Positions 1 through 64,000 of a stretch of 64,000 nucleotides of DNA are shown piece after piece. Every line of letters starts with the position of its first letter. Positions within the stretch are counted from its first letter, which is position 1. This stretch comes from an uncultured Clostridia bacterium. Lineage in GTDB: Bacteria; Bacillota; Clostridia; UBA1381. The translations under genes and the position numbers were made by a program. The stretch is taken from contig CANQIP010000001.1 in assembly GCA_947623955.1 (NCBI GenBank), positions 124,001 through 188,000 on the forward strand. Direction: 5' to 3'. The notes beneath the pieces were generated by a model that saw nothing but the letters and a program-made list of their open reading frames with translations, had not been told where the DNA came from and did no database searches.

Positions 1-180
1 TTCGGGAACATCAACTTTCAAGGCGAGATAGTTTCCCGACTGCTCCGATACATCCGAACCGTTGAATCCGGGATATTCGGAAACATACAAAAGCGTTCCC
101 GAAATATCGAATTCTCCGATAACTATACCGGACTGAAGGTCACTTACGTTAAGCCCATATACATCCGTCTCTCCGTCCAT
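1..180 (-). CDS. Partial phage tail-region protein (N-terminal 60 residues)
   Basis: An open frame starts with ATG at 180 and runs off the left edge. It begins MDGETDVYGLNVSDLQSG and has the alternating pattern of a beta-rich structural protein. It follows the major tail protein gene by 20 bases, so it is probably a tail accessory protein. There is no clear Shine-Dalgarno sequence before the ATG and the frame stays open a little further upstream, so the start is uncertain and coupling to the tail gene is possible. I do not recognise the family. Confidence 0.5.
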   Translation of the reverse strand, partial: MDGETDVYGLNVSDLQSGIVIGEFDISGTLLYVSEYPGFNGSDVSEQSGNYLALKVDVPE

Positions 181-200
181 GGCGTTTACGGAGAGACTAA

Positions 201-869
201 TTATTCCCCCGCCGAGGTTTTAAAAATCTTTACAAGATCTTCCGGCATCGGGAACTTCGGCTCTGTATCTTCGGAACCGTAAAGCATCTTTTCGAGTTCT
301 TCAAGCTCGCTCTTAACGCAATCCGTGCTGTTGATTTTTATATGTGCGGTAGGATCGCAGCCCTCCCAAGGCACGTCCACCGGAGTAGCTGTAGTCTCCC
401 ATGAGAAAGTAATTGCCTCCGGATCTTCGTTTATTGTTCCGTATTCCTTGCCGCTCGGCGAAGCCTGCAAACCGTAAACAAGGTGAATCGTATAGCCATG
501 CTTGCTGCCTTCCGTGTCATTGCCTATCTCTGTTCTGTAACAAAGTCCGAACGGAAGTCTTCTCTGCTGTCCGACGGTTACACCTTTTCCGACTTTAACC
601 GCGCCGTCACATTCCTCAAATTCCGGCGGATATGTATATGCCTCGATTGTCGCGCCGAACTGTTCAGCCGACATAAGGTTGAGGTATTTGATATTATCCG
701 CATAAAGCGGCGTAGGTTCTCCGCCGGACGGGTTTTCATTAACGGCAGTCAAACCGTTCCACGCAACGCCGCTGGCATACTGTCCGTCCTTGTAAGGAAA
801 CAATACGCCTTTAGAAACGCCTGTTTCGTACAAGCGTTCGCCAATCTGATCCCATTTAATCTTAGCCAT
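201..869 (-). CDS. Major tail tube protein
   Basis: This 222-residue protein has the hallmarks of siphophage major tail proteins. It opens MAKIKWDQIGERLYETGVSKGVLF, and its middle has the WNGL, ADN..YL and YPPEF..CDG segments common in Firmicute tail tube proteins, which polymerise into the tail tube. A GGAGGA ribosome site precedes the ATG. It lies after two small head-tail joining genes, the expected order in HK97-like modules. The assignment rests on sequence character and position. A search for the tail tube fold would settle it. Confidence 0.85.
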   Translation of the reverse strand: MAKIKWDQIGERLYETGVSKGVLFPYKDGQYASGVAWNGLTAVNENPSGGEPTPLYADNIKYLNLMSAEQFGATIEAYTYPPEFEECDGAVKVGKGVTVGQQRRLPFGLCYRTEIGNDTEGSKHGYTIHLVYGLQASPSGKEYGTINEDPEAITFSWETTATPVDVPWEGCDPTAHIKINSTDCVKSELEELEKMLYGSEDTEPKFPMPEDLVKIFKTSAGE

Positions 870-883
870 GTTATTTGTCCTCC

Positions 884-1189
884 TTAATAATAAATTGTAA
901 AAACATCATGATTGAGATTGTCCGCGACATAGTGCCTGTCAAATTTACACTTCGGAAGAAGTGATACTTTCTGAACTATCGCGCTGTCCGGATCTTTATC
1001 AATCACGATAACTTGGTACATATAGTGCTGTAAATACACATCGTTATCGGCAAAGTTATTCCGAATATCGTCTCTGGAATAAACTATTGCCGGATACCGC
1101 ATACTGACATTTGTGGGAGGCTGAAAATATACTTGCCTGCTTCCGAGTGCTTCACATAATAACTCGTGCAGTTCAAGTCGTCTGTTCAT
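884..1189 (-). CDS. Probable tail terminator / tail completion protein
   Basis: A 101-residue alpha/beta protein (MNRRLELHELLCEALGSRQV...) with a P-x-x-x-x-x-YPAIVYSRDD segment typical of small phage proteins between head-closure and tail tube genes. It overlaps the upstream gene by 17 bases, so translation is probably coupled. Known: in HK97-like clusters this slot holds the tail terminator that caps the tail and binds the head connector. The role is inferred mostly from position and size. Confidence 0.6.
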   Translation of the reverse strand: MNRRLELHELLCEALGSRQVYFQPPTNVSMRYPAIVYSRDDIRNNFADNDVYLQHYMYQVIVIDKDPDSAIVQKVSLLPKCKFDRHYVADNLNHDVFTIYY

Positions 1190-1496
1190 TGTACTCGCCT
1201 CCCAAAGTCAGAATTAACCTCGGATACTGGACGTCAACCGAAGAAATCTTCCATTTGGCGCCCATATACCGAACGTATCTCATAGAATGGAAATTCTCAT
1301 TGGCGTACGGATCGGCTACTATGCTGATTTCGTTATTAACGTTAATATCGTCGTTAAGTCCGATTCCGTCTTGAAGTCTTCGAATATTGCGGTTCACGTC
1401 TCCGTAATATTCTCTCTCCGTGATGTTCTCGACCCAGACTCCCGGAGCGGTTTCTGCCATTTCGGAAAAGCCGATTTTTCCGTAAAATTTCGCCAT
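1173..1496 (-). CDS. Probable head closure / head-tail joining protein
   Basis: A 107-residue protein beginning MAKFYGKIGFSEMAETAPGV, with REYYGDV, ISIVADPYANENF and a final region ending LTLGGEYNEQT. These segments recur in the small stopper (head-closure) proteins of Firmicute siphophages. It sits between the capsid module and the tail terminator gene and has a GGAGGAAAA ribosome site. It would join the filled head to the tail. The family is recognised only by resemblance, so the exact role is inferred. Confidence 0.65.
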   Translation of the reverse strand: MAKFYGKIGFSEMAETAPGVWVENITEREYYGDVNRNIRRLQDGIGLNDDINVNNEISIVADPYANENFHSMRYVRYMGAKWKISSVDVQYPRLILTLGGEYNEQTT

Positions 1497-1511
1497 TTTG
1501 AATTTTCCTCC

Positions 1512-1676
1512 TTAAACAGGCGTAGGACCATTGTCTCCATTTGCCAACTCACCTTCGGGCATTGTCGGGATATTTATATCTTTGCCTCGCCTGATAGTAA
1601 TCTTTGCCGTTTTATCGTCAGCCTCGCTGACCTCTTCTGTCTCAACGCTCACGGCGCTTGCGATGAGACTACTCAT
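1512..1676 (-). CDS. Short head-module protein (54 aa) coupled to capsid gene
   Basis: The 54-residue frame starts MSSLIASAVSVETEEVSEAD and ends NGDNGPTPV. Its ATG overlaps the TGA of the capsid gene as ATGA (1673-1676), a strong sign of translational coupling. A 55-codon frame with ordinary codon use exactly fills the gap between capsid and head-closure genes. The sequence is acidic, with an ITIRRGKDINIP stretch. I do not recognise it. By position it may be a head decoration or head-fibre protein, or a linker. Confidence 0.7.
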   Translation of the reverse strand: MSSLIASAVSVETEEVSEADDKTAKITIRRGKDINIPTMPEGELANGDNGPTPV

Positions 1677-2818
1677 TCCCCCGCGACAGGCTCCTCCAGA
1701 GCGATAGCCGAATAAACGCGTGTAAGCGCACCGGAAAGTCTTGTTTCCATGAGGTACTTGTACTGGTTGAAGTCAATGTCGAAATCATCGAATGTCGTGA
1801 TTTCTCCGCCCTTTGTCGCGCCCGCATGATAATCATCGAGATTTACGAATATGCCGAGAAGCTTATGTTTCTTCTGATTCTTGTCTGTACGCTCCAGTCC
1901 CTCGAACTGCTCTACAGTGTGGATTTCGCCGACATTCAGCGCCGCTGCCAAGTCGCTCTTTGAATCGTAAATGCGTCTGCCGTTCATATCGCGCGCGAGA
2001 AGCATCACATTGAGTAAATGCGGCGTGCAGAAGAAATCAAGCGAACCGCTGCCCTTATAATCCTCGCGCGCATACAGAGCCGCGGTAATGATAGCTTCCG
2101 CGTAAATGTAGTTTTCGCCGAAATTTGCGCCTGTTCCGGTGCCTTGAAGCTCTTCCTTCGCCTTTTCGATATCAACATCGGCGTGAATTGTGTAAAGGTC
2201 ATCATCGTGCCAAATTGAGCGAATATGCTCCTCGGAGATCTTACCTTCATCACCATCGTCGCGACCATCGCCGACCATAACAGCGAGTGCGATTTCCTCA
2301 TTGAGAAGTTTGCGCATAATATTGAACTGGTACTCTACGACGTTGAAGTCCGTAATGTCGATAACATCGTCGCGCTCCAGCTTGTCCTTAACGTAAACCG
2401 TCTGCGGATCGGTTGTTCTGCTGAGCAGCTTAACGTTCGCCATATCATTCTTCTTTGAGCCCTTTGTCTTGTATCCGAGCGCTCTTAAACCTTTGTCACG
2501 AGCGTCGATCTGACGGGTACGAACACGGCTTATCGGACTCTTGTGCATTTTTGTCATTACCGTGGAGACCCATGTCTGATCTCTTGTCAAAAGCTCCGGA
2601 GCGCCGGGATAAACATCCTTATAATCCGGAAACAGCTGTTCTATGCTCTCAAAGCCATGAGAGAGCGTATCTTTATGTTCTTCGATGTAAAATTTGATAG
2701 CGTCCTGAAGGCTGCCTACGCCCTTAGTCTTTGCCAACGCTATAATTTCTTGCTGCGCCGCGTGAGACAGAAAGTTCTCGTTCTCCTGCTCATCGCGGTC
2801 AAAAATGTTATGTTTCAT
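1673..2818 (-). CDS. Possible separate major capsid protein from an internal start
   Basis: Inside the fusion gene, ATG at 2818 (MKHNIFDRDEQENENFLS) is preceded by GAGGAGGATAAGGAA, a full ribosome site at good distance within the codons of the acidic linker. The product would be 381 residues, the usual length for an HK97-type capsid protein, and would begin exactly where the capsid region starts. This would let the phage make far more capsid than protease from one frame. The site is seen; its use is inferred. Confidence 0.55.
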   Translation of the reverse strand: MKHNIFDRDEQENENFLSHAAQQEIIALAKTKGVGSLQDAIKFYIEEHKDTLSHGFESIEQLFPDYKDVYPGAPELLTRDQTWVSTVMTKMHKSPISRVRTRQIDARDKGLRALGYKTKGSKKNDMANVKLLSRTTDPQTVYVKDKLERDDVIDITDFNVVEYQFNIMRKLLNEEIALAVMVGDGRDDGDEGKISEEHIRSIWHDDDLYTIHADVDIEKAKEELQGTGTGANFGENYIYAEAIITAALYAREDYKGSGSLDFFCTPHLLNVMLLARDMNGRRIYDSKSDLAAALNVGEIHTVEQFEGLERTDKNQKKHKLLGIFVNLDDYHAGATKGGEITTFDDFDIDFNQYKYLMETRLSGALTRVYSAIALEEPVAGE

Positions 2819-3487
2819 TTCCTTATCCTCCTCATCATCTTTGTCATCATCGTCAGATGCACCCGCTTTTTCCAGAGCCGCTCCTATTAAATTTTGTACA
2901 ACTTCTTTCTGCTTTTCAGTCAAAGAGTTGACCACATCCTCAAGAGTCTCTTTATCTTCGGGATTATCCTCCGATTTTTCCTTCTTTTCTCCTACCTTAT
3001 CGGTGTTGTCTTCCTTCTTATCGTCCGCATGATATAACGAAAGACTTTCTTCTCCTGTATAGATGAAAGCCTCTTCATCGGATTCTTCTCCGTGTACCAT
3101 AACGGAATCTATAAAGGCTCCGGGATTTGCGCCGGCAAGTACCAAACTCACTTCTCTGATAACACCGTGCATAACCTCTGAGCCCTTCTGTTTAAGCTGG
3201 TTTGCATAAATTGATAACGACACCACATCGCCATGCTGAACCAGCATCTTCGCGTTTTTGCCCTGTTCCGTATCATTGAATGTACAATAGGCATAAACGC
3301 CTTCATCGCGATTTTCAAGCTGTGCATGACCAAGCACATTGAATGCTTCATTATGCTTGTGATTCCATACAAGCGGAACCGTCTGTCCATCATTATGCTT
3401 GAACGCGTCTTTCATGATTATCCGACCATCGGAGCACTTAAGGTTATTCCTTGTAGCCCAACCGCCGAAATCATACGTTTTGTCCAT
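1673..3487 (-). CDS. Prohead protease-major capsid fusion polyprotein
   Basis: A 604-residue protein with two parts. Residues about 1-130 match S78/HK97 prohead proteases: PLVWNHKHNE holds the catalytic histidine and VVSLSIYANQL the serine. A highly acidic, charged linker follows (about 150-220, with DDDDKDDEEDKE). The C-terminal 380 residues are an HK97-fold capsid protein (FYIEEHK..LSHGFESIEQLFPD, DFFCTPHLLNVMLL). Separate genes are more common, but protease-scaffold-capsid fusions are known. Start: ATG at 3487 with GGAGGAGG upstream; a more upstream in-frame start would lack a site. It overlaps the portal gene by 17 bases. An internal start at 2818 may also make the capsid part alone. Confidence 0.9.
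   Translation of the reverse strand: MDKTYDFGGWATRNNLKCSDGRIIMKDAFKHNDGQTVPLVWNHKHNEAFNVLGHAQLENRDEGVYAYCTFNDTEQGKNAKMLVQHGDVVSLSIYANQLKQKGSEVMHGVIREVSLVLAGANPGAFIDSVMVHGEESDEEAFIYTGEESLSLYHADDKKEDNTDKVGEKKEKSEDNPEDKETLEDVVNSLTEKQKEVVQNLIGAALEKAGASDDDDKDDEEDKEMKHNIFDRDEQENENFLSHAAQQEIIALAKTKGVGSLQDAIKFYIEEHKDTLSHGFESIEQLFPDYKDVYPGAPELLTRDQTWVSTVMTKMHKSPISRVRTRQIDARDKGLRALGYKTKGSKKNDMANVKLLSRTTDPQTVYVKDKLERDDVIDITDFNVVEYQFNIMRKLLNEEIALAVMVGDGRDDGDEGKISEEHIRSIWHDDDLYTIHADVDIEKAKEELQGTGTGANFGENYIYAEAIITAALYAREDYKGSGSLDFFCTPHLLNVMLLARDMNGRRIYDSKSDLAAALNVGEIHTVEQFEGLERTDKNQKKHKLLGIFVNLDDYHAGATKGGEITTFDDFDIDFNQYKYLMETRLSGALTRVYSAIALEEPVAGE
2819..2834 (-). promoter_or_regulatory. Internal ribosome binding site before capsid start
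   Basis: On the minus strand GAGGAGGATAAGGAA lies directly before the in-frame ATG at 2818, inside the linker of the protease-capsid gene. It decides whether capsid is also translated independently. Confidence 0.5.
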
Positions 3488-4727
3488 TTTGATTTTCCTC
3501 CTCCTTTTGAGTTGTTCCATTGTCCGCCGACATCTGAGTGTCGGGTTTACTGATGTTGCTGTTCCTCAGTTCATCAGCTTTCGGGTCGTCTGCGGGTTTC
3601 ATTCCGATAACTTGACGAATTTCATTTGACGTCATAATCTCGTTACGCGTAAACTTATCGGCGATTTCCGCTATGTCAGCAACAGGTACGAGTTTGAACG
3701 GATCATTATAGAACATGATAGTCTGTCCCTGAGAGCGAGCGGTTTTTGTAAGAAATTTACGCTTCATCTCATTGACGATAGCCGAAACAAACGGCTCCAC
3801 GGTTCTGTTGAGATAATTCAGCATTGTCTTCTCATCGGCTGTACCATCCAATACGCTCTGAGTGATACCTAACTGGCTGTAAAGCATACTCGTCAGATAT
3901 TCAATCTGCTTCATCAGATTGTTCTCGATGGGTCGATTAAGCTGAGTTATTCTTTCCGTGCCGTCTGTATAGGCAATACCATATTTCGTGCCCGAAAGCT
4001 GTTGCTCTATTTCATCACGGCGGGCTCGCGCCTGCTCTCTTCGAGCCTGAGATTTTACAACATACGGAAGCTGTATAATAAGGTCAAGCTTTCCGGAACC
4101 GCTTTGCTCATCGATAGCATCCAAAAGCGTCAGCTTGCGTATAAGTCGCTGCATTGTCGAACTCGACTCGTTCATCACCACGTAAAACGGATTCTCTATA
4201 ATACCGACAACTTTTTTAGGAAGTAAAAGATCTTCCTTTAATCCCGTGTTATCGTTATACACGCGAACCCGCACATCACGCGGATACCAGTCGACAATTT
4301 TACCCGTGCGCATTGTTTCAATCTCATATGAGCCTGAAACTTTCGGGTCTATGGATGTGTCAATCGGAACAATTGCCACACAACCCTCGTCCATCATCGA
4401 AAGCGCTATATCCTGTATAAACGCTCTCGATGTCTGGTCAATGTTGGCTTCCAGTGTAAGACAATTATTAAGCGGTGACTTCTTCGCCTCCGTAAATCTG
4501 CCGTTATCGTCGAGCTGAACATGCTGTATGGTCATAGAAGCGATATCTAATGAAAGCCGATTGTAAATAGCCGTGATGATTGAACGCTCGTTTCCGCGCG
4601 TCAATCGCGGTCTGTCCGGTCTATATGAACTCGGAACCCCGACACCCGCATAATAATTTGTAGGGTCCCGGTTGTTCTTGAAAGCGTTCCAGCCATGTTT
4701 TAATCTGGAACCAAGTGCTAATTCCAT
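3471..4727 (-). CDS. Portal protein (HK97 family)
   Basis: A 418-residue protein of normal portal length. It has a basic N-terminus, the conserved NRLSLDIASMTIQHVQLD segment, and LLDAIDEQSGSGKLDLIIQLPYV followed by the long helical QARREQARARRDEIEQQL stem. The SQLGITQSVLDGTADE loop is typical of HK97-type portals. The portal is the dodecameric ring at one capsid vertex through which DNA enters and leaves. AAGGAGGAAATCAC precedes the ATG. It lies between TerL and the protease-capsid gene, the standard order, with a terminator-like hairpin between it and TerL. Confidence 0.92.
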   Translation of the reverse strand: MELALGSRLKHGWNAFKNNRDPTNYYAGVGVPSSYRPDRPRLTRGNERSIITAIYNRLSLDIASMTIQHVQLDDNGRFTEAKKSPLNNCLTLEANIDQTSRAFIQDIALSMMDEGCVAIVPIDTSIDPKVSGSYEIETMRTGKIVDWYPRDVRVRVYNDNTGLKEDLLLPKKVVGIIENPFYVVMNESSSTMQRLIRKLTLLDAIDEQSGSGKLDLIIQLPYVVKSQARREQARARRDEIEQQLSGTKYGIAYTDGTERITQLNRPIENNLMKQIEYLTSMLYSQLGITQSVLDGTADEKTMLNYLNRTVEPFVSAIVNEMKRKFLTKTARSQGQTIMFYNDPFKLVPVADIAEIADKFTRNEIMTSNEIRQVIGMKPADDPKADELRNSNISKPDTQMSADNGTTQKEEENQNGQNV

Positions 4728-4753
4728 GTGATTTCCTCCTTAATTTTAGGCAT

Positions 4754-4778
4754 AAAAAAAGAACCGCCGAAGCGGTCG
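4754..4778 (-). terminator. Hairpin with T-run between TerL and portal genes
   Basis: On the minus strand GACCGC-TTCG-GCGGTTC is followed by seven T residues, directly after the TerL stop codon. It has the form of a rho-independent terminator, yet the portal and capsid genes follow with no obvious new promoter. It may lower read-through or be ignored by an antiterminated or phage polymerase. Confidence 0.75.
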
Positions 4779-4779
4779 A

Positions 4780-6525
4780 TCATTCAAAAGCATCTCTATT
4801 TAATTTATAAGCGACATAAGCGTCCATCATAGCCGCCACGGGGTCGATCTTTTGCTCATATCGCTTTTTGAAGAGCTTTCTGTTTCCATTTGTATCCTCC
4901 AAAGTAATAGCGTTTCCCATGGCAAATGCCATAATCTCCTCGTCGAACAAAAGCATTCGAGATTCGGAAAGCTTCTTTAATTCTCCTAAAGGAACGGACT
5001 CTGTCTTAGCTCCCTGTATAACCTTAGTGATTCCGAACGGACCGTTTTCCGTTTCCCACCGAGCCACAAAGTCTTTAGCGTTATACGGGTCATATCCAAA
5101 GCAACGGACGTCATATTCCATTTCAATAATATAATCGTCCAAATCCTCGTATACCTGCATCATGTCAAGTACAGAGCCTTCCTGAACGATAAGAGTTCCT
5201 TCTTTCTTGAATTCTTCGTATTTCGCTCTCATTGCAGCCGGTAACTTGTGTTCAGTGAGCTCCGAAATATAAGCACGAGCCTTAATGCCAAATCTGCCGT
5301 CGGAAAGCGGAAATAAAAATACAAATGCGCAGAAGTCATCTCCGCGCGATAAGTCTGCTCCAAGCGCACAAGGCATCTGCCAATAATCGCGCTTCTTATG
5401 AGGAAGGGTTTCTTCGTAAGTAAAGAAATACGTATAACCCTCCATCGGTATTCCGAAACGCTTTGCCAAAATATCATTACGCGCTGCCGGTGCGTTTTCC
5501 GCTCTTTCAACGTCTCGCTGATATGTTTCGTAGCTCACGGTTTTTCCAATGTTCGGATTGGCTTTAATCCATAATTCGGGATTTGCAACCTCGTCTACGG
5601 AGTCGAGCTTATACCACCAGATAGAAACATGCTTTGCCGGATAATCACCCTTGAGAATGCTTGCCAATTCCATTTTGATTGTATCTCCCGCTCCGTTACG
5701 AACAGTTCCCTCCGAGCTTGTAGCTATTATTATGTAATCATCAACTTTGGAAGCGCCCTGCTCGATAGCTCCGACAACGTCCTCTCTAATGTCGCCGGAA
5801 AGCCATTCGTCTACGGTGGCTACTTTTACCCTCAAGCCCTGAAGTTTGTCAATCGACATCGGACGAATTTCAATCAGAGAATTAGTCATAAAATTCTCAA
5901 TGCCTTTTTTAGTCGACGCAAGTTTAACTCTGTCCGCCCGAGAACCGGTAGTGTTCTGTAATGAACCTTCAGTTAAAAATTGAAATAACGGTCCTCTTGC
6001 TCGAATAATCGCGGTTTTTATCGGAGAAATAACCTCTTCCGCCAACTTCATGGTCGGCGCTGTTGTTATCTGCTGCGTGGTAGAAGTGTCCACATTCTGT
6101 TCGTATGACTGAACGCAAGAGTCGTAAAGCGATTTTGCCGCACCTCTGCCGACAATCAGGTATTGTTTGTTAATAAGCCGTTTCTTTATTCGCTTATACA
6201 CATATCGTCCGCCTCGCCCATTTTCATTTGGCTTGTATATGCGTTTTTCTTCAAACTCGTACCAACCAAATATCTGCTCGCCCCACAGCTTAAAGCTGTC
6301 GAGCATCTTTAAATCGGAGCCGTCGGTAAGCGTCAGTTCGCTCTCGCAATAGTCAATCCACCCTTCAACCGCCTTGTCGTCATAGTAAACATCAGGGTCG
6401 GCTATAAGATCGTCAATACGGTTCATTTCCAAAGAAATTTCATTACAAACCGGAATTTCCCCGCGAATTACGGCATCTCGAAACATGCCGTAATATTTTG
6501 GTACAGCAGTATTCGATAATGCCAT
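4780..6525 (-). CDS. terL: Terminase large subunit
   Basis: The 581-residue packaging motor ATPase-nuclease. Residues 123-132 (LIVGRGAAKS) are a variant Walker A, 233-241 (VKVATVDEW) the Walker B with its catalytic acid, and 388-397 (ALGADLSRGD) the start of the nuclease domain with a metal-binding Asp. C-terminal acidic residues complete the RNase H-like fold. It packages DNA from the cos concatemer through the portal. Length is normal. The site before the ATG (TAGGTG) is moderate. It lies downstream of TerS and HNH, as in cos phages that use an HNH partner. Confidence 0.93.
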   Translation of the reverse strand: MALSNTAVPKYYGMFRDAVIRGEIPVCNEISLEMNRIDDLIADPDVYYDDKAVEGWIDYCESELTLTDGSDLKMLDSFKLWGEQIFGWYEFEEKRIYKPNENGRGGRYVYKRIKKRLINKQYLIVGRGAAKSLYDSCVQSYEQNVDTSTTQQITTAPTMKLAEEVISPIKTAIIRARGPLFQFLTEGSLQNTTGSRADRVKLASTKKGIENFMTNSLIEIRPMSIDKLQGLRVKVATVDEWLSGDIREDVVGAIEQGASKVDDYIIIATSSEGTVRNGAGDTIKMELASILKGDYPAKHVSIWWYKLDSVDEVANPELWIKANPNIGKTVSYETYQRDVERAENAPAARNDILAKRFGIPMEGYTYFFTYEETLPHKKRDYWQMPCALGADLSRGDDFCAFVFLFPLSDGRFGIKARAYISELTEHKLPAAMRAKYEEFKKEGTLIVQEGSVLDMMQVYEDLDDYIIEMEYDVRCFGYDPYNAKDFVARWETENGPFGITKVIQGAKTESVPLGELKKLSESRMLLFDEEIMAFAMGNAITLEDTNGNRKLFKKRYEQKIDPVAAMMDAYVAYKLNRDAFE

Positions 6526-6534
6526 GTGTTACAC

Positions 6535-6948
6535 CTACTTATCTTTTTGTCCTTTTTTTGGATTAACTATCTCGGATTTAAAGATTGAATTTACCGCTTT
6601 GCCCATACCATAAGTAGTCAGTTGAACAGCTATGTTTTTACCCGACTTTTCTAAAACATCCATCATAAACGCTTTGCCTCTTGACGTTCTCTCTTTCATT
6701 TCAGGCTTAGAAAGGTCTTTATAACGTTTTTCCAATTCTAATCTCGAAATAGCATCTCTGAGTTCAGAGTCGGTCATAGACTTTATGTTTTTGGGCTTTG
6801 ATTTTTCCTTATTATCGTGCTCTTTTTTCTTATCATCAAAAACTTTGGTTTTCTTTTTTTTTGATACTGTTATTGGATACGGCGGACCATTTCGTTTACC
6901 CCACTTCATTCCGAGAATTCCGTGGTGGTATAATTCTTTGTAATCCAT
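6535..6948 (-). CDS. Phage head-associated protein with N-terminal HHGILGMKWG motif
   Basis: A 137-residue basic protein (MDYKELYHHGILGMKWGKRNG). The H-H/Y-G-I/V-x-G-M-K-W-G motif is widespread near termini of Firmicute phage proteins encoded in head modules. Its role is unproven; a capsid or scaffold docking tag is a reasonable idea. The middle is charged and helical (KKKKTKVFDDKKKEHDNKEK...). It sits between TerL and the connector gene with a strong AGGAGG site. The same kind of motif occurs near the N-terminus of the RNA-polymerase-like protein at 8868-11603. Confidence 0.75.
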   Translation of the reverse strand: MDYKELYHHGILGMKWGKRNGPPYPITVSKKKKTKVFDDKKKEHDNKEKSKPKNIKSMTDSELRDAISRLELEKRYKDLSKPEMKERTSRGKAFMMDVLEKSGKNIAVQLTTYGMGKAVNSIFKSEIVNPKKGQKDK

Positions 6949-6965
6949 TTTGATTTTCCTCCTAA

Positions 6966-7478
6966 TTAATATTTTCCTCCGTCCAGAACGGCATTAGGGT
7001 CTGTGACCGATGAAATTGTACCGTCGCTGTCTACTTCTATGTTTTTGCCTATCTTAACGTGTCCGAGCTTCTCTTCCGTTGCAACAGTAGATTCATGTTC
7101 GTCAAGCGTATTACCGTTGCTGTCATATTCGCCCTGCTTGGAAGGGTCGACTGCTACATTTATTCTCCACTCAAATTCGTTTATTGAACGCTGCAAAGCG
7201 TCTATCGCCGCAGAACTTGCCGGCGGGTCAAACATGAGCCGTACTTTCTGATACACATATGACTTGATCATTTCTATCTGTAAGTTATCGGGAACGAAAT
7301 CTTTCCATAGTGTATCTGCTCCGCTGATTACAAATCCTGTCGGAGGTCCGACACCGAGTTGAGTCAGAACCGATAATGCTGAATTGATGTGTATAATGAT
7401 GTCGGCATCGAAGTGTTCGTAATCTTTCGCTATGCCAAGCAGCTTCTTTATTGAAGTCAGAATACTATCCTCGCTCAT
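6966..7478 (-). CDS. Head-tail connector / DNA packaging adaptor protein
   Basis: A 170-residue protein whose first 100 residues (DSILTSIKKLLGIAKDYEHFDADIIIHINSALSVLTQLGVGP) match the helical gp6-like adaptors that bind under the portal. The C-terminal part (DSDGTISSVTDPNAVLDGGKY) looks like an added tail. The ATG at 7478 follows GAGGTG; an upstream in-frame start would overlap the HNH gene and lacks a site. Encoding it before TerL is common in clostridial phages. Confidence 0.8.
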   Translation of the reverse strand: MSEDSILTSIKKLLGIAKDYEHFDADIIIHINSALSVLTQLGVGPPTGFVISGADTLWKDFVPDNLQIEMIKSYVYQKVRLMFDPPASSAAIDALQRSINEFEWRINVAVDPSKQGEYDSNGNTLDEHESTVATEEKLGHVKIGKNIEVDSDGTISSVTDPNAVLDGGKY

Positions 7479-7495
7479 AATAATCACCTCTCTTT

Positions 7496-7912
7496 TCAAC
7501 GTTTCCACGGGCAGGTATCATTCCTGTGCCGTTCAACCGGAGCAGAGTCCAACAGTTTCTCATCTCCGTAGTGTATAGCATTATGCGTTCTATGTGTAAC
7601 GCAAATTAAATATTCAGGATTTAGCAGAAAATCGCTTGACACTCGGAAGTCCTCAAGCATTATCGGATTCATATGATGGATTAGAATTTTTCCGTAAATA
7701 TCATAGCCGTCAACACCAAGGTCGCAGCCGTTATCGCGGACTATTACTTTATCGCGGACGGATTTCCATTCGCGCGATTTATAAAACCGCTGGTTAATGT
7801 ATCTGTCAAAGCCGAAAGTGTCTTTTCCTACTTTGCCGTTCAGGCATAAATATTGAAAACGCTCATCAAAAGTCTTAAGCTCCGATAGCTCGGAATATGT
7901 TTTAATATTCAT
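7496..7912 (-). CDS. HNH endonuclease of the packaging module
   Basis: About 138 residues with the HNH pattern: KVIVRDNGCD, then GKILIHHMNPI, then NPEYLICVTHRTHNAIHYG. Known: in many HK97-type cos phages an HNH protein next to the terminase is needed for cos cleavage. The neighbouring candidate cos sequence fits this. The start at 7912 (MNIKTYSEL) is preferred over 7933 because it better matches a GAGGATGAAG site, but both are possible. It overlaps the TerS gene. Confidence 0.85.
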   Translation of the reverse strand: MNIKTYSELSELKTFDERFQYLCLNGKVGKDTFGFDRYINQRFYKSREWKSVRDKVIVRDNGCDLGVDGYDIYGKILIHHMNPIMLEDFRVSSDFLLNPEYLICVTHRTHNAIHYGDEKLLDSAPVERHRNDTCPWKR

Positions 7913-8243
7913 CGTATTCTTCATCCTCATCATTCTGCCCGCTATAGCGTTTCATAGCATTCATGGCATTTATGTACAGCTCCTCCAATCTCTTGTCCGA
8001 CTGTAGGGACTCTATCTTAGCCTCTGCAAGCCGATTTTGCATCTTCAAAGTTTCCTTTTCTATCTCGGCTTTGGTCGAACCGAGTTTCAAAAAATGAGTT
8101 ATCAGCTGTGACGACGCTGTTCCGTCTCTGAGTTTCTTCTCGGCTAAATCCATTGCCAAAGAAATCATCTGATTTTCATGTGCCTCCGGAGTCAGAGCGG
8201 GGCGCATTTTTCTTGATGATTCCGATGTTCTTGGTCTCCCCAT
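7902..8243 (-). CDS. terS: Terminase small subunit
   Basis: A 113-residue helical protein. It starts MGRPRTSESSRKMRPALTPEAHENQM, an AT-hook-like basic N-terminus followed by helical DNA-binding and oligomerisation regions (FLKLGSTKAEIEKETLKMQNRLAEAKIESL) and an acidic tail. It would recognise the packaging start site and recruit TerL. ATG at 8243 has AGGAG upstream. Position just before HNH and beside the candidate cos site supports the call. Confidence 0.8.
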   Translation of the reverse strand: MGRPRTSESSRKMRPALTPEAHENQMISLAMDLAEKKLRDGTASSQLITHFLKLGSTKAEIEKETLKMQNRLAEAKIESLQSDKRLEELYINAMNAMKRYSGQNDEDEEYDEY

Positions 8244-8301
8244 ACTTTCTGTCTCCTTTCTTTTAAAATATACATGATTTTGGTATAGTTCGACAAACTT
8301 C

Positions 8302-8438
8302 AACAGTACTTAAGTAGGCTCATAAAACACATTTATGATATACCGAAAGGAGATTTTTCGAAAAGCAATGCGGATAATGAAGCTTTTTTTTAACGTAAAA
8401 AATATACCATGGTCTTATGAGCCCACTTAAATACTGTT
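8302..8438 (-). repeat. 24-bp inverted repeat around an 89-nt loop upstream of terS
   Basis: Arms at 8302-8325 (AACAGTACTTAAGTAGGCTC...) and 8415-8438 are complementary except at two positions. In minus-strand RNA both exceptions become G-U pairs, so the stem would be continuous in the transcript. The loop includes a purine-rich AAAGGAG stretch. It could be an RNA structure in the terS leader or part of a terminase recognition region. Confidence 0.75.
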
Positions 8439-8469
8439 TTGTATCCATAAAATCTGAAAAACGAATTTC

Positions 8470-8560
8470 AAAAATCTTCCCCCCGGGGAATTTTTTAGGA
8501 CCGGCGCGATGCAGGGAGGGGGTGGATTTTTAAAGCACCCCCCTCTATGTCTTTTCAACC
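8470..8560. other. Candidate cos (packaging) region
   Basis: A G+C-rich island stands out in A+T-rich surroundings. It has a near palindrome TTCCCCCCGGGGAA (8478-8491), the core GGACCGGCGCGATGCAGG, and a CACCCCC/GGGGGTG inverted repeat around ATTTTTAAAG (about 8517-8551). It lies in a non-coding gap directly upstream of terS-HNH-terL, where cos sites of HNH-containing phages lie. The cut position is unknown. Confidence 0.6.
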
Positions 8561-8596
8561 CTACATCTTTATAAAAAGGTATCGGTATGACAGATT

Positions 8597-8851
8597 TTAA
8601 ACTTTTTCGACCGATTTTCGCCTTATTTTTTTATAAATATTCATGAAATCATACTTAATAATCTCATCAATAGCGCGTTCAATCTCTTGTTTGTTCTCAT
8701 CATCTGTGAATTGGTCAGAAGTTCTTGCCACCCGTGCCAGATATGAGCACGAATTGTACCCTTTTTGCACATCAAACAAGAACCATTGATTAAAGTTTTT
8801 GAACGGATTGTACGGATTATCTATTGTTGTCAGTGCACAATCTGAAACCAT
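8597..8851 (-). CDS. Conserved small phage protein upstream of terS (84 aa)
   Basis: Sequence MVSDCALTTIDNPYNPFKNF... with FDVQKGYNSCSYLARVARTSD and a helical C-terminus (IERAIDEIIKYDFMNIYKKIRRK). The pattern is familiar from clostridial prophages, usually at this place between a large protein and terS, but I know no function. It starts 16 bases after the stop of the RNA-polymerase-like gene with an AAAGGAG site, so it is co-transcribed with it. A packaging or late regulatory role is possible. Confidence 0.75.
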   Translation of the reverse strand: MVSDCALTTIDNPYNPFKNFNQWFLFDVQKGYNSCSYLARVARTSDQFTDDENKQEIERAIDEIIKYDFMNIYKKIRRKSVEKV

Positions 8852-8867
8852 GAGTCAATCACTCCTT

Positions 8868-11603
8868 TCAATTCAAATATTTCGATACAGTTGTCGTAGA
8901 GCAGCCAATAGCTTTCGCTATCTCCGCAATAGTATAGCCCGAAGCCTTCATAGATGAGATTTTACTGATTTTAGCGTCACTTAAAGCTGTTCTTGTTCTT
9001 GGAGTTGCTCTTTCTCTAAGCTTATCAACATCAGTGTGATTAAGTATCTGCTTTAATACATTCTCACTGACAGCGCCCGATTGAATCGCTTCCCATTCTT
9101 TATCTGTAATGTCTACAGTTGTGCGTTTAGCTCCGACAGACAGCCGAGCCTTAACCAAAGCCTGCTGACTTGCCTTCTTAATCTCACTCTTAGTCATATC
9201 GGGGTTGGTTTGCTTCTTAGCCCTTATTACGGAGTTAGCGATAACCTGCGCCTGTCTTTCACGAGGAGCATTCATTAACGCAACTTTAAGTTTATCATTA
9301 AGAGACGCGACTTCGTGACTGTACGTTGTTTTAGCCGAAGTGCTGTATTTGATTCTTCCTGTATTGACCATTTCTTTACGAGCTTGATTTGCTAATGACT
9401 TCATCTTATTAGCATAATCAGCGTAAGCTCTTTCCTTAGGATTGTCCAAATCGGAGACCAAAGAGTAAGCGTCATCAGTTTCAGCCATCTTTGTGCTCTT
9501 CTGAGTACGAACCTTGATGTTTCCTTTTTTATCGGCGTACTCTTCATGTACTGTATTCCATATCAAAGAACCTTCTGGCTTATCAGGATTATACCAACTC
9601 TTACCCGGTTCATTGACTTTAGGACTGCCTTTACGTTTCTCAACCTGTGTCTCCGACTTCGCACGAGAGATAAGAGTAGCCGCTCCCTCGTGGTACCGAC
9701 CGTTCTCATCTACCGTACCCTGATACTTCTTTTTAAGAGCCGCTATGTTGTTATCAGACTCGCTCTTCTTATAGTCGAGACGATGTTTCTCCGCGTCAAT
9801 AACAACCATACTATGCTTAACCGCTCTGGCAAGCTCATCGGGGGTGGCACCTTTCAAAGTCATATCGGTGATAAGGTTGGAAATAATACCCATTTCGGTC
9901 TGGGTATTCTTCATAACCTTCATGCCCTTGCGCTCCGGATATTCCATCTTCGGATCAAAGCCCTTAAGCTCTTCAAGCGGAGGACGTGATGTAATCTTTA
10001 CCTTACTGCTGAATGGTATCACCATAACCGTATCGCCGTCAAAATCAGCTCCCGATAAGATACTTGCCACCTTACTGTTGATACCGACAGCATCCTTACT
10101 GTTTCCTATGGTTTTTCTTGCCTCGGTATTTTTGTTCTTAACAGTGAGTATGGGAATCTCAAATGTTCCGCCATGGGGGTATCTTACAAGAGCTACCGTC
10201 TCACCCTCGTTATATGTCGGAGCATAGACTTCGTTATCCTTTAGCGATGTAACAGGAAGAATAACTCTGTATTTCTGTCTTGGCAGAGCTGCCGCCTGCA
10301 AATGAACAGCGGCAGAATCGCAATCATCGGCGAATGATTTAAGTAAATTCTTCTTAATTGTCGGGTTGGTCAGTGAACAAATCTCATCAAACTCCGCCAC
10401 TTTATCTGCTGCAGCAAGATTGAGTTGTTTCTTCACCAACGGCAAAGGTTGTTTTGATAAGAACTGTGATGGCAAATGGTCACTCCAATCGTTCCAATCG
10501 CCTTCTTCCGCACGCTTGTTGATAAGCGACAGCCTTTCGTTCCCGTCTTCGTCTATGTAATAACTTTGACCGCCATGCTCTTTAATCAGTGAACCGAACG
10601 GGTTATCGGGATCGCTGCTTATCTTCTTCAACACCTCTTTAGTGGGCGTGCCGAGTTTTTTATTGGTGTTAAACATAACATCGACGCCTTCAGGAAGGTC
10701 GTCGGAATATACAGCCATACCTTTCAAATAATGGGTTCCGTCTACAAGTATTCTAACTTGAGCATAAAGCGAATCACCAAGCGATAAATCATCAACACCT
10801 CTCCGAAGTTCTATAACTCCGTCTTTGTCGATGCCGCCTTCCTCGGCATAACGTATCTTAAGCCTGCTCGAATCCATACTTTCGGGATACACAAACGATT
10901 TCTTAAACGTTTCGCCGTCGTCATAGGAAATATAATCTTTCAAAGAATGAATGTTCTCATAGTTATAAAATTCCTTATGCTCCGTTCCCGGAGGACAGAT
11001 TACTTTGATGTTTGTCTGCTTTCCGGGATTAGTAACCTGCGGAACGCCTCCGCCGTATACGGGATAACCTTCAAGCTCCAAAATATAAAGAGCCTCGTTA
11101 AGTTTTTCCTTTGATACGCCAAGCTCTCGTTCCACGCCGGTTCCGACGTCAATCATTCCTTTCTCATCAACCTGTTGTTTCAGAAATTCTGCCGTTTTTC
11201 TCGCCTGATTCATACGGGCTTCAGAATCTTCATTCAAAAGCGAACGAACGGAGGAGTCGTTCTCGAACCCCATTTTCTTGGCAATTTCATTAAGACTGTA
11301 TCCTTTTTCACGAAGTCCCTTAGCCTCATCAACAAGCAAGGTACGGCGTTCATCTTTTGCCAAGCTCATCTGAACTCGAAATTGAGTGGTACTCAGTCCC
11401 ATTGATTTGGCAATAGCGGTATCGCCCGTCCATGTTTTGCCTTTTTCATCGGTGTAACTGAAATTCTGACCTCTGAGCTCGTCGACACGCGCAAGAAAAT
11501 CGCCGCTGTGTTGATACGGATGTTCTCCCGAACCCCAAGGATACCGTCCGGAACGACGCTTTATACCGTAATGCATCAAAATATCTTTTGCTGTTTCGTT
11601 CAC
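8868..11603 (-). CDS. Candidate single-polypeptide RNA polymerase (double-psi beta-barrel, DFDGD motif) with HTH ends
   Basis: A 911-residue protein. Residues 520-524 are DFDGD within SGADFDGDTVMVIPF, the metal-binding signature of the RNA polymerase beta' barrel. It is preceded at 472-488 by RYPHGGTFEIP, laid out like the R-x-P...GD stretch of RNAi-type RNA-dependent polymerases and SPbeta YonO. Helix-turn-helix segments lie at about 60-85, 100-125 (YSLNEIAKKMG) and 880-911 (YTIAEIAKAIGCSTTTVSKYL). N-terminal HYGIKRRSGRYPWGSG resembles the HHGILGMKWG tag of the head protein at 6535-6948. GTG start with AGGAGGGG upstream. YonO-like proteins are of similar length and transcribe phage DNA. Polymerase activity is inferred from one motif region; a DNA-binding barrel protein without activity is the alternative. 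Confidence 0.65.
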   Translation of the reverse strand: MNETAKDILMHYGIKRRSGRYPWGSGEHPYQHSGDFLARVDELRGQNFSYTDEKGKTWTGDTAIAKSMGLSTTQFRVQMSLAKDERRTLLVDEAKGLREKGYSLNEIAKKMGFENDSSVRSLLNEDSEARMNQARKTAEFLKQQVDEKGMIDVGTGVERELGVSKEKLNEALYILELEGYPVYGGGVPQVTNPGKQTNIKVICPPGTEHKEFYNYENIHSLKDYISYDDGETFKKSFVYPESMDSSRLKIRYAEEGGIDKDGVIELRRGVDDLSLGDSLYAQVRILVDGTHYLKGMAVYSDDLPEGVDVMFNTNKKLGTPTKEVLKKISSDPDNPFGSLIKEHGGQSYYIDEDGNERLSLINKRAEEGDWNDWSDHLPSQFLSKQPLPLVKKQLNLAAADKVAEFDEICSLTNPTIKKNLLKSFADDCDSAAVHLQAAALPRQKYRVILPVTSLKDNEVYAPTYNEGETVALVRYPHGGTFEIPILTVKNKNTEARKTIGNSKDAVGINSKVASILSGADFDGDTVMVIPFSSKVKITSRPPLEELKGFDPKMEYPERKGMKVMKNTQTEMGIISNLITDMTLKGATPDELARAVKHSMVVIDAEKHRLDYKKSESDNNIAALKKKYQGTVDENGRYHEGAATLISRAKSETQVEKRKGSPKVNEPGKSWYNPDKPEGSLIWNTVHEEYADKKGNIKVRTQKSTKMAETDDAYSLVSDLDNPKERAYADYANKMKSLANQARKEMVNTGRIKYSTSAKTTYSHEVASLNDKLKVALMNAPRERQAQVIANSVIRAKKQTNPDMTKSEIKKASQQALVKARLSVGAKRTTVDITDKEWEAIQSGAVSENVLKQILNHTDVDKLRERATPRTRTALSDAKISKISSMKASGYTIAEIAKAIGCSTTTVSKYLN

Positions 11604-11606
11604 GGC

Positions 11607-12164
11607 TTACCCCTCCTGTTCTCTGATTTTAGATATAATTTTGTCAAAGCTGATAATCTTATCAATAATCGTCATAATATCATCAGCTTCCGGAATATGG
11701 ACAAGAACCTCGTCAGACTGATAAAGCCTTAACTCAATATCAATATCAGAGGGTTTGGTTTTGTACTCCAAACAAAAAAGAGCAGCATATATTTCAAGCT
11801 GCTCCATATGAGCCGGAGTAACTCCGGTTTTCAAATCGTGAATACGAAGTTTCCTGTCGCGGAACGAAATAGCATCTGCTGTTCCGAAACAATTATCGGA
11901 AAAATATAATATTTGTTCCGGTGTCATTTTGTAACCTATTGCATCGTTCACATATAAGTTCAATGTTTTCCGAGATTTCGGAAGCTTTTGTCCGAGTCTG
12001 ATACATTGAGCCGCAAACGCGTGTAGTTCCGTACCCCTTTGAACTGCAATATAATTTGAGTATGCTTCCTTTACTTTGGATTCACTGTAATTGATCCAAT
12101 GGTATTTACTGGCGCCGAGAAAGGCGTGCTGCCCTTCGAGAGCCAAATGCTTGTTGAAGTTCAT
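11607..12164 (-). CDS. PD-(D/E)XK nuclease (RecB/Cas4-like)
   Basis: A 185-residue protein with the order expected of the family: GTELHAFAAQCI (motif I region), NCFGTADAISF (Asp of the catalytic set) and RIHDLKTG (D-x-K). These match RecB/AddB and Cas4-type nucleases. No cysteine cluster is evident, so an iron-sulfur form is unlikely. It probably processes phage DNA ends in recombination or packaging. ATG at 12164 has AAGGAGGAAG and lies inside the end of the VRR-NUC gene; the stop is four bases from the next start, so the three genes are coupled. Confidence 0.85.
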   Translation of the reverse strand: MNFNKHLALEGQHAFLGASKYHWINYSESKVKEAYSNYIAVQRGTELHAFAAQCIRLGQKLPKSRKTLNLYVNDAIGYKMTPEQILYFSDNCFGTADAISFRDRKLRIHDLKTGVTPAHMEQLEIYAALFCLEYKTKPSDIDIELRLYQSDEVLVHIPEADDIMTIIDKIISFDKIISKIREQEG

Positions 12165-12420
12165 TTAATACTTCCTCCTTATTTTCGGGACAGATAAACC
12201 GAGAGAATGACATCTCGTTCATCTTTCCGACATAATATTCTTGATTTGGTTGCTTTTTAGCTCCCGCGCTTCGTTTACATTCCAAAGAAGCCCATTTGTC
12301 CTCATGCAGTATGAGCAAATCGGGATAGCCTTGAACAGAGTCATTTTTAATAACCAAGCACTCCGGAAACAAGCTTTTGATTTCTCTAATAAGTTTAGAT
12401 TGAAAATCCCTCTCCAACAT
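12106..12420 (-). CDS. VRR-NUC domain nuclease
   Basis: The 104-residue protein begins MLERDFQSKLIREIKSLFPECLVIKND, then has SVQGYPDLLIL and WASLECKRS. The spaced P-D and E-x-K are the catalytic residues of the VRR-NUC (PD-(D/E)XK) family, common as stand-alone phage nucleases thought to resolve branched DNA. A GGAGG site precedes the ATG. It is the first gene after the iteron region and a copy of the 25-base element, so it heads the VRR-NUC, RecB-like, polymerase-like operon. Confidence 0.9.
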   Translation of the reverse strand: MLERDFQSKLIREIKSLFPECLVIKNDSVQGYPDLLILHEDKWASLECKRSAGAKKQPNQEYYVGKMNEMSFSRFICPENKEEVLNELQQAFGSRRAARLSRRQ

Positions 12421-12463
12421 AAGACTGAGCCTCCTTTTAACAAATATAAAAAGAGGAGAATAA

Positions 12464-12492
12464 GCTAAAAATGCCTATTCTAACCTCTCTCT
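12464..12492 (-). terminator. Hairpin in the leader of the VRR-NUC operon
   Basis: Minus-strand AGAGAGGTTAGAATA pairs imperfectly with TTATTCTCCTCT and is followed by TTTTTAT, just downstream of the promoter-like element at 12494-12518 and before the VRR-NUC ribosome site. It could be an attenuator. The stem is imperfect. Confidence 0.45.
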
Positions 12493-12493
12493 T

Positions 12494-12518
12494 CATAAAA
12501 GAACATGTTTTTTTCGCG
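12494..12518 (-). promoter_or_regulatory. 25-base phage promoter-like element, copy 1
   Basis: Minus strand: CGCGAAAAAAACAT-GTTC-TTTTATG. It is the most divergent copy of the element described at 32534-32558 but keeps the same 25-base spacing. It lies upstream of the operon encoding the RNA-polymerase-like protein. Confidence 0.55.
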
Positions 12519-12890
12519 TGGAAAATAAAAAGCGGAAAATATAATTTTTCCGTTTATGCCCATTTGCCCGCTTTTTTTCGCATATTATATATAATTTATT
12601 ACTTTTTTCTTCGCAATTAATTAAGATAAAAAGTGGGTTTTTGACCAAAAACACCCGAAAACCGCATAGCTAAGCCATTTTTTCAAGCCCATTTTTGATT
12701 TTAAAAGTGGGCTAAAAGTGGGCTTTTGACCACATTTATGACCATTTTTTCAGATTTCTTAATAATTTTGTAACAATTTTTGACCATTCTTCCAAACAAA
12801 AGTGGGCTTTTGACCATTTTTTAAGTCAAAAACGGGCATCATTTCAGCAAAAAATAAGAGCGCAAGTTTGTCTTACGTTCTTAAATTTTG
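12519..12890. repeat. A+T-rich intergenic region with iteron-like repeats (possible replication origin)
   Basis: No gene is visible in this 370-base stretch. It holds direct repeats of the type AAAAGTGGGCTTTTGACCA: near 12629-12650 (GTGGGTTTTTGACC), 12702-12712 (short form), 12714-12735, and 12797-12820. Partial copies sit at about 12777 (TTTTTGACCATT) and 12827 (AAAAACGGGCAT). A very A+T-rich tract (TATTATATATAATTTATTA, 12583-12601) lies beside them. Repeats next to a melting-prone tract are typical of replication origins bound by an initiator, but an operator array is also possible. Confidence 0.6.
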
Positions 12891-13202
12891 TTACCTTTCC
12901 ATCACCAAATTCATATATCGATTGCCTTCCGGAGTATTGAACACTCCTTTTAATACCACATTCCTACGCTTTTCGTTTAACGATTTCCCCGATTCACTTT
13001 TATAACGATACTTCATATCGTCAAATTTGCGCCTGATTTCTTTGTTAATTTTCAGGTATCGGCGCCTATGTAAAAATATCCGTCTTTTATGGCGGCGATA
13101 TACCCTTATTACAGCGTTTGTGATTATCGCTATAACAAAAAAGGCTGCTATATAGCAGCAAATCGTAAAAATGTTTAATATAATAATACTCGTATTACTC
13201 AT
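12891..13202 (-). CDS. Small membrane protein with basic cytoplasmic tail
   Basis: About 103 residues. A hydrophobic segment (SIIILNIFTICCYIAAFFVI...) near the N-terminus is followed by a very basic region (RVYRRHKRRIFLHRRRYLKINKEIRRKFDD), so it is a single-pass membrane protein with an inside tail that could bind nucleic acid or lipid. A GGAGG site lies 12 bases before ATG 13202. ATG 13214 (107 residues) touches the site and is less likely. I do not recognise the family. Confidence 0.65.
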   Translation of the reverse strand: MSNTSIIILNIFTICCYIAAFFVIAIITNAVIRVYRRHKRRIFLHRRRYLKINKEIRRKFDDMKYRYKSESGKSLNEKRRNVVLKGVFNTPEGNRYMNLVMER

Positions 13203-13249
13203 TGTTTTTTTCATCCTCCATATCCTATTTTTGTGTACAGTAGGCTTCC

Positions 13250-13582
13250 TCAGAATTTTTTATTGTGTTTATATGGTCTTGTTTCATTGAAAGCCATTTT
13301 TTCATTGATTGATTTTTCCAAATCAATGCCATAATAATCTGCCATTTCAAAACATCTAATTACGACATCTGCCAATTCAGATGGGATACCCTCCGGTTTT
13401 CCATCAGAAGAATTATAATACGTTTGCGTCGCTATATGACCGACGCGAAATTCCTCCAGCACCTCTGAAACCTCGCCATGTATTAGCGCAATGAAATCTG
13501 TAGCCTTTAATGGTTCATCTCTAAACCCATGTGCCGCGCTCGTTTTCCCTGCAGCTTTTATTAATTCTTGCAATTGTGACAT
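13250..13582 (-). CDS. MazG-like nucleotide pyrophosphohydrolase
   Basis: A 110-residue all-helical protein with the MazG/dUTPase-like signature: ALIHGEVSEVLEEFRVG carries the E-x-x-E pair and SELADVVIRCFEMADYYG the E-x-x-D pair that bind magnesium. Such phage proteins remove unwanted nucleoside triphosphates or (p)ppGpp-related nucleotides. Length suits a single MazG domain. AGGAGG site present. It lies three bases from the next gene upstream. Confidence 0.85.
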   Translation of the reverse strand: MSQLQELIKAAGKTSAAHGFRDEPLKATDFIALIHGEVSEVLEEFRVGHIATQTYYNSSDGKPEGIPSELADVVIRCFEMADYYGIDLEKSINEKMAFNETRPYKHNKKF

Positions 13583-13584
13583 TT

Positions 13585-14322
13585 CTAATCCTCCTTCTCT
13601 CCTATGATAATTTCGCTATACGGCAAAGTCTTGATCCATTTACAGAACTCCCGCCATTCATCAAGTTTATGATCCATGCGATATTTATAGATGCTGGCAA
13701 GGACTTCGTAATTCAGCATAATAGTACGCTTTTGGTTGTACGAAGACGGCAGTAGTTGTATCATCTGCCACCAATATATTTTATCTTTGGTTTCCAAGTA
13801 GTATTCGCGACACTTATTGAGCATCGCAATCGTGAAATTCAATAGAGCAGAAGGACTCCAAGATAACTTTATCTCATCGGTTACTTCGTATTCCAAACGA
13901 CACTCACGAGGTTCATCGTCAATGCTGACGAGATGTTCGGTTGAGAAATCATCTCTGGTAAATTTCTTATCTGCAATCTTGTGCATGGTAGAACATGAAT
14001 TCGCTACTGTGCCGACCTTATATGTGTCAAACTCCTTCCACCAATATAATGGAGCGGTAATATCAACGTATACCGTAATCATTCGGCGATACTTCGCATG
14101 AACTGGACCACCTCTGGAAAGTCTCATCATTAAGTCATGGTCATTCCGACCCATTATGATATCCTCGTCATGATTAGTTGGTCCCGAATTTCCGCAAATA
14201 TCGTGATACTCACCATCGATATTAAATGTACTATCGCTCCTATCCCAACTGTTCATCGGATTCCGCATTCCGCGAATCGCCGCCTCCCAGCCGAATACTT
14301 CTGTTTTTTCAAGTTTAATCAT
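13585..14322 (-). CDS. Conserved protein, possible distant ThyX relative (homologue of host gene at 58234)
   Basis: The 245-residue protein shares long segments with the host protein encoded at 58234-58902. Both have an EVFGW/EVYGF start, RGMRNP, and the run VDIT(A/G)PLYWWKEFDTYKVGT followed by VANS-STMHK, and both have an LP(S)S..Q.RT segment later. The placement of H-x-K-x-x-R..I.V.VDIT, then aromatic and D-T-Y-K residues, then S-T-M-H recalls the FAD/dUMP-binding part of ThyX thymidylate synthases, but the RHR-x7-S motif is absent, so activity is doubtful. The homology is seen; the ThyX link is a guess. Confidence 0.6.
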   Translation of the reverse strand: MIKLEKTEVFGWEAAIRGMRNPMNSWDRSDSTFNIDGEYHDICGNSGPTNHDEDIIMGRNDHDLMMRLSRGGPVHAKYRRMITVYVDITAPLYWWKEFDTYKVGTVANSCSTMHKIADKKFTRDDFSTEHLVSIDDEPRECRLEYEVTDEIKLSWSPSALLNFTIAMLNKCREYYLETKDKIYWWQMIQLLPSSYNQKRTIMLNYEVLASIYKYRMDHKLDEWREFCKWIKTLPYSEIIIGEKED

Positions 14323-14636
14323 ATTTTTCTCCTTTCCATTTTTATTGCCTCTATTAAATCTATGTATCGGTCTATATAATCTAACATCATTATCTTGTTG
14401 TGTTCGTTACTGAATTGACCCACCAGTTCTATATTCATGTTATGTTTATTATTAATCATCTCATCCATTGAAACACCAATGGCTTCGGAAATTTCTCTTA
14501 GTTGCGATGGTGATAACATCAACCTTCCGTCAAATATACGCCCTATATCCTTAAGCGAATAACCGGTGTTTTCCGAAAACTTCTTAATATCAGAAACTTT
14601 GCTTTTTATATACGCTCCCAGTTCCATAAAATACAT
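14319..14636 (-). CDS. XRE-like helix-turn-helix protein
   Basis: The first 60 of 105 residues form a Cro/CI-type HTH: FSENTGYSLKDIGRIFDGRLMLSPSQLREISEAIGVSMDEM, with the usual helix 2 / helix 3 spacing and the 'L.ISEAIGVS.DEM' ending. The C-terminal part is helical. Ribosome site GGAGG before ATG 14636; the stop overlaps the start of the next gene as ATGA. It could be an early regulator, but it does not lie in a divergent repressor/Cro arrangement, so it is not the obvious lysogeny switch. Confidence 0.65.
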   Translation of the reverse strand: MYFMELGAYIKSKVSDIKKFSENTGYSLKDIGRIFDGRLMLSPSQLREISEAIGVSMDEMINNKHNMNIELVGQFSNEHNKIMMLDYIDRYIDLIEAIKMERRKI

Positions 14637-14659
14637 TTTAGAACCTCCACAATAGATTA

Positions 14660-14989
14660 TTATATGAATATAATATTATCTGCATCGACCCGTTTAACTT
14701 GTCCATCCTCAAGCTCTACAATGGCATTGATTTGACTGCGTACTCCGGCAGGAATATGACCTTCTAATGAATCCGCCTTAATTAGTAGAGTCGGCTCAGA
14801 ATAATGCTCCCAGTCAATAAACTTTGCAATCTTATCAGAGTTTCTTATTTTACATTTACGTTGGGGCACCATCTCGTTTGCCTTCTCGGATATAATACGC
14901 CAGATTTTCCTGATTTCCACATCTGAAATATACGCCTCGCGTTCTCTTCCGTCAATCAGTATTTTTACAGTTATCATTGCATCATTCAC
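14660..14989 (-). CDS. Hypothetical phage protein (109 aa)
   Basis: The sequence (ITVKILIDGREREAYISDVEIRKIWRIISEKAN...HIPAGVRSQINAIVELEDGQVKRVDADNIIFI) suggests an alpha/beta fold with a beta-rich end, without motifs I recognise. It overlaps the previous gene by a few bases in a GTGAATGA junction, so translation is likely coupled. ATG 14977 is an alternative start. Confidence 0.6.
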   Translation of the reverse strand: MNDAMITVKILIDGREREAYISDVEIRKIWRIISEKANEMVPQRKCKIRNSDKIAKFIDWEHYSEPTLLIKADSLEGHIPAGVRSQINAIVELEDGQVKRVDADNIIFI

Positions 14990-15605
14990 CCTCTCCCCAA
15001 GGTTTCGCTGAACTCTTTCTTATTATGCCTTTTAGCTTTTGCTCCTCATCAAATTCTTTCCGTTTCCGTTCGTACAAGGCTTTTATCCTTTCAGGATTGT
15101 CAGTGATAATATCGTACTCATCACCGGTAAAGCCCGGCGGCACATCTTCCTTATACTCTATGTAAACTCTCTCAGGTTCCACGGGCGGCATATAAGGAAA
15201 CTCTATCTCCTTTCTAAACCTTCTACTCGTAAACCAAGTTATACCGCCGTTATCAGATACTATATCAGCGTCAACATCATGATATCGCACTGTATTATCG
15301 TCCAAGTCAACCGCTTTAAAGACACTGGGACATCTTTTATTCTGATATACAGTAACGCCATTGGCGTGTTGTTGACGAGGAGGATCCCACTCATTATCCT
15401 CTCCTGTTAGGGGAGAAAGAGGTCTAAATCGCAGCAATCTATCCAAAACCCATGTTGTATATCCCGCTGAAAACCCAGAGAATCCTTGCTTATTGAATAC
15501 CTCGATAATTTCCAAAATGCTTTTATTTATTGCTTTTTGTTCCCCATCTTTATCGTTTTTCTCAAGTCTTGATAATTCTGATTTTGTATATTCTACTAAA
15601 TCCAT
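14982..15605 (-). CDS. Conserved phage protein with SGFSA and PLTGEDNEW motifs
   Basis: A 207-residue protein. The middle has NKQGFSGFSAGYTTWVLDRLLRFRPLSPLTGEDNEW, then YQNKRCPSVFKAVD, a pattern I know from many phage hypothetical proteins without a function. The second half is phage-specific and ends in a charged helix. ATG 15605 follows GAAAGGAG; the frame extends upstream but without a site. The position among nucleotide-related genes gives no firm clue. Confidence 0.7.
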   Translation of the reverse strand: MDLVEYTKSELSRLEKNDKDGEQKAINKSILEIIEVFNKQGFSGFSAGYTTWVLDRLLRFRPLSPLTGEDNEWDPPRQQHANGVTVYQNKRCPSVFKAVDLDDNTVRYHDVDADIVSDNGGITWFTSRRFRKEIEFPYMPPVEPERVYIEYKEDVPPGFTGDEYDIITDNPERIKALYERKRKEFDEEQKLKGIIRKSSAKPWGEGE

Positions 15606-15676
15606 GTTATTTTCTCCTTTCTCAAATATAAAAATACCCCAAACCGTTTTTGCATGATCTGGAGTATTATAGATTT

Positions 15677-15835
15677 TTATTGTTCCACTATCTCGAACAC
15701 TTCCGGAGGACATAAGTACTCCTCTCCGCTATCGTCGATAATTCGATACCAACCATTTTCAACGGCAAGCACGGGATAAATTTTGTCGCGCGTTACAACA
15801 AGAAACTTTGTTTTGCCATTCCATTTTACTTTCAT
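15677..15835 (-). CDS. Small phage protein (52 aa), SH3-like
   Basis: A short frame MKVKWNGKTKFLVVTRDKIY...VFEIVEQ with an AGGAGG site 8 bases before the ATG. The pattern K-x-K-W-N-G-K..L-V-x-R-D-K-I-Y-P-V-L..ENGWYRIIDDSGEEYL is that of a small five-stranded SH3-like fold, seen in many phage small proteins, with a final FEIV. Function unknown. Confidence 0.7.
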   Translation of the reverse strand: MKVKWNGKTKFLVVTRDKIYPVLAVENGWYRIIDDSGEEYLCPPEVFEIVEQ

Positions 15836-15862
15836 ATATATTCCTCCTATTTTTTAATTTTA

Positions 15863-16252
15863 TTATTTTTCTCCCATTAAGAATTTTTTGGTATCCATAC
15901 ATGCCAGTCGCAGGTCAAGCGGAGTAGTCGAGGCTTCTCCATAGCCGATAAAACTGTTTTTATCATCTATGTAAATATCCGCCCATACTTTACGAGTGTC
16001 TCCACCGTACATTTCGATAATTTCCGGCAGGTTCTCATTGACAGCATCGAACAACAATCCCTGCTCTGCGCACCACATTACAGCCTTGATAAGAGGCTGA
16101 CCGCTGCGGCAAGACCATAATATAATTTTATTCCCTTGTTGTTTCAGCTTTTTAACCGCGTCAAGAATATCTTTTTTCGGTTCGCCAATTTCTGGAAATT
16201 TATTTTCGCATAAAGTACCGTCGAAATCGACAGCTATCACTTTTCCGGTCAT
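15863..16252 (-). CDS. HAD-family phosphatase
   Basis: A 129-residue protein with HAD motif I VIAVDFDGTLCEN, motif II-like ILWSCRSG, and motif IV DIYIDDK. It is the compact, capless type common in phages and may dephosphorylate a nucleotide or a 3'-phosphate DNA end. Start ATG 16252 (MTGKVIAVDFDG) has GAAGGAGAG upstream and overlaps the stop of the previous gene. Confidence 0.85.
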   Translation of the reverse strand: MTGKVIAVDFDGTLCENKFPEIGEPKKDILDAVKKLKQQGNKIILWSCRSGQPLIKAVMWCAEQGLLFDAVNENLPEIIEMYGGDTRKVWADIYIDDKNSFIGYGEASTTPLDLRLACMDTKKFLMGEK

Positions 16253-16482
16253 TTGCTCTCTCCTTCCGTAGTGTTCTTCGGCGAAAGCTCTTCTAAAAAA
16301 TGCTGACATTCTTCGCATCTTTCAATCGACATAACAGTTCCGAAATCATTTACCTTTAGGGTTAAAACCCTGTTAAAAGCTCTACAAATAGAATATGTCG
16401 TTTTTCTATCGGTGGAAGCCTCTTCAAAACAAATACAACTTTTCCCGCATTTGTCCGGTATTTTTATCTTAATTTCTTTCAT
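16249..16482 (-). CDS. Small Cys-rich protein, probable zinc binder
   Basis: A 77-residue protein (MKEIKIKIPDKCGKSCICFEEAS...) with cysteines spaced C-x3-C-x-C near the start, one in the middle, and C-E-E-C near the end, as in small zinc-knuckle proteins. AGAAAGGAG precedes ATG 16482. Its stop overlaps the start of the HAD gene. Unknown family. Confidence 0.65.
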   Translation of the reverse strand: MKEIKIKIPDKCGKSCICFEEASTDRKTTYSICRAFNRVLTLKVNDFGTVMSIERCEECQHFLEELSPKNTTEGESK

Positions 16483-16513
16483 TTCGTTTTCTCCTTTCTG
16501 ACGTTCTGACACG

Positions 16514-16855
16514 TCAGTTAATCAACTCGAACATACCGTTATCAAAATCATAACTGAGATTAACGTTCGGATTATCCCGTATAATACTAATGTCGATATT
16601 TGGATTATCCCATATAATTCTTAGCTTTTGTTCCTTTGCTAATTCGGAGCTGCCGGGTATAAAGACCTCTATTTCTTCAACCATATCGACTACGCCGGTT
16701 TCTCCGCAAAGATGTTTCATGTTATTAGTAAAACCAAACGGAGTATGTATATATTCGATGTTGTTAGTTTCAGGAGTTGTATCGTGTTCAAATTCCTTTA
16801 CCATATCATTCCATTCACGAACACGCACTTTATCTCCTTCCTTAAACTTTTTCAT
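16514..16855 (-). CDS. Hypothetical phage protein with SH3/KOW-like start (113 aa)
   Basis: It begins MKKFKEGDKVRVREWNDM, a K-x-G-D-x-V-x-V-R-x-W pattern typical of small SH3-type barrels, followed by a CGETGVV turn and KLRIIWDNPN. This 'hydrophilic barrel' type is frequent among phage accessory proteins. Strong AAAGGAGG site. No function can be assigned. Confidence 0.65.
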   Translation of the reverse strand: MKKFKEGDKVRVREWNDMVKEFEHDTTPETNNIEYIHTPFGFTNNMKHLCGETGVVDMVEEIEVFIPGSSELAKEQKLRIIWDNPNIDISIIRDNPNVNLSYDFDNGMFELIN

Positions 16856-16874
16856 TGTTTTTTCCTCCTTTCAA

Positions 16875-17228
16875 TTACCTTTTTGTAACAGCATCGAAAT
16901 GCTTATCGGAATATAATTCCTTAACAGGCGTACCCGCTACACCCGCCGAATCCTTTGAATCGGTAGCCTTGAAATATGCTCCTTCCTTCTGCGGATACAT
17001 GTATTCGAACATTAAATAGTTCGCAGCGTCGCATAAATATTCCGTATTGCCGGTATCCTTATACTTTTTCACGCATAATTCCATGGATTCCAGCGCGTTT
17101 ACAAGTTTCATGCCGAAGTTGTCAGCTGCCGTACCGTATTTATAATAGCTTGTTCTCACACGGTTCTGACGCAGCTCGTCAAATCTGTCGCTGTATTCTT
17201 TTGGCATTTCTTTCCCTATTTTGCTCAT
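16875..17228 (-). CDS. Conserved phage protein (117 aa)
   Basis: It contains NTEYLCDAANYLMFEYMYPQKEGAYFKATDSKDSAGVAG, a pattern found in phage proteins of unknown function; the helical 'EYLCDAANYLMFEY' segment is the best conserved part. The preceding half is helical and basic. GAAAGGATAGG precedes ATG 17228. The gene follows a small membrane protein gene by a few bases. Confidence 0.65.
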   Translation of the reverse strand: MSKIGKEMPKEYSDRFDELRQNRVRTSYYKYGTAADNFGMKLVNALESMELCVKKYKDTGNTEYLCDAANYLMFEYMYPQKEGAYFKATDSKDSAGVAGTPVKELYSDKHFDAVTKR

Positions 17229-17235
17229 AAATATC

Positions 17236-17406
17236 CTATCCTTTCATACAAATAATCAAATAATTAACCAGCATCATTAACATACCTATCGTAGCCAATA
17301 CTACGATAAAAAGATCTATGACATGACCGCTTTTTTTATAATCATTAAATGCTCTACTAAAAAATAAAGCTAATATCATCATAATTAATATAGAGCCAAA
17401 ACTCAT
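17236..17406 (-). CDS. Small two-segment membrane protein (56 aa)
   Basis: Residues 5-18 (SILIMMILALFFSR) and 31-53 (LFIVVLATIGMLMMLVNYLII) are hydrophobic with a charged loop (NDYKKSGH) between them, so a hairpin membrane protein is likely. Its ATG overlaps the TGA of the previous gene as ATGA, and AAAGGAG lies just upstream. Unknown role. Confidence 0.65.
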   Translation of the reverse strand: MSFGSILIMMILALFFSRAFNDYKKSGHVIDLFIVVLATIGMLMMLVNYLIICMKG

Positions 17407-17648
17407 ATTTCTTCTCCTTTCATTGCTATATAATCAACGGCAAATCGTTGTGGGTCAGCAATTTCGCGTATCCGCTTTGCCATTTCAACAGTTGCCTGAT
17501 TCCGTTCATCAAAGGGTACATCCGCCATTTTTTCAATGGTAAATATAAACAATCTCATTATTGACTGTTGTAAGGGTTTAGGTCGAGCACAGATTGTTTC
17601 AGCGAAGGTTGTCATATCCTGTCCGAACTCGGTTACAAATTCGATCAA
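17403..17648 (-). CDS. Hypothetical protein (81 aa), probably the main part of a frameshifted gene
   Basis: The frame begins with a TTG that lacks a good ribosome site and has the sequence MIEFVTEFGQDMTTFAETICARP... with a helical body. A second frame (17599-17706) with a proper AAAGGAG site and ATG overlaps it out of phase across a run of eight T (A on the coding strand, 17660-17667). One base fewer in this run would join both into one protein reading ...KKTAWNLIEFVTEF. This may be a real frameshift mutation, programmed slippage or a sequencing error. Family unknown. Confidence 0.5.
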   Translation of the reverse strand: MIEFVTEFGQDMTTFAETICARPKPLQQSIMRLFIFTIEKMADVPFDERNQATVEMAKRIREIADPQRFAVDYIAMKGEEI

Positions 17649-17706
17649 ATTCCACGCCGTTTTTTTTCGCTTTTCTCGCTTTTTCCTCTTTTAAAGTTAT
17701 AGCCAT
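17599..17706 (-). CDS. 35-aa open frame, likely N-terminus of the frameshifted gene
   Basis: Starts MAITLKEEKARKAKKNG with a strong AAAGGAG site and stops after 35 codons. It overlaps the 81-aa frame at 17403-17648 in another phase. Joined, they would give a normal basic-helix start followed by the body of the protein. Confidence 0.4.
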   Translation of the reverse strand: MAITLKEEKARKAKKNGVEFDRICNRVRTGYDNLR

Positions 17707-17730
17707 AATTTTCTCCTTTCTTTTTGCAAC

Positions 17731-17766
17731 AAAAAAAAAAGACCGTTACATAAGTAACAGTCTTAT
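17731..17766 (-). terminator. Rho-independent terminator after the DUF2442 cassette
   Basis: Minus strand AAGACTGTTAC-TTAT-GTAACGGTCTT is followed by a run of T; the stem has one mismatch. It ends the DUF4160-DUF2442-DUF2442 unit. Confidence 0.85.
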
Positions 17767-17776
17767 AACTTGATTA

Positions 17777-18040
17777 TTATGCCGGTACACTCTGTCTGTA
17801 CAGAGTATCGGGGCAAATATCTATGTCGTCATTCCAATATACACACATGCGATCCAGTTTTACTTGTTTAAAAAACCCAATATTTTTCAAGGGCTCATAC
17901 ATAGAATATTGAAATAACGATTTGGCGTCAAATATTCGTTGTTCACCGTTATTAAACGTAAGTAATAGTTTGAAATCGTCCGTCGGAACAACAGAAGTGG
18001 CTCGCGGTCCCAATGGTGATCCATAAATAATTTCATCCAT
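17777..18040 (-). CDS. DUF2442-type protein, copy 2
   Basis: The 87-residue protein (MDEIIYGSPLGPRATSVVP...) matches the DUF2442 pattern: VVPTDDFKLLLTFNNGEQRIFDAKSLFQYSMYEPLKN, then CVYWNDDIDICPDTLY. It is a tandem paralogue of the next gene. Known: DUF2442 proteins are commonly encoded beside DUF4160 proteins, an arrangement often listed as a possible toxin-antitoxin pair, though the mechanism is unclear. AAGGAG site before the ATG. Confidence 0.85.
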   Translation of the reverse strand: MDEIIYGSPLGPRATSVVPTDDFKLLLTFNNGEQRIFDAKSLFQYSMYEPLKNIGFFKQVKLDRMCVYWNDDIDICPDTLYRQSVPA

Positions 18041-18077
18041 TTAAAACTCCTTATCTAAGCAACTCTTTGGCTATTAT

Positions 18078-18344
18078 TTACGCTACCAGCACACTCTGCT
18101 CGTACAACGTATCCGGACAATAATCAATATCGTCCGCCCACATTATTGTTCCGTATTCTACTTTCATCGCCTTAAAGAAATCCCTGTCCTTCAACTTCGA
18201 AAATACCTCATACTTAAGCAAAGGTTTTGCGTCAAATTTTCTGCGTTCTCCGTTATCAAACGTGAGCGTTATTTCATAATTGTCATTCGGAATCGCTTCT
18301 ATTACGCGCGGACCGAGCGGTTCACCATAAACAAATTCATCCAT
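18078..18344 (-). CDS. DUF2442-type protein, copy 1
   Basis: The 88-residue protein (MDEFVYGEPLGPRVIEAIP...) shares the LTF-NGE-R-FDAK...W-DDID-CPDTLY-QSV pattern with its downstream neighbour. The two are clearly duplicated, though diverged. An AGGAGGG site precedes the ATG. It lies between the DUF4160 gene and copy 2 in a unit with its own promoter and terminator. The function is inferred only by association. Confidence 0.85.
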   Translation of the reverse strand: MDEFVYGEPLGPRVIEAIPNDNYEITLTFDNGERRKFDAKPLLKYEVFSKLKDRDFFKAMKVEYGTIMWADDIDYCPDTLYEQSVLVA

Positions 18345-18357
18345 AATATAAACCCTC

Positions 18358-18624
18358 CTATCTTAAAGGATCAATACCAAATGTTTCCTCGCTATTAACA
18401 GCTCTGTTCCAGTTCTCAACCAATTCGTCTTCATGCATAAGTGCCCACGCCTTCACAAAAGCCGATTGTTTTTTCGGGAACTTACCCGAAATAATCTCTC
18501 CGTCAAGCCCGAATACTGCTTCCTCACCGCCGTAAAAAGCATGGAAATGCGGTCTTTTGTGCTGCCCGGTGTCACCCCAATTCATTTTAATAAGTATTCC
18601 TAAAAATACACTCAACGTCGGCAT
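18358..18624 (-). CDS. DUF4160-type protein
   Basis: The 88-residue protein starts MPTLSVFLGILIKMNWGD and has the family signature HKRPHFHAFYGGEEAVFGLDGEIISGKFPKKQ, with W-x-x-x-H-x-D-E-L-x-x-N-W near the end. The conserved histidines (H-x-R-P-H-F-H) suggest metal or nucleotide binding. It heads a three-gene unit with two DUF2442 genes behind a near-consensus sigma-A promoter. A toxin or defence role is possible but unproven. Confidence 0.85.
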   Translation of the reverse strand: MPTLSVFLGILIKMNWGDTGQHKRPHFHAFYGGEEAVFGLDGEIISGKFPKKQSAFVKAWALMHEDELVENWNRAVNSEETFGIDPLR

Positions 18625-18651
18625 AATTATCGCCTCGCTTTCTTTATAATT

Positions 18652-18680
18652 ATTGTATCAGATTTTATTACGAATATCAA
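18652..18680 (-). promoter_or_regulatory. Sigma-A promoter of the DUF4160/DUF2442 cassette
   Basis: Minus strand TTGATA (18675-18680), 17-base spacer, TACAAT (18652-18657). The host polymerase should read it in the lysogen. Confidence 0.85.
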
Positions 18681-18726
18681 GTCTTTTCGAAAAAAGAAAG
18701 AGCCCTTGCTGTATAAATTTATTCAT
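18658..18726 (-). CDS. Possible 22-residue leader peptide
   Basis: ATG at 18726 follows an AAAGGAG site directly downstream of a 25-base element and encodes MNKFIQQGLFLFSKRLDI.... The ribosome site is good, but the frame is short and overlaps the promoter of the DUF4160 unit, so it may be chance. Confidence 0.3.
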   Translation of the reverse strand: MNKFIQQGLFLFSKRLDIRNKI

Positions 18727-18745
18727 AGTAAATCGCTCTCCTTTC

Positions 18746-18770
18746 CATAATAGCCATTGTATTTTTCGCG
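18746..18770 (-). promoter_or_regulatory. 25-base phage promoter-like element, copy 2
   Basis: Minus strand: CGCGAAAAATACAA-TGGC-TATTATG, starting directly after the stop codon of the SF2 helicase gene and followed by AAAGGAG. Confidence 0.65.
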
Positions 18771-20000
18771 TCACCACTTAGCAAACCGCGCCTCGTTAAA
18801 TTTCTTTTTCTCCCGAAGTGCGCGGCTTATTGCCAAATCGATTCCCGACCGCGATTTCATATGATAATAATATAAATCCTTGTACGGCGTATTAAGCCGG
18901 TCTATTCGTCCGCTTGCCTGAACCATAACCTTATACGAATAGTTCTGCGAGTAAAATATAATTGTATCGGTCTTAATACAGTTCCACCCTTCGGCTCCAG
19001 CGTTGTATTGAACAAGATAAACCCAGCTCTTACTTTCCGGAACAGGCTGATGCTTATGCCCGTTCCATTCGGCTATCTCCACGTTATCGCCATAGCTCAG
19101 ATTTTTGAGAATTTCCAATTCGTAATCAAAATTGTAAAATATAATTACTTTCGGATGTTTCTCAAACAGTTCAAGCAATGCCACCTGACGCGACTCGTCG
19201 CTGTTGACAATTTTGCGGAGCGAATAACAGTATTCTCCGGGCGACTCAATCGGCTTATTCTCCCATGGATTCCAGCGAGTACGAATAACATCTTTGTACT
19301 TTGAAATATCATACCTTGTGTATATGTCCTCGTGATGGGAAATGGTTTCTCTTTTGAAATCCATATTCACCAATATACTGTTACGCAGTCGTATAAGCCG
19401 CCCGGTGTTCAAATATCTGTCAACCATAGGGAATTTGACGGTTTGTTTGTAAACCACGTGTTCGCGTATGAACTCGGTTTTGTTCTTGTAAAACCCGTTT
19501 GCAATAAACACTGGAATATAATCCATCCACGTATCTCCCGGAGTTGCTGAAAGTAGTATCCATTCGTTATTTTTTGCGATTTTCAGAAACGACTTAACCC
19601 AAACTCCGGAACCAACCACACGCTGTTCATCAAATATAAAGAACGCGTCTTTGACTTCGGCGTATTTTTTGATGTTATTCCACGAATCCACAACGACCGT
19701 ATTAGAATATAAGCTTTTATCTTTATGGGTGGAAATAAGGAAGGGCATAAGCTCGCCCTCCCATTCCAGCGTGTCCCTTTTCCGAGCAGTCGTTATAATA
19801 TACAAATCCTGCGGGGGATCGCCCATAGGCAAATAACCGTCACCCGCCACATAATCAAGGTCTGCCCCTCCGTTTTTGAAAAAATAATAGGCGAGCGCAG
19901 TCCGCGATTTTCCGCTTCCCACACCGCCGCAAAGAATACAGCCGTTTTTCATTCTTGACAGAGCATCGCTTTGATAATCGTATAATTTTATCGCTGACAT
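18771..20000 (-). CDS. SF2 helicase (SNF2-like), phage replication/recombination
   Basis: The 409-residue protein has helicase motifs in order: Q-motif-like LYDYQSDAL, Walker A LCGGVGSGKSRTA, Walker B IFDEQRVVG (a DEAx variant), motif III LLSATPGD, and motif VI VMVQASGRIDRLN with arginine fingers. It is of the compact phage type that follows the polymerase and SSB genes. The start at 20000 (MSAIKLYDYQ) follows GAGGTGG; an earlier frame start would overlap the next gene without a site. Probably a fork remodelling or branch migration helicase. Confidence 0.88.
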   Translation of the reverse strand: MSAIKLYDYQSDALSRMKNGCILCGGVGSGKSRTALAYYFFKNGGADLDYVAGDGYLPMGDPPQDLYIITTARKRDTLEWEGELMPFLISTHKDKSLYSNTVVVDSWNNIKKYAEVKDAFFIFDEQRVVGSGVWVKSFLKIAKNNEWILLSATPGDTWMDYIPVFIANGFYKNKTEFIREHVVYKQTVKFPMVDRYLNTGRLIRLRNSILVNMDFKRETISHHEDIYTRYDISKYKDVIRTRWNPWENKPIESPGEYCYSLRKIVNSDESRQVALLELFEKHPKVIIFYNFDYELEILKNLSYGDNVEIAEWNGHKHQPVPESKSWVYLVQYNAGAEGWNCIKTDTIIFYSQNYSYKVMVQASGRIDRLNTPYKDLYYYHMKSRSGIDLAISRALREKKKFNEARFAKW

Positions 20001-20008
20001 TTTCCACC

Positions 20009-20290
20009 TCAATATTCGTCCGGGAACAAAATGGTCGTAACGCTTCTGTCCCATTCGGTTATTATCCAGATTGTTTTTTTGCCTTTAGGGTATTTATATA
20101 CTGCGAGTATTTGTTCTTCATTTTTTAGTGCAAGCTCGTTTATTCTCTTGTCGTCCTCGCAAATATCACCCCAATCGCAATTTTTATAGCGTTCAATCGA
20201 TCTGTTTACAAATTCTGCGAAACTCAAATCGCTCCTTGCCAATTCGATCCCACGAGTAACAACTATACGACCTAATTCAAATTTAGCCAT
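20009..20290 (-). CDS. Conserved phage/plasmid protein (93 aa)
   Basis: It begins MAKFELGRIVVTRGIELA, has CDWGDICEDDKRINELALKNEEQILAVYKYPKGKKTIWIITEWDRSVTTILFPDEY. This pattern is very common on phages and plasmids, often mislabelled as a restriction subunit; no activity is known. It overlaps the end of the methylase-like gene and lies just before the SF2 helicase gene, so it belongs to the replication operon. Confidence 0.8.
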   Translation of the reverse strand: MAKFELGRIVVTRGIELARSDLSFAEFVNRSIERYKNCDWGDICEDDKRINELALKNEEQILAVYKYPKGKKTIWIITEWDRSVTTILFPDEY

Positions 20291-21197
20291 TTTCTTTTTC
20301 TCCTTTCGTCAATTTGCCAACTTTCTGAAATATCCGCCTCGTATACCAAATATTCGAAAAATACATTGGAGTAAACCAGTAGTTATCGGTTGAATCACCG
20401 TCCGTAATCGGCTCACTCAGCGCATCACCGACTTTGATGTAACCGGCAACACCCAAAAGAGAAATCTGAATATAACACATCATTGCCGCCGTAAAATCTA
20501 TATCTTGTCCGACAACAAACAAATGATTCTGAAAATTCAGCTCGATATCATTCAGTTGGTTCTTTACCTCGTTGATCTCCGCAATCAGCATAACCCCAGA
20601 ACCGCAGCATGGATCATGTACCGATATGTAACCTTGCTCTTTTATTTCTCCTTCAAAATCATGAGTAACAGCCTTAGCCATAAATTCGGAAATGTGATAC
20701 GGAGTAAAGAATTGTCCATTACGCTTGTTACCCAATCCCAAATCCATAAAAATCGTACCAAGAAAATCCTGCTCCGGATTCTCTTCCAACGCCATAATAA
20801 GATGCGCTGCGAGCTCCGGAAACAGGATTTGCTCTTCTTTATTATACTTTTCGATAATGCTCAAATATAATTTTTCACGTTCATCATAATGAGTTTTATC
20901 TACAGAATTGGATATGGAACATGCAAGCATCGTGACAAAATCGTTCCATATACTCCAAGACTGATGACTATATGTCAGACTTTTAAATGTTTTCAAGAAC
21001 TCCTTTTTATAGTCCGATGCCTTATTGTTGTTTTTAAGACGATTATTATCGGTAGGCATTTCCGGTTCTTTTATTATTTCTTTTGGAATTTCTCGCTTTA
21101 TATTTGTATTCGATTGTGAATTACTGTTTACAATCCGTTCTCTTGATTCGGTTTTATACTTAGCATTCCAATCGCGCACTTTTTTCCAAAAATTCAT
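20283..21197 (-). CDS. N6-DNA methylase-like protein without motif IV
   Basis: 304 residues. A charged N-terminal arm precedes an HsdM-like helical region (FVTMLACSISNSVD...FLGTIFMDLGLGNKRNGQFFTPYHISEFMA) and the SAM-binding motif I VHDPCCGSGVMLIAE. After VVGQDIDFTAAMMCYIQISLLG, where motif IV (N/D)PP(Y/F) should follow, the sequence reads DNYWFTPMYF and the protein ends soon after. It may bind SAM and DNA without methylating, or use an unusual site. GGAGGTG precedes the ATG. Confidence 0.8.
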   Translation of the reverse strand: MNFWKKVRDWNAKYKTESRERIVNSNSQSNTNIKREIPKEIIKEPEMPTDNNRLKNNNKASDYKKEFLKTFKSLTYSHQSWSIWNDFVTMLACSISNSVDKTHYDEREKLYLSIIEKYNKEEQILFPELAAHLIMALEENPEQDFLGTIFMDLGLGNKRNGQFFTPYHISEFMAKAVTHDFEGEIKEQGYISVHDPCCGSGVMLIAEINEVKNQLNDIELNFQNHLFVVGQDIDFTAAMMCYIQISLLGVAGYIKVGDALSEPITDGDSTDNYWFTPMYFSNIWYTRRIFQKVGKLTKGEKENG

Positions 21198-21216
21198 TTA
21201 TGGTTCACCTCCGCAA

Positions 21217-21708
21217 TCAAAATGGAACATAATTGGGATCGTCTTCGTCCGGACCTTCCATTTCCGCATACTTAGCCGCGAGTTCGTCTTCCTCAATGGT
21301 TACGTAAAGGCTTTTCAGGTATGCTTTTATGCCTGTCTTACCATTTACTTCCCATGAATACGGTCGTATTGTCATGTCGACGCTACGGATTTCCGCATAA
21401 TCAAGCGATTCGACCGAATCCTCATCAAGCAACGTCTGTCTTCCTCTGCCCGTAATCATAACGATTTTCGGCGGTCGATTGGTATAATTTACCGCCACCT
21501 GAATATAATGAGTCGGTTCATCTCCATCATCTCTGGGAGACAAAACTCTCACATTCCAGCCGTCATCTATGAGTTGATTTGCTTTCTTTGGATCGTCGAT
21601 GACAACGCAAAAATTACGATTTCCTTCGCGATTGTATTGTGACGCTTTACCCGCAAAATTTCTGAACATAATGCGGGCGTTTTCGATTATTAAATTGTTA
21701 GTAGGCAT
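21217..21708 (-). CDS. Single-stranded DNA-binding protein-like (OB fold)
   Basis: The 163-residue protein has [31 protein letters not shown], then [40 protein letters not shown], and ends in an acidic tail with a hydrophobic tip ([13 protein letters not shown]). The layout with an acidic end and aromatic tip is like SSB and similar phage proteins that recruit partners by their tail. It lies directly before the helicase-primase-polymerase gene. I recognise this family as a putative phage SSB. Confidence 0.7.
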
Positions 21709-21712
21709 AATT

Positions 21713-24700
21713 TTATTCTCCTTTTTCTTTGCTGTTCAGCACAACGCTTGAAATATCATGCCCGTGCTGACAGTCGGCATGAAATTTATCTTCGTAATAA
21801 TGAGGACAATCAAAGCACGTCAAATACTTGTTATCCCCGCATGGCACTTTCGCCGCGTAGTCCTCTTTTTTCTTGGGAATATAAGAATCGTCCGAAACAA
21901 ACCATTCAAAGTCGCCGTACTGTGAAATATCCATTACGGCATTGTCTACCATGTTATCGTAGTATGAACGGTCAATATCCGCCTCTTTCCCAAGCGTCTT
22001 GACCATTTCGGCTTCGAGCCATCTGTACCCCTTTGTTCCGCCGGCAGCATAATACTTGCCGTCTTTTTCACGCATAAGCAATCCGCCGCCGCACCCCGGC
22101 TTTATCGGACAAAACCTTCCGACTTTTCCGACAAATTTGTAGTCATGTTCGTCCTCATCCTGTAAGTCTTCGTTCATATCCAGATACAACGCCGTACTTA
22201 CCGATTTCGTTTCGCACATATCGTCAAATATAATTTCTTCGCGACTAAACAGCTTCTTAAACACATACGGAACATGAAACTCTGTTCCTGTTGCCGTCCA
22301 GTCGCCGTCCTTATACTTTGCGATATATACGGCATCGTTGACAAGACACATACGGTCATATGTAGCCTCGTGTTCAAACGTATATCCGTATTTCTTACCG
22401 TAGGATATTACAAAATCTATAATTTCCTGAGTCGCATCGGGAATTTTTATAGAATCGGTTTTAATGTGTGCAACGGTATACCCTCGTTTCTGAACCTCGT
22501 GCTTGAGGTCTATCATAAACAGCGCGCCGCGTTTAGCAACAATATTGTCTACATTCCGGCTATCTCTGAACGGATTTTCGAAGCTTGCTGAAGTTAAACC
22601 GTATACAGAATTTATAGCGATTTTCAGTGCCTGAGCCAAATCCTTAGCCGTACCTTCGTCGGTTAAGTATTTCGCCAGTTTCCCACCAAGCATTTTCTTC
22701 GCTTTATCGAATTCTTTATGCTTGATAGCGATGCGAACGTCTAAAATATCTTTGAAGTGCCGCGTATACTCGTCACCAAATAAATTCTCCGCGATTATGC
22801 TTGACGGGTGCATAGACGCAACATCAAGCAACGCCACATTGCCGTACATACCCGGTTCGGAATATACATAACCGCCTTCGCCGACTTCTTCACCGCGGTA
22901 AATGGACTTTCCATGGTCGTAAACATAACCGGAAAAATAAGGCAATAAGCTTCCCGCCTCGCCATGGGTTTTTGTCATCATATCGGGGCATAACTCCGAT
23001 AATACAGAATACTCATGCTCATCCAAGTCGTATACAGGTTCGGCAAGATTGCGATAGTTAAACTGGCTTTGCGGGTTTTTATTTCTTCCGAATATAATTC
23101 TCATGGTCAGTGAATTTGTGGTATCGTTCACAGTCATGCCCGCTACATCCGCCAGAATTTGTCTTGCGAGAAAATCGGACTTACGAGCATTGAATACGGC
23201 TTCGGTTGCGATTACATCATTATCGCAGTATTCGGCGACTTTTGTCCACATTTCTTCAGGCACAGGCTTATCCCAAGGAAGACCGAGTTCTTGGTGATGT
23301 ATTCCGAGCTCAATCTCGAATTTCTTCAAAGACTGTTTCTTGCTCGAAAAGTCGTAAACGTCCGTATACGATACGTTATATGCCTCTCCGAAGAAACAAT
23401 TTGTACTGCCGGATATAATTCTCTGAGACAGCCTGTATAACTGTTCGTTATCGTACCCCATCATCCTTGCGTATAAAATATGATTATCATATCGACGACA
23501 GTTAAATCCGACAAGTTTAAATCTCATCAGATTTTCTATCTCTTCCGGTGTCGGATTAATCATACGGACTACCTTCTTACCCTCACCTGCCGATTTCCAG
23601 TTCACAAGGAACAAGTTCGGAAACACCTCGACGTCGTAGAATATCAACTCCGAATCGTCTCCCGAAGATACTTCCGAAATCTCTTCCGATTTGAATTTCA
23701 TTTTGTTTACAAGCTTAATGCAGTAATCCGCTTGATTTGTGCTGTTTGCTGCAAACGACAAAACAGCGTTCCTCATATCGGTAACATCATAATGCAAATC
23801 GCTTGCATATGCGTCTTCAAGTCCCTTAAATATAAAATCCACGCTTGGCTTGGTAGCCGCGTGGTATTCTTTATTCAAGTTCTTTTTTATGAAAGTCCGG
23901 AGAGCTTTTTCACTCTTTATGCCCTCAAAATTCACCATTTTATCTTCTCCTTTCAATGGCAATCCGGAACTTATCTCGGCAACAGCCAGATTATTACATT
24001 TCGTCAGTTTACGCCTTAACGAACTGTCTCCGACCGCGACCTTAATTTCAATATGCTCGTCATATATCCGCTTGAGCTTAACCGGATCGCCGGTATAAAT
24101 ATAATGCAGATGTATACCCGCACCGCTTTTACTGAGCTCCGCATATGTAGCCGGAAATTTTTCGGCAGCTTTGCGATTGAGTTCAAAGTTTTTCTCTCCG
24201 TTTTCATCGGGAATATCAAAGTCGATCACTATGTGATTTTTCGGAACCTTTACATAATGAAGTTTGGTCGTATCCAAATCCGATAATTTGGTGTCAACAT
24301 TGCTCCACTTTTTTATCGGACGTTCCTTGTCGGACGCATACTGAGCCGGGCAATCGGCACACGCTTTGTCAAACTCCGAACTGCTACAATCAAAGCTAAG
24401 CCAAGATTTTTCCGGTTCTTCCGGCACAATATTAGCGTTTGAACCGTCAAATTTATCCGCTCTGAAACCAAGATAATAGCTCCGAACACGAGTTCCGTCA
24501 TCAAGGTTAAACCTTTCCTTATACTCATAAAAATAATTCTTCAGCTCTTCCTTGAATAAACGCTTTGAATACGGATAATTGACCTTTGATTCTTCGTTAT
24601 ACTCGTTATACATCGCCCACGCCGCCTTTAGCGAAACTCCGTTATTCTTTTTGAATACATGATACGAGTCGACCACAAAATTGTAGAAATCATTTGATGC

Positions 24701-25744
24701 GCCAAGCATTGCCACCGGAATATAATCGTTATAGAAGTCCGGATCATCGGAGTATACCTCACCGCAATGATAAGCAATAGCCCCCAATTCAAAGTCAATC
24801 TGCTTAATGAGCGAATTGTATTCTTTGAAACTTAGTTTATTTCCGGTAGGAGATACGTCTATCAATCGACGTATCAATCCCGATTTCGCGTCCGTAATCT
24901 TGACAGGCTTATTCGTACCTACGAACAGGAAACATTTGAATTGATTTGAATATGTCGATTTGAACTTCTCATTAACGGTCATAATTTCATGAGAAACCAA
25001 GCTGTTTAATCGAGTATTGTCTTCTATTCTCGACAAATCTCCATCATGCTGAATTGCCACAAGCGGATTGTTACGGAAAGACTCCAGTGCGAACGCATTA
25101 TTCGATGAGCCGAGGTCTTTTGCGCTGAATACCGTATGATACCCGTCAAATAGTTTCATAATGATGTTCAGCACCGTAGATTTACCCGTTCCGTGCGAAC
25201 CGTAAAGAACCATAAATTTCTGGATTTTCTTCGAATCACCGTTCACGATACTTCCTATAGCCCATTCGATTTTATGTCGCTCTTCCGGAGAATATAATAC
25301 GGACATAAGTCTGTCATAAGCATCCGTCTTACCCGGTTCAAGCGGATAAGAGAGCTTTTTACTCGCATAGTCTTGCTTACTTGTTTCCATATTGGAAAAT
25401 ATAATTTTCTCGTCCAGCATGTGAAAACAATCCCGCATTTGCTTTTGACAATACTTATGCCATCGATCTATCATTCCCGACTCCGCATCCCACATGTGCA
25501 GAACTCTGTAACCACTGTCAAAGCGTCGACCATTTTCGTCAGCATATTTGTCGAGTTCACGGTCTATAAGACGCAGCGCCTCCTGCTCATCGGTCGACCA
25601 TAATTTGTATTCTTCAATCCATACCGCATAAAAATCACCGCCTCTTATCATAAGATCGGCGCTCTTTTTTATGATGAATTTCGGATATATCTCTATTACT
25701 CCGTGCTTAGCCGCACGTGTTGCAATTATAAGAAAGTCAAGCAT
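21713..25744 (-). CDS. SF3 helicase-AEP primase-family B DNA polymerase fusion
   Basis: 1343 residues. SF3/D5-type helicase: Walker [10 protein letters not shown] (182-190), acidic segment [13 protein letters not shown] (230-242), sensor FVGTNKP (274-280). AEP primase-like: VIDFDIPD (506-513), SGAGIHLHY (540-548), EIKV (566-569). Polymerase: exonuclease motifs YDVEVFPN (703-710), [10 protein letters not shown] (746-755), YCDNDV (839-844); motif [10 protein letters not shown] (974-982), motif [10 protein letters not shown] (1041-1049), motif C IKTDS (1094-1098). C-terminal cysteines resemble a zinc site. Start ATG 25744 follows AGGAAAGGAGAG. It could prime, unwind and copy DNA as one molecule. 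Motif C has K for the usual first D. No internal start was noted. Confidence 0.85.
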
Positions 25745-25766
25745 TACATTAATAACTCTCCTTTCC

Positions 25767-26321
25767 TCAAGATATAAGACACGTGTCGAAGTACCACATC
25801 GCCTGATACCAGATTTCAGCCGAACGCATATCTTTATCAATCCCCGGTATGCAGAAAAGCCCGCCCTTTCCGTTTCGTGCGTATTTACGATATAGAAATT
25901 TGTCTACGATCGTTGCTATCTGCCTTTCATCATACCATTCGTCATCAAAATATTGCAGACCGAGACTACTCATCATACCCCAAAACCAGTTGCTCGTTCT
26001 ATCACCGATTTCAGGGTCGTCTGCAATATCCTCTTCGCACCTGATAGCAAGCGCGATTATCATTTCCAATACGCTGCATGGTCTGTTATCTAAATATGTT
26101 GCCGCAAGCCGAGGGTCGATGTCTTGTTCGTATGCAAAACGATAACGTAGATCGACCCCATCCTCGGCTCGGTTACTGTCCATATCCAGAATATAATCGA
26201 AATCAACACCGTGAAGATACGTGAACAGCTTTTTATAGGACTTCACCTGTTTCAAAGCATTGCGGATTACTTTGTCGTACATCCATTCAAAATATCTGTT
26301 ATTCAGTTCATATCGTGTCAT
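25767..26321 (-). CDS. Conserved phage protein (184 aa)
   Basis: The sequence YFEWMYDKVI...SYKKLFTYLHGVDFDYILDMDSNRAEDGVDLRYRF, then RPCSVLEMIIALAIRCEEDIADDPEIGDRTSNWFWGMMSSLGL, is a pattern recurring in clostridial phages near replication genes. No function is known to me. Its start overlaps the end of the previous gene by four bases, and it is followed by the replication fusion gene. Confidence 0.8.
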   Translation of the reverse strand: MTRYELNNRYFEWMYDKVIRNALKQVKSYKKLFTYLHGVDFDYILDMDSNRAEDGVDLRYRFAYEQDIDPRLAATYLDNRPCSVLEMIIALAIRCEEDIADDPEIGDRTSNWFWGMMSSLGLQYFDDEWYDERQIATIVDKFLYRKYARNGKGGLFCIPGIDKDMRSAEIWYQAMWYFDTCLIS

Positions 26322-26896
26322 ACTACCTTATTCCGCAGATAAGGATTTTCTTCGAGTATTTGTGAATACGGTCGTTCGTCGCGTAAAATTTCATAATCGA
26401 CTTTACGCCAGTCGTCTCTCACATATACCGAATCATCTTCGTACTCTCCGAAATGATTAAGCGAATACTCACCGATTGTATTTGCGATATCGTCTATCGG
26501 TTCGTCGTTTTCATCGGCAAGAACTCCGTCACTGTAATAGGTCAGAGTAATAGCCTCATAACCGTCTTCAGCTTTTTCGTCGAACTCTTCCGGAGATATG
26601 ATATACGGTCCTTCTGCGGGCTTTTCCTCCTTTTCCTCAAATTCTTCATCGACTGTGCCATCGGCATATCCGAGTTTCTCAACAATTTCACTCATGTCAT
26701 GCCCGTCATCGGTCATTTTCCTTATTTCATCGACTTTTGCATCGCGCTCGTACCTTTTGGAAAATGTTTCTTTTACAGAATCGATTTCCTCTTGAGCGAT
26801 TCGGGCATACCTATCTTTCATTATTCGTATCGATACCGCAGAACCGGCAAACGCACCAACAACAAAAGCGATTACATAGCCTGTTTTATTCTTCAT
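26318..26896 (-). CDS. Membrane-anchored conserved phage protein (192 aa)
   Basis: An N-terminal hydrophobic segment (TGYVIAFVVGAFAGSAVSI) is followed by a helical stretch, an acidic linker and a conserved domain: YIISPEEFDEKAEDGYEAITLTYYSDGVLADENDEPIDDI...GEYSLNHFGEYEDDSVYVRDD...DYEILRDERPYSQI. This layout is frequent in gut phages next to DUF6353 genes. It likely faces the cytoplasm. Function unknown. A GGAGGAAAA site precedes ATG 26896. Confidence 0.8.
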   Translation of the reverse strand: MKNKTGYVIAFVVGAFAGSAVSIRIMKDRYARIAQEEIDSVKETFSKRYERDAKVDEIRKMTDDGHDMSEIVEKLGYADGTVDEEFEEKEEKPAEGPYIISPEEFDEKAEDGYEAITLTYYSDGVLADENDEPIDDIANTIGEYSLNHFGEYEDDSVYVRDDWRKVDYEILRDERPYSQILEENPYLRNKVV

Positions 26897-27050
26897 TCTT
26901 ATTTTCCTCCGTCCTTAATGTCATAGCGGTAAGAGCAAGTCCGCCGAAAAGCATGGATACGCTCAATAATATACCGCCTACGATATGTCGTTTTCTTTTG
27001 GTATCCAGAGTAAAGTCCAGTATGGCTATTAAACTTTCAAATCCTTCCAT
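26886..27050 (-). CDS. Small single-pass membrane protein (54 aa)
   Basis: It encodes MEGFESLIAILDFTLDTKRKR followed by a hydrophobic segment (IVGGILLSVSMLFGGLALTAM) and a charged tail ending EENKNEE. AAGGAGTAG precedes the ATG and the frame overlaps the next start by 11 bases. Its codon use and tight fit to neighbours support a real gene. Confidence 0.7.
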   Translation of the reverse strand: MEGFESLIAILDFTLDTKRKRHIVGGILLSVSMLFGGLALTAMTLRTEENKNEE

Positions 27051-27052
27051 CT

Positions 27053-27154
27053 TTATCTACTCCTTTTCCCTGTAATAACGGCAAGTCCTGTGACAAAACA
27101 GATTCCCGACATTGCCGCGAATGCGTAAGAGAGAAATGCTAATCCGTGTGTCAT
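27053..27154 (-). CDS. Tiny membrane protein (33 aa)
   Basis: MTHGLAFLSYAFAAMSGICF followed by VTGLAVITGKRSR is one hydrophobic segment with a basic end. AAAGGAGTG lies 8 bases before the ATG, and the frame stops just before the start of the 54-residue gene, so it fits the tight gene order. Confidence 0.6.
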   Translation of the reverse strand: MTHGLAFLSYAFAAMSGICFVTGLAVITGKRSR

Positions 27155-27168
27155 TTTAAACACTCCTT

Positions 27169-27702
27169 TCAAAAATCAAAATTAATTCGTTCAATGCTTG
27201 CAATTTTGCCGTTAAGCGGCATATAAGTGTTGGCGCTTCCGAACAATTTGACTGCTGAGTCAAGTTTATCGGTATTAACGATAAATTCTACGATATCATC
27301 GTTATAAGAATACTGATGTGTGGAATTCGTATCACAGTCGCTTTTTTGGTCGCATAACACGCCGTAAAAGACATTTCCCGTGTCCGTTGTAATACGGTAT
27401 TTCGCCCCAATTTCAGTACCGTAATAACTTCCGAGCGCGATCATGTAATAATCATCGGAAATACCCAAATCACGCTCTCCGTTCGCGCGCATGAAACCGT
27501 CTCCGTCGCTCCAGCCCCATGTATGAATATACTTGTACTGAGGGCTTGTGGTATTGGTCACAGTTCTGTAGTCCATGTAGGTTTTAAACGAACTGTCCAT
27601 TCGGGGGACTCCCAACGGATTGTATGTAACATTCACAGCTTGAGCCGAAAGTCCTGCCGAAAATATAATAGCCGCAACCGCGGCTGAAAGTATCTTTTTC
27701 AT
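27169..27702 (-). CDS. Secreted phage protein with signal peptide
   Basis: A clear signal peptide (MKKILSAAVAAIIFSAGLSAQA, cut after AQA) precedes about 155 residues: FKTYMDYRTVTNTTSPQYKYI, then the ALGSYYGTEIGAKYRITTDTGNVFYGVLCDQKSDCDTNSTHQYS...NDDIVEFIVNTDKL segment. The latter looks like a small double-psi or 3D-type barrel as in cell-wall active proteins. Such genes accompany DUF6353 genes in gut phages. It acts outside the membrane, perhaps in superinfection exclusion or cell wall change. AGAAGGGAG site. Confidence 0.75.
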   Translation of the reverse strand: MKKILSAAVAAIIFSAGLSAQAVNVTYNPLGVPRMDSSFKTYMDYRTVTNTTSPQYKYIHTWGWSDGDGFMRANGERDLGISDDYYMIALGSYYGTEIGAKYRITTDTGNVFYGVLCDQKSDCDTNSTHQYSYNDDIVEFIVNTDKLDSAVKLFGSANTYMPLNGKIASIERINFDF

Positions 27703-27721
27703 TTCTTTTGTTTCTCCCTTC

Positions 27722-28621
27722 TCAAATTAAATCGTATATAATGCCGTCTACATTGAAATCAAGTATGATCGACGGTTCGTCCGCATTGATAAAATCGTGA
27801 GCCCTTTGGTCTGAGCGATAAAGTCCGAAATCTACAAAACCGTCTCTTTCGGGATCATCCGGATCGTATATCCAACCAATCAACTGTCCCGACGATGTTT
27901 TACAAAAGCCGAGCGATTCGTATACGTCGTTCAAGAACAAGAATCCTTGTGCTCTGAGTTTATCATTCGCCCATTGCTCCTGCTGCTTTAAAAACATAAG
28001 ATTGTAGTCGGGCTTTCTCTGCCAGTTTAAGTTTGTTTCGTCGAATATCCGAGCATGCGGGCTTAGGTCGAGCCGTTTTTTTATAACTTTTGTGTCGCCG
28101 GCATCATTTTTACTGTCAAGGCTTGAGCCGACCATTATTTCCCGTTCGACATCTTCACCGAATCGTTCTTTAACTCGCTTACGGTAAGCTTTAAAACTTC
28201 CGTCCACCGCCGCATACGCCGCTGCTATAGCCGCGTTTCGTTTTCTGAGAATATTGTTTGACGCAAGAATGCTCGTAATCGATAATACTCCGAGAATTAC
28301 GGACGGAGCATAGATTTTCGCAAATTTCACACCCGCTTGAGTATACGTCAGAGCGAGATCCTTCTTCTTTCTGTCATCTGTATACGGAACAAGCGAGTCA
28401 CCTTCCGATACGACGTCAGATTCGTGAATGTTTTTGACCGTTTCTTTGGTATCGTCAACGACTTCGCCGATTTTTGTCGTAGCCCTGCACGCCATAACTG
28501 CGCTTACCACAACTCCCGCAACACCGGATATAATAAGTATTTCCGGGCTGTATTTCTTTATTTTAAGACCGGCTTTGCTCAATGTTCTGCCGGCTTTCAC
28601 CATCAATTCTGTCTTTTTCAT
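27722..28621 (-). CDS. DUF6353-like membrane protein, copy 1 (299 aa)
   Basis: It opens with a basic amphipathic segment and the family core KKYSPEILIISGVAGVVVSAVMACRATTKIGEVVDD, the first membrane segment. A second one is KIYAPSVILGVLSITSILASNNILRKRNAAIAAAYAAVDGSFKAYRKRV, followed by a soluble region. The C-terminal part QGFLFLNDVYESLGFCKTSSGQLIGWIYDPDD has the module shared with neighbours. Three such paralogues are in this phage. Function unknown; a membrane-bound host takeover or exclusion role is a guess. AAAGGAG site. Confidence 0.85.
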   Translation of the reverse strand: MKKTELMVKAGRTLSKAGLKIKKYSPEILIISGVAGVVVSAVMACRATTKIGEVVDDTKETVKNIHESDVVSEGDSLVPYTDDRKKKDLALTYTQAGVKFAKIYAPSVILGVLSITSILASNNILRKRNAAIAAAYAAVDGSFKAYRKRVKERFGEDVEREIMVGSSLDSKNDAGDTKVIKKRLDLSPHARIFDETNLNWQRKPDYNLMFLKQQEQWANDKLRAQGFLFLNDVYESLGFCKTSSGQLIGWIYDPDDPERDGFVDFGLYRSDQRAHDFINADEPSIILDFNVDGIIYDLI

Positions 28622-28651
28622 GTTTTTCTCTCCTTTTATGAAATATAATTT

Positions 28652-29017
28652 TTAATCCAACGGTATCGGGTTTGGAATGCACAAAACACAACTACCGCCC
28701 ATCTTTAATATACGATGATCAGATAGAACGCGCCAACCGTACTTATCGGCTTTCCAGCCACTCGTATCCCCGACCAATTTGTTAAAATCGGATACCGATG
28801 CGTAACCGCGTTTTTTAATAATATCACACAATCCTTGATAAGCTGCCACGGCTCTTTTTTCATTGTAGAGTGTTCGAGTGAAATCAGATCCCATTAGACA
28901 GCGTTCGGTGTGCATATCATCAAGTTCTTTCTTGAGCAAAATACACATTGTTACATGCATAGCTGCCGCTCCGCTTGCGAACAGCCCGATTGCTCCTAAG
29001 ATTTTTATAATGACCAT
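28652..29017 (-). CDS. Membrane-anchored phage protein with DFxxLVG...GW module (121 aa)
   Basis: An N-terminal hydrophobic segment (IIKILGAIGLFASGAAAM) is followed by helices and a C-terminal domain: YASVSDFNKLVGDTSGWKADKYGWRVLSDHRIL, ending PNPIPLD. The same domain ends the next gene product (AIPLD). The region before the ATG has only a weak site (AAGTAAAGAAAG). Unknown function. Confidence 0.7.
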   Translation of the reverse strand: MVIIKILGAIGLFASGAAAMHVTMCILLKKELDDMHTERCLMGSDFTRTLYNEKRAVAAYQGLCDIIKKRGYASVSDFNKLVGDTSGWKADKYGWRVLSDHRILKMGGSCVLCIPNPIPLD

Positions 29018-29048
29018 TTTCTTTCTTTACTTTCGAAAAATATAATTT

Positions 29049-29660
29049 TTAATCCAACGGTATCGCCCTCGGCATCTTTATTTTGTATCCGCCGTCTCGT
29101 GTCCGAACAACTTCCGCGCTGCGTATATCCGTCCAACCGAAATTGTTATCGGTCCAGCTTCCCGTAACACCGACTAAATCATAGAAGTCGGCAACGCTTA
29201 CAATCTGGTATCGCTCTATAAGGTCGTCCATGCTTGCAAGAACTTCCTCGGCTTCTCCTCGGCTGTCGAGAATAATATCGTCATAGCTGTAGCCGCCTCT
29301 TATCCGCGAATTATCGGAATTATATCTTCCTCGCGGTTTATCGTAATAATCACGGTATGATACTCTTTCCGATACGCCTCGCCTGCGATTTCTCGAATCT
29401 ATTCCGAGAATCATGTCAATGCCGTTTTTTACAATATCTGAAACCGTATTTTTTATCGTAGGAATTAAAATATCCATGATGATATACGATTTCAGATTGC
29501 CGGCGTCTTCAGATATAAACGTGTCAGCCAGTTTTTCAATTCCGCCTTTTTTCTTAACTCTTGCCGAGCCGCTTATAACTTTTCCAACCTTTCGTTCGGC
29601 TTTTTCCTGCTGTTGAGCCTTGTATTTGTATGAATTAGGCTTAAAATCATCTCTATCCAT
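29049..29660 (-). CDS. Conserved phage protein with GEAEEVL and DFYDLVG...GW module (203 aa)
   Basis: Basic N-terminal half, then ISEDAGNLKSYIIMDILIPTIKNTVSDIVKNGIDMILG, a possible membrane-associated helix pair, an RVSYRDYYDKPR stretch, YSYDDIILDSRGEAEEVLASMDDLIERY, and finally IVSVADFYDLVGVTGSWTDNNFGWTDIRSAEVVRTRDGG..., ending AIPLD. The last part is shared with the neighbouring 121-residue protein. I know this pattern from gut phages but not its role. GAAAGGAGG site. Confidence 0.8.
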   Translation of the reverse strand: MDRDDFKPNSYKYKAQQQEKAERKVGKVISGSARVKKKGGIEKLADTFISEDAGNLKSYIIMDILIPTIKNTVSDIVKNGIDMILGIDSRNRRRGVSERVSYRDYYDKPRGRYNSDNSRIRGGYSYDDIILDSRGEAEEVLASMDDLIERYQIVSVADFYDLVGVTGSWTDNNFGWTDIRSAEVVRTRDGGYKIKMPRAIPLD

Positions 29661-29673
29661 TTCTTTCCTCCTT

Positions 29674-29865
29674 TCACCGAACTTCTACAACGTCTTCCGG
29701 AAGACTGATTTTAGCGTTCGCGCACTTGTTGTGTTTTATTTTGTATTGGTAGGCAAGATTGCTTTTAGCCTTTTTTGCGGTAGGAGCATAAGTCGTTCCG
29801 CTCCAATCACGGTCGATATATTTGTCGAATTCCATGACGGGACCGCTGTATTCGTATCTGTTCAT
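29674..29865 (-). CDS. Small conserved phage protein (63 aa)
   Basis: MNRYEYSGPVMEFDKYIDRD then WSGTTYAPTAKKAKSNLAYQYKIKHN is a pattern repeated in gut phage genomes in this neighbourhood. Likely a small basic soluble protein. AAAGAGGTG site. Function unknown. Confidence 0.75.
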   Translation of the reverse strand: MNRYEYSGPVMEFDKYIDRDWSGTTYAPTAKKAKSNLAYQYKIKHNKCANAKISLPEDVVEVR

Positions 29866-29888
29866 TGTAAATCACCTCTTTCGTGATA

Positions 29889-29924
29889 AAACAAAAAGAG
29901 AAAGCGCCCGTGTTACAGGCGCTA
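29889..29924 (-). terminator. Rho-independent terminator
   Basis: Minus strand AGCGCC-TGTAACAC-GGGCGCT followed by TTCTCTTTTTGTTTT, right after the stop of the 85-residue gene and before the next ribosome site. Confidence 0.85.
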
Positions 29925-29946
29925 ACCCTTTGATGAATATTCGTTT

Positions 29947-30204
29947 TTATTCTTCCGTCGTCTTATCATCATCCGAATCATCGTAATCGTTTCGTACAAT
30001 CTCGATGGTCGATGCCTGCTGAGACTTCTTCTTTTCCTTAATCTTGCGCATAATCGGCTTATACGCGTATCTGTAGGCTAATACGCCTACGATAGCCGTT
30101 AAACCGAATCCTGCCGCAATCTTCCAGCCTTTTCCCGAAGTCTTAGCGATCTCTTCTACCGCCTCGATTGCTTCTCCGCTTTCCATGATTTTCGTTTCTT
30201 CCAT
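29947..30204 (-). CDS. Small single-pass membrane protein (85 aa)
   Basis: An acidic N-terminus leads to a hydrophobic segment (IAAGFGLTAIVGVLAYRYAY), then a basic stretch (KPIMRKIKEKKK) and a long acidic tail (DYDDSDDDKTTEE). Positive-inside charge suggests the C-terminus is cytoplasmic. It lies directly behind a 25-base element (30249-30273). Unknown. Confidence 0.7.
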   Translation of the reverse strand: MEETKIMESGEAIEAVEEIAKTSGKGWKIAAGFGLTAIVGVLAYRYAYKPIMRKIKEKKKSQQASTIEIVRNDYDDSDDDKTTEE

Positions 30205-30248
30205 TGTAAAAACTTCCTTTCTTAAATAAATTTTACGAACATTCCGTC

Positions 30249-30273
30249 CATTAAAGCCTTTGTAAATTTCGCG
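30249..30273 (-). promoter_or_regulatory. 25-base phage promoter-like element, copy 3
   Basis: Minus strand: CGCGAAATTTACAA-AGGC-TTTAATG, starting two bases after the stop of the DUF6353 copy 2 gene and upstream of the 85-residue gene. Confidence 0.7.
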
Positions 30274-30275
30274 TA

Positions 30276-31055
30276 TCAGTACCCGCGATAGTCATAGATC
30301 GGCGCAACTTTATAGTCCACAACCAGACAAGGTCTGTTGTCCTCGGTAAGTTGAGAACTGAAATCCAAGTCGATGTAACCTTTATCAACATTCCAGCCCA
30401 ATCCGTAACCTATTTTTATTTCGCCGAGTCCTATTTCATAGTAGAAATCGTTGAGCGAAATATACATTTCGTCCCTCATACGTCGATTTAGATTGTTTTC
30501 AACACGTCTGAGTTTCTCGGCGGTTGATTTAAAATATCGTCCCGATATCGTATCGTAACAGAGCGCATCTCCGTCTCCGGTGATTACGACTTCCTTTTTG
30601 CTTACAGGGTCGTTTTGTATTTTTCCCTTAGCGATCGCGTCGCGTATTGTCTGTTCTTTTTTCTCTCCTATAAGCTCGACCGCCTTTTCACGGTATTCTC
30701 TTAAAGCTGTTTCAGACAGAGTATAGGCTGTCGCGAGAGCAGCGTTTCTGTGTAAGTTTACCGAGCTTGCGCCGATAATACAAGCAATAGATAAACCACC
30801 CGTTATAGCCGTCGGAATATAACAAGTCCATGCCGCTTTTACCTTCTCAAGTCTTGTTGTTTCGATAAAACAATTATCGTCCTCATCATACGAAATTTCG
30901 CTGATACGGTCTAATGCTTTCGGCGTAGCTCTGACAGCCATCACGATTGTTGTGACCATTCCCGCGATACCCATACCGATGAGTATTTCGGGACTATGCT
31001 TTTTCAGCATAAAACCCACATTTCTGGCAAATTTGGATAGATTTACCTTTTTCAT
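30276..31055 (-). CDS. DUF6353-like membrane protein, copy 2 (259 aa)
   Basis: The core FMLKKHSPEILIGMGIAGMVTTIVMAVRATPKAL and the second segment WTCYIPTAITGGLSIACIIGASSVNLHRNAALATAYTLSETALREYREKAVELIGEKKE match copies 1 and 3. The C-terminal part has MYISLNDFYYEIGLGEIKIGYGLGWNVDKGYIDLDF, the shared module. About 30 percent or more looks alike by eye between copies. AAGGAAGGAG site; it overlaps the stop of the next upstream gene by four bases. Confidence 0.88.
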   Translation of the reverse strand: MKKVNLSKFARNVGFMLKKHSPEILIGMGIAGMVTTIVMAVRATPKALDRISEISYDEDDNCFIETTRLEKVKAAWTCYIPTAITGGLSIACIIGASSVNLHRNAALATAYTLSETALREYREKAVELIGEKKEQTIRDAIAKGKIQNDPVSKKEVVITGDGDALCYDTISGRYFKSTAEKLRRVENNLNRRMRDEMYISLNDFYYEIGLGEIKIGYGLGWNVDKGYIDLDFSSQLTEDNRPCLVVDYKVAPIYDYRGY

Positions 31056-31417
31056 GCCTTTTCTCCTTCCTTAGAAATATCCGCAGTCAGCAATAATCCG
31101 TGTTCCTGACAGAAGTCCGACATATGCTGTGCGGCTTCGTCTCCCATATAACGGCGTATGCAATCTACCGTTATACCTACTTCAAGAAGATCCGTATAGA
31201 AATCAAGTTCATCTGTATTAGGGTTATTTGCTGCATCTTTAAAATGTTCTTCAAGCTGTGACGCCATGTCGCAATCATTTTCCGTTTCAAGAAGAACATT
31301 ATCCGGTTTATCCTTATACCCAAATACAAATATAACAGGACGACCATCGCCACTACATATTACATCAGCATCGGGGTTGTATTTACTTAGCTCTTGAATT
31401 AGCCTTCTTACTTTCAT
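31052..31417 (-). CDS. Conserved phage protein (121 aa)
   Basis: Starts MKVRRLIQELSKYNPDADVI, the 'L...L.KYDPDADV' start found in many small phage and host proteins of unknown function. The middle is acidic with C-x-x-x-L clusters, and the end has CIRRYMGDEAAQHMSDFCQEHG. AAAGGAGAG site. It is coupled to DUF6353 copy 2. Confidence 0.7.
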   Translation of the reverse strand: MKVRRLIQELSKYNPDADVICSGDGRPVIFVFGYKDKPDNVLLETENDCDMASQLEEHFKDAANNPNTDELDFYTDLLEVGITVDCIRRYMGDEAAQHMSDFCQEHGLLLTADISKEGEKA

Positions 31418-31446
31418 AATTTCTCTCCTTTCAAATATAACAACAA

Positions 31447-31475
31447 AAGAAAAAGAGTCCTTGAATCAGGACTCA
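31447..31475 (-). terminator. Rho-independent terminator
   Basis: Minus strand GAGTCC-TGATTCAA-GGACTC followed by TTTTTCTTTT, overlapping the stop of the 62-residue gene. Its stem is almost the same as that at 32559-32587. Confidence 0.85.
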
Positions 31476-31654
31476 TTATCTTTGTCGTCTTCATCAGACT
31501 CTTTTTCGTCTCTTTCGGCAAGAGCCTCTCTTATTTTTGTGTCAATCATTTCCTCGGTCTTACGCTCTTCCGCCCAGTTGGATGCCAATGTAGCTATTCC
31601 GCCAAGCAACGTAGCCGCACAACCGATTACGCTTATTAACCATTTGTGTTTCAT
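31466..31654 (-). CDS. Small single-pass membrane protein (62 aa)
   Basis: MKHKWLISVIGCAATLLGGI begins a membrane segment; the rest is a charged acidic tail (EERKTEEMIDTKIREALAERDEKESDEDDK). GAAAGGAGG lies directly after the element at 31671-31695. Unknown family; one of many such anchors in this region. Confidence 0.7.
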   Translation of the reverse strand: MKHKWLISVIGCAATLLGGIATLASNWAEERKTEEMIDTKIREALAERDEKESDEDDKDNES

Positions 31655-31670
31655 AAACTCTTCCTCCTTT

Positions 31671-31695
31671 CATAATATAAATTGTGTTTTTTGCG
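31671..31695 (-). promoter_or_regulatory. 25-base phage promoter-like element, copy 4
   Basis: Minus strand: CGCAAAAAACACAA-TTTA-TATTATG, starting two bases after the TAA of DUF6353 copy 3 and running straight into the AAAGGAGG site of the next gene. Confidence 0.65.
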
Positions 31696-31697
31696 TA

Positions 31698-32483
31698 TTA
31701 TTTGTTGTAGTAATCCCCCTCCATCATCGGAGCTACCATCGGTGTGATAATGTAGCACTCCAATCCATCATCCATTTTAGCAAGCGAATTATCGAAGTCA
31801 AGCCATGATAATCCGTATTCCAGCATCTCATCAAAATACCAGCCGAGGATGTCACCATTCTCAACGTGTTCTATACCCAAGAAGTCGGAGAATTCGTTTA
31901 GAGTTATATAGCCTTGTAACTGAATCATACGATTCACATGGTATTCAGCATTAATAACAGCCGGCAGCGTTGACGAAAAATATCGTTTCGTACAGCTATC
32001 GTAAAACAATATTTTTTCATTATTGAAGTCATCCTCAAATGAATATAACCCCGTACCATCCGCGCTTATATAAACGTTTTTAGCGACCTCAGCTATGATT
32101 TTTGCATCGGAATCTTCACCATACAACTTTTTCGTAACTTCGCGATACTCTTTATACGATTTACTAAGCATCGTATACGCACCGATAAGTAAAGCATTTT
32201 GCCGCTTGTTTATGGCGTTGGCTCCGAATATGCAAGCTATTGTTGCGGTTCCCGCTATTGCCGTAGGAATATAATACTTCCACGACAAGCGTACCATTTC
32301 CATTTTTGTTGGTTTTTGCGGTACCTCTTGTACACGTTCCAAAGCCTTCGGTGCGGCTCTTGCCGCCAGCACTGCTGTGACGATAACACCGACCGCCCCC
32401 ACACAGGTTAAAATGGTCGGCGAGGCTTTTTTCAAACGTGCCAAAGATTTGTAGCACATTTGATGCAATTTTTGTTTGTTCAT
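31698..32483 (-). CDS. DUF6353-like membrane protein, copy 3 (261 aa)
   Basis: LKKASPTILTCVGAVGVIVTAVLAARAAPKALERV and SWKYYIPTAIAGTATIACIFGANAINKRQNALLIGAYTMLSKSYKEYR are the two conserved membrane segments of the family. The C-terminal half has GYITLNEFSDFLGIEHVENGDILGWYFDEM, the shared module. Second and third copies are the closer pair, sharing YIPTAI and APKAL. CGAAAGGAG site behind an element copy at 32534. Confidence 0.88.
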   Translation of the reverse strand: MNKQKLHQMCYKSLARLKKASPTILTCVGAVGVIVTAVLAARAAPKALERVQEVPQKPTKMEMVRLSWKYYIPTAIAGTATIACIFGANAINKRQNALLIGAYTMLSKSYKEYREVTKKLYGEDSDAKIIAEVAKNVYISADGTGLYSFEDDFNNEKILFYDSCTKRYFSSTLPAVINAEYHVNRMIQLQGYITLNEFSDFLGIEHVENGDILGWYFDEMLEYGLSWLDFDNSLAKMDDGLECYIITPMVAPMMEGDYYNK

Positions 32484-32533
32484 TTTTCTTTTCTCCTTTC
32501 GAAAATATAAAAGAAACAGTTAAACCGTCTCTC

Positions 32534-32558
32534 CATAATAGCGCTTGTAAATTTCGCG
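32534..32558 (-). promoter_or_regulatory. 25-base phage promoter-like element, copy 5 (consensus type)
   Basis: Minus strand: CGCGAAATTTACAA, four bases (GCGC), then TATTATG. The TATTAT part could serve as a -10 box, but no TTGACA lies 17 bases upstream. Instead the conserved CGCGAAATTTACAA sits where the spacer should be. It lies after the terminator at 32559-32587 and ahead of the gene for DUF6353 copy 3. Thirteen copies keep the same spacing and orientation. Confidence 0.8.
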
Positions 32559-32587
32559 CAAAAGAAAAGAGTCCTTATTAGGACTCA
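32559..32587 (-). terminator. Rho-independent terminator
   Basis: Minus strand GAGTCC-TAATAA-GGACTC followed by TTTTCTTTT, overlapping the last codons of the 72-residue gene and ending where the promoter-like element begins. Confidence 0.88.
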
Positions 32588-32796
32588 TTTTCTTCGCCAT
32601 TATGTTCGGTTGAATTGTTTGTTTTTCTCTTTGTAGCCGCGTCCAGTAAGACATCAATAATTCTTAATCCGTAGTACACGCCGGTACATATTACGGTTAT
32701 ACGCCCTATTCTGGCGTACCGCAATAATTTATCTGCGTCCCTTCCGGTAAAAGTAATGAGTCTTACCGCAACTTCTTCTCCATTCTTTAATACCAT
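32578..32796 (-). CDS. Small phage protein, possibly membrane-associated (72 aa)
   Basis: MVLKNGEEVAVRLITFTGRD, then RYARIGRITVICTGVYYGLRIIDVLLDAAT, a moderately hydrophobic stretch that could cross the membrane, then a hydrophilic end. TTAAGGAGG site behind an element at 32824-32848. Unknown. Confidence 0.65.
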   Translation of the reverse strand: MVLKNGEEVAVRLITFTGRDADKLLRYARIGRITVICTGVYYGLRIIDVLLDAATKRKTNNSTEHNGEENES

Positions 32797-32823
32797 AATA
32801 ATTCCTCCTTAAACATATAGTTT

Positions 32824-32848
32824 CATAATAGCGCTTGTAAATTTTGCG
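32824..32848 (-). promoter_or_regulatory. 25-base phage promoter-like element, copy 6
   Basis: Minus strand: CGCAAAATTTACAA-GCGC-TATTATG, starting a few bases after the stop of the 119-residue gene and upstream of AAGGAGG and the 72-residue gene. Confidence 0.8.
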
Positions 32849-32851
32849 TCC

Positions 32852-33211
32852 TTATATATCGCGTCTATCGAATACCGTTTCCCAGCGTTCTTTTGGCAGC
32901 GGTTTCATTTTAAGAGCCCACATAATTTGCCGTATTGTTACCGTAGGATATAATCCGCCCACGCAGATCGATGCTCGCGCGTCAAAATATTCTTTGAACT
33001 TTGGATGTAAATATAAACTATCAGTAAGCCACGGGTCGATTTCGCCCCACCACGTAGTTTTGGTATTCGGATCAAACCGTTGCTGTATGACAGCCAAACC
33101 TCTTTCATCTATTTCCAAAAGCGTACATCTGCTATATACCGGATGATTGCAAATATAAGTCCGTCCGTACATAGAAAGGTATAGCGCGGGCTTTTTATAG
33201 TGGTAACGCAT
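32852..33211 (-). CDS. Conserved phage protein (119 aa) with WALKMKPLP..RWET motif
   Basis: MRYHYKKPALYLSMYGRTYI..HPVYSRCTLLEIDERGLAVIQQRFDPNTKTTWWGEIDPWLTDSLYLHPKFKEYF is a strongly conserved pattern in gut phages, ending YPTVTIRQIMWALKMKPLPKERWETVFDRRD. I know it as a common hypothetical; a role in DNA or cell-wall modification has not been shown. CGGAGGAAAT site before the ATG. Confidence 0.85.
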   Translation of the reverse strand: MRYHYKKPALYLSMYGRTYICNHPVYSRCTLLEIDERGLAVIQQRFDPNTKTTWWGEIDPWLTDSLYLHPKFKEYFDARASICVGGLYPTVTIRQIMWALKMKPLPKERWETVFDRRDI

Positions 33212-33280
33212 GGATTTCCTCCGAAAATAAAAAGATTTTCAGATAAAAATATAACATGTATTTTGGTAAAGTATGTGATG

Positions 33281-33312
33281 AAAAAAAAAAGAAGCCCTTG
33301 TTCGGGGCTCCT
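33281..33312 (-). terminator. Rho-independent terminator
   Basis: Minus strand GGAGCCCC-GAACAA-GGGCTTC followed by a run of ten T, at the end of the 63-residue gene. The hairpin is identical to that at 34136-34165. Confidence 0.85.
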
Positions 33313-33316
33313 TCTA

Positions 33317-33508
33317 TTAATTTTTTCGAAGATGAATTTTATCCATCAATGACTTAAATTTACCACTGCATTTCACAGGTATATCAGTAAGGGTGGATAT
33401 GGCGAATATCAATATTCCAATTAAACTGATTATCGCGCATATACCGCTAAACTTCATATACCCACCCCATGTTATGGGTTGTTTAAGCTTCTTTGTGATG
33501 TTTTTCAT
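33317..33508 (-). CDS. Small single-pass membrane protein (63 aa)
   Basis: MKNITKKLKQPITWGGYMKF leads into FSGICAIISLIGILIFAI, a membrane segment, then a basic end. The 'KQPITWG.Y.K' start is familiar from small gut phage proteins. AAAGGAGAG precedes ATG 33508; an upstream in-frame ATG lacks a site. Confidence 0.7.
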   Translation of the reverse strand: MKNITKKLKQPITWGGYMKFSGICAIISLIGILIFAISTLTDIPVKCSGKFKSLMDKIHLRKN

Positions 33509-33535
33509 AATAATCTCTCCTTTACAAATTATTTC

Positions 33536-33560
33536 CATAACAGCATTTGTAAATTTCGCG
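33536..33560 (-). promoter_or_regulatory. 25-base phage promoter-like element, copy 7
   Basis: Minus strand: CGCGAAATTTACAA-ATGC-TGTTATG, directly after the T-run of the terminator at 33561-33590 and before the 63-residue gene. Confidence 0.8.
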
Positions 33561-33590
33561 CAAAAAAAAAAGAGCCCTTGTCGGGGCTCA
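33561..33590 (-). terminator. Rho-independent terminator
   Basis: Minus strand GAGCCCC-GACAA-GGGCTC followed by ten T, just after the stop of the 88-residue gene. Confidence 0.88.
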
Positions 33591-33595
33591 GTTTA

Positions 33596-33862
33596 TTACG
33601 TGTTTTTATAAACGCCAAATATCATAAGGACATTTTTATCTATTATGTAAGATACACAATAATCGTTCGGAATATAATTTGCCGCTATATGGTATTCTAT
33701 ATTTTTCCCAAATTTCAACATGCCCTCAGACAGGTACTTGTATCCCATGGAAACAAACTTTTCTCCAATCGCGTACAGTATTTTTTCCAAAACCGATAAA
33801 GGTATAATAATAGGATTTTTAATATCCACCTTTATTATTTTTTTCTGTTTTCGTTTATTCAT
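33596..33862 (-). CDS. Hypothetical phage protein (88 aa)
   Basis: A basic, hydrophobic protein (MNKRKQKKIIKVDIKNPIII...) with FGKNIEYHIAANYIPNDYCVSYIIDKNVLMIFGVY near the end, likely alpha/beta. AGGGAGTG precedes ATG 33862. No family recognised. Confidence 0.6.
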   Translation of the reverse strand: MNKRKQKKIIKVDIKNPIIIPLSVLEKILYAIGEKFVSMGYKYLSEGMLKFGKNIEYHIAANYIPNDYCVSYIIDKNVLMIFGVYKNT

Positions 33863-33877
33863 TATAAACACTCCCTT

Positions 33878-33902
33878 CATAACATACGTTGTAAATTATG
33901 CG
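33878..33902 (-). promoter_or_regulatory. 25-base phage promoter-like element, copy 8
   Basis: Minus strand: CGCATAATTTACAA-CGTA-TGTTATG, between the terminator at 33903-33932 and the AGGGAGTG site of the 88-residue gene. Confidence 0.7.
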
Positions 33903-33932
33903 AAAAAAAGAAAAGTCCCTGTTAGGACTTTT
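33903..33932 (-). terminator. Rho-independent terminator
   Basis: Minus strand AAGTCC-TAACA-GGGACTT followed by TTCTTTTTTT at the stop codon of the 56-residue membrane protein. Confidence 0.85.
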
Positions 33933-34092
33933 TCTTTTTTATAAGATGTCTTATAAATAATACTATGAGTGCAATACATACTATGATGTCGCCGAATATT
34001 ATGATAAATGTTGCGCCGCCAACACTTATGGCAAACACTGTAAATATCACTAAGAACAGCAACATGAGTATTAATATAGCCAATAATATCAT
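33922..34092 (-). CDS. Small two-segment membrane protein (56 aa)
   Basis: MILLAILILMLLFLVIFTVF starts a first membrane segment; a second follows (FIIIFGDIIVCIALIVLFI) and a basic tail RHLIKKKKS. GAAGGAGG is close to ATG 34092. The gene exactly fills the space between an element copy and a terminator. Confidence 0.7.
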   Translation of the reverse strand: MILLAILILMLLFLVIFTVFAISVGGATFIIIFGDIIVCIALIVLFIRHLIKKKKS

Positions 34093-34109
34093 TTTATATC
34101 AACCTCCTT

Positions 34110-34134
34110 CATAATATACATTGTAAAAAATGCG
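34110..34134 (-). promoter_or_regulatory. 25-base phage promoter-like element, copy 9
   Basis: Minus strand: CGCATTTTTTACAA-TGTA-TATTATG, between the terminator at 34136-34165 and the GAAGGAGG site of the 56-residue gene. Confidence 0.7.
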
Positions 34135-34135
34135 C

Positions 34136-34165
34136 ATAAAAAGAAGCCCTTGTTCGGGGCTCCTT
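34136..34165 (-). terminator. Rho-independent terminator
   Basis: Minus strand GGAGCCCC-GAACAA-GGGCTTC followed by TTTTTAT, after the zinc-ribbon gene. Confidence 0.85.
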
Positions 34166-34172
34166 TCGGTAA

Positions 34173-34445
34173 TCAATCGTCTAACTCGCCGTAGACCTCA
34201 TCATATGTTTCGCCGCAGTCATCTTCGTCTTCTTCGTCAGACCCGAGGAATTCCTCTTCACTCGGGTATAGAGCATCATAATCTTCATCGTCTTCGTGTC
34301 CGTATCGGTCATAATCCAATGAATGACCGCATTCGGGACATACTAACGAATCTTCATTTTCAAATTCCATTTTAGCTCCGCACTGACTGCAAATATAATC
34401 TCCGCCAAACATAGCGTCCACAACGTCTTTGTTAAAAAATCCCAT
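34173..34445 (-). CDS. Zinc-ribbon protein with acidic tail (90 aa)
   Basis: YICSQCGAKMEFENEDSLVCPECGHSLDYD is a two-knuckle zinc ribbon (C-x2-C ... C-x2-C). The remaining half is very acidic (SEEEFLGSDEEDEDDCGETYDEVYGELDD), resembling a DNA mimic or protein-docking tail. It has its own consensus-like sigma-A promoter at 34486-34514 and a terminator, so it is probably made in the lysogen. AGAAAGGAGG site. Confidence 0.8.
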   Translation of the reverse strand: MGFFNKDVVDAMFGGDYICSQCGAKMEFENEDSLVCPECGHSLDYDRYGHEDDEDYDALYPSEEEFLGSDEEDEDDCGETYDEVYGELDD

Positions 34446-34485
34446 AAGATTACCTCCTTTCTGTTTGCAAATAGTTTATACAAAC

Positions 34486-34514
34486 ATTGTACAAGCTATC
34501 TGTGAATTAGTCAA
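34486..34514 (-). promoter_or_regulatory. Sigma-A promoter of the zinc-ribbon gene
   Basis: Minus strand TTGACT (34509-34514), 17-base spacer, TACAAT (34486-34491). Confidence 0.88.
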
Positions 34515-34534
34515 GAGATAAAGCTTTATGCTCT

Positions 34535-34559
34535 CTTAATATACCATGTAAAATTTGCG
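34535..34559 (-). promoter_or_regulatory. 25-base phage promoter-like element, copy 10
   Basis: Minus strand: CGCAAATTTTACAT-GGTA-TATTAAG, directly after the terminator T-run and upstream of the sigma-A promoter and the zinc-ribbon gene. Confidence 0.6.
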
Positions 34560-34560
34560 C

Positions 34561-34599
34561 AAAAAAAAATAAGAGGCAATGCAGTTTGCACGCCTCTTA
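34561..34599 (-). terminator. Rho-independent terminator
   Basis: Minus strand AAGAGGC ... GCCTCTT (14-base loop) followed by ATTTTTTTTT, just beyond the stop of the 144-residue gene. Confidence 0.85.
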
Positions 34600-34609
34600 A
34601 ATTTCCGTA

Positions 34610-35044
34610 TCAGATTCCTTTTGTCGGTCTGAAACGACTGATTAAACTCCGGAACGTTGATGAAGTAATCGAGCCGGTTTCTTCGAATTTGAACCCTTTG
34701 TGCATCCAGATTCCATAGAACACAAGCGGTAATACGATTCCCGCAGCCTCAAGTCCATATCTGAAATATCGACCTTTGTGATCTTCTCTTTCCTGATTTC
34801 GCTTAAAAGTCTCCTCGTTCTGCCGACCTTCGATATCGCTGTCAAGCTTTCTCTCGTCAAGTTCGCGCCGGACTGACTTTTCCTCGATTTCAGCTTCGAG
34901 CTTAGCTTCGTCGATCCTCAGTTTGTGAAGCTTTGTTAAATCGTCAATGGCTTCCGTTCTGGATTTTCCATCGCCTCTAAGGGGTAAATCTCTAATCTGC
35001 CTTTCGATTTCTTCATCAAGTAACTCCTTGATTCCTTCTTCCAT
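34610..35044 (-). CDS. Coiled-coil, C-terminally membrane-anchored phage protein (144 aa)
   Basis: A long charged helical region (EEIERQIRDLPL...LTKLHKLRIDEAKLEAEIEEKSVRRELDERKLDSDIEG...) precedes a membrane segment YGLEAAGIVLPLVFYGIWMHKG and the motif KFEETGSITSSTFR, which recurs in gut phage proteins of this kind. ATG 35044 follows AAAGGAGTG; an earlier in-frame ATG overlaps the promoter-like element and is less likely. Function unknown. Confidence 0.75.
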   Translation of the reverse strand: MEEGIKELLDEEIERQIRDLPLRGDGKSRTEAIDDLTKLHKLRIDEAKLEAEIEEKSVRRELDERKLDSDIEGRQNEETFKRNQEREDHKGRYFRYGLEAAGIVLPLVFYGIWMHKGFKFEETGSITSSTFRSLISRFRPTKGI

Positions 35045-35083
35045 TCGTTTCACTCCTTTCTTTAAAATGTAACCAATACGGTC

Positions 35084-35108
35084 CATAAAAGCAAATGTTA
35101 TTTGCGCG
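35084..35108 (-). promoter_or_regulatory. 25-base phage promoter-like element, copy 11
   Basis: Minus strand: CGCGCAAATAACAT-TTGC-TTTTATG, overlapping the last codons of the 85-residue gene and preceding the 144-residue gene. Divergent but same length. Confidence 0.55.
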
Positions 35109-35355
35109 GAATATAGTCTTCTATTTTTACTTCAAATTGTACGTAATCTTTAAGGTAGACGTCCTCGATATTGCTTAGCTCCAAAAACAAGTAAGGCGGC
35201 TCGCTTTTATCCGAATTGTCTACCCTTAATATCCCGACGGATTTTATACGATGTTTACGTTTGCCGATATAATATCCAACGCTGATACTTGTTATAATAG
35301 ATGCAATAAGAAGAATAATTTCAGCTACGCTTAAAGAAATGCCAAGTATATTCAT
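35098..35355 (-). CDS. N-terminally anchored membrane protein (85 aa)
   Basis: Residues 8-30 (LSVAEIILLIASIITSISVGYYIG) form one membrane segment, followed by KRKHRIKSVGILRVDNSDKSEPPYLFLELSNIEDVYLKDYVQFEV, a small cytoplasmic beta-rich domain with the 'G.L.......P.LFLEL......' pattern of gut phage proteins. GAAAGGAG site. Unknown function. Confidence 0.72.
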   Translation of the reverse strand: MNILGISLSVAEIILLIASIITSISVGYYIGKRKHRIKSVGILRVDNSDKSEPPYLFLELSNIEDVYLKDYVQFEVKIEDYIPRK

Positions 35356-35390
35356 AGATGTATGTCTCCTTTCTCAAAAATTTTTTGCAT

Positions 35391-35425
35391 AAAAAAGAGA
35401 GCCGAACCTTATGCTCGACTCTCGG
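35391..35425 (-). terminator. Rho-independent terminator
   Basis: Minus strand GCCGAGAGTCGA-GCATAAGG-TTCGGCTCTC followed by TTTTTTAT. It ends the unit of the Cys-rich 58-residue gene. Confidence 0.8.
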
Positions 35426-35434
35426 CTTATTATG

Positions 35435-35611
35435 TTAAAGTTTCTCGTTAGGACAACTTTTGCGACATTCCGGATAGGTCGGAAATCCGCATACCGTACA
35501 TAAATCAGAATGTCTTCCGTCATCTGGGTATTCTTCGTCTCTTGACCCAATATATTTAAATCCTGTATTCGTAAGTTCGTAAGTATCAACGTGTATAGTT
35601 TTCGTTTTCAT
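35435..35611 (-). CDS. Small Cys-rich zinc-finger-like protein (58 aa)
   Basis: The frame reads MKTKTIHVDTYELTNTGFKY..GSRDEEYPDDGRHSDLCTVCGFPTYPECRKSCPNEKL. C-x-x-C plus C-x-x-x-C form a compact zinc site. AAGGAG lies before ATG 35611, and a perfect sigma-A promoter and a terminator flank it. It thus forms a one-gene unit that the host can express in the lysogen. A different frame over the same bases is longer but lacks a ribosome site. Confidence 0.78.
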   Translation of the reverse strand: MKTKTIHVDTYELTNTGFKYIGSRDEEYPDDGRHSDLCTVCGFPTYPECRKSCPNEKL

Positions 35612-35643
35612 AACGATTTCTCCTTATTATCATTCTAAGATGT

Positions 35644-35672
35644 ATTATAACAAAATATAACTTCCATGTCAA
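35644..35672 (-). promoter_or_regulatory. Consensus sigma-A promoter of the Cys-rich gene
   Basis: Minus strand TTGACA (35667-35672), 17-base spacer, TATAAT (35644-35649): a perfect match to the housekeeping consensus, unlike the other phage promoters. Confidence 0.92.
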
Positions 35673-35673
35673 T

Positions 35674-35710
35674 AAAAAAGTAAAGGTCATGTATTACACA
35701 CAACCTTTAC
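35674..35710 (-). terminator. Rho-independent terminator
   Basis: Minus strand GTAAAGGT ... ACCTTTAC with a 13-base loop, followed by TTTTTT, after the 64-residue gene. Confidence 0.8.
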
Positions 35711-35729
35711 CGCGGTTAGGATACGAGAA

Positions 35730-35924
35730 CTATGAGATAAGTATACGATACTTCTCTTCCAGCTCTAAAGCTTTTTGCTTGTCTTGTGCTGATATGCCAA
35801 TTTTGTAAACTATTTTCTTATTCTCGGTTTCTGTAACTTCGACAATAAATTTTACTTTTTCAGCATAGAGTAAACGCAAGCAAATATCAAGCTGTTTAGG
35901 CGTTTTCGCTAAAAGTTCTCTCAT
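35730..35924 (-). CDS. Small phage protein (64 aa)
   Basis: MRELLAKTPKQLDICLRLLY followed by AEKVKFIVEVTETENKKIVYKIGIS is a helix followed by beta strands. ATG 35924 has AAAGGAGGAG just after the element at 35943-35967; upstream in-frame codons cross that element. Unknown family. Confidence 0.7.
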   Translation of the reverse strand: MRELLAKTPKQLDICLRLLYAEKVKFIVEVTETENKKIVYKIGISAQDKQKALELEEKYRILIS

Positions 35925-35942
35925 ATTGGATCTCCTCCTTTC

Positions 35943-35967
35943 CATAAGAGGAGATGTAGGTTTCGCG
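35943..35967 (-). promoter_or_regulatory. 25-base phage promoter-like element, copy 12
   Basis: Minus strand: CGCGAAACCTACAT-CTCC-TCTTATG, followed at once by the AAAGGAGGAG site of the 64-residue gene. Confidence 0.6.
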
Positions 35968-36013
35968 CAAACTATATTCTTACTCGCTTTTTCCAAATTA
36001 TATGCCATTCTGC

Positions 36014-36427
36014 TCACCCTCTCTCTTTATCCAGCAGCCAGAAGAACTTCCTATATAAATCGTAGTATGTATCTCGGCAGCACGGTACGCCGATACGTGC
36101 GTTAAGCACATCATACGATAATCCCTCGGTTACGCCTTTGAGAACGTATTCCGCTAATTCCAAGCACGCTTTCTTTGCTGTTTTCTCGATTAACTCGATC
36201 CGCTCGAAATAATATGACCGTTCAATGACGCATCGAGCCGTCGGGTCGTCGATGTTGTTTGTTCTGGAAACTTTTTCCAAGTCCATTGGGTAAACACTCG
36301 CTCCTTGTAATTTGGCAAGTATTTTCTTCCACGCCGGATACTGTAAGCAAAAATGCTTAAGTTCATAATACCGATGCCTCGGTAACCACCATTTGTTCTT
36401 TTCCGATACTTCTGCTCTTACTCCCAT
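36014..36427 (-). CDS. Conserved phage protein (137 aa), possible regulator
   Basis: KNKWWLPRHRYYELKHFCLQYPAWKKILAKLQG, then RSYYFERIELIEKTAKKACLELAEYVLKGVTEGLSYDVLNARIGVPCCRDTYYDLYRKFFWLL. The all-helical pattern with RxYYELKHFCLQYP is common in clostridial phages and recalls ArpU/RinA-type late transcription regulators, but I cannot show homology. GAAAGGAG site. Confidence 0.78.
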   Translation of the reverse strand: MGVRAEVSEKNKWWLPRHRYYELKHFCLQYPAWKKILAKLQGASVYPMDLEKVSRTNNIDDPTARCVIERSYYFERIELIEKTAKKACLELAEYVLKGVTEGLSYDVLNARIGVPCCRDTYYDLYRKFFWLLDKERG

Positions 36428-36484
36428 TTTCTTTTTCTCCTTTCAAAATATAATAATCTGGGTGTTTTTCCTGACATTTCTATT

Positions 36485-36559
36485 CTAAATTAGAATTACG
36501 CTTATGTAAAAACAAAGTCGGTGGAAATAACACGTCTGCCTCTTTTTGTTCTGTACCAT
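36485..36559 (-). CDS. Possible 24-residue peptide
   Basis: ATG 36559 with AAAGGAG eight bases upstream opens a 24-codon frame (MVQNKKRQTCYFHRLC...) between a hairpin and the 137-residue gene. It might be a leader peptide or chance. Confidence 0.3.
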   Translation of the reverse strand: MVQNKKRQTCYFHRLCFYISVILI

Positions 36560-36580
36560 GTTTTTAACTCCTTTCATCAA

Positions 36581-36613
36581 AAATAAAAAGAAGCCGAATA
36601 ATCAGCCTCTTCA
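36581..36613 (-). terminator. Terminator-like hairpin downstream of element copy 13
   Basis: Minus strand GAAGAGGCTGATTATTCGGCTTC followed by TTTTTATTTTT; an imperfect stem ending the DUF6431-like gene. It also lies downstream of the promoter-like element, so it may attenuate. Confidence 0.6.
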
Positions 36614-36934
36614 TAATAGCGTTTGTAAATTTCGCGCACGCCAGCGTTTCATGGTCATTTCGCATGGATAATCTTCATATCCAAGAGTATCGGACGTTAT
36701 AAGTCCTTCTGTTACTCCGATTATTATTTCCGACTCATATTGTTTGTACGGAAATATAATTTTAGGAATCATTCTATGTATAGTACCACATGCTTTGCAC
36801 CGGAATCTTTTTATTCTTATCCAAACCGTTCTCCGCATCTTCGTCCGTACAATTCTCTTAACGCTGTCATAGTATTTCAATTTTCTTCCGCATTTCGGAC
36901 ATACTGTTTCCCGTTCGGTAATCAAGTGTACCAC
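36611..36934 (-). CDS. Zinc-ribbon protein, DUF6431-like (107 aa)
   Basis: VCPKCGRKLKYYDSVKRIVR ... IKRFRCKACGTIHRMIPKIIFPYKQYESEIIIGVTEGL, then YPCEMTMKRWRARNLQ. The layout (C-x2-C ... C-x2-C followed by H-R-x-x-P-x-x-x-x-P-x-x-x-Y) is that of small zinc-ribbon proteins related to transposase and DNA-binding N-termini. GTG start 36934 with AAGGGTGG. The end of the gene overlaps element copy 13. It is the first phage gene from the attachment site. Confidence 0.8.
   Translation of the reverse strand: MVHLITERETVCPKCGRKLKYYDSVKRIVRTKMRRTVWIRIKRFRCKACGTIHRMIPKIIFPYKQYESEIIIGVTEGLITSDTLGYEDYPCEMTMKRWRARNLQTLL
36612..36636 (-). promoter_or_regulatory. 25-base phage promoter-like element, copy 13
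   Basis: Minus strand: CGCGAAATTTACAA-ACGC-TATTATG, within the last codons of the DUF6431-like gene, upstream of a hairpin and the 137-residue gene. Confidence 0.75.
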
Positions 36935-37147
36935 CCTTAATTTAAAATAAATTTTACCACCATTTTACCACCTTTTTGTTAAAAAATCTGCATTTTTCGA
37001 ATTATTTGATTATAACTGCGTTTTGGACATTAAAGAAACAAAAAGAGCCTAAAAATGGCTCTATATCTCGGTTTGAAGTAATCTTAAAAAATGTATATTA
37101 ACCTATAAAAATAATAAAAAATGCTATCTAATCATGGGACAAATCAA
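36935..37147. other. Phage-side intergenic region next to the attachment site
   Basis: No gene is visible. It has a short direct repeat (minus strand TGGTGGTAAAA twice, about 36947-36970) before the DUF6431-like gene, a possible -10 (TTATAAT near 37010), and a minus-strand terminator at 37036-37063. Confidence 0.6.
37036..37063 (-). terminator. Rho-independent terminator near the attachment site
   Basis: Minus strand AGAGCC-ATTTTT-AGGCTCT followed by TTTTGTTTC. In the circular phage it would stop transcripts crossing the attachment site. Confidence 0.75.
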
Positions 37148-37204
37148 CTTAAAATCCCGTGGGAAGTAATTCCCGTACCGGTTCGACCCCGGTCATCGGC
37201 ACCA
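37148..37204 (+). tRNA. 3' fragment of tRNA-Leu(UAA)
   Basis: The anticodon loop CTTAAAA, the 3' anticodon strand TCCCG, a long class II variable arm (GGGAAGTAATTCCC), a T arm ACCGG-TTCGACC-CCGGT, the acceptor 3' strand CATCGGC and ACCA are all in place. Upstream of the loop, bases cannot pair with TCCCG and there is no GCCGATG acceptor strand, so the 5' half is missing. The full gene should lie at the other prophage end. Confidence 0.9.
37148..37204. other. Prophage attachment site (attL/attR), bacterial side
   Basis: The tRNA-Leu 3' fragment marks the junction of phage and chromosome. The shared core must lie within this segment, probably starting in the anticodon loop, where phage-type sequence ends. 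Confidence 0.82.
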
Positions 37205-37241
37205 AAAATGACCCGAAACGTATAGTTTCGGGTCATTTTTA
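37205..37241 (+). terminator. Terminator behind the tRNA fragment (bidirectional)
   Basis: AAAAATGACCCGAAAC-GTATA-GTTTCGGGTCATTTTT is a perfect stem with T tracts on both sides. It serves the tRNA on the plus strand and the phosphoglucomutase gene on the minus strand. Confidence 0.92.
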
Positions 37242-37261
37242 TTGAAATTATAAATACCTTA

Positions 37262-38998
37262 TCAGTCCAGTCCGAACTGCGCCTTGCAGTCGGCGAGAAC
37301 CTTCTCTATCTCCGCCGTTGCTGTCTCAAAGCTTTCGGCGAACGTGCCGAGATAAATCTTAATCTTCGGCTCCGTACCCGACGGACGGACGATGAAATAC
37401 GTCTTATCGTCCGACAGGTTGTACTTCAGCACGTTCGACTTGGGCAATCCCGTAAGCGGCTTGACGCTGCCCTTTGTGTCCTTGATTGTCTGCGACTGAT
37501 AGTCGGTGTAAAGCACAATATCCATACCGGCAGCCTTTACGGGCGGGTTTTCACGCAAGCCTTTAAGCAGCGCAGCCATTTTCTCCATGCCGTCCTTGCC
37601 GGGCATCGTGAACGAAACGGTCTTTTCCGCGTAATAGCCGTATCTCTTGTACACGTCCATAAGCGCCTCGTAGAGCGACATGCCCTTTGTCTTGTAATAC
37701 GCAGCCATTTCCGCGATAAGCATTGTCGCGACTACGCCGTCCTTATCGCGCGCGTGCGTGCCGACGAGGTAACCGTAGCTTTCCTCAAAGCCGATGAGGT
37801 ACGTGTGGTTCTTCTTTTCGGCAAACTCGGTCATCTTTTCGCCGATGTACTTAAAGCCGGTGAGAACGTTCATAACCTCAATGCCGTAGCTTTCGGCGAT
37901 TGCAGCCGCAAGCTCGGTCGTTACGATTGTCTTTATAACAACGCCGTCGGCGGGAAGAACGCCCTTTTCCTTCTTCGAGCGGAGAATGTACTCAACGAGC
38001 AGTGCGCCCGTCTGGTTGCCGGTGAGCGTCCTGTAAACGCCGTCCGCGTCGCGGACAACGATACCCACGCGGTCGCAGTCGGGGTCTGTGCCTATGATAA
38101 CGTCAACGTCGTTCTGCTTTGCCATTTCGATAGCGATGTCGAACGCCTCTTTGTTCTCGGGGTTCGGCGAAACGACCGTCGGGAAATTGCCGTCCTCGGT
38201 GTCCTGCTCCTTAACGACAAGCACGTTTTTAAAGCCTATGCGCTTTAAGATAGCCTGCACGGGGCGCGAACCTGTGCCGTGGAGAGGTGTGTATATAAGC
38301 TTAAACGTGTCTGCGACAGCCTTTACCGCCTCGGGGTTCTGCTGCTGCGTCTGCACAACGTCGAGGAATTTCTCGTCAAGCTCGCTGCCGGGGATTTCGA
38401 GAAGTCCCTTTTCCTTCGCCTCGTCGAGCGAGATATACTTTACGTCGTCGAATATGTCATAGCTGTTTATCGCCGCGACAACAACGTCAGCCGCGTCGGG
38501 CGGCAGTTGTCCGCCGTCGGGGCCGTACACCTTGTAGCCGTTGTACTCCTTCGGGTTGTGGCTCGCGGTAATCATAACGCCCGCCGCGCAGCCGAGTTCT
38601 CTTATACCGAACGAAACCTCCGGCACGGAATGAACTATCGGGAACAAATACGCCTTAACGCCCGCAGCGGTGAGAACCTTAGCCGTTTCCTCGGCGAATA
38701 CGCGTGAGAAATTACGCGTGTCGTAGCCGATAAGAACGCCCGCCTTTGCCGCGTCCTCACCCCTCGACTTAACGTATTTCGCGACGCCCTGGCTCGCCTG
38801 GCGCACGTTGTAGATGTTCAGTCTGTTCGTGCCCGCGCCGAGTATTCCTCTCATACCCGCCGTGCCGAATTCAAGGTCGCGGTAAAAACGCTCCTCTATC
38901 TCCTTTTCGTTGTCCGCTATGGCGCGTAGTTCCGCCTTTGTGTCGTCGTCCACGGCGTCGCTCGTCAGCCAGCGGTTATATGTCTCTTTGTAACCCAT
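37262..38998 (-). CDS. Phosphoglucomutase/phosphomannomutase
   Basis: The 578-residue alpha-D-phosphohexomutase has all four domains: TAGMRGILGAGTNRLN near residue 45, the phosphoserine loop TASHNPKEYNGYKVY, the magnesium loop GTDPDCDRVG, the sugar-binding GFEESYGYLVG, and the C-terminal phosphate loop RPSGTEPKIKIY. It interconverts glucose 1- and 6-phosphate (or mannose phosphates) for polysaccharide synthesis and breakdown. Length suits the long Firmicute form. GGAGGAAAATTCG precedes the ATG. Single-gene unit; first chromosomal gene next to the prophage. Confidence 0.95.
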   Translation of the reverse strand: MGYKETYNRWLTSDAVDDDTKAELRAIADNEKEIEERFYRDLEFGTAGMRGILGAGTNRLNIYNVRQASQGVAKYVKSRGEDAAKAGVLIGYDTRNFSRVFAEETAKVLTAAGVKAYLFPIVHSVPEVSFGIRELGCAAGVMITASHNPKEYNGYKVYGPDGGQLPPDAADVVVAAINSYDIFDDVKYISLDEAKEKGLLEIPGSELDEKFLDVVQTQQQNPEAVKAVADTFKLIYTPLHGTGSRPVQAILKRIGFKNVLVVKEQDTEDGNFPTVVSPNPENKEAFDIAIEMAKQNDVDVIIGTDPDCDRVGIVVRDADGVYRTLTGNQTGALLVEYILRSKKEKGVLPADGVVIKTIVTTELAAAIAESYGIEVMNVLTGFKYIGEKMTEFAEKKNHTYLIGFEESYGYLVGTHARDKDGVVATMLIAEMAAYYKTKGMSLYEALMDVYKRYGYYAEKTVSFTMPGKDGMEKMAALLKGLRENPPVKAAGMDIVLYTDYQSQTIKDTKGSVKPLTGLPKSNVLKYNLSDDKTYFIVRPSGTEPKIKIYLGTFAESFETATAEIEKVLADCKAQFGLD

Positions 38999-39105
38999 CG
39001 AATTTTCCTCCTTGAAATTTCTTGTAGATAATTAGATTATACCACCGCGCCGCGCATTTTTCAATTATTATATATGTAAAATTTGGCGACTTTTTATAGT
39101 ATAAA

Positions 39106-39134
39106 TTGACAAATAGGGGCTGCAATGATATAAT
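39106..39134 (+). promoter_or_regulatory. Consensus sigma-A promoter of small RNA 1
   Basis: TTGACA (39106-39111), 17-base spacer, TATAAT (39129-39134): perfect consensus. Confidence 0.95.
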
Positions 39135-39139
39135 AATTT

Positions 39140-39283
39140 AGCAACACAAATCTTTAATATAATTATCCCAAAGCGCATACACTGTAAAAAACGTATGCCT
39201 TAATAATTCGCGCTTTGCGGGTATTGATTTGTGTTGCAGCAAAAGGCGGCGTTTTTATGCGCCGTACTGCGGCGCATTTTTTA
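39140..39283 (+). ncRNA. Structured small RNA 1 (6S-like hairpin)
   Basis: A transcript starting near 39140 would fold into one long hairpin. GCAACACAAATC (39141-39152) pairs with GATTTGTGTTGC (39226-39237), then there is a large internal bubble, a second stem AAAGCGC/GCGCTTT and CATAC/GTATG. A terminator (ATGCGCCG-TACTG-CGGCGCAT, T-run) follows. There is no ribosome site or frame. Closing stem, central bubble, terminal stem and total length of roughly 145 bases recall 6S RNA, which binds sigma-A polymerase. The identity is inferred. Confidence 0.7.
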
Positions 39284-39295
39284 TTTTATTTTGTA

Positions 39296-39324
39296 TTTAC
39301 AACCGGCGGTAAATATGATATAAT
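39296..39324 (+). promoter_or_regulatory. Sigma-A promoter of small RNA 2
   Basis: TTTACA (39296-39301), 17-base spacer, TATAAT (39319-39324). Confidence 0.93.
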
Positions 39325-39329
39325 GAGAA

Positions 39330-39504
39330 TTGCGGTACAATAATTTAATAATGGTCAAAACGGTTTATTACCATGTAAAAAACGTCCGCTTTTTGGACAG
39401 CGTTTTTTATCGTATATCGTTGTAGCCATTATTAAGTTGTACCGCAATACAATTAAATATATAAGCGGCGTTTTTTATGCGTCGCTTTGCGGCGCATTTT
39501 TTTA
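39330..39504 (+). ncRNA. Structured small RNA 2 (6S-like hairpin)
   Basis: TTGCGGTACAA (39330-39340) pairs with TTGTACCGCAA (39437-39447), followed inward by TTTAATAATGG with CCATTATTAA, a bubble, and AAAACG/CGTTTT plus GTCC/GGAC stems. A terminator ATGCGTCG-CTTTG-CGGCGCAT with a T-run closes it. Layout and terminator are nearly the same as in small RNA 1, though the stem sequences differ, so the two look like diverged duplicates. Confidence 0.7.
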
Positions 39505-39535
39505 TTTATAATTGTATCTGCGGGAGGTAAAAAAC

Positions 39536-39781
39536 ATGTCTGTCAAATTATTTAATGTAAGAAAAAATGTAATCGAGGGTCTCGATGAAAAGCTTATAAG
39601 TGTTCTCGGACTCAGTGACGGTGACGAGGTTGAGGCGGTAACGGACAGAAACGCCGTTCTGCTGCGCAAGGGCGGCAAGGTTTGTTTCGTGTGCGGCGGC
39701 GGCGACGTAACGGAAATCGGAAACGGAAGGTTTATGTGTAAAAAATGCCTGTGCGCCGTAAAAAAGGCGGCGAATATGTAA
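39536..39781 (+). CDS. AbrB-like regulator with zinc ribbon (81 aa)
   Basis: MSVKLFNVRKNVIEGLDEKL, then ISVLGLSDGDEVEAVTDRNAVLLRKGG is a swapped-hairpin AbrB-type DNA-binding segment, followed by a zinc ribbon CFVCGGGDVTEIGNGRFMCKKCL. GGGAGG lies before ATG 39536. A transition-state type regulator is plausible. Such AbrB-plus-ribbon proteins are known from Clostridia, targets unknown. The gene has a strong terminator behind it. Confidence 0.75.
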   Translation: MSVKLFNVRKNVIEGLDEKLISVLGLSDGDEVEAVTDRNAVLLRKGGKVCFVCGGGDVTEIGNGRFMCKKCLCAVKKAANM

Positions 39782-39782
39782 A

Positions 39783-39816
39783 AAACCGACGCGTTTGAGC
39801 GTCGGTTTTGTATTTT
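39783..39816 (+). terminator. Rho-independent terminator
   Basis: AAACCGACGC-GTTTGA-GCGTCGGTTTT followed by GTATTTT, after the AbrB-like gene. Confidence 0.9.
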
Positions 39817-39820
39817 GTAT

Positions 39821-39849
39821 TTACATTCGAGAGGAAATATGGTATAATA
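39821..39849 (+). promoter_or_regulatory. Sigma-A promoter of the VbhA-Fic operon
   Basis: TTTACA, 17-base spacer, TATAAT about 25 bases before the antitoxin start. Confidence 0.88.
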
Positions 39850-39874
39850 TATAGTAGTAAGGAGAGTGATTGCC

Positions 39875-40042
39875 ATGAGCGATACAGAAAGAATTATTGC
39901 CAATGTAAACGCAACAATGGCAATGGAAGGCATGCCTTTGACGAACGACGATAAGATGAGAATACGCGACTGTCTTGAAGGAAGAAAAAGCTTTGACGAG
40001 ACGGTTAAAGAGCTTGTGGACTTTTACAGGAAAGCAGTATGA
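39875..40042 (+). CDS. VbhA-like antitoxin of the Fic toxin (55 aa)
   Basis: MSDTERIIANVNATMAMEGM includes TMAMEG, which fits the class I Fic-inhibitory motif (S/T)-x3-E-(G/N). The glutamate would block ATP gamma-phosphate placement in the Fic active site. The rest is helical (LTNDDKMRIRDCLEGRKSFDETVKELVDFYRKAV), like VbhA. AAGGAG site; its TGA overlaps the Fic ATG as ATGA, so both are made in step. The gene is short and easily missed. Confidence 0.85.
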   Translation: MSDTERIIANVNATMAMEGMPLTNDDKMRIRDCLEGRKSFDETVKELVDFYRKAV

Positions 40043-40650
40043 ATAATAAATATTACTATGAGTATGAATGGGACAGTAAATACTGTTACCCCCAATCTCA
40101 TGTGCTGAAGAACAAATTAAATATAACCAATCAAGGCGAACTTGAGACTGCAGAACGTGCCATAACCGCTGTTAAAACTTCTCAGGCAAGTGTCAGTCAT
40201 ATAAATGGCAATTTTGATTTTGAACATCTGAAAAGAATTCATAAGTTTTTATTTGAGGATATATATGATTGGGCAGGCTGTATCAGGACTGTAAATATAT
40301 CCAAAGGTAATCAATTTTGCCGAGTTGATTATATCGAAACACAAATAAACGACCTTTTTAAGAAACTGAAAGATGAAAATTATTTGCTTGACTGTAAAAC
40401 CATAGATGAAATCGGAAAGCGGCTTGCATATTATTTGGGTGAAATCAATGTAATACATCCGTTCCGCGAGGGTAACGGAAGAACACAAAGACTGTTTATC
40501 GAGCATCTTGCTTATAACGCCGGATATGAACTGGATTTCATGAAAATAAGCAGTCAGGATATGCTTGAAGCGAGTGTTAAAGCATATGCCTGTGAATATG
40601 ATTTGATGGAAAAAATAATCATAAGAGCATTAACAAAAACCGATAAATAA
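40039..40650 (+). CDS. Fic-family adenylyltransferase toxin
   Basis: The 203-residue protein has the catalytic motif VIHPFREGNGRTQRLFI with the essential histidine. Other Fic features are HLKRIHKFLFEDIYDWAGCIRTVNISKGNQFCR (flap region). It would transfer AMP from ATP to a target hydroxyl; VbhT-type toxins act on DNA gyrase and topoisomerase IV. Full length and motif intact, so probably active. Coupled behind its antitoxin. Confidence 0.92.
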   Translation: MNNKYYYEYEWDSKYCYPQSHVLKNKLNITNQGELETAERAITAVKTSQASVSHINGNFDFEHLKRIHKFLFEDIYDWAGCIRTVNISKGNQFCRVDYIETQINDLFKKLKDENYLLDCKTIDEIGKRLAYYLGEINVIHPFREGNGRTQRLFIEHLAYNAGYELDFMKISSQDMLEASVKAYACEYDLMEKIIIRALTKTDK

Positions 40651-40667
40651 GTGTGATTTTATTGATG

Positions 40668-40705
40668 ATTAAGAAAACCGACGCTTAAAAGCGTCGGTTT
40701 TTGGT
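40668..40705. terminator. Bidirectional terminator between fic and uxuB
   Basis: AAAACCGACGC-TTAAAA-GCGTCGGTTTTT between converging genes; works on both strands. Confidence 0.9.
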
Positions 40706-42289
40706 TTACATATTTTTAAGCGCAAGGCGTACCGCGCCTGTACCGGCGAGCATTTGCGAGAACAGGTTCTCAACCTTTTCGCCGAGACCCGCGTCGTACA
40801 GGTCAACGCCGAAAAGATTGGCGTTTGATAGTATCGGCTTTAATGCTTCATCGTCTATCTGCGGCTCGCCCAAGCGTATGCCGCCGAGCGATTTTTGCAC
40901 GTCCGCGAGCGACGGGTCGGGCGACGGCGTAAACTCGTTGCCCTCGTCATCAACGGCGAGCGCGTAACGCAGCCAGCCCGCTATTACGAGTGGTATCGCG
41001 TTAAGGTCGGACGCGTCGAGCTCGTCCGAAATCATATACGCCTTGATCGTCTCGCCGTAGCGCACGGGGATTTTCTGCGACGTGTCGGTCGCTATTCTCT
41101 GCGGCGCGTCGGGGATATACGGGTTCGGGAGACGGTCGTTTATAACCTCGTCGGCAAATTTTTCGGGGTCGATTATGCCCGGATTTACAACGACCTTCAT
41201 ACCTTCCTCTCTCACTGCGCGGACAAGCTTTACAAGGTCGGCGTCCTTCATTTCCTCCCAAATCGTCTTGTACCCCAAAAGGCAGCCGAAAACCGCGAGC
41301 GCGGTGTGCAGGGGGTTAAGGCAGGTCGTTACCTTCATAGTCTCCGCCTTGTTTACCGTTTCGCGCGTCGTCATGTACACGCCCGCCTTTTCAAGCGGCG
41401 GTCTGCCGTTCGGGAAATCGTCCTCAATCACGAGGTATTCGGGTATTTCGGCGTTTACAAACGGCGCGATGTACGTTCCCTTATCCGTCACGACAGGCGA
41501 CATATCCTCTGCGCCCATTTCCTCAAGGCGCGTTTTTACGCTGTCGTCGGGGCGCGGCGTTATCTTGTCAATCATGCTCCACGGGAACGACACCCTCTGC
41601 GTCATATACGCGGCGAAGTCGTTGTCCACGCTGCCGTTGTCGAGCCAGCCCTTCACGACGCGCATAACGCCGTCCTGGAGTTTTTCACCGTTGTGGGAGC
41701 AGTTGTCCATGCTGACGACCGCGACGGGCATTTCACAGCTTTTATACCGCGCGTACAGCATAGCCGCGATTATGCTCATCGTGTGTTTCGGCGACACGAG
41801 ACCGTTTGCGATGTCGCTCTCTACCACAGGGAGCAGCCTGCCGTTTACGTCCGACGTGGCGTAGCCCTTTTCGGTGATTGTAAAGCTTATCATTTTAAGC
41901 GACGGGTTTTCGGCAATTTCTTTAAGACGCTCAAAATCGTCAGCCTTCACGCCCTCGGCTATGCCCGCGAGAACCTCGGCGCGGAGGTCGGAGCTTTTGC
42001 CCATGAGGACGTTTAGCGTTAGGTTGTCGTAAGGCTCGTAAATTTTGTCTATGATGTCAAAGTCAAAGCTTTCGACGGCGATTATGCCCGTGTTCATCTC
42101 GCCCGCGTTTAAAAGTTTCTGCGCTATAGAGCCGATAAAGCCGCGGAAAATATTTCCCGCCCCGAAGTGTACCCATTCGGGGAAATTCTTTGTCTGCTCG
42201 CGCATGGCGGTTATGTCGAACTTCGGCAGCACGATACCCGCCTTTTCCCAGTCCGCGCGGTCGGCAATTCCGTTCAGGTTCAGTTTCAT
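40706..42289 (-). CDS. uxuB: Fructuronate reductase / mannitol dehydrogenase family
   Basis: 527 residues of the long-chain polyol dehydrogenase family: HFGAGNIFRGFIGSIAQKLL (NAD-binding), SMDNCSHNGEKL (active-site K/N/H region), FPWSMIDKITPRPDD. It reduces D-fructuronate to D-mannonate. Its ATG overlaps the TGA of the upstream GH115 gene by four bases. Together they release and begin the breakdown of glucuronic acid, which favours UxuB over mannitol dehydrogenase. Confidence 0.88.
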   Translation of the reverse strand: MKLNLNGIADRADWEKAGIVLPKFDITAMREQTKNFPEWVHFGAGNIFRGFIGSIAQKLLNAGEMNTGIIAVESFDFDIIDKIYEPYDNLTLNVLMGKSSDLRAEVLAGIAEGVKADDFERLKEIAENPSLKMISFTITEKGYATSDVNGRLLPVVESDIANGLVSPKHTMSIIAAMLYARYKSCEMPVAVVSMDNCSHNGEKLQDGVMRVVKGWLDNGSVDNDFAAYMTQRVSFPWSMIDKITPRPDDSVKTRLEEMGAEDMSPVVTDKGTYIAPFVNAEIPEYLVIEDDFPNGRPPLEKAGVYMTTRETVNKAETMKVTTCLNPLHTALAVFGCLLGYKTIWEEMKDADLVKLVRAVREEGMKVVVNPGIIDPEKFADEVINDRLPNPYIPDAPQRIATDTSQKIPVRYGETIKAYMISDELDASDLNAIPLVIAGWLRYALAVDDEGNEFTPSPDPSLADVQKSLGGIRLGEPQIDDEALKPILSNANLFGVDLYDAGLGEKVENLFSQMLAGTGAVRLALKNM

Positions 42290-44286
42290 TTTACATTTTC
42301 CTTTCTCTTAAACGCCTCGTAAAGCTCCCAATCTGTCATGTGGTTGTCGTTTACGAGCAGCGTCATTATTTCCCTGTCCTCGGGCGCGTACACCGCGTCG
42401 CGGTACCACCTTACGTGGCTCGCGCTGTCGCCCATCTCACGCGCCAAGCCCATTATTTTTTCAGCCATGTACGCGCTGTGCTTTATGTCGGCGAAACAGT
42501 CGTTATAGTAAAAGTCCTTCCACACGCCGTACTCGCTCCCGCGCATTATGCGGTTCGCCGTTTTGTAAAGCTCGGCGCACCGTCCGAACGTCATAAACGC
42601 GTTTTTAAAGTCGCCGTCCGCGTAGTATTCGTACCCCTCGCCGAATGTCTTTAAGCCTTCGGTGCAGTAGCGGTGAATGGCGGTCTGCATTAAAATAGTC
42701 GCGTCGAAAAGCTGTTTTACGTCACCGTTGAGCCGTTCGCTCACGCTTTGACACCGCTTGTAAAACGCGGCTATGTTGTCTGTGTTATCGGCGGCGTAAT
42801 CGGTATACTTCTTTATCTGCCCGCGTATCGTACCCGCGCCGGAGATCCAGTTGAGCCCGGGTACATCGCTTTTGCCTTTGAACACGGCGTTTACCGCCAC
42901 GCGCATCGGGTCGTTGTAAAACTGCTCTCCCGCATGCTCGTCCTCGTGGTCGCCGAATTTGAGCATCGCCGTATGGTAGTCGCGGTAAATTTCCGCGACG
43001 TCGGCATTTCCGCCGTAGTAATCGACTGCAAAGCTTACGCTTTGCGTTTCGTCGCTCACGCTCTCCCCCATCCATTTTTTACGCACCGCGTCGAGAAAAT
43101 ACGCGTGGGGACGCACGTTCGAGCAGTTTACGAGCCAGTAGTCGGTCATGTTCTTTTCCGTGACCTCGGTAAGTTCTCTGTCCATGAAGTCAACACTATT
43201 TGGGAACATCGTGATGTGGTTCGCCGCCTGCAGGTCGTAAAACGACACGTGGTAGTATATACCGCCGCTTTTCTGCCGTTCCTTCGGCATGGACGACACG
43301 CGCACGGTGTGATTATCGCGGCGGCGCGTAACCATTTTGCCGAAACCGTTGTCCGCGCTTATTTTTATAACGTCATCGGGCAAAGTTATTAAGCCCTTGT
43401 CGTACAGCTCCATTACCTCGCCGTAGAGGTTTGTGCAGAAAACGGAGTTTTTGACGTGTTTAAGCACTATCCGCCGCTGCAGCTCTATTATATCGCTTAT
43501 CATCTTGCCGCGCTTTTCGTCGGTGTCAAATTTACCGCTTGTGTCGTGGCTCCAGAACGGCGCGTCGCCCTGTCCGCGGAAACCGAGGCACCATATCGTC
43601 TTACCGTCCTTCTGCTCTGTTACCGCGTCCTCCCACAGCTTATTGAAAAGGTCGGGGTGGTCGAGGTAGTTGGGTTTAAGGTCGGGGTACGCTCTCGCGA
43701 ACATTTCCGCGCCGAGTGGTTCGGCGTGGTGGTGCGTTATCCACAGCCCCATATCGGCAGCAAGGCGGCGGTGCAGGCGCGAGTTTTTGTCCGTGCCGGG
43801 TATTACCATGTTGCCGCCGCAGCGCAAAAGCGCCTCGAACGCCATACGCCACGGCTCCTCGCTGTCGCCGTCAATCGCCCACTTCATTATGAGCACCTCG
43901 TCGTTTATGAACCAGCCGCGGTATTTTACAGCGGGCTTTACCGATTTATATTGTTCGCCTTTTACCGTTATTTCGTCCGTCTTTTCGATTTTTTGATCCA
44001 TCCAGAACCAAAACGGCAAAATACCGAGGAATTTTTCGCTTATGTAAAGCAGTCCGTACACAAAGCCGAGACTGTCCGACGCGGCGACGGTTATCGTTTC
44101 GCCGACCGTAACGGTAAATTCCTCCTCTCCGAGCGACGCGTCACGCGTGAGTTTTATAACATTGCCGCGCGTCGGGTCGGTAAGCTTTTTCTTTATGTCA
44201 CGCGACAGTATGTTCACGGCATTGATTACCGCACCGTCCGCGCCGTCATATTCGATACGCGTTCCCGCGTTTATAACAAAATCCAT
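42286..44286 (-). CDS. GH115-type xylan alpha-glucuronidase
   Basis: A 666-residue protein matching glycoside hydrolase family 115: SDSLGFVYGLLYISEKFLGILPFWFWMDQ at about 90-118, KYRGWFINDE, HRRLAADMGLWITHHHAEPLG, CLGFRGQGDAPFW, YYHVSFYDLQAANHITMF. It removes 4-O-methyl-glucuronic acid from glucuronoxylan. No signal peptide is evident, so it may act on imported oligosaccharides. It is somewhat shorter than many family members, probably missing the C-terminal domain. First gene of an operon with uxuB. Confidence 0.85.
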   Translation of the reverse strand: MDFVINAGTRIEYDGADGAVINAVNILSRDIKKKLTDPTRGNVIKLTRDASLGEEEFTVTVGETITVAASDSLGFVYGLLYISEKFLGILPFWFWMDQKIEKTDEITVKGEQYKSVKPAVKYRGWFINDEVLIMKWAIDGDSEEPWRMAFEALLRCGGNMVIPGTDKNSRLHRRLAADMGLWITHHHAEPLGAEMFARAYPDLKPNYLDHPDLFNKLWEDAVTEQKDGKTIWCLGFRGQGDAPFWSHDTSGKFDTDEKRGKMISDIIELQRRIVLKHVKNSVFCTNLYGEVMELYDKGLITLPDDVIKISADNGFGKMVTRRRDNHTVRVSSMPKERQKSGGIYYHVSFYDLQAANHITMFPNSVDFMDRELTEVTEKNMTDYWLVNCSNVRPHAYFLDAVRKKWMGESVSDETQSVSFAVDYYGGNADVAEIYRDYHTAMLKFGDHEDEHAGEQFYNDPMRVAVNAVFKGKSDVPGLNWISGAGTIRGQIKKYTDYAADNTDNIAAFYKRCQSVSERLNGDVKQLFDATILMQTAIHRYCTEGLKTFGEGYEYYADGDFKNAFMTFGRCAELYKTANRIMRGSEYGVWKDFYYNDCFADIKHSAYMAEKIMGLAREMGDSASHVRWYRDAVYAPEDREIMTLLVNDNHMTDWELYEAFKRKENVK

Positions 44287-44394
44287 AGTTATCCCCTTTA
44301 ATGCTTATTATGTGGTTATTGTAGCACAAAAAAATCAAATATTCCTTGCGATTTTTGCGTAAAATATTGACAATATTGTGCGTAATGATTTAGC

Positions 44395-44422
44395 TTGACA
44401 TTTTCGGCGCGGGTGGTAAAAT
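44395..44422 (+). promoter_or_regulatory. Sigma-A promoter of apbE
   Basis: TTGACA (44395-44400), 16-base spacer, TAAAAT (44417-44422), about 30 bases before the start. Confidence 0.8.
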
Positions 44423-44453
44423 TAAATAAAGCAGATGTACGGAGGATAACGGA

Positions 44454-45446
44454 GTGAGGATAAAAAAATTACTTGCCGCCGCCGTGTGCGCGGCGTTTCT
44501 CGTCTCGTGCGGCGGCGCAAAGGAAACCGAAAAAACGTTGTTCGCGATGGACACCGTTATGAATATAAAGGCATACGGCGCGGGCGCGAGGGCGGCTGTT
44601 GACAGCGCCGAAAACGAAATAAAGCGGCTCGAAACGCTCCTTTCACGCGGAAACGCGGACGGCGACGTGGGAAGGATAAACGGCAGTGCGTCGGCTGACG
44701 TTTCGCCCGAAACGGCTGAGCTTATAGAAACGGCTCTCGATGTGTCGTCGTCCACGGACGGCGCGTTTGATATAACGATCGCGCCCGTCATGGATTTGTG
44801 GGGGTTTTTCACGAAGGACTACCGCGTACCGTCCGACGGTGAAATCACGGACGCGCTCAAATATGTGGATTACCGCCGCGTGAGCGTAAGCGGTACGCGC
44901 GTGAGCGTCGAAAACGGCATGAAGCTCGACCTCGGCGGCATAGCGAAAGGCTATCTGTCGGGGCGCATTATAAATATTTTTAAGGAGCATGGCGTTTCGT
45001 CGGGTATCGTGTCGCTCGGCGGTAACGTGCATTGTCTCGGTACAAGACCCGACGGCGGAGCGTGGCGCGTCGCCGTGCAAAATCCGTCGGGCGAGGGTTA
45101 TATCGGCGTTTTGTCGGTCACGGATAAGGCGGTTGTAACGTCGGGCGGGTACCAGCGGTATTTTGAAAGCGGCGGCAAAACGTACCATCACATCATCGAC
45201 CCGAAAACGGGCGTGAGCGCGGAAAGCGGTCTTTCGTCTGTAACGGTCGTGTCGGAGGACGGAGCGAGGGCGGACGCGCTGTCAACCGCACTGTTCGTCA
45301 TGGGGCTTGACGGCGCGGAAAGGTATTATAGGGAACACGGCGGTTTTGAGGTTGTGCTTGTGACGGACGGCGGCGAGGTATACGTTACGGACGGACTTAA
45401 AGACAGCTTTGAAAGCGAGTATGAATATAAGGTAATAAACGGATAA
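44454..45446 (+). CDS. apbE: FAD:protein FMN transferase lipoprotein
   Basis: 330 residues. The lipoprotein signal is RIKKLLAAAVCAAFLVSCGG, with lipobox LVSC. Conserved ApbE regions follow: FAMDTVMNIKAYG, ALKYVDYRRVSV, KLDLGGIAKGYLSGRI, VSLGGNVHCLG, YHHIIDPKTG, and ADALSTALFVMG with the catalytic Asp. It attaches FMN to threonine in flavoproteins such as Rnf or Nqr subunits outside the membrane. GTG start 44454 after a GGAGGATAACGGA site. A strong terminator follows. Confidence 0.93.
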   Translation: MRIKKLLAAAVCAAFLVSCGGAKETEKTLFAMDTVMNIKAYGAGARAAVDSAENEIKRLETLLSRGNADGDVGRINGSASADVSPETAELIETALDVSSSTDGAFDITIAPVMDLWGFFTKDYRVPSDGEITDALKYVDYRRVSVSGTRVSVENGMKLDLGGIAKGYLSGRIINIFKEHGVSSGIVSLGGNVHCLGTRPDGGAWRVAVQNPSGEGYIGVLSVTDKAVVTSGGYQRYFESGGKTYHHIIDPKTGVSAESGLSSVTVVSEDGARADALSTALFVMGLDGAERYYREHGGFEVVLVTDGGEVYVTDGLKDSFESEYEYKVING

Positions 45447-45449
45447 CGA

Positions 45450-45488
45450 AAAAACGCCGCCCGCGTAATGCGGAAGGCGTTTTTTGTA
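45450..45488. terminator. Bidirectional terminator between apbE and the Cys-rich gene
   Basis: AAAACGCCGCCCGC-GTAAT-GCGGAAGGCGTTTTTT between converging genes; the stem has a small mismatch. Confidence 0.88.
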
Positions 45489-45495
45489 CCGATTT

Positions 45496-46395
45496 TTACT
45501 TACAGCCGCAGCCGCAGTCACAATTCTGACTGCCGCCCGCCACGGACGGGTCTTCGTCGCCGTCCTCGAGGAACTCGCATCTCTCGGGCGGGAAAAACTC
45601 GTCAACAGGGAAGTCGATACGGTCGAACAGGTCGCACGGGTTGTCGTCCGTCGCCGATACACATTCCTTCGTCGGAATACAGAAGTCGTACGAGGGAATA
45701 AGGAGCTGCACGTGTCTCTCAAGCTTGATTATCGAGAATACACCGAGCGATACGTACACATTCTTAGCCTCGCTACCGGGGATTATGCTGTCGTTAAAGA
45801 CGTTGCACACCGCCGACGGCACCGACGCTATATCAAAGTCGTCGTCACAGCAGCAGCATGAATTCTTGTCTCTCGCGTCAAGCACTCTCGCGCCGAGCGC
45901 GATAGGCTCCACGACCTCGACTACCGCGTGGGGCATATTCGTCTTTTTCCAAAGCTGCGCGTCGAACGCGTCCTCCTTGTACTTCGACTCGAATATCTTC
46001 GCGTTGCCTTCGCTGCCGAAAAGAATAACCTTCTTCTCGAACGTCGCGAGACCCTCAACCTCCGTCGGGTTTCCGAGTCCCGTGTAAACCTGGAGCGTTA
46101 CCTTGAAATAGTACTGGAGGTCAATCGAGTAAAAGCCTCTGTCGAAAGGCACGGGTTCAACATCCGTGAATACCCATATTACCTCAGCCTTTGTCACTTT
46201 AACGCTTATCGCTTTGTCAACGACTTCCTGACCGCAATTTGTTAAATATACTCTGATATTTTCAAGACAATCCTTATCACGGCACGAATCGTAAACTTTA
46301 TCGGTATGTATACATACAGCGTCATTGAAGTTTGTACCGGGGTACTCTCTGCCGCTGCATGTTTCGTTTGCACCTGCGTTTTTGCAATCTGCCAT
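45496..46395 (-). CDS. Cys-rich conserved clostridial protein, probable spore coat component
   Basis: 299 residues. The start has several cysteines (MADCKNAGANETCSGREYPG...YDSCRDKDCLENIRVYLT), the middle is beta-rich (IDLQYYFKVTLQVYTG), with a DKNSCCCCDDD cluster and an NCDCGCGCK end. I know similar clostridial proteins without an assigned function. The upstream region has a sigma-K/E-like promoter, so it is likely made in the mother cell and built into the coat, perhaps crosslinked by its cysteines. AAAGGAATG site. Confidence 0.7.
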   Translation of the reverse strand: MADCKNAGANETCSGREYPGTNFNDAVCIHTDKVYDSCRDKDCLENIRVYLTNCGQEVVDKAISVKVTKAEVIWVFTDVEPVPFDRGFYSIDLQYYFKVTLQVYTGLGNPTEVEGLATFEKKVILFGSEGNAKIFESKYKEDAFDAQLWKKTNMPHAVVEVVEPIALGARVLDARDKNSCCCCDDDFDIASVPSAVCNVFNDSIIPGSEAKNVYVSLGVFSIIKLERHVQLLIPSYDFCIPTKECVSATDDNPCDLFDRIDFPVDEFFPPERCEFLEDGDEDPSVAGGSQNCDCGCGCK

Positions 46396-46424
46396 TACAA
46401 ATCATTCCTTTCTGTAAATTCGGG

Positions 46425-46463
46425 GTAAATCCCTTGGTATAGAATATGTGACGCGGAAAAATG
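46425..46463 (-). promoter_or_regulatory. Sigma-K/E-like promoter of the Cys-rich gene
   Basis: Minus strand CATATTCTA fits the -10 consensus CATANNNTA, with an AC pair 16 bases upstream as expected for sigma-K. No sigma-A-like pair is visible nearer the gene. Confidence 0.6.
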
Positions 46464-46515
46464 TGTGATTGCTTTACGCGTAAATATGTGGTATACTGCA
46501 AGTCGGAGGGATAAT

Positions 46516-47136
46516 ATGTACGACGGAATTATTTTTGACATAGACGGCACGCTCTGGGATTCGCGTAAGGGCGTTGCCGAAAGCTGGAACATGGCGCTGC
46601 GCGATCATACCGATTACGATATTACGCTCGACTATAAAAAGCTCGGCAAGCTGTTCGGCAAGCCGATGAACGAGATTTTCGCGGCTGTTTTCCCCGATAT
46701 GAGCGATGAGAGAATGAACGAGCTTATACCGGTGTTTTACACGTACGAGCACCATTACCTCGCCTCTCACCCGCCCGTGCTCTACGACGGCACAGAGGAA
46801 ACGCTCCGCCGCCTTGCCGAACGGTACCCGCTTTTTATCGTGACGAACGCGCAGAAGGGATATATCGAGTGTCTGTTTGAGGCGGCGGGGATAGAAAAAT
46901 ATTTTACCGATTGGCTCTGCTACGGCGATACAGGCGCACAGAAGGACGTAACCATGCGTATGCTGATTGAGAAAAATAAGCTTAAAAATCCCGTTTACGT
47001 CGGCGACACGCAGGGCGACCTTGACGCGTGCAAAAAAGCGGACGTGCCGATGATTTACGCCGCGTACGGGCTGGGCGAGGTTAAAACCCCCGATGTGACC
47101 ATTAACGCGGTTCCCGAGCTTTTGCGGATATTATAA
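46516..47136 (+). CDS. HAD-superfamily phosphatase (PGP-like)
   Basis: 206 residues with motif I GIIFDIDGTLWDS, motif II IVTNAQKG, a lysine (GAQKD) and motif IV VYVGDTQGDLDAC. A helical cap (residues 15-75) places it in the phosphoglycolate phosphatase-like group, acting on small phosphate esters. Start ATG 46516 has GGAGGG upstream; earlier in-frame starts lack a site. It diverges from the Cys-rich gene. Confidence 0.88.
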   Translation: MYDGIIFDIDGTLWDSRKGVAESWNMALRDHTDYDITLDYKKLGKLFGKPMNEIFAAVFPDMSDERMNELIPVFYTYEHHYLASHPPVLYDGTEETLRRLAERYPLFIVTNAQKGYIECLFEAAGIEKYFTDWLCYGDTGAQKDVTMRMLIEKNKLKNPVYVGDTQGDLDACKKADVPMIYAAYGLGEVKTPDVTINAVPELLRIL

Positions 47137-47163
47137 AAATCAGCGTTTTAACGCACTAAAGTG

Positions 47164-47192
47164 TTGACAAATTTCAAATAACGTAATATAAT
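47164..47192 (+). promoter_or_regulatory. Consensus sigma-A promoter of putP
   Basis: TTGACA, 17-base spacer, TATAAT about 45 bases before the putP start. Confidence 0.92.
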
Positions 47193-47236
47193 TGCACGGT
47201 ATACTAATTAAAGTTATATAAATACGGAGGTTTATC

Positions 47237-48802
47237 ATGACAAAGGAAAATATTTGCATTATGATTTCCATAGTCGCGTATCTGCTTATGGTGCTGGGTA
47301 TCGGCGTATGGTTTTCACGCAGAAACAAGACCGCCGACGATTTCTACCTCGGCGGAAGAAAGCTCGGCCCGTTCGTGACGGCGATGAGCGCGGAAGCGTC
47401 GGACATGAGCAGCTACCTGCTTATGGGTGTGCCGGGACTCGCGTTCCTCACGGGTATCGCGGACGCGTCGTGGACGGCGATAGGTCTTGTTGTCGGTACA
47501 TATTTAAACTGGCTTATAGTCGCGAAAAAACTGAGACGCTATTCGAGCCGCATAGGCGCGACGACGATCCCCGCGTTCTTCTCGGAGCGTTTCAAGGATA
47601 ATTCGAGAATTTTAAGCGTTATCGCAGCAATCGTAATCATAATCTTCTTCGTACCCTACACGGCGTCGGGCTTTGTGGCGTGCGGCAAGCTGTTTAACTC
47701 GCTTTTCGGCGTTGATTACATGGTCGCTATGATCGTATGCGCGTTCGTAATCATCATGTACACGATGCTCGGCGGCTTTATGGCGGCGAGTACGAGCGAC
47801 TTTTTACAGAGTATTATCATGACGATCGGTCTTGTCGTCGTAGTCGGCTACGGCGTTGTACACGCGGGCGGTTTCGGTGCGGTCGTTGAGAACGCGAAAG
47901 CGATCCCGGGTTACTTCAGCCTGACGAACACGTACGACCCCGCGACGAACAGTTCGGCGGTTTACGGAGCGTTCCGTAGCTGCTCCATGCTCGCATGGGG
48001 TCTCGGTTACTTCGGTATGCCGCATATCCTTTTGAGATTTATGGCTATCGAGGACGCGAAAAAGTTAAAGCTGTCAAGACGCGTTGCGTCGGTTTGGGTC
48101 GTTATTTCGCTGGCTGTGGCTGTATTTATCGGTATAACGGGTATGGCTCTCGTTAAAAGCGGCATTATGGCTCCGCTTTACGACAATGCTGCCGTTGCTG
48201 CGGGTACGGCGGGCGCGCAGTCGGAAAACGTGCTTATTGAAATATCAAAGCTTATAGCGCATAACGGCGCGCTTGCGGCGATCGTGGCGGGCGTAATACT
48301 CGCCGGTATACTCGCGGCAACAATGTCGACAGCCGACTCGCAGCTGCTTGCGGCGTCCTCGTCGGTATCGCAGAACATCATAAAGGAAAAGCTTTTCCCG
48401 AAGATGACGGAGGAAACGACGATGATAGTTGCGCGTTTCACGCTCGTGGCTATCGCGGTGGTAGCGGTGTTCCTCGCACGCGACCCGAACAGCTCGGTAT
48501 TTAACATAGTATCGTTCGCATGGGCAGGTTTCGGCGCGGCATTCGGACCTGTTATGCTTGCGGCGCTGTTCTGGAAACGCACGACAAAGCAGGGTGCGCT
48601 TGCGGGAATGATAGCCGGCGGCGCAATGGTATTTATCTGGAAGTACGGTATCGCAAAGCTCGGCGGAGTGTTGGCTATATACGAGCTTTTGCCGGCGTTC
48701 ATATTCGGACTTATCGCGATTGTGGTTGTAAGCTTGCTTACAAAAGCGCCGGATAAGGAAACGGTTGAAATTTTCGACGAAGTTACGGCTATGAAGGATT
48801 GA
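47237..48802 (+). CDS. putP: Sodium/proline symporter
   Basis: 521 residues with about 13 membrane segments of the sodium:solute symporter family. MSAEASDMSSYLLMGVPGLAFLTGI carries the sodium/proline site, and the YSSRIGATTIPAFFSERF and MLGGFMAASTSDFLQSIIM segments are PutP-like. ATMSTADSQLLAASSSVSQNI is the typical segment after TM8 with conserved serines. It imports proline with sodium for osmoprotection, nitrogen or Stickland use. GGAGG site; own promoter. Confidence 0.94.
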   Translation: MTKENICIMISIVAYLLMVLGIGVWFSRRNKTADDFYLGGRKLGPFVTAMSAEASDMSSYLLMGVPGLAFLTGIADASWTAIGLVVGTYLNWLIVAKKLRRYSSRIGATTIPAFFSERFKDNSRILSVIAAIVIIIFFVPYTASGFVACGKLFNSLFGVDYMVAMIVCAFVIIMYTMLGGFMAASTSDFLQSIIMTIGLVVVVGYGVVHAGGFGAVVENAKAIPGYFSLTNTYDPATNSSAVYGAFRSCSMLAWGLGYFGMPHILLRFMAIEDAKKLKLSRRVASVWVVISLAVAVFIGITGMALVKSGIMAPLYDNAAVAAGTAGAQSENVLIEISKLIAHNGALAAIVAGVILAGILAATMSTADSQLLAASSSVSQNIIKEKLFPKMTEETTMIVARFTLVAIAVVAVFLARDPNSSVFNIVSFAWAGFGAAFGPVMLAALFWKRTTKQGALAGMIAGGAMVFIWKYGIAKLGGVLAIYELLPAFIFGLIAIVVVSLLTKAPDKETVEIFDEVTAMKD

Positions 48803-48807
48803 TGAAA

Positions 48808-48848
48808 AAATTCAGGGGGCGGCTTTTGCCGTCCCTATATTTTTAAGG
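48808..48848 (+). terminator. Weak hairpin between putP and the alkylation repair gene
   Basis: GGGGGCGGC-TTTT-GCCGTCCCT followed by ATATTTTTAAGG; stem good, T-run interrupted. Confidence 0.5.
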
Positions 48849-48856
48849 AGAATAAA

Positions 48857-49564
48857 ATGGACTTGACACGTGAACACTGGCAGCAAAGCGATTACGGCGA
48901 GTTTGTGAATTATCTCAAATCTCTTTCGGATAAGAAGTACAAGGAATTCAGCGACGGACTTACTCCGGGCGCAGAGTTTTCCTTCGGCGTGAGAGTGCCT
49001 GTTCTGAGGAACGCGGCGAAGGAGATTGTTAAGGGTAACTATGAGGAATTTCTTAACTGTAAAATCGGCACGTACCGCGAGGAAATAATGATACGCGGGT
49101 TTGTGATGTCGCTCGTAAAGTGCGGCTACGCGCAGATGCTTTCTTATATGAAAAGTTACGCAAAAATCATAAACAGCTGGGACACGTGCGACACGGTGAC
49201 GTTTAAGGGCGTAAAAAAGCACCTCGCCGAATTTTGGAACGACGTCGGGGATTTTATACACAGCTCTAATCCGTGGGAGGTGCGGTTCGGATTTCTGCAC
49301 CTTATGAGCTTTTACCTCACGGACGAGTACATTGACGGCGTGCTTGATTACGTTAACGAAATCAATTCGGATTTTTACTACGTGCAAATGATGCAGGCGT
49401 GGCTTGTCGCGACAGCCGCGGCAAAGCAGAGGGACAAAACGTTTGCGTTTCTTGCCGATAACCGCCTTAACGCCGAAACGCAGAATATGGCGGTGCGGAA
49501 GATACGCGACTCGTACAGAATTTCGCCCGAGGACAAGGAACTCGCGGGGAAACTGAAAAAATAA
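48857..49564 (+). CDS. AlkD-like DNA alkylation repair protein
   Basis: 235 residues of helical repeats: FGVRVPVLRNAAKEI, EEIMIRGFVMSL, INSWDTCDTVTFKG, NPWEVRFGFLHLMSFYL, YYVQMMQAWLVATAAAKQRDKTFAFL. This is the HEAT-like fold of AlkD/YhaZ, a DNA glycosylase for bulky or charged alkyl adducts. The WDxCD and W.vRf..v..m patterns support this. AAGGAG site. It may be co-transcribed with putP by read-through. Confidence 0.9.
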   Translation: MDLTREHWQQSDYGEFVNYLKSLSDKKYKEFSDGLTPGAEFSFGVRVPVLRNAAKEIVKGNYEEFLNCKIGTYREEIMIRGFVMSLVKCGYAQMLSYMKSYAKIINSWDTCDTVTFKGVKKHLAEFWNDVGDFIHSSNPWEVRFGFLHLMSFYLTDEYIDGVLDYVNEINSDFYYVQMMQAWLVATAAAKQRDKTFAFLADNRLNAETQNMAVRKIRDSYRISPEDKELAGKLKK

Positions 49565-49574
49565 TAAAAAAACC

Positions 49575-49603
49575 TTGACAAACGGAAAAATATCTGATAC
49601 AAT
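49575..49603 (+). promoter_or_regulatory. Consensus-like promoter of the infC operon
   Basis: TTGACA (49575-49580), 17-base spacer, TACAAT (49598-49603). Confidence 0.92.
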
Positions 49604-49609
49604 ACACAG

Positions 49610-49750
49610 GAATTTGAAAACAAGCAGAACGCTCCGTTCTCGCCGTCAGCGCAAAGCGACACGGCAAATACAGATTTACCGAAGGGTATTTTTGTGTGCG
49701 GACGCGTTGTGCGGTCCGTTTTTCTTTTGTGTGGAGAGGAGTGATCAACA
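49610..49750 (+). promoter_or_regulatory. infC-rpmI-rplT leader with terminator (L20/IF3 leader type)
   Basis: About 140 untranslated bases lie between the promoter and infC. A terminator-like hairpin CGGAC...GTCCG followed by GTTTTTCTTTT lies at about 49699-49727. In Firmicutes L20 binds such leaders to end transcription of its own operon. The arrangement is seen; L20 control is inferred. Confidence 0.75.
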
Positions 49751-50266
49751 ATTAGCAAGAATGATGTGCAGATTAACGAGCAAATCCGCGACCCCGAAAT
49801 ACGCGTCGTAGCCGCAGACGGCTCGCAGCTCGGCATTATGAGCGCGAAAGAGGCGCAGGATATGGCGTACGAGAAGGGTATGGATCTTGTTAAAATCGCG
49901 CCGCAGGCGAAACCGCCCGTGTGCAAGATTATGGACTACGGAAAGTACAAGTTTGAGCTTAACAAGCGCGAGAGAGAAAACCGTAAAAATCAGAAGGTCA
50001 TCAATATCAAGGAGGTACAGCTTTCCCCCTCGATAGATACCAACGATTTCAATACGAAGTGCAGTCACGCGATAAAGTTCCTTAAAAAAGGCGATAAGGT
50101 CAAGGTAATCGTGCGTTTCCGCGGACGTGAATTAAGTCATTCGCAGATTGGTTTTACACTTCTTGAAAAGTTCGCCTCGCAGGCGAGCGAGGCGGGAAAC
50201 ATAGAGAAACCCGCAAAGCTTGAGGGCAGGAACATGACAATGTTCCTCGCACCGAAAAAAGACTAA
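49751..50266 (+). CDS. infC: Translation initiation factor IF-3, with ATT start codon
   Basis: 171 residues. Reading from ATT at 49751 gives [20 protein letters not shown], the usual IF-3 N-terminus, placed 9-10 bases after GGAGAGGAG. GTG at 49766 would cut off conserved residues and has no site. The two IF-3 domains are complete ([46 protein letters not shown]). IF-3 rejects non-AUG starts, and a rare AUU start lets it repress itself, as in E. coli. First gene of infC-rpmI-rplT. Confidence 0.95.
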
Positions 50267-50292
50267 TTTTTAACATTGAGAGGAGAAAGGTC

Positions 50293-50496
50293 ATGGCTAA
50301 GACAAAGATAAAGACGCACAGAGGCGCAGCCAAGAGATTTAACCTGACGAAGAACGGTAAGGTTAAGATGAACAAGGCGTTCAGACGTCACATTCTGAAC
50401 AAGAAAACAACAAAGAGAAAAAGACATTTGAGAAAGCAGGCTTACTGCTCGAAGGCGAACGCCGCGGTAATCAAAAAGCTTATTCCTTACAAGTAA
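50293..50496 (+). CDS. rpmI: Ribosomal protein bL35
   Basis: 67 residues ([20 protein letters not shown]...[21 protein letters not shown]), full length and typical basic sequence of the large-subunit protein bL35. GAGAGGAG site. Between infC and rplT as in nearly all Firmicutes. Confidence 0.98.
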
Positions 50497-50518
50497 TCCG
50501 AAAGAGAGGTAAATACTA

Positions 50519-50875
50519 ATGGCAAGAGTAAAAGGCGCTTTAAATACAAGAAAAAGACATAAGAAGATATTAAAGCTCGCAAAGGGTTTCCGCGGCGCGG
50601 AGAGCAAGCAGTTCAGAACGGCTAACCAGGCTGTTATGCGCTCTATGCAGAACGCGTACATCGGCAGAAGAAGAAAGAAGAGAGACTTCCGCCGTCTGTG
50701 GATAACGAGAATATCCGCCGCGTGCAAGATGAACGGCATGAACTACTCGACGTTCATGAACGGTCTTAAAAAGGCGGGTATCGACCTCAACAGAAAGAGC
50801 CTTTCCGAGATAGCTATCGCGGACGCGGCTGCTTTCGCAAAGCTTGTTGAGACTGCCAAGAGCGCGCTCAACTAA
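50519..50875 (+). CDS. rplT: Ribosomal protein bL20
   Basis: 118 residues ([20 protein letters not shown]...[27 protein letters not shown]), complete. It binds 23S rRNA early in 50S assembly and is the likely repressor of its own operon through the leader. AGAGAGG site; a strong terminator follows. Confidence 0.98.
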
Positions 50876-50884
50876 ATAAAACGA

Positions 50885-50921
50885 GACATAGAAAAAGCGT
50901 ATCGCGTGATACGCTTTTTTT
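50885..50921 (+). terminator. Rho-independent terminator of the infC operon
   Basis: AAAAAGCGTATCA/CGCGTGATACGCTTTTTTTT: a 10-bp stem (AGCGTATC-GCGT-GATACGCT) with an eight-T run. Confidence 0.93.
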
Positions 50922-50947
50922 TGGTATTTGTACGGGTAAAAAACTTG

Positions 50948-51535
50948 TTACCTTATAAAATTGGTCATTGTTTTTGTTTCCTGCGGCGGGATTTCCACGC
51001 CGTTTTGCTTACCGAGCTCTATGCACTTTATGAGCCATGCCATATTCTTGCCGAGCGTGCGCATCGTCTGCATACCCTCCTCGTCACGCATGACCTCCTC
51101 GGGCGTGTTGCCGTGAACCTGGTTCCAGTACTGCGACGACACGATGGGCATCGAGTTTATCGTGAAATACTTGTTAAGCTCGTCGAACGCCGCGCTCGCG
51201 CCGCCCCTGCGGCAGCTTACGACCGACGCTCCGACCTTGCCGCGCATCTTATCGCCCGCAGCGCCGAAAGCCTTGTCGAGAAAAATTGAGATTATACCTG
51301 TCGCGGCGGCGTAGTACACCGGCGAGCCGAATACAAATCCGTCAGCCTCCCCGGCTTTTTCGGCAAACTCGTCAACGAGCGCGCCGTAGTCGTACACTCC
51401 GCCGAACGAGTCCTTTCCTACCCACATTATCTCCGTTTCAACGCCGTTTTCCTCAAGAGCCTTCGCGCACTCCGTGAGAGCCGTGTATGTGCAGCCCTTT
51501 TCCCTCGGACTGCCGTTTACAAGAATTACCTTCAT
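50948..51535 (-). CDS. NADPH-dependent FMN reductase / flavodoxin-fold protein
   Basis: 195 residues. VILVNGSPREKGCTYTAL is the FMN phosphate loop; DGFVFGSPVYYAAATGIISIFLDKAF and KVGASVVSCRRGGASAAFDELNKYF complete the isoprenylated/iron-sulfur flavoprotein-type reductase. A flavin-dependent NAD(P)H oxidoreductase, substrate unknown. AAAGGAGAA site. Single-gene unit. Confidence 0.9.
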   Translation of the reverse strand: MKVILVNGSPREKGCTYTALTECAKALEENGVETEIMWVGKDSFGGVYDYGALVDEFAEKAGEADGFVFGSPVYYAAATGIISIFLDKAFGAAGDKMRGKVGASVVSCRRGGASAAFDELNKYFTINSMPIVSSQYWNQVHGNTPEEVMRDEEGMQTMRTLGKNMAWLIKCIELGKQNGVEIPPQETKTMTNFIR

Positions 51536-51614
51536 AATATATTCTCCTTTCCGTTCTTCTACGTATTATATAGTATACCATTTTTCCCGCGATATGTCAA
51601 AAAAACTTGCGCGT

Positions 51615-51643
51615 CACATAATTCCTACCTTTTTCATAGTATA
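51615..51643 (+). promoter_or_regulatory. Sigma-K-like promoter of the DUF11 gene
   Basis: CATAGTATA (51635-51643) matches the -10 consensus CATANNNTA. AC lies 17 bases upstream (51616-51617). No sigma-A pair is visible here. Confidence 0.65.
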
Positions 51644-51687
51644 TATCAGGTATGAAAATACCGAATAAAAAATCAGGAGGAAATACT

Positions 51688-52515
51688 ATGGCGACAAATT
51701 TGCCAAACAGAGCGCAGTTGACGTATGACGGCTCGGCGGTTGTACTGTCGAACCAGACGAACACGACGCTCGTTGATACAAACACAATGGAGATTACCAA
51801 AAAGGCTGTTGACATGTCAATAGTCGCGGGCACGGACGCGGTGTACGTTGTGCGTCTCGAAAACACGGGCGCAAACAACCTCACGGGTATATCTATTACC
51901 GATAACCTCGGCATGGGCGCGCTCACCTATTCCGACGGCACGGCGCAGTTCTTTATAAACGGCAGCAGCGTTACGGGTACGGCTGCGGTAAATATGGGAA
52001 ATGTCGTATTCACAACGACCGAAACGCTTGAACCCGGTGAGAACCTTATCGTCGTTTACTCGGCATCTACCGGCGCGAACCAAACAGAACCGATAACGAA
52101 CACAGTTACGGCTAACGCGACCGCCGCGTCGACCGTTCCCGCGGCGATTACCGCTACGGCTGAAGAGACGATAACGATAACAGCCGTAGCGAACGTATCC
52201 ATCTTTAAATCCGCAGATAAGGATACGGTTACAAGCGGCGACACGCTCACTTACACCTTCACGCTTATGAACACGGGCAGCGCCGACGCGGAAAATGTGA
52301 AGTTCACGGACGTACTCCCTCCGGAGTTCACGGTTCAGACCGTTTCCTACAACGCGGACGGTCAGGACACGCCGATTACTTCCGCAGATTATTCAATTCA
52401 AGGCAATACCCTCACAATTCCGTCGGAAACAGGCACGCTTACTCTCACAGTACCCGCCGCGACCACGGACGGCCCCGGCATTTTAACCATTACCGTTACG
52501 GGAATGATTGCCTGA
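51688..52515 (+). CDS. DUF11-repeat structural protein, probable spore surface component
   Basis: 275 residues without signal peptide or membrane anchor. MATNLPNRAQLTYDGSAVVL is followed by two DUF11-type beta-sandwich repeats: MEITKKAVDMSIVAGTDAVYVVRLENTGANNLTGISITDNLG and VSIFKSADKDTVTSGDTLTYTFTLMNTGSADAENVKFTDVLP. Such repeats are usual in surface proteins. Without a signal it would have to assemble from the mother cell side, and its sigma-K-like promoter fits spore coat or appendage. ATG 51688 has AGGAGG; upstream in-frame starts do not. Confidence 0.8.
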   Translation: MATNLPNRAQLTYDGSAVVLSNQTNTTLVDTNTMEITKKAVDMSIVAGTDAVYVVRLENTGANNLTGISITDNLGMGALTYSDGTAQFFINGSSVTGTAAVNMGNVVFTTTETLEPGENLIVVYSASTGANQTEPITNTVTANATAASTVPAAITATAEETITITAVANVSIFKSADKDTVTSGDTLTYTFTLMNTGSADAENVKFTDVLPPEFTVQTVSYNADGQDTPITSADYSIQGNTLTIPSETGTLTLTVPAATTDGPGILTITVTGMIA

Positions 52516-52521
52516 TCATAT

Positions 52522-52553
52522 CAATAAAACCGCCCCGAAAAGGGCGGTGTACA
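52522..52553. terminator. Bidirectional terminator
   Basis: ACCGCCC-CGAAA-AGGGCGGT between converging genes, with short A and T tracts. Confidence 0.75.
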
Positions 52554-52559
52554 TATTCG

Positions 52560-55121
52560 TTATTTCATCTGTGATATAATTTTAAGTATTTCCTTTTTCG
52601 CGTCTTTTACCTCTTTCAAAAATTCGTTCGCGCTGACGCGCACCGCGCCGCCCGAAAAAATAATTATCTGTTCCACTCCGTCCGACGTTGCCACGCGCAC
52701 GCGGTGTTTTTTGCCGAGCTCACGCGTGACCTTTTCTATATACATATCGGCTGTTTCAGCCTCTTTTGTGTACACGACGTTTATGTTGTTTACCTTCTCG
52801 ACGCTCCCCGTGTTTCCCTTCACCTTGTACGCGTCAAAAACGAGTATCACCTCGCATCGGCTGTAGCCCTTGTAGTTGCAGAGTATGTCGATAAGCCTGT
52901 CGCGCGCCGTTTCAAGGCTGACCTTTGCAAGCTCACGAAGTTCCTCCCACGCGAAAATAATGTTGTAGCCGTCCACGAGCAGGTACTCGGGGCCTTTCGG
53001 CATCGGACGAGCCTTGAATTTCTTTTCCTTCGGCACGGCTTTTCTGACCGTCTGCGTCTGCTCCGTCCTGCGCGTGATCTGACCGTATGTGCGCTCGAAT
53101 ATCCGCATAAGCTCGCTGTCGCTTACCGCCTCGCGCACGTATCTCTCCGCCTTCTCGTCGGGCGTTTCTTCCTCGCCGTCGCCTTCTTCAAGGCTTATAA
53201 GTTCGGTGTGCGCGCGGTCGTAGACCTCGTTCCACGGCACGACGTAGCCCGCGCCGTGCGAGCAGAATACCGAGTCCGCGCTGTTTTCAAGGTCGCCGTC
53301 CGCGTCGTAACCGATTTGCGTTATTACCTCGTCGGCATTTTGACACATCTCGTAGCCGCTTAAAATACAGTTGAGCCGTCCGCGTCCGCCCGTGTATGCG
53401 GCAACGTCTCTCGCGTAGCCGCGCATACCCGCAACGGGCGCGCTGCCCGTTATAAGCGCCGTTTCGCCGCGCGTTTCGGGCGCGGCAAAGCTGCCGCCCA
53501 TGTTCTGTATATCGGTCATCGCGCGTCCGACGCTCTCCGTCGGCACTTCGAGCCGAAACTCGTAATACGGTTCGAGCAGCACGCTTTGCGCCATTCGGAG
53601 TCCCTGACGTACTGCGCGGTAGGTAGCCTGTCTGAAATCGCCGCCCTCGGTGTGCTTTATATGCGCGCGCCCCGCGACGAGCGTTATTTTCATATCGGTA
53701 ACGGGCGAACCCGTAAGTACGCCTATATGCTCCTTTTCCCTTAAATGCGTCAGTATGAGACGCTGCCAGTTGCGGTCAAGCTCGTCGGTCGGACAAACGG
53801 TGTCGAACGTGAGACCGCTGCCGCGCTCGGACGGTTCGAGCAAAAGCTGTACCTCCGCGTAGTGGCGCAGCGGCTCGTAATGCCCCACGCCCACGGACGG
53901 CGCGGCTATCGTCTCCTTGTACGCGATAGAACCCTGCGTGAACGTCACGTCAAACCCGAACCTGTCGCGTATCACACGCGTAAGCACTTCAAGCTGCACC
54001 TCGCCCATGACGTTTACGTGTATTTCGCGCAGCTGCTCGTTCCATATGATTTTAAGCTGCGGATCCTCCTCGGTTAAACGACTTAATTCCGTCACGGCGG
54101 TATGCTCGTCAACACCGTCGGGCAGCTCCATTTTGTACGTCAGGACGCTTTCCAGCACTGCTCTTTTCGCGTCGGGTCTGTTGCCTATGCCCTCGCCGGG
54201 GTACGTTTCGGTAAGCCCCGTCACGGCGCAGACCGTACCCGCCTCCGCCGCGTCCACAGCCGTGTACTTTTCGCCCGAGTAAACGCGTATCTGATTTACC
54301 TTCTCGCGCCACTCGTTTTTGCCGCTGCCCGTCAGCTCGTCCTTTACTTTGAGTGTGCCGCCCGTTATCTTCATATGCGTCAGCCGCGTACCGTTTTCCT
54401 CCGTTATCTTGTACACCTGCGCGCCGAAAATATCGTCGTATATCACGCGCCGCGAGTAAAACGAAAAGCCGTCCATAAACTCCTTTACGCCCGTCATTTT
54501 AAGCGCCGAACCAAAGTAGCACGGGAACACGGCGCGTCTTGCTATCGCGTTGCGCACGTCGCCCGCTTTAAGCGAGCCGCTTTCGAGGTAAGAGTTCATC
54601 AGCATTTCGTCGCACATCGAGAGCTCGTCCATCGTTTCGTCCGTGTCTATGCCGTTTGTGAAATCTACGCATCCGTCGCCGAAACGGTATTTAAGCTCGC
54701 TCATAACCGCGTCCTTGTCGGACGGCAAGTCCATTTTGTTCACGAAAATAAAGACCGGCACGTCGTAACGCTCCAAAAGCCGCCACAGCGTTTCGGTGTG
54801 GTTCTGAACGCCGTCGGTGCCGCTTATCACAAGCACGGCGTAATCGAGCACACTTAAAACACGCTCCATCTCGGTCGAAAAATCGACGTGTCCGGGCGTG
54901 TCGAGAAGCGTAAACTCCACGTCTCCGTAGCGCAGTATCGCCTGCTTTGAAAATATTGTAATGCCGCGCTCGCGCTCTATCTCGTTCGTGTCGAGGAACG
55001 CGTCGCCGTGATCCACGCGCCCGAGACTCCTGAGCGCGCCCGACGCGTACAGCATCGCCTCCGTCAGCGTCGTTTTGCCCGAATCGACGTGCGCGAGTAT
55101 TCCTATCACAAGTTTGTTCAT
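52560..55121 (-). CDS. TetM-like ribosomal GTPase fused to a YacP/Rae1-like NYN nuclease
   Basis: 853 residues. G motifs AHVDSGKTTL (10-19), DTPGHVDF and NKMD, then elongation factor-like domains II-V as in TetM/TetO ribosome protection proteins. After an acidic hinge (EEGDGEEETPDEKAE) and helix, the last 165 residues are an NYN/PIN-type domain: YLLVDGYNIIFAWEEL, CEVILVFDAYKVKGN, YTKEAETADMYIE, VRVATSDGVEQ. These match YacP/Rae1, an endonuclease cutting mRNA in the ribosomal A site. Both halves target the same ribosome region, so the fusion is functionally coherent. Drug resistance itself is not shown. Confidence 0.88.
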   Translation of the reverse strand: MNKLVIGILAHVDSGKTTLTEAMLYASGALRSLGRVDHGDAFLDTNEIERERGITIFSKQAILRYGDVEFTLLDTPGHVDFSTEMERVLSVLDYAVLVISGTDGVQNHTETLWRLLERYDVPVFIFVNKMDLPSDKDAVMSELKYRFGDGCVDFTNGIDTDETMDELSMCDEMLMNSYLESGSLKAGDVRNAIARRAVFPCYFGSALKMTGVKEFMDGFSFYSRRVIYDDIFGAQVYKITEENGTRLTHMKITGGTLKVKDELTGSGKNEWREKVNQIRVYSGEKYTAVDAAEAGTVCAVTGLTETYPGEGIGNRPDAKRAVLESVLTYKMELPDGVDEHTAVTELSRLTEEDPQLKIIWNEQLREIHVNVMGEVQLEVLTRVIRDRFGFDVTFTQGSIAYKETIAAPSVGVGHYEPLRHYAEVQLLLEPSERGSGLTFDTVCPTDELDRNWQRLILTHLREKEHIGVLTGSPVTDMKITLVAGRAHIKHTEGGDFRQATYRAVRQGLRMAQSVLLEPYYEFRLEVPTESVGRAMTDIQNMGGSFAAPETRGETALITGSAPVAGMRGYARDVAAYTGGRGRLNCILSGYEMCQNADEVITQIGYDADGDLENSADSVFCSHGAGYVVPWNEVYDRAHTELISLEEGDGEEETPDEKAERYVREAVSDSELMRIFERTYGQITRRTEQTQTVRKAVPKEKKFKARPMPKGPEYLLVDGYNIIFAWEELRELAKVSLETARDRLIDILCNYKGYSRCEVILVFDAYKVKGNTGSVEKVNNINVVYTKEAETADMYIEKVTRELGKKHRVRVATSDGVEQIIIFSGGAVRVSANEFLKEVKDAKKEILKIISQMK

Positions 55122-55166
55122 ATCCGTTCTTCCGTTCGTTTAATTCGTATCACAGCCGCGCACAGA

Positions 55167-55667
55167 CTAAAACTCTACGCCCTCTCTCGCGGCTGTACCA
55201 TTGTCGTAGGGATGCTTTATCTTCATTATTTCCGATACGTAGTCGGCTTTTTCGATATACTCCTTAGGCGCATCGCGTCCCGTCATTACAAGTTCTCCGC
55301 CGTATGTGTCCGATATTTTCTGTACAGCCTTACCGTCGGCAAGACCGAGCGCGAGCGCGGCGAATATCTCGTCAAGCACAATCATATCGTACTCCGACAT
55401 ATGCTCCGATACAAAGCACAGGATTTTATTATGACATTTCGTAATGTCACGTTTGTCCGCGTCCGTCATGGAGTTGAAAAATCCATAATCCCTGTCGCAG
55501 CGCAGCACCGTCACGTTTAACCTTTCAAGCGAGACCGTTTCACCCGTCGGCGAACCCTTTAAAAACTGCGCGAAAAGTACTTTCCTGCCGTGACCCGCCA
55601 TACGCGCAGCCATTCCCGCGGCGGCGGTCGTCTTGCCCTTGCCGCCGCCGGTGTAAATATGTATCAT
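55167..55667 (-). CDS. cobA: Cob(I)yrinic acid a,c-diamide adenosyltransferase (CobA type)
   Basis: 166 residues: MIHIYTGGGKGKTTAAAGMA with a P-loop, FAQFLKGSPTGE, MIVLDEIFAALALGL, VMTGRDAP. It transfers the adenosyl group of ATP to reduced corrinoids. Three bases separate its start region from the cobS gene, which lies upstream in the same unit. Slightly short compared with many relatives but with all motifs. Confidence 0.93.
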   Translation of the reverse strand: MIHIYTGGGKGKTTAAAGMAARMAGHGRKVLFAQFLKGSPTGETVSLERLNVTVLRCDRDYGFFNSMTDADKRDITKCHNKILCFVSEHMSEYDMIVLDEIFAALALGLADGKAVQKISDTYGGELVMTGRDAPKEYIEKADYVSEIMKIKHPYDNGTAAREGVEF

Positions 55668-55680
55668 AATCGTTCCTCCG

Positions 55681-56487
55681 TCATAACAGCAGCAGCACGG
55701 GCGACGGTATTACCGGCAGAAACGGCACAAGCTTGCCGCCGATTACGACCGCGATAACGGTCAAAAGCTCGCTCATCTGTATATAGTAACCGCACGTATC
55801 GTTCGTTATTCCGCCCATTTTTTTGGCGACGAAAAATTTGTAGTAAAGTATAAGCCCCGCCTGACACAGCATTACGAGAAAGCCTATATATGCGCTCAAA
55901 AGCACCATTACCGCGGCGCATACCGCTGTTGTGAACACGGAAACGAACACGGTCACGGCTTTGTTGGAATTTGACGCTACCTCGTAAAGTATGCCGCTGT
56001 TTTTCGCGCCGCGCATAAGCGACATTTCAAGCGCGCACAGCGACCGCGACAGCACGAAACCGAGCGCGATCATTCCCGCCTCGCCGTATATGGAAACCTC
56101 GTTCAAAAAGCCGAAATACAGAATGTAGTAAACTATCGCCGTCACTATACTGAACGCTCCGACGTGCGGGTCTTTAAGCATTTCGAGCATTTTCTGTTTT
56201 GTGCCGTGGGAGGACAGCGCGTCGTTTGTTTCAAGGTAGCCGCAGGCGTGTATACCGCCCGTCATAAGCACCGACAGTACAGCCGCGCCCGCCGAAAAGC
56301 ACGCGTGGTCTATCCCGATGTGCAAACACACGTGAAACCACAGCATAAAAACCGCGCCGACAGCCGCCCCGACAATCGGCAGAAAGCACAGCATATAACG
56401 CATATTTTTCTTGTTCGGGTACACCCGAATCATGGGTATTCTCGAATATGTCGAGAACGCTAGACAAAGCGATTTCAGTACGTGCAT
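55681..56487 (-). CDS. cobS: Adenosylcobinamide-GDP ribazoletransferase, with altered active-site motif
   Basis: 268 residues, polytopic membrane protein of the CobS family: STYSRIPM start, LPIVGAAVGAVFM, then TGGIHACGYLETNDALSSHGTKQKMLEMLKDPHVGAFSI. The usual motif reads H-x-D-G-x-x-D-T-x-D-A; here the first Asp is Cys and the second Glu. This motif binds metal and nucleotide, so activity may be reduced or changed. It joins ribazole to adenosyl-GDP-cobinamide at the membrane. Coupled with cobA. GGAGG site. Confidence 0.9.
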   Translation of the reverse strand: MHVLKSLCLAFSTYSRIPMIRVYPNKKNMRYMLCFLPIVGAAVGAVFMLWFHVCLHIGIDHACFSAGAAVLSVLMTGGIHACGYLETNDALSSHGTKQKMLEMLKDPHVGAFSIVTAIVYYILYFGFLNEVSIYGEAGMIALGFVLSRSLCALEMSLMRGAKNSGILYEVASNSNKAVTVFVSVFTTAVCAAVMVLLSAYIGFLVMLCQAGLILYYKFFVAKKMGGITNDTCGYYIQMSELLTVIAVVIGGKLVPFLPVIPSPVLLLL

Positions 56488-56624
56488 TGTTTTACCTCCG
56501 AATTTATCTTACATATACGCCGCACTTTTTATCATAATTCGGCGTAAATCGTTTTTTCGCTTGCAATTATATACTTATTATAGTATAATTTATTGGTAAA
56601 ATCAACTAAATCGGGAGAAAATAA

Positions 56625-58244
56625 ATGATAAACGTAACAAATCTGAGCCTGAACTTCAGCGGGCAGAACCTTTTTTCGGACGTAAACCTCAAATTCACGC
56701 CGGGCAACTGCTACGGCGTAATCGGCGCGAACGGCGCGGGTAAGTCCACATTCCTTAAAATCCTGTCGGGCGAGCTTGACTCGACGACGGGCGAGGTGAC
56801 TATCGACCCCAACTGCCGTATGTCGGTGCTCAAACAAGACCATTTCGCGTTCGACGAATACACCGTTCTCGACACGATTATAATGGGCGACAAAAAGCTG
56901 TACGATATAATGAAGGAGAAGGACGCTCTGTACATGAAGGAGGATTTCTCCGACGAGGACGGTCTGAGAGCAGCCGACCTTGAGGCGGAATTTGCCGAAA
57001 TGGACGGCTGGGAGGCGGAGTCGAACGCGTCAAAGCTGTTGCAGGGTCTCGGTCTTGACGAGAGCACGCTTTACAAAACAATGTCGGAGCTTGACGGTAA
57101 CGAAAAGGTCAAGGCTCTGCTCGCGCAGGCGCTTTTCGGCAACCCCGACATACTCCTCATGGACGAGCCTACGAACGGTCTTGATTTACAGGCGATAGAG
57201 TGGCTCGAAAATTTCCTGCTCGACTACGAGGGTACGGTCATCGTCGTGTCGCACGACAGATATTTCCTTAACGTCGTATGCACGCACATCGTCGATATAG
57301 ATTATTCCAAGGTCAAGATGTACGTCGGAAACTACGAGTTCTGGTACGAGTCGAGCCAGATGGTTCAGGCTCTCATAAAGCAGCAGAACAAGAAGGCGGA
57401 GGAAAAAATAAAGGAGCTGCAAAACTTTATACAGCGTTTCTCGGCGAACAAGTCGAAATCAAAGCAGGCGACGAGCCGCAAAAAGATGCTCGACAAGCTG
57501 ACCGTTGAGGAAATGCCCGCGTCGTCGCGGCGTTACCCGTTCGTCGGTTTTGATATGGACAGGGAGGCGGGACGCGATTTGCTCACGGTGAGCGATGTGT
57601 CAAAGACAATAAACGGCGAGACGCTTTTAAAGGACGTTTCGTTCACGATGAACCACGATGACAAGATAGCGGTAATCGGTGAGAACGAGCTTGCCGTAAC
57701 GGCTCTTCTGCAAATACTCGCGGGCGAGGAAGAACCCGACGCGGGAACGGTCAAGTGGGGCGTGAGCACATCGCAGAGCTATTTCCCGAAGGACAACTCG
57801 AAATATTTCGACGGCTGCACGCTTAACCTCGTAGACTGGCTGCGCCGGTACAGCGCGGAGGGCTTTGAAACGCAGAACGAAAGCTATATACGCGGATTTC
57901 TCGGCAGAATGTTATTCTCCGGCGACGACGTGTTTAAGCCCGTAAATGTGCTGTCGGGCGGTGAAAAGGTGAGATGTATGCTGTCGCGCATGATGCTGTA
58001 CGGCTCGAACGTGCTTATCCTCGACCAGCCGACGAACCACCTCGATTTGGAGTCGATAACGGCTGTGAACAATGGTCTTAAAGCATTCAAGGGCAACGTA
58101 ATATTCGCGTCGCACGACCACGAGTTTGTGAACACCGTAGCGAACAGGATAATCGACATCAAAGCGGACGGAACGATCGTTGACAGAATGTGTACGTTTG
58201 ACGAGTATATTGAAATGATGAGGGAGAAACAAAATGAAGTTTGA
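56625..58244 (+). CDS. ABC-F ATPase (YkpA/YbiT group) with one degenerate ATP site
   Basis: 539 residues, two ATPase domains, no membrane part. Domain 1: Walker A GANGAGKST, signature SELDGNEKVK (changed from LSGGE), Walker B LLMDEPTN. A linker (about 240-300, KQQNKKAEEKIKELQNFIQRF) follows. Domain 2: Walker A position GENELAVTAL (no GKS/T), signature LSGGEKVR, Walker B LILDQPTN. ABC-F proteins act at the ribosomal E site to rescue stalled translation. The pairing leaves one intact and one double-degenerate ATP site. GGGAG site. Confidence 0.92.
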   Translation: MINVTNLSLNFSGQNLFSDVNLKFTPGNCYGVIGANGAGKSTFLKILSGELDSTTGEVTIDPNCRMSVLKQDHFAFDEYTVLDTIIMGDKKLYDIMKEKDALYMKEDFSDEDGLRAADLEAEFAEMDGWEAESNASKLLQGLGLDESTLYKTMSELDGNEKVKALLAQALFGNPDILLMDEPTNGLDLQAIEWLENFLLDYEGTVIVVSHDRYFLNVVCTHIVDIDYSKVKMYVGNYEFWYESSQMVQALIKQQNKKAEEKIKELQNFIQRFSANKSKSKQATSRKKMLDKLTVEEMPASSRRYPFVGFDMDREAGRDLLTVSDVSKTINGETLLKDVSFTMNHDDKIAVIGENELAVTALLQILAGEEEPDAGTVKWGVSTSQSYFPKDNSKYFDGCTLNLVDWLRRYSAEGFETQNESYIRGFLGRMLFSGDDVFKPVNVLSGGEKVRCMLSRMMLYGSNVLILDQPTNHLDLESITAVNNGLKAFKGNVIFASHDHEFVNTVANRIIDIKADGTIVDRMCTFDEYIEMMREKQNEV

Positions 58245-58902
58245 GAATACCGAGGTTTACGGTTTTACGCGGGCGATGCGCGGTATGAGGAACCCGCTTG
58301 AATCGTGGAAAAAGAACGACACGGTTGAAGAAAACGGATGCGTCGTGATAGGCGAAAACGACTTGGGGCTCGCGCAGCGGCTCATACGGTCGGGCAGCGA
58401 GCACCGCAAGTTTATGCGCCAGATTTTCGTGTCGGTCGATATAACGGGACCCCTGTACTGGTGGAAGGAGTTTGACACGTACAAGGTCGGAACGGTCGCG
58501 AACAGCACGTCCACGATGCACAAGCTATCGTCCACGCCGATAACGCGCGAATGCTTTGAGATCGACGATTACGCGCCCGACCTCGATTACGGCGGCGTAA
58601 GGCTCGGCGACGTTATAGACAAGCATATCGAATTTTTGGAAAGTATGCGCGTAAAGTACCTTGAAACGAAGGATAAGGCGTACTGGAAGGAGCTTATACG
58701 CTGGCTGCCGTCGTCGTGGCAGCAGACGCGGACGGTAACGATGTCTTACGAAAACCTGCTCGCTATGTGCTCCAAAGGACAGCGGCGTTTCCACAAGCTG
58801 ACGGAGTGGTCGAAAGCGTTCATAGACTGGGCGCGGTCGCTCCCCTACGCGCAGGAGCTTATATTTATAGACGAGGTAGAACAGAATGATAGCAATAGTT
58901 GA
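58234..58902 (+). CDS. Conserved clostridial protein, homologue of phage gene at 13585
   Basis: 222 residues: EVYGFTRAMRGMRNPLESW, IGENDLGLAQRLIRSGSEHRKFMRQIFVSVDITGPLYWWKEFDTYKVGT, VANSTSTMHKL, KDKAYWKELIRWLPSSWQQTRTVTMSYENL. Clearly homologous to the phage protein, with which it shares the longest runs around the YWWKEFDTYK core. A weak likeness to ThyX in the order of H, R, Y and S residues is noted but the ThyX motif is missing. It overlaps the ABC-F gene by 11 bases and hisH by 17, so the genes are co-translated. Confidence 0.7.
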   Translation: MKFENTEVYGFTRAMRGMRNPLESWKKNDTVEENGCVVIGENDLGLAQRLIRSGSEHRKFMRQIFVSVDITGPLYWWKEFDTYKVGTVANSTSTMHKLSSTPITRECFEIDDYAPDLDYGGVRLGDVIDKHIEFLESMRVKYLETKDKAYWKELIRWLPSSWQQTRTVTMSYENLLAMCSKGQRRFHKLTEWSKAFIDWARSLPYAQELIFIDEVEQNDSNS

Positions 58903-59488
58903 CTACGGCGCGGGTAATCTGCACAGCGTCAAAAACGCGCTCGATTTTATAGGCGCGAAAAGCGTTGTCACAAGCAGCGCGGACGTTATCGCGGACGCGG
59001 ACAAGGTAATACTTCCGGGCGTGGGCGCGTTCGGCGACGCTATGGCAAGGCTTAACGAAAGCTCGCTCACAGAGCCGGTAAAACGCGCAATATCTGACGG
59101 TAAGCCGTTTCTCGGCATTTGTCTCGGACTGCATATGCTTTTCGAGGAAAGCGAGGAAAGCGTCGGAGCGAACGGGCTCGGCGTTTTCAAGGGTAAAATC
59201 GTCAAAATCCCCGACACGGGGCTTAAAATCCCACACATGGGCTGGAACAGCATTGACGTGGTAAAGAACAGCCGCATACTTAAAGGTATCGGCGTAGAGC
59301 CGTACGTTTACTTTGTACACTCGTATTACATCAAGCCCGAGGACGAGGGGATTGTGAGCGCGTACACGGAGTACGGCGCGCGTCTCGCGATCGCGGTCGA
59401 GAAAGATAATGTGTTCGCGACGCAGTTCCACCCCGAAAAAAGCGGCGACATCGGCATGACGATTTTAAAGAATTTTGTGAGCCTGTAA
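58886..59488 (+). CDS. hisH: Imidazole glycerol phosphate synthase, glutaminase subunit
   Basis: 200 residues: [29 protein letters not shown], the nucleophile [18 protein letters not shown], and the His/Glu pair in [10 protein letters not shown]. Complete class I glutaminase that feeds ammonia to HisF in histidine synthesis. It overlaps the upstream unknown gene; hisF follows after 9 bases. Only hisH and hisF of the pathway are in the window. Confidence 0.96.
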
Positions 59489-59497
59489 GGAGTAAAT

Positions 59498-60256
59498 ATG
59501 TACGCTAAAAGAATAATCCCCTGTCTCGACGTAAAAAACGGCAGGGTCGTAAAGGGAGTTAATTTCGTAAATCTGACTGACGCGGGCGACCCTGTGGAGT
59601 GCGCGAAGGTGTACAACAAGGCCGGCGCGGACGAGCTTGTGTTCCTCGATATAACCGCGTCGTCCGACGCGAGAGACACGGTTGAGGATATGGTTCGCGC
59701 GGTGGCGCGGGAGGTGTTTATCCCGTTCACGGTCGGCGGCGGTATACGAACGGTCGAGGATTTCCGCAAAATACTCAACGCCGGGGCGGACAAGGTATCG
59801 GTAAACAGTTCCGCGCTCAAACGTCCCGAGCTTATCAGCGAGGCGGCGGAGCGTTTCGGCAGTCAGTGCGTCGTGTGCGCGATCGACGCGAAAAGAAACG
59901 GTAAAGGCGGCTGGGACGCGTACCTCAACGGCGGACGCGTCAACACCGGCATAGACGCTCTTTGGTGGGCGAAACGCGCTGAGGAACTCGGCGCGGGCGA
60001 GATACTTTTAACTAGCATGGACTGCGACGGCACGAAGGCGGGTTACGACGTGGAGCTTACGCGAGCCGTGAGCGAGAACGCGAAAATCCCCGTCATAGCG
60101 TCGGGCGGCGCGGGAACGTTGGAGCATTTCCTCGACGTGCTGCGCGAAGGCAAGGCGGACGCGGTGCTTGCGGCGAGTTTGTTCCACTTCCGCGAGATTG
60201 AAATATCGGATTTGAAAAAATATTTAAAGGATAACGGGGAGAGTGTGAGATTATGA
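59498..60256 (+). CDS. hisF: Imidazole glycerol phosphate synthase, cyclase subunit
   Basis: 252 residues of (beta-alpha)8 barrel: [20 protein letters not shown] with the catalytic Asp, [49 protein letters not shown] with the second Asp, [12 protein letters not shown]. Forms a complex with HisH. GGAG site. Its stop overlaps the next start. Confidence 0.97.
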
Positions 60257-60687
60257 GTAAGAAAAACAGAAGAAAGACGCTGCCGACGCGCAAGGAGACG
60301 CTGCCTCGCGCCGAGTTTAACACGTACGATTCAAAGGCGTACATTCTGGCGACGCTGATTATATTCCATATCGTTCCGCTTGTGTTTGTCGGGCTGACGT
60401 TCGCAATGAAACAGAACCTTATGAGCCTGTACACGCAGTTCGCGATTTACTTCAACAGCTCTCTGCTCGCAGTTATAGCGTTTCTCTACGGCATAAAGAA
60501 GGGCTTTAATTTAAAGCTGCCGTTTTTTATCAGCGTGATAGCAATTCTTTCGATCGTGTTCTACGTTGAGTATATGCCGAGCCGGGCGCTGCATATGCTG
60601 TTCGCGTTCGGGCTTGTGTACGTGCTGTTTTCGTTTATCGGCATACTCATAGGCGCGTATATAAAGCGCGTGTTTAAGATGGATTAA
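60253..60687 (+). CDS. Four-segment membrane protein of unknown function (144 aa)
   Basis: A basic start ([20 protein letters not shown]) leads to four hydrophobic segments ([74 protein letters not shown]). No family recognised. Its ATG overlaps the TGA of hisF by four bases, so it is translated with it. The gene is probably just part of the same transcript and not of histidine synthesis. Confidence 0.75.
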
Positions 60688-60700
60688 GGGGGCGCGTGTA

Positions 60701-61210
60701 ATGGAAAAGGCGTTATACAAAGCGGTTACGGAAATGAACCCGCAAATTTACAAGGATTTTTACAAGTTTTACTTCAAAAAACACTACCGCACCTTCAACA
60801 TTATATCAACGTGCATCTCCATAGCGGCGTTCGCGCTCACGGCGTACTTTTACGTTATGAATTTCGGTACAATGTGGATACTTATCGCGCTGTGGATCGC
60901 GATTGTGATGTTTATCTACCCGAGACTTGCGTACCGCCGTCCGAGCAAACGCGCGAGCAAGTCGCGGCAGACGACGCGTTTCCGTTTTTTCGACACTCAC
61001 GTTATCGAAAAGACGAACGGCGAGGAAACCGATTACAAGTACGCGGATTTACAGGAGGTCGTGGAGAGTAAAAAGTACATTTTCATTTTCCACGCCGAGG
61101 ACAGCGTGAGCATAGTCGTGAAAAGCGAGGTCGCCGATAACGGCGCGGAAAAGCTCGCGGTGCTGCTTAGATCAAACGTTACGAATTATAAAAAAACAAA
61201 TAAATTTTAA
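60701..61210 (+). CDS. YcxB-like membrane protein (169 aa)
   Basis: Two hydrophobic segments (FNIISTCISIAAFALTAYFYV; MWILIALWIAIVMFIYPRLAY) are followed by a cytoplasmic beta-rich domain: TRFRFFDTHVIEKTNGEETDYKYADLQEVVESKKYIFIFHAEDSVSIV. This is the YcxB-like C-terminal domain pattern. Function unknown. Last gene of the unit that starts with the ABC-F gene. Confidence 0.82.
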   Translation: MEKALYKAVTEMNPQIYKDFYKFYFKKHYRTFNIISTCISIAAFALTAYFYVMNFGTMWILIALWIAIVMFIYPRLAYRRPSKRASKSRQTTRFRFFDTHVIEKTNGEETDYKYADLQEVVESKKYIFIFHAEDSVSIVVKSEVADNGAEKLAVLLRSNVTNYKKTNKF

Positions 61211-61218
61211 ACGTATAC

Positions 61219-61256
61219 AAAAACCGATGCCTTTCGGCATCGGTTTTGTTTTTTTT
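61219..61256. terminator. Bidirectional terminator between the ycxB-like gene and jag
   Basis: AAAACCGATGCC-TTTC-GGCATCGGTTTT followed by GTTTTTTTT. Confidence 0.93.
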
Positions 61257-62250
61257 AAATTGTGTCGTCGCCGCTGTGGGCTTCAAAATATTCGTCGATA
61301 TTTTTGAATTCAGCCTTATGCGCGGGCGGTTTAAAGTCAGCCTTGTACGTGAGGGGTTCGGCGGGCTTGTCGTACGTTGTGATATAGCTCTCGCCCGTCT
61401 TTTCCGCTACCGGCTTGTCATGGTGCTGCGGTTTGCGTCTGTTTCCTCTCTTTTTGTAGCCGTCCTTCTTGTAGGGTTTGGAGTTTTTCGGCGCGATAAC
61501 AACCTTTCTGTACGGCTCCTGTCCGACGGAGAAGGTCGTCACGTCGGGGTGATTCTGCAAATTCGAGTGGATAACGCGTCTCTCATACGGGTTCATCGGC
61601 TCTAACGTGAACTTCTTGCCCGTGCGGGCAACCTTCGCCGCAAGGCGGTTTGACAATGCCAAAAGCGCGTCCGTGCGCTTTTCACGGTAGTTTTCGGTAT
61701 CTATCGAGACCTTGATATACTCCTCGTTACGCTGGTTTACAACGAGCGAGGTGAGGTACTGAATACTGTCGAGCGTGTCGCCGCGCTTGCCTATTACGAT
61801 ACCCATATTGTCTCCGGCGAGATTTACGGTAACGGTGTCGCCGTCAAAGCTTGCGTCCACCTTAACGTCAAGACCCATAGCCGCGAACATATCGTCGAGA
61901 AACTTCTTCGCGTCCGCGTCGGGAGAGCCGAGCGACTCGCGCGTAGGCTTGTTTCTCTTCGGTTCTCTCTTTGTCTCTCGTCTGACTTCTTTTTTAATTT
62001 CATTCTTTGCCGCAGGCTCAACCGGTTCATTGTAATCCTCAATTTCCGTTTCCTGCGCGCCCTTTACGGTGACTCTTACACGAGCGTCTCTCGAGCCTAT
62101 TCCGAGAAAGCCTCTCGAGCCTTCGTCCAAAATTTCTATTTCAGCGTCCTCACGCGATACGCCAAGTTCGGCAAGAGCGAGTTCAATCGCCTCGTTCTTA
62201 CTTTTTGCGCTTTTTTCCGTGGAGCTGTTTTTTCTCAGGAATGGTGACAA
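61255..62250 (-). CDS. jag: RNA-binding protein Jag/KhpB (SpoIIIJ-associated)
   Basis: 331 residues: Jag-N domain (KSKNEAIELALAELGVSREDAEIEILDEGSRGFLGIGSRDARV), a basic linker, a KH domain (VTVNLAGDNMGIVIGKRGDTLDSIQYLTSLVVN) and an R3H domain (EKRTDALLALSNRLAAKVARTGKKFTLEPMNPYERRVIHSNLQ), then an extra basic tail with low complexity. Known to bind RNA with KhpA and influence cell division and envelope. TTG start 62250 follows GGGGAGG inside the end of yidC. Confidence 0.93.
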   Translation of the reverse strand: MSPFLRKNSSTEKSAKSKNEAIELALAELGVSREDAEIEILDEGSRGFLGIGSRDARVRVTVKGAQETEIEDYNEPVEPAAKNEIKKEVRRETKREPKRNKPTRESLGSPDADAKKFLDDMFAAMGLDVKVDASFDGDTVTVNLAGDNMGIVIGKRGDTLDSIQYLTSLVVNQRNEEYIKVSIDTENYREKRTDALLALSNRLAAKVARTGKKFTLEPMNPYERRVIHSNLQNHPDVTTFSVGQEPYRKVVIAPKNSKPYKKDGYKKRGNRRKPQHHDKPVAEKTGESYITTYDKPAEPLTYKADFKPPAHKAEFKNIDEYFEAHSGDDTI

Positions 62251-63184
62251 CTATGTCCTCCCCTTTCTTTTCTAAATAAAAATTAACCGCAAGCTGCTGT
62301 ACTATCTGTACAACGGAGCTTATTATCCAGTAAAGTCCGAGACCTGCCGGCAGAATAATCGTGAAAAAGCCGGTCATTATCGGCATAATCAAATTCATCG
62401 TCTTGTTCATCTGGTTTGCCTGGTCGTTCGCGCCGCTGTTCTGTCCCGCCTGTATCTGGGAAATCTTCATCGACGCCACCGACGCTATAACCGCCAAAAG
62501 CGGGATTATGAAGATTATAAGTCCCATCCACGCTCCGCTTGAAATTGCGTGATTAAACGCGTCGCCCGGAACGGTTGACAAATCGAGACCGAGGAAGTCA
62601 AAATTGACTATCCACGGATGCTGCGCCATGCCGGAAACGCCTTCGAGCGTCGAGCCCTGCGTTCCCACGGCGGCAGCCCATTTCGATATGAATATCTGCC
62701 CCTGGTTCCAGATGTTTAACGGTTCCGCGCCCGCGTAATTTCCCATAATACCGGGAATACTCGCGGCAAGGTTTGCCGCCGCGTCGCGCAGGTGAAGTAT
62801 CTCGTCGTACGCACCTTCCCATACCACGCCGAGCATGTACTGCAGCGGTCTCTGGATAACCTGATAAAGACCTATGAGTATCGGGAACTGTATAAGCATC
62901 GGCAGACAGCCGCCAGTCATGCTTACGTTGTTGTTCTTATAGACCTTCATCATTTCCTGCTGGAGTTTCTGCTGGTCGTTTTTGTATTTCTCCTGCAGTT
63001 CCATGATATACGGTTGAATTTTCTGCTGCTTGCGCAATGATTTCTGCGATTTTACGTTTAACGGCAGCAAAATCATCTTTATTACGATGGTAAACAGAAT
63101 TATGGCTAAGCCGTAGTTCTGCGCGAAATCATAAATAAACTTTATGATAAAGCCCATCGGACGAGTAATAAGAAACTCAAACAT
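62198..63184 (-). CDS. yidC: Membrane protein insertase YidC/OxaI (SpoIIIJ type)
   Basis: 328 residues, five membrane segments, Oxa1 pattern: NYGLAIILFTIVIKMILLPLNVKSQKSLRKQQKIQPYIMELQEKYKNDQQKLQQEMMKVYKNNNVSMTGGCLPMLIQFPILIGLYQVI. No lipoprotein cysteine, unlike the Bacillus SpoIIIJ. A long loop (GNYAGAEPLNIWNQG...) separates TM2 and TM3. Start ATG 63184 (MFEFLITRPMG) follows GGAAAGGAA. It inserts small membrane proteins with or without Sec. Confidence 0.95.
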   Translation of the reverse strand: MFEFLITRPMGFIIKFIYDFAQNYGLAIILFTIVIKMILLPLNVKSQKSLRKQQKIQPYIMELQEKYKNDQQKLQQEMMKVYKNNNVSMTGGCLPMLIQFPILIGLYQVIQRPLQYMLGVVWEGAYDEILHLRDAAANLAASIPGIMGNYAGAEPLNIWNQGQIFISKWAAAVGTQGSTLEGVSGMAQHPWIVNFDFLGLDLSTVPGDAFNHAISSGAWMGLIIFIIPLLAVIASVASMKISQIQAGQNSGANDQANQMNKTMNLIMPIMTGFFTIILPAGLGLYWIISSVVQIVQQLAVNFYLEKKGEDIVVTIPEKKQLHGKKRKK

Positions 63185-63189
63185 ATGTG

Positions 63190-63435
63190 CTATTTTTCCT
63201 TTCCGCCGTCCTTTTCCTTTTTCGGGGGAACGGGATCGTATCCCCCCGCGTGAAACGGATGACACTTTAAAAGCCGCCTTACGGCAAGGTACGTTCCCTT
63301 TGCCGCACCGTGTGTTTCGATTGCTTCGAGTGCATATTGCGAGCAGGTCGGATAAAATCGGCAGCATGACCCGCCCTTATACGGTGATATGTGGTGTCTG
63401 TAAAATTCTATTGATTTCGTTAAAACCTTTTTCAT
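63190..63435 (-). CDS. yidD: Membrane protein insertion efficiency factor
   Basis: 81 residues: [20 protein letters not shown], then [48 protein letters not shown], the full YidD signature with its cysteines. Works with YidC at the membrane. Its start overlaps the rnpA stop by four bases. Confidence 0.96.
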
Positions 63436-63764
63436 TTCTTCATTTCCAGCTTGTTCAGCGAAAAGCTGATATCGCCTCTTATCTGCTCAAACGTCTTACC
63501 GACCGCGCGGTTACGCGCCACGATTATAATGTCGTAGCCCTCGCGTATATCGTCCTCCATTAAGCGGTAGCTTTCGCGCATAAGCCGTTTTAAGCGATTG
63601 CGCACGACCGCCTTGCCCGCCGTTTTGCTGACGGTAAGTCCGAGACGGTTAAAGCCGTAACGGTTCTTTCTCGCGTATACCACGGTGTAACCGCCCGCAT
63701 GGCTTGCGCCCTTGTAGACGCGGCGAAAGTCGCGGTTGAGCTTTAAGCTTTGAGTTTTTTTCAT
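63432..63764 (-). CDS. rnpA: Ribonuclease P protein component
   Basis: 110 residues from ATG 63764 ([20 protein letters not shown]). The RNR motif region [17 protein letters not shown] and [11 protein letters not shown] are intact. It binds the RNase P RNA for 5' maturation of tRNA. Upstream in-frame codons before 63764 lack a ribosome site. Lies between rpmH and yidD. Confidence 0.96.
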
Positions 63765-63833
63765 ATTTATCGCACCCTTTAAGAAAAAAAGCAGCAAGCA
63801 CAATCCCTTCATGCTTCCTGCCAAAGTCCCATA

Positions 63834-63968
63834 TTACGCAGATAACTTCTTTCTGCCTCTCAGTCTTCTTCCCGCAAGAATTTTTCTTCCCGACTTTGTG
63901 GACATTCTCTTTCTGAAGCCGTGTTCCTTTGAGCGCTGACGCTTTTTCGGCTGATATGTCATTTTCAT
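63834..63968 (-). CDS. rpmH: Ribosomal protein bL34
   Basis: 44 residues: [20 protein letters not shown], then [24 protein letters not shown]. Typical bL34, complete, with AGGAGGTG seven bases before the ATG; a second ATG two codons on is an alternative. It starts the rpmH-rnpA-yidD-yidC-jag unit, which in Firmicutes lies next to dnaA and the chromosome origin; dnaA should lie just right of the window. Confidence 0.96.
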
Positions 63969-64000
63969 TCTAAAGCACCTCCTCTGCTTTCTCCCGCCCC

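Follow-up and report, generated by a model that had tools for sequence, protein, structure and literature searches.

A repeated 25-bp element as a candidate promoter for the single-chain RNA polymerase of a Clostridia prophage

Results

A prophage of an uncultured Clostridia bacterium (UBA1381; GCA_947623955.1, contig CANQIP010000001.1, positions 124,001 to 188,000) carries a repeated 25-bp element that, judged from its sequence and setting, is probably the promoter of a single-chain RNA polymerase (RNAP) encoded by the prophage itself; we put the probability of this reading at roughly 80%. Coordinates below are those of the window, meaning the whole 64,000-nt stretch that was analyzed.

Copies and sequence of the element

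Thirteen copies in constant orientation had been reported in the initial annotation, and all were confirmed, each on the minus strand (Table 1). The literal form proposed for them, CGCGAAATTTACAA-N4-TATTATG, held in part: it is exact at two sites (32534 and 36612), and the other 11 deviate from it. Seven of the 13 lie within three mismatches of this form, versus 0.02 expected from shuffles, and the remaining six are more degenerate. The core reads CGC-N7-ACA-N5-TNTNATG with purines next, in a rigid layout with a CGC box at bases 1-3 and, roughly one helical turn further, an ACA box at 11-13, followed by TNTNATG at 19-25 and a purine run at 26-28.

Table 1. Features of the window that relate to the element
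Positions	Strand	Feature	Context	Basis
8868..11603	minus	RNA polymerase gene, 911 aa	single-chain; two-barrel by prediction	family and predicted fold
12450..12494	minus	terminator-like hairpin	first 45 nt past predicted +1 of RNAP operon	-17.8 kcal/mol
12494..12518	minus	element	before nuclease/exonuclease/RNAP operon	matrix; same element in L132
18746..18770	minus	element	SD at +4	matrix
30249..30273	minus	element	SD at +31	matrix
31671..31695	minus	element	SD at +3	matrix
32534..32558	minus	element, exact consensus	preceded by terminator; leader hairpin 32534-32510	pattern and matrix
32824..32848	minus	element	SD at +15	pattern and matrix
33536..33560	minus	element	preceded by terminator; SD at +15	pattern and matrix
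33878..33902	minus	element	preceded by terminator; SD at +5	pattern and matrix
34110..34134	minus	element	preceded by terminator-like hairpin; SD at +2	matrix
34535..34559	minus	element	preceded by terminator-like hairpin; no nearby SD	matrix
35084..35108	minus	element	SD at +27	matrix
35943..35967	minus	element	SD at +4	matrix
36612..36636	minus	element, exact consensus	first copy of the array; leader hairpin 36612-36587	pattern and matrix

We trained a weight matrix on 261 sites from other loci, excluding the window, its sub-loci and the near-identical locus L132. At a score of at least 14, this matrix, many of whose training loci had been retrieved using a pattern derived from the window, returned just these 13 sites in the window, with scores of 19.6-36.2; 100 shuffled windows yielded five matches in total, the best scoring 19.3, so that all 13 sites score higher. 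Across the 2.13-Mb genome, a degenerate pattern allowing up to two mismatches identified 15 sites in the prophage, all on the minus strand and including two further copies to the left of the window, and one weak match elsewhere, while a reversed control pattern gave one match. The 13 elements are real, and they are distributed as phage-RNAP promoters are, in multiple copies of a single orientation ahead of phage genes and not chromosome-wide.

Each half of the element was also assessed at sites that had been chosen by the other half, with the selection sites removed. At 50 sites chosen by the upstream half, the downstream bases were T19 in 43, T21 in 44, A23 in 46, T24 in 49, G25 in 45 and a purine at position 26 in all 50. 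At 99 sites chosen by the downstream half, C1 was present in 96, G2 in 99 and C3 in 92, and each of these three bases was found in 20 of the 20 downstream-half sites from loci that were not picked by motif. Base 26 is a purine in 207 of 209 sites not used for selection.

Genomic setting and the start of the RNA

The element had been described as lying mostly just before a ribosome site, which agrees with our counts: an SD and a start codon follow within 75 nt in 12 of the 13 copies, the exception being 34535, and in 14 of 15 once the two copies outside the window are added. The distance from element to SD ranges from +2 to +59, with the SD beginning at +2 to +5 at seven of the 15 prophage sites. 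Counted more broadly, an SD and start were present within 100 nt of 236 of 275 element sites versus 567 of 1375 random positions. A hairpin with a T-run stands directly upstream of five of the 13 copies (those so marked in Table 1; -11.3 to -17.2 kcal/mol), and the element at 12494 follows a weaker one (-9.2 kcal/mol). A sigma-70-like box pair (34514-34486) lies directly downstream of the element at 34535.

tRNA genes begin 0-6 nt past the element, that is, at bases 26-32, in 24 of 29 cases, a raw count in which several of the 24 represent one phage counted repeatedly; in FP_oengus the tRNA call starts at base 26. This spacing implies an RNA start no later than base 26, too early for a sigma-70 promoter. 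Because tRNA genes also follow the element, we rejected the idea that the ATG of the element serves as a start codon.

The phage RNA polymerase

Family membership and predicted fold identify the gene at 8868-11603, which had been singled out in the initial annotation as a possible partner of the element, as an RNA polymerase. The fold prediction suggests a two-barrel enzyme, and the two-barrel core, single chain and Asp triad are those of the class that includes QDE-1, YonO, crAss gp66 and P23-45 gp64; crAss gp66 was not among the best 50 of the top 1000 Foldseek chains over which the fold comparison (VIA-align) was made. The protein contains GAD-x-DGD at residues 518-524 and a C-terminal helix-turn-helix (HTH) at 871-911; N-terminal HTHs are probable within about residues 40-122, based on helices and weak matches. 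Sigma70_r4_2 was matched at E<=0.01 in 26 of 28 family members, and the HTH matches resemble sigma region 4. Searches of PDB sequences with the polymerase returned nothing, or HTH, designed-repeat and chance matches, in which a phage tape-measure protein also matched weakly (E 0.63). Databases label the family 'RNA-dependent', with entries named 'RNA-dependent RNA polymerase', 'HTH protein' or 'hypothetical'.

All 28 family members compared carry Arg120. Phage P078 has Thr at this position and carries TTT in place of CGC in 8 of its 10 element copies; phage 1706 keeps Arg120, yet 6 of its 11 copies read CAC, and the link between Arg120 and CGC comes from the single lineage of P078.

Co-occurrence of element and polymerase

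Loss of the motif from related phages, which had been named as grounds for abandoning the proposed role, is not what we found: lineage forms of the element are present in all ten of the RNAP-bearing phage records examined, from phages of Firmicutes and Actinobacteria. The gene is assigned as an RNAP and the motif is kept in relatives that bear it, which supports the earlier suggestion of a phage-polymerase promoter.

The polymerase family (phrog_4291) has a base rate of 250 in 50,697 phage records. The motif retrieved 70 distinct contigs, of which 39 (30 of 50 and 9 of 20) encode this family, as do 19 of 32 found with the actinophage form of the element. Among motif contigs no shorter than 50 kb the count is 36 of 39 (22 of 25 and 14 of 14), and the remaining three appear to be cut off before the RNAP gene. 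In one contig (G034), the 9 kb that follow the DNA polymerase gene contain no RNAP and no ORF of helicase size, and truncation before the RNAP is likely. In the 36 long contigs, as in the prophage studied here, element and polymerase share one genome. At least two cores, one of them present by selection, occur in 48 of 50 motif contigs, with up to 12 in a contig; in 49 of the 50 every core has the same strand, and the reversed pattern gave none in these 50. A core matching at least 10 of 11 bases lies 0.9-1.35 kb upstream of the RNAP in 18 of 45 loci, versus 0.52 expected and none on the other strand; the strict core is absent upstream in the other 27, lineage forms having been derived for only some of these loci. 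The phages that carry the DNA polymerase-primase and those that carry the RNAP are almost the same set (252 and 249 records, respectively, at >=80% cover), and therefore co-occurrence does not single out the polymerase.

Motif discovery did not rank the element first in Cheesy (L125) or HotFries (L126), and for Pippin15 (L130) it grouped copies of the element with terminator-like sequences; by targeted scans the element was located in all three phages.

Alternative explanations

The alternative that survives best, although we consider it unlikely, is that host RNAP uses TATTAT or TATAAT as a -10 box while a phage activator bound to CGC-N7-ACA replaces the -35, as T4 MotA, a phage activator, acts in place of a -35. 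The final block is TATAAT in several actinophages and in Lactococcus P078, so that the host could read those copies, and TATAATG is frequent among them. The prophage also offers host promoters, since a clean host-type promoter (12/12 plus TG) is located at 35672-35644 in the same region as the array. However, A occupies position 20, the counterpart of the critical -11A, at just 23 of the 50 upstream-half sites and, among core sites that played no part in selection, at 110 of 209. Many of the copies in Faecalibacterium have CTTTAT. The absence of a -35 box, remarked on earlier, agrees with our inspection by eye of the 13 upstream sequences, in which none was apparent 16-18 nt upstream; likewise, a scan of 29800-37300 for matches of 10 or more of 12 listed no TNTNAT block of an element as a -10. 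A start 6-7 nt beyond the -10 would cut tRNA acceptor stems and SD sites, and the tRNA genes begin too close to the element for a start 6-8 nt past the -10. The -11A equivalent is kept in many actinophage copies.

Far less probable is the other earlier suggestion, that the elements are stoperators like those of mycobacteriophage L5, asymmetric sites at which a bound repressor prevents transcription in lysogens. The elements are indeed short, oriented, mostly intergenic and numerous within a prophage, but the L5 stoperator consensus is unlike this element, and untranslated tRNA genes 0-6 nt past it, together with the purine run, suit a start signal and not a stop. The element is also present in Arthrobacter phage Cheesy (genus Mudcatvirus); passages of a paper on 46 Arthrobacter phages, including Mudcat, describe Galaxy alone as encoding an integrase. 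Least credible of all is a leader-RNA or translation element, a start-associated sequence acting beside the ribosome site, which would suit the SD and start behind 12 of the 13 window copies but not the variable SD distance or the similarly close spacing to untranslated tRNA genes.

Discussion

We infer that the prophage RNAP reads the element. In the promoter model, the built-in HTH domains of the polymerase would recognize CGC and ACA, the TNTNATG block would melt, and the RNA would begin at about the G of position 25 or at position 26. Most early genes in the 30-36.6 kb region would then have their own start, five of them directly behind a terminator. The copy at 12494 would drive the operon that makes the polymerase, a positive feedback, and transcription from it may continue into the terminase, head and tail genes. 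The terminator-like hairpin near +1 of this operon might be a brake on transcription, or might insulate the operon from the host enzyme; in relatives, the corresponding hairpin has z <= -2 in 12 of 20. More speculatively, the polymerase might be packaged in the virion, in which case the elements would be the first promoters used upon infection. It is possible, if doubtful, that a phage lineage of Firmicutes and Actinobacteria (about 250 records) transcribes autonomously by a virion-borne two-barrel RNAP with built-in sigma-like HTHs, using one promoter code across phyla, RNA starts that coincide with or adjoin the first base of tRNA genes and a leader hairpin near +1 that governs the RNAP operon.

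Promoters of phage RNAPs are an already known kind of element; for the promoter code of this family, with its approximately 250 phage records, we found no description in the open-licence literature. The promoter model gives start-site predictions at single-base resolution, points to a compact pairing of promoter and polymerase, and turns the annotation puzzle of this family into a testable, little-studied viral transcription system.

T7-type promoters, of about 23 bp, are likewise rigid, with a melting block abutting +1 and purine-rich first bases. The element resembles them in its rigidity, similar length, melting block at +1 and purine-rich start, but differs in its boxes and in the unrelated fold of its presumed polymerase. 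Actinophages, too, have repeated asymmetric motifs in short gaps before genes, described as start-associated sequences and intergenic repeats (PMC7302621); the cluster EC sequence given there is unlike this element, sigma-factor genes are reported in clusters EC and EI, and no motif is mentioned in the passages concerned with cluster EL.

Closer parallels come from single-chain two-barrel polymerases. Passages on Thermus phage P23-45 attribute motifs upstream of phage genes to its virion and non-virion RNAPs of this type, and state that relatives without the virion RNAP also lack its motif (PMC10770324); the prophage similarly combines a conserved motif before phage genes with a phage polymerase of this predicted type. 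YonO of SPbeta, an RNAP of the single-chain two-barrel superfamily, transcribes the phage late operon, with one mapped start as opposed to the array seen here, and its promoter sequence is given in the passages concerned as still to be determined (PMC5467207). How such an enzyme finds promoters without a sigma factor is left open in those passages (PMC5467207), and the element and its polymerase offer a candidate answer. The two enzymes belong to different families, YonO to phrog_8308, which is absent from the 13 PHROG matches of the window RNAP, and the window RNAP to phrog_4291; similarity between them is barely detectable (BLASTP 25.8 bits; hhalign probability 1%). The RNAP of Secretariat gives a weak match to phrog_8308 (E 3e-4).

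Copies of the element in the prophage

Each of the 13 copies of the 25-bp element (CGC at positions 1-3, ACA at 11-13, TNTNATG at 19-25, then purines) listed in the initial annotation was found where it had been placed. The literal consensus proposed there is exact at only 2 of the 13 sites; the remainder deviate, with 7 of the 13 within three mismatches (0.02 expected). A weight matrix built from 261 sites in other loci retrieved exactly the 13 window sites (scores 19.6-36.2), against five matches altogether (top score 19.3) in 100 shuffled windows, although this matrix is not fully independent because its training loci were partly retrieved with a window-derived pattern. Across the whole genome, a degenerate pattern matched 15 prophage sites and one weak site elsewhere, with one match for the reversed control.

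Features of the prophage (window coordinates unless marked as contig 1)
Feature	Position	Strand	Remarks
Putative prophage extent	contig 1: near 100,157 to ~161,000		from integrase-like ORF; by reading of ORFs
Element, two sites outside window	contig 1: 108368 and 109571		degenerate genome-wide pattern
Element, 13 copies	12494..36636	-	
Host-type promoter	35672-35644	-	12/12 sigma-70-type, TG before -10; inside early array; probably read by host
DUF6431 zinc-ribbon ORF	36611-36934		prophage right edge; 3' end overlaps first element; DUF6431 usually transposon-linked
Two-barrel RNA polymerase (RNAP)	8868-11603	-	predicted fold
Primase/helicase-like and DNA polymerase fusion	21713-25840		phrog_4210; common to nearly the same phages as RNAP
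Look-alike protein 1	27722-28621		phrog_2152, DUF6353
Look-alike protein 2	30276-31055		phrog_2152
Look-alike protein 3	31698-32483		likeness judged by eye
Small protein by terminase	6535-6948		contains HHGILGMKWG

Element anatomy and the start of the RNA

Unique core sites numbered 275, spread over 93 loci. In a half-versus-half comparison, with the sites used for selection taken out, picks by the upstream half (n=50) carried T19 in 43, T21 in 44, A23 in 46, T24 in 49, G25 in 45 and a purine at 26 in all 50, and picks by the downstream half (n=99) carried C1 in 96, G2 in 99 and C3 in 92. Each base of CGC was present at 20/20 sites in loci not chosen by motif, and base 26 was a purine in 207/209 sites. 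Position 20, the would-be -11A, was A in 23, T in 22, G in 4 and C in 1 of the 50 upstream-half sites. A Shine-Dalgarno sequence (SD) and start codon followed within 100 nt at 236/275 core sites versus 567/1375 random positions.

Across 94 loci, ARAGORN called 29 genes as tRNA or tRNA-like. Of these, 24 begin 0-6 nt past an element, several being one phage counted repeatedly, and one more begins at 41 nt; most of these loci were motif-chosen, which enriches the pairing without fixing the spacing. For the other four, no element was matched upstream: one sits at the edge of its locus, two are farther off, and one, in locus L141, has a variant element 4 nt away. In phage FP_oengus the tRNA call starts at base 26, and SD onset falls at +2 to +5 in 7 of the prophage's own 15 sites. 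It is strongly implied that RNA starts at the element. Transcription from it by host RNA polymerase with an activator, for which TATAAT in some lineages leaves room, appears unlikely, because tRNA genes and SDs sit so near the element that a sigma-70-type start would come too late for both. The tRNA genes that follow it argue against a translational role.

Many phage tRNA-like genes whose called anticodons are odd or unreadable (tRNA-???, stop) lie directly after an element (loci L045-L118; L123, 2935-3006), and a T-run follows the tRNA in the three cases read. Instead of making ordinary tRNAs, such genes might provide decoys or substrates for repair.

Association with the phage polymerase

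By tblastn, the RNAP was found in 250 of 50,697 phage records, every match below 60% identity, including phages of Arthrobacter, Gordonia, Streptomyces, Lactococcus, Curtobacterium, Microbacterium, Rhodococcus and Faecalibacterium. The scan of relatives suggested in the initial annotation showed that the motif is kept: lineage forms of the element occur in 10/10 RNAP-bearing records, some scanned in part (FP_oengus, MT835495, Cheesy, HotFries, Secretariat, P078, 1706, contig89, Pippin15 and ReqiPoco6), and an unsupervised motif search recovered it in 6/8 stretches. CGC is the usual form across lineages, from which Lactococcus phages depart: TTT replaces it in 8/10 copies in P078, together with an Arg120 to Thr change in the P078 RNAP, and 1706 has CAC in 6/11 TATAGT copies. 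In many actinophage copies AGACCCC directly follows the element. Actinophages (L126, which is HotFries, L127, L129, L131) also often have a near-constant leader, AGACCCCTAYGAAAGG, between element and SD, which is more than a promoter would need.

Among contigs picked by motif only, 39/70 encode the RNAP, as do 19/32 in a second set, many being fragments; at 50 kb or longer, the counts are 22/25 and 14/14. The three long exceptions all carry DNA polymerase and terminase. G009 ends 1.1 kb past the DNA polymerase on one side, and its other end falls among the small genes that in the window separate terminase from RNAP; G042 ends 4 kb beyond a helicase-sized ORF, the window RNAP beginning ~7 kb beyond the helicase. 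G034 ends 9 kb beyond the DNA polymerase with neither helicase nor RNAP there, a likely but not certain truncation. At least two cores, one being given by selection, occur in 48/50 motif contigs (maximum 12), on a single strand in 49/50 (the exception, G027, has two on the other strand); the reversed pattern has no occurrence in these 50. The DNA polymerase co-occurs too, alongside the RNAP.

That the phage polymerase reads the element is inferred from its HTH domains and its co-occurrence with the element, from the missing sigma-70 geometry, and from the one correlated change, in P078; we put the probability that the elements are its promoters at roughly 80%. P23-45 two-barrel RNAPs already have two motifs (PMC10770324), which means that promoters have been described before for enzymes of this class; PMC5467207 gives the YonO promoter sequence as still to be determined. 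Term searches in papers on phages of Arthrobacter, Gordonia, Microbacterium, Rhodococcus and Faecalibacterium found no mention of the motif.

Leader of the RNAP operon

In 18/45 loci, a site matching 10 or all of the 11 core bases lies within 1.6 kb upstream of the RNAP, 0.9-1.35 kb ahead of the gene; the other strand has none, and 0.52 would be expected. Folding of the first 50 nt was computed for these 18 loci plus two 9/11 sites (n=20), leaving aside the other 25 RNAP loci: the mean z was -2.91, with z at or below -2 in 12/20 and 8/20 leaders individually non-significant; other sites gave -0.47 and 18/200. G25 is paired in 11/20, and the next base is the first paired in four more; among core sites at large G25 is paired in 46/275. 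The fold may act as a brake or insulator.

Other phage proteins

The GenBank record of Lactococcus phage 1706 labels the polymerase (orf75) a 'structural protein', and the ReqiPoco6 note repeats the label; our guess is that mass-spectrometric detection lies behind the 1706 label. HHGILGMKWG in the small protein by the terminase resembles HYG-x(2)-R-x-SGRYPWGSG at the RNAP N-terminus, and HHG...KWG-like sequences also occur in L121 and L126; they are possibly virion-packaging tags. Three early-region proteins of the prophage look alike, and the FP_oengus annotation lists three DUF6353 proteins.
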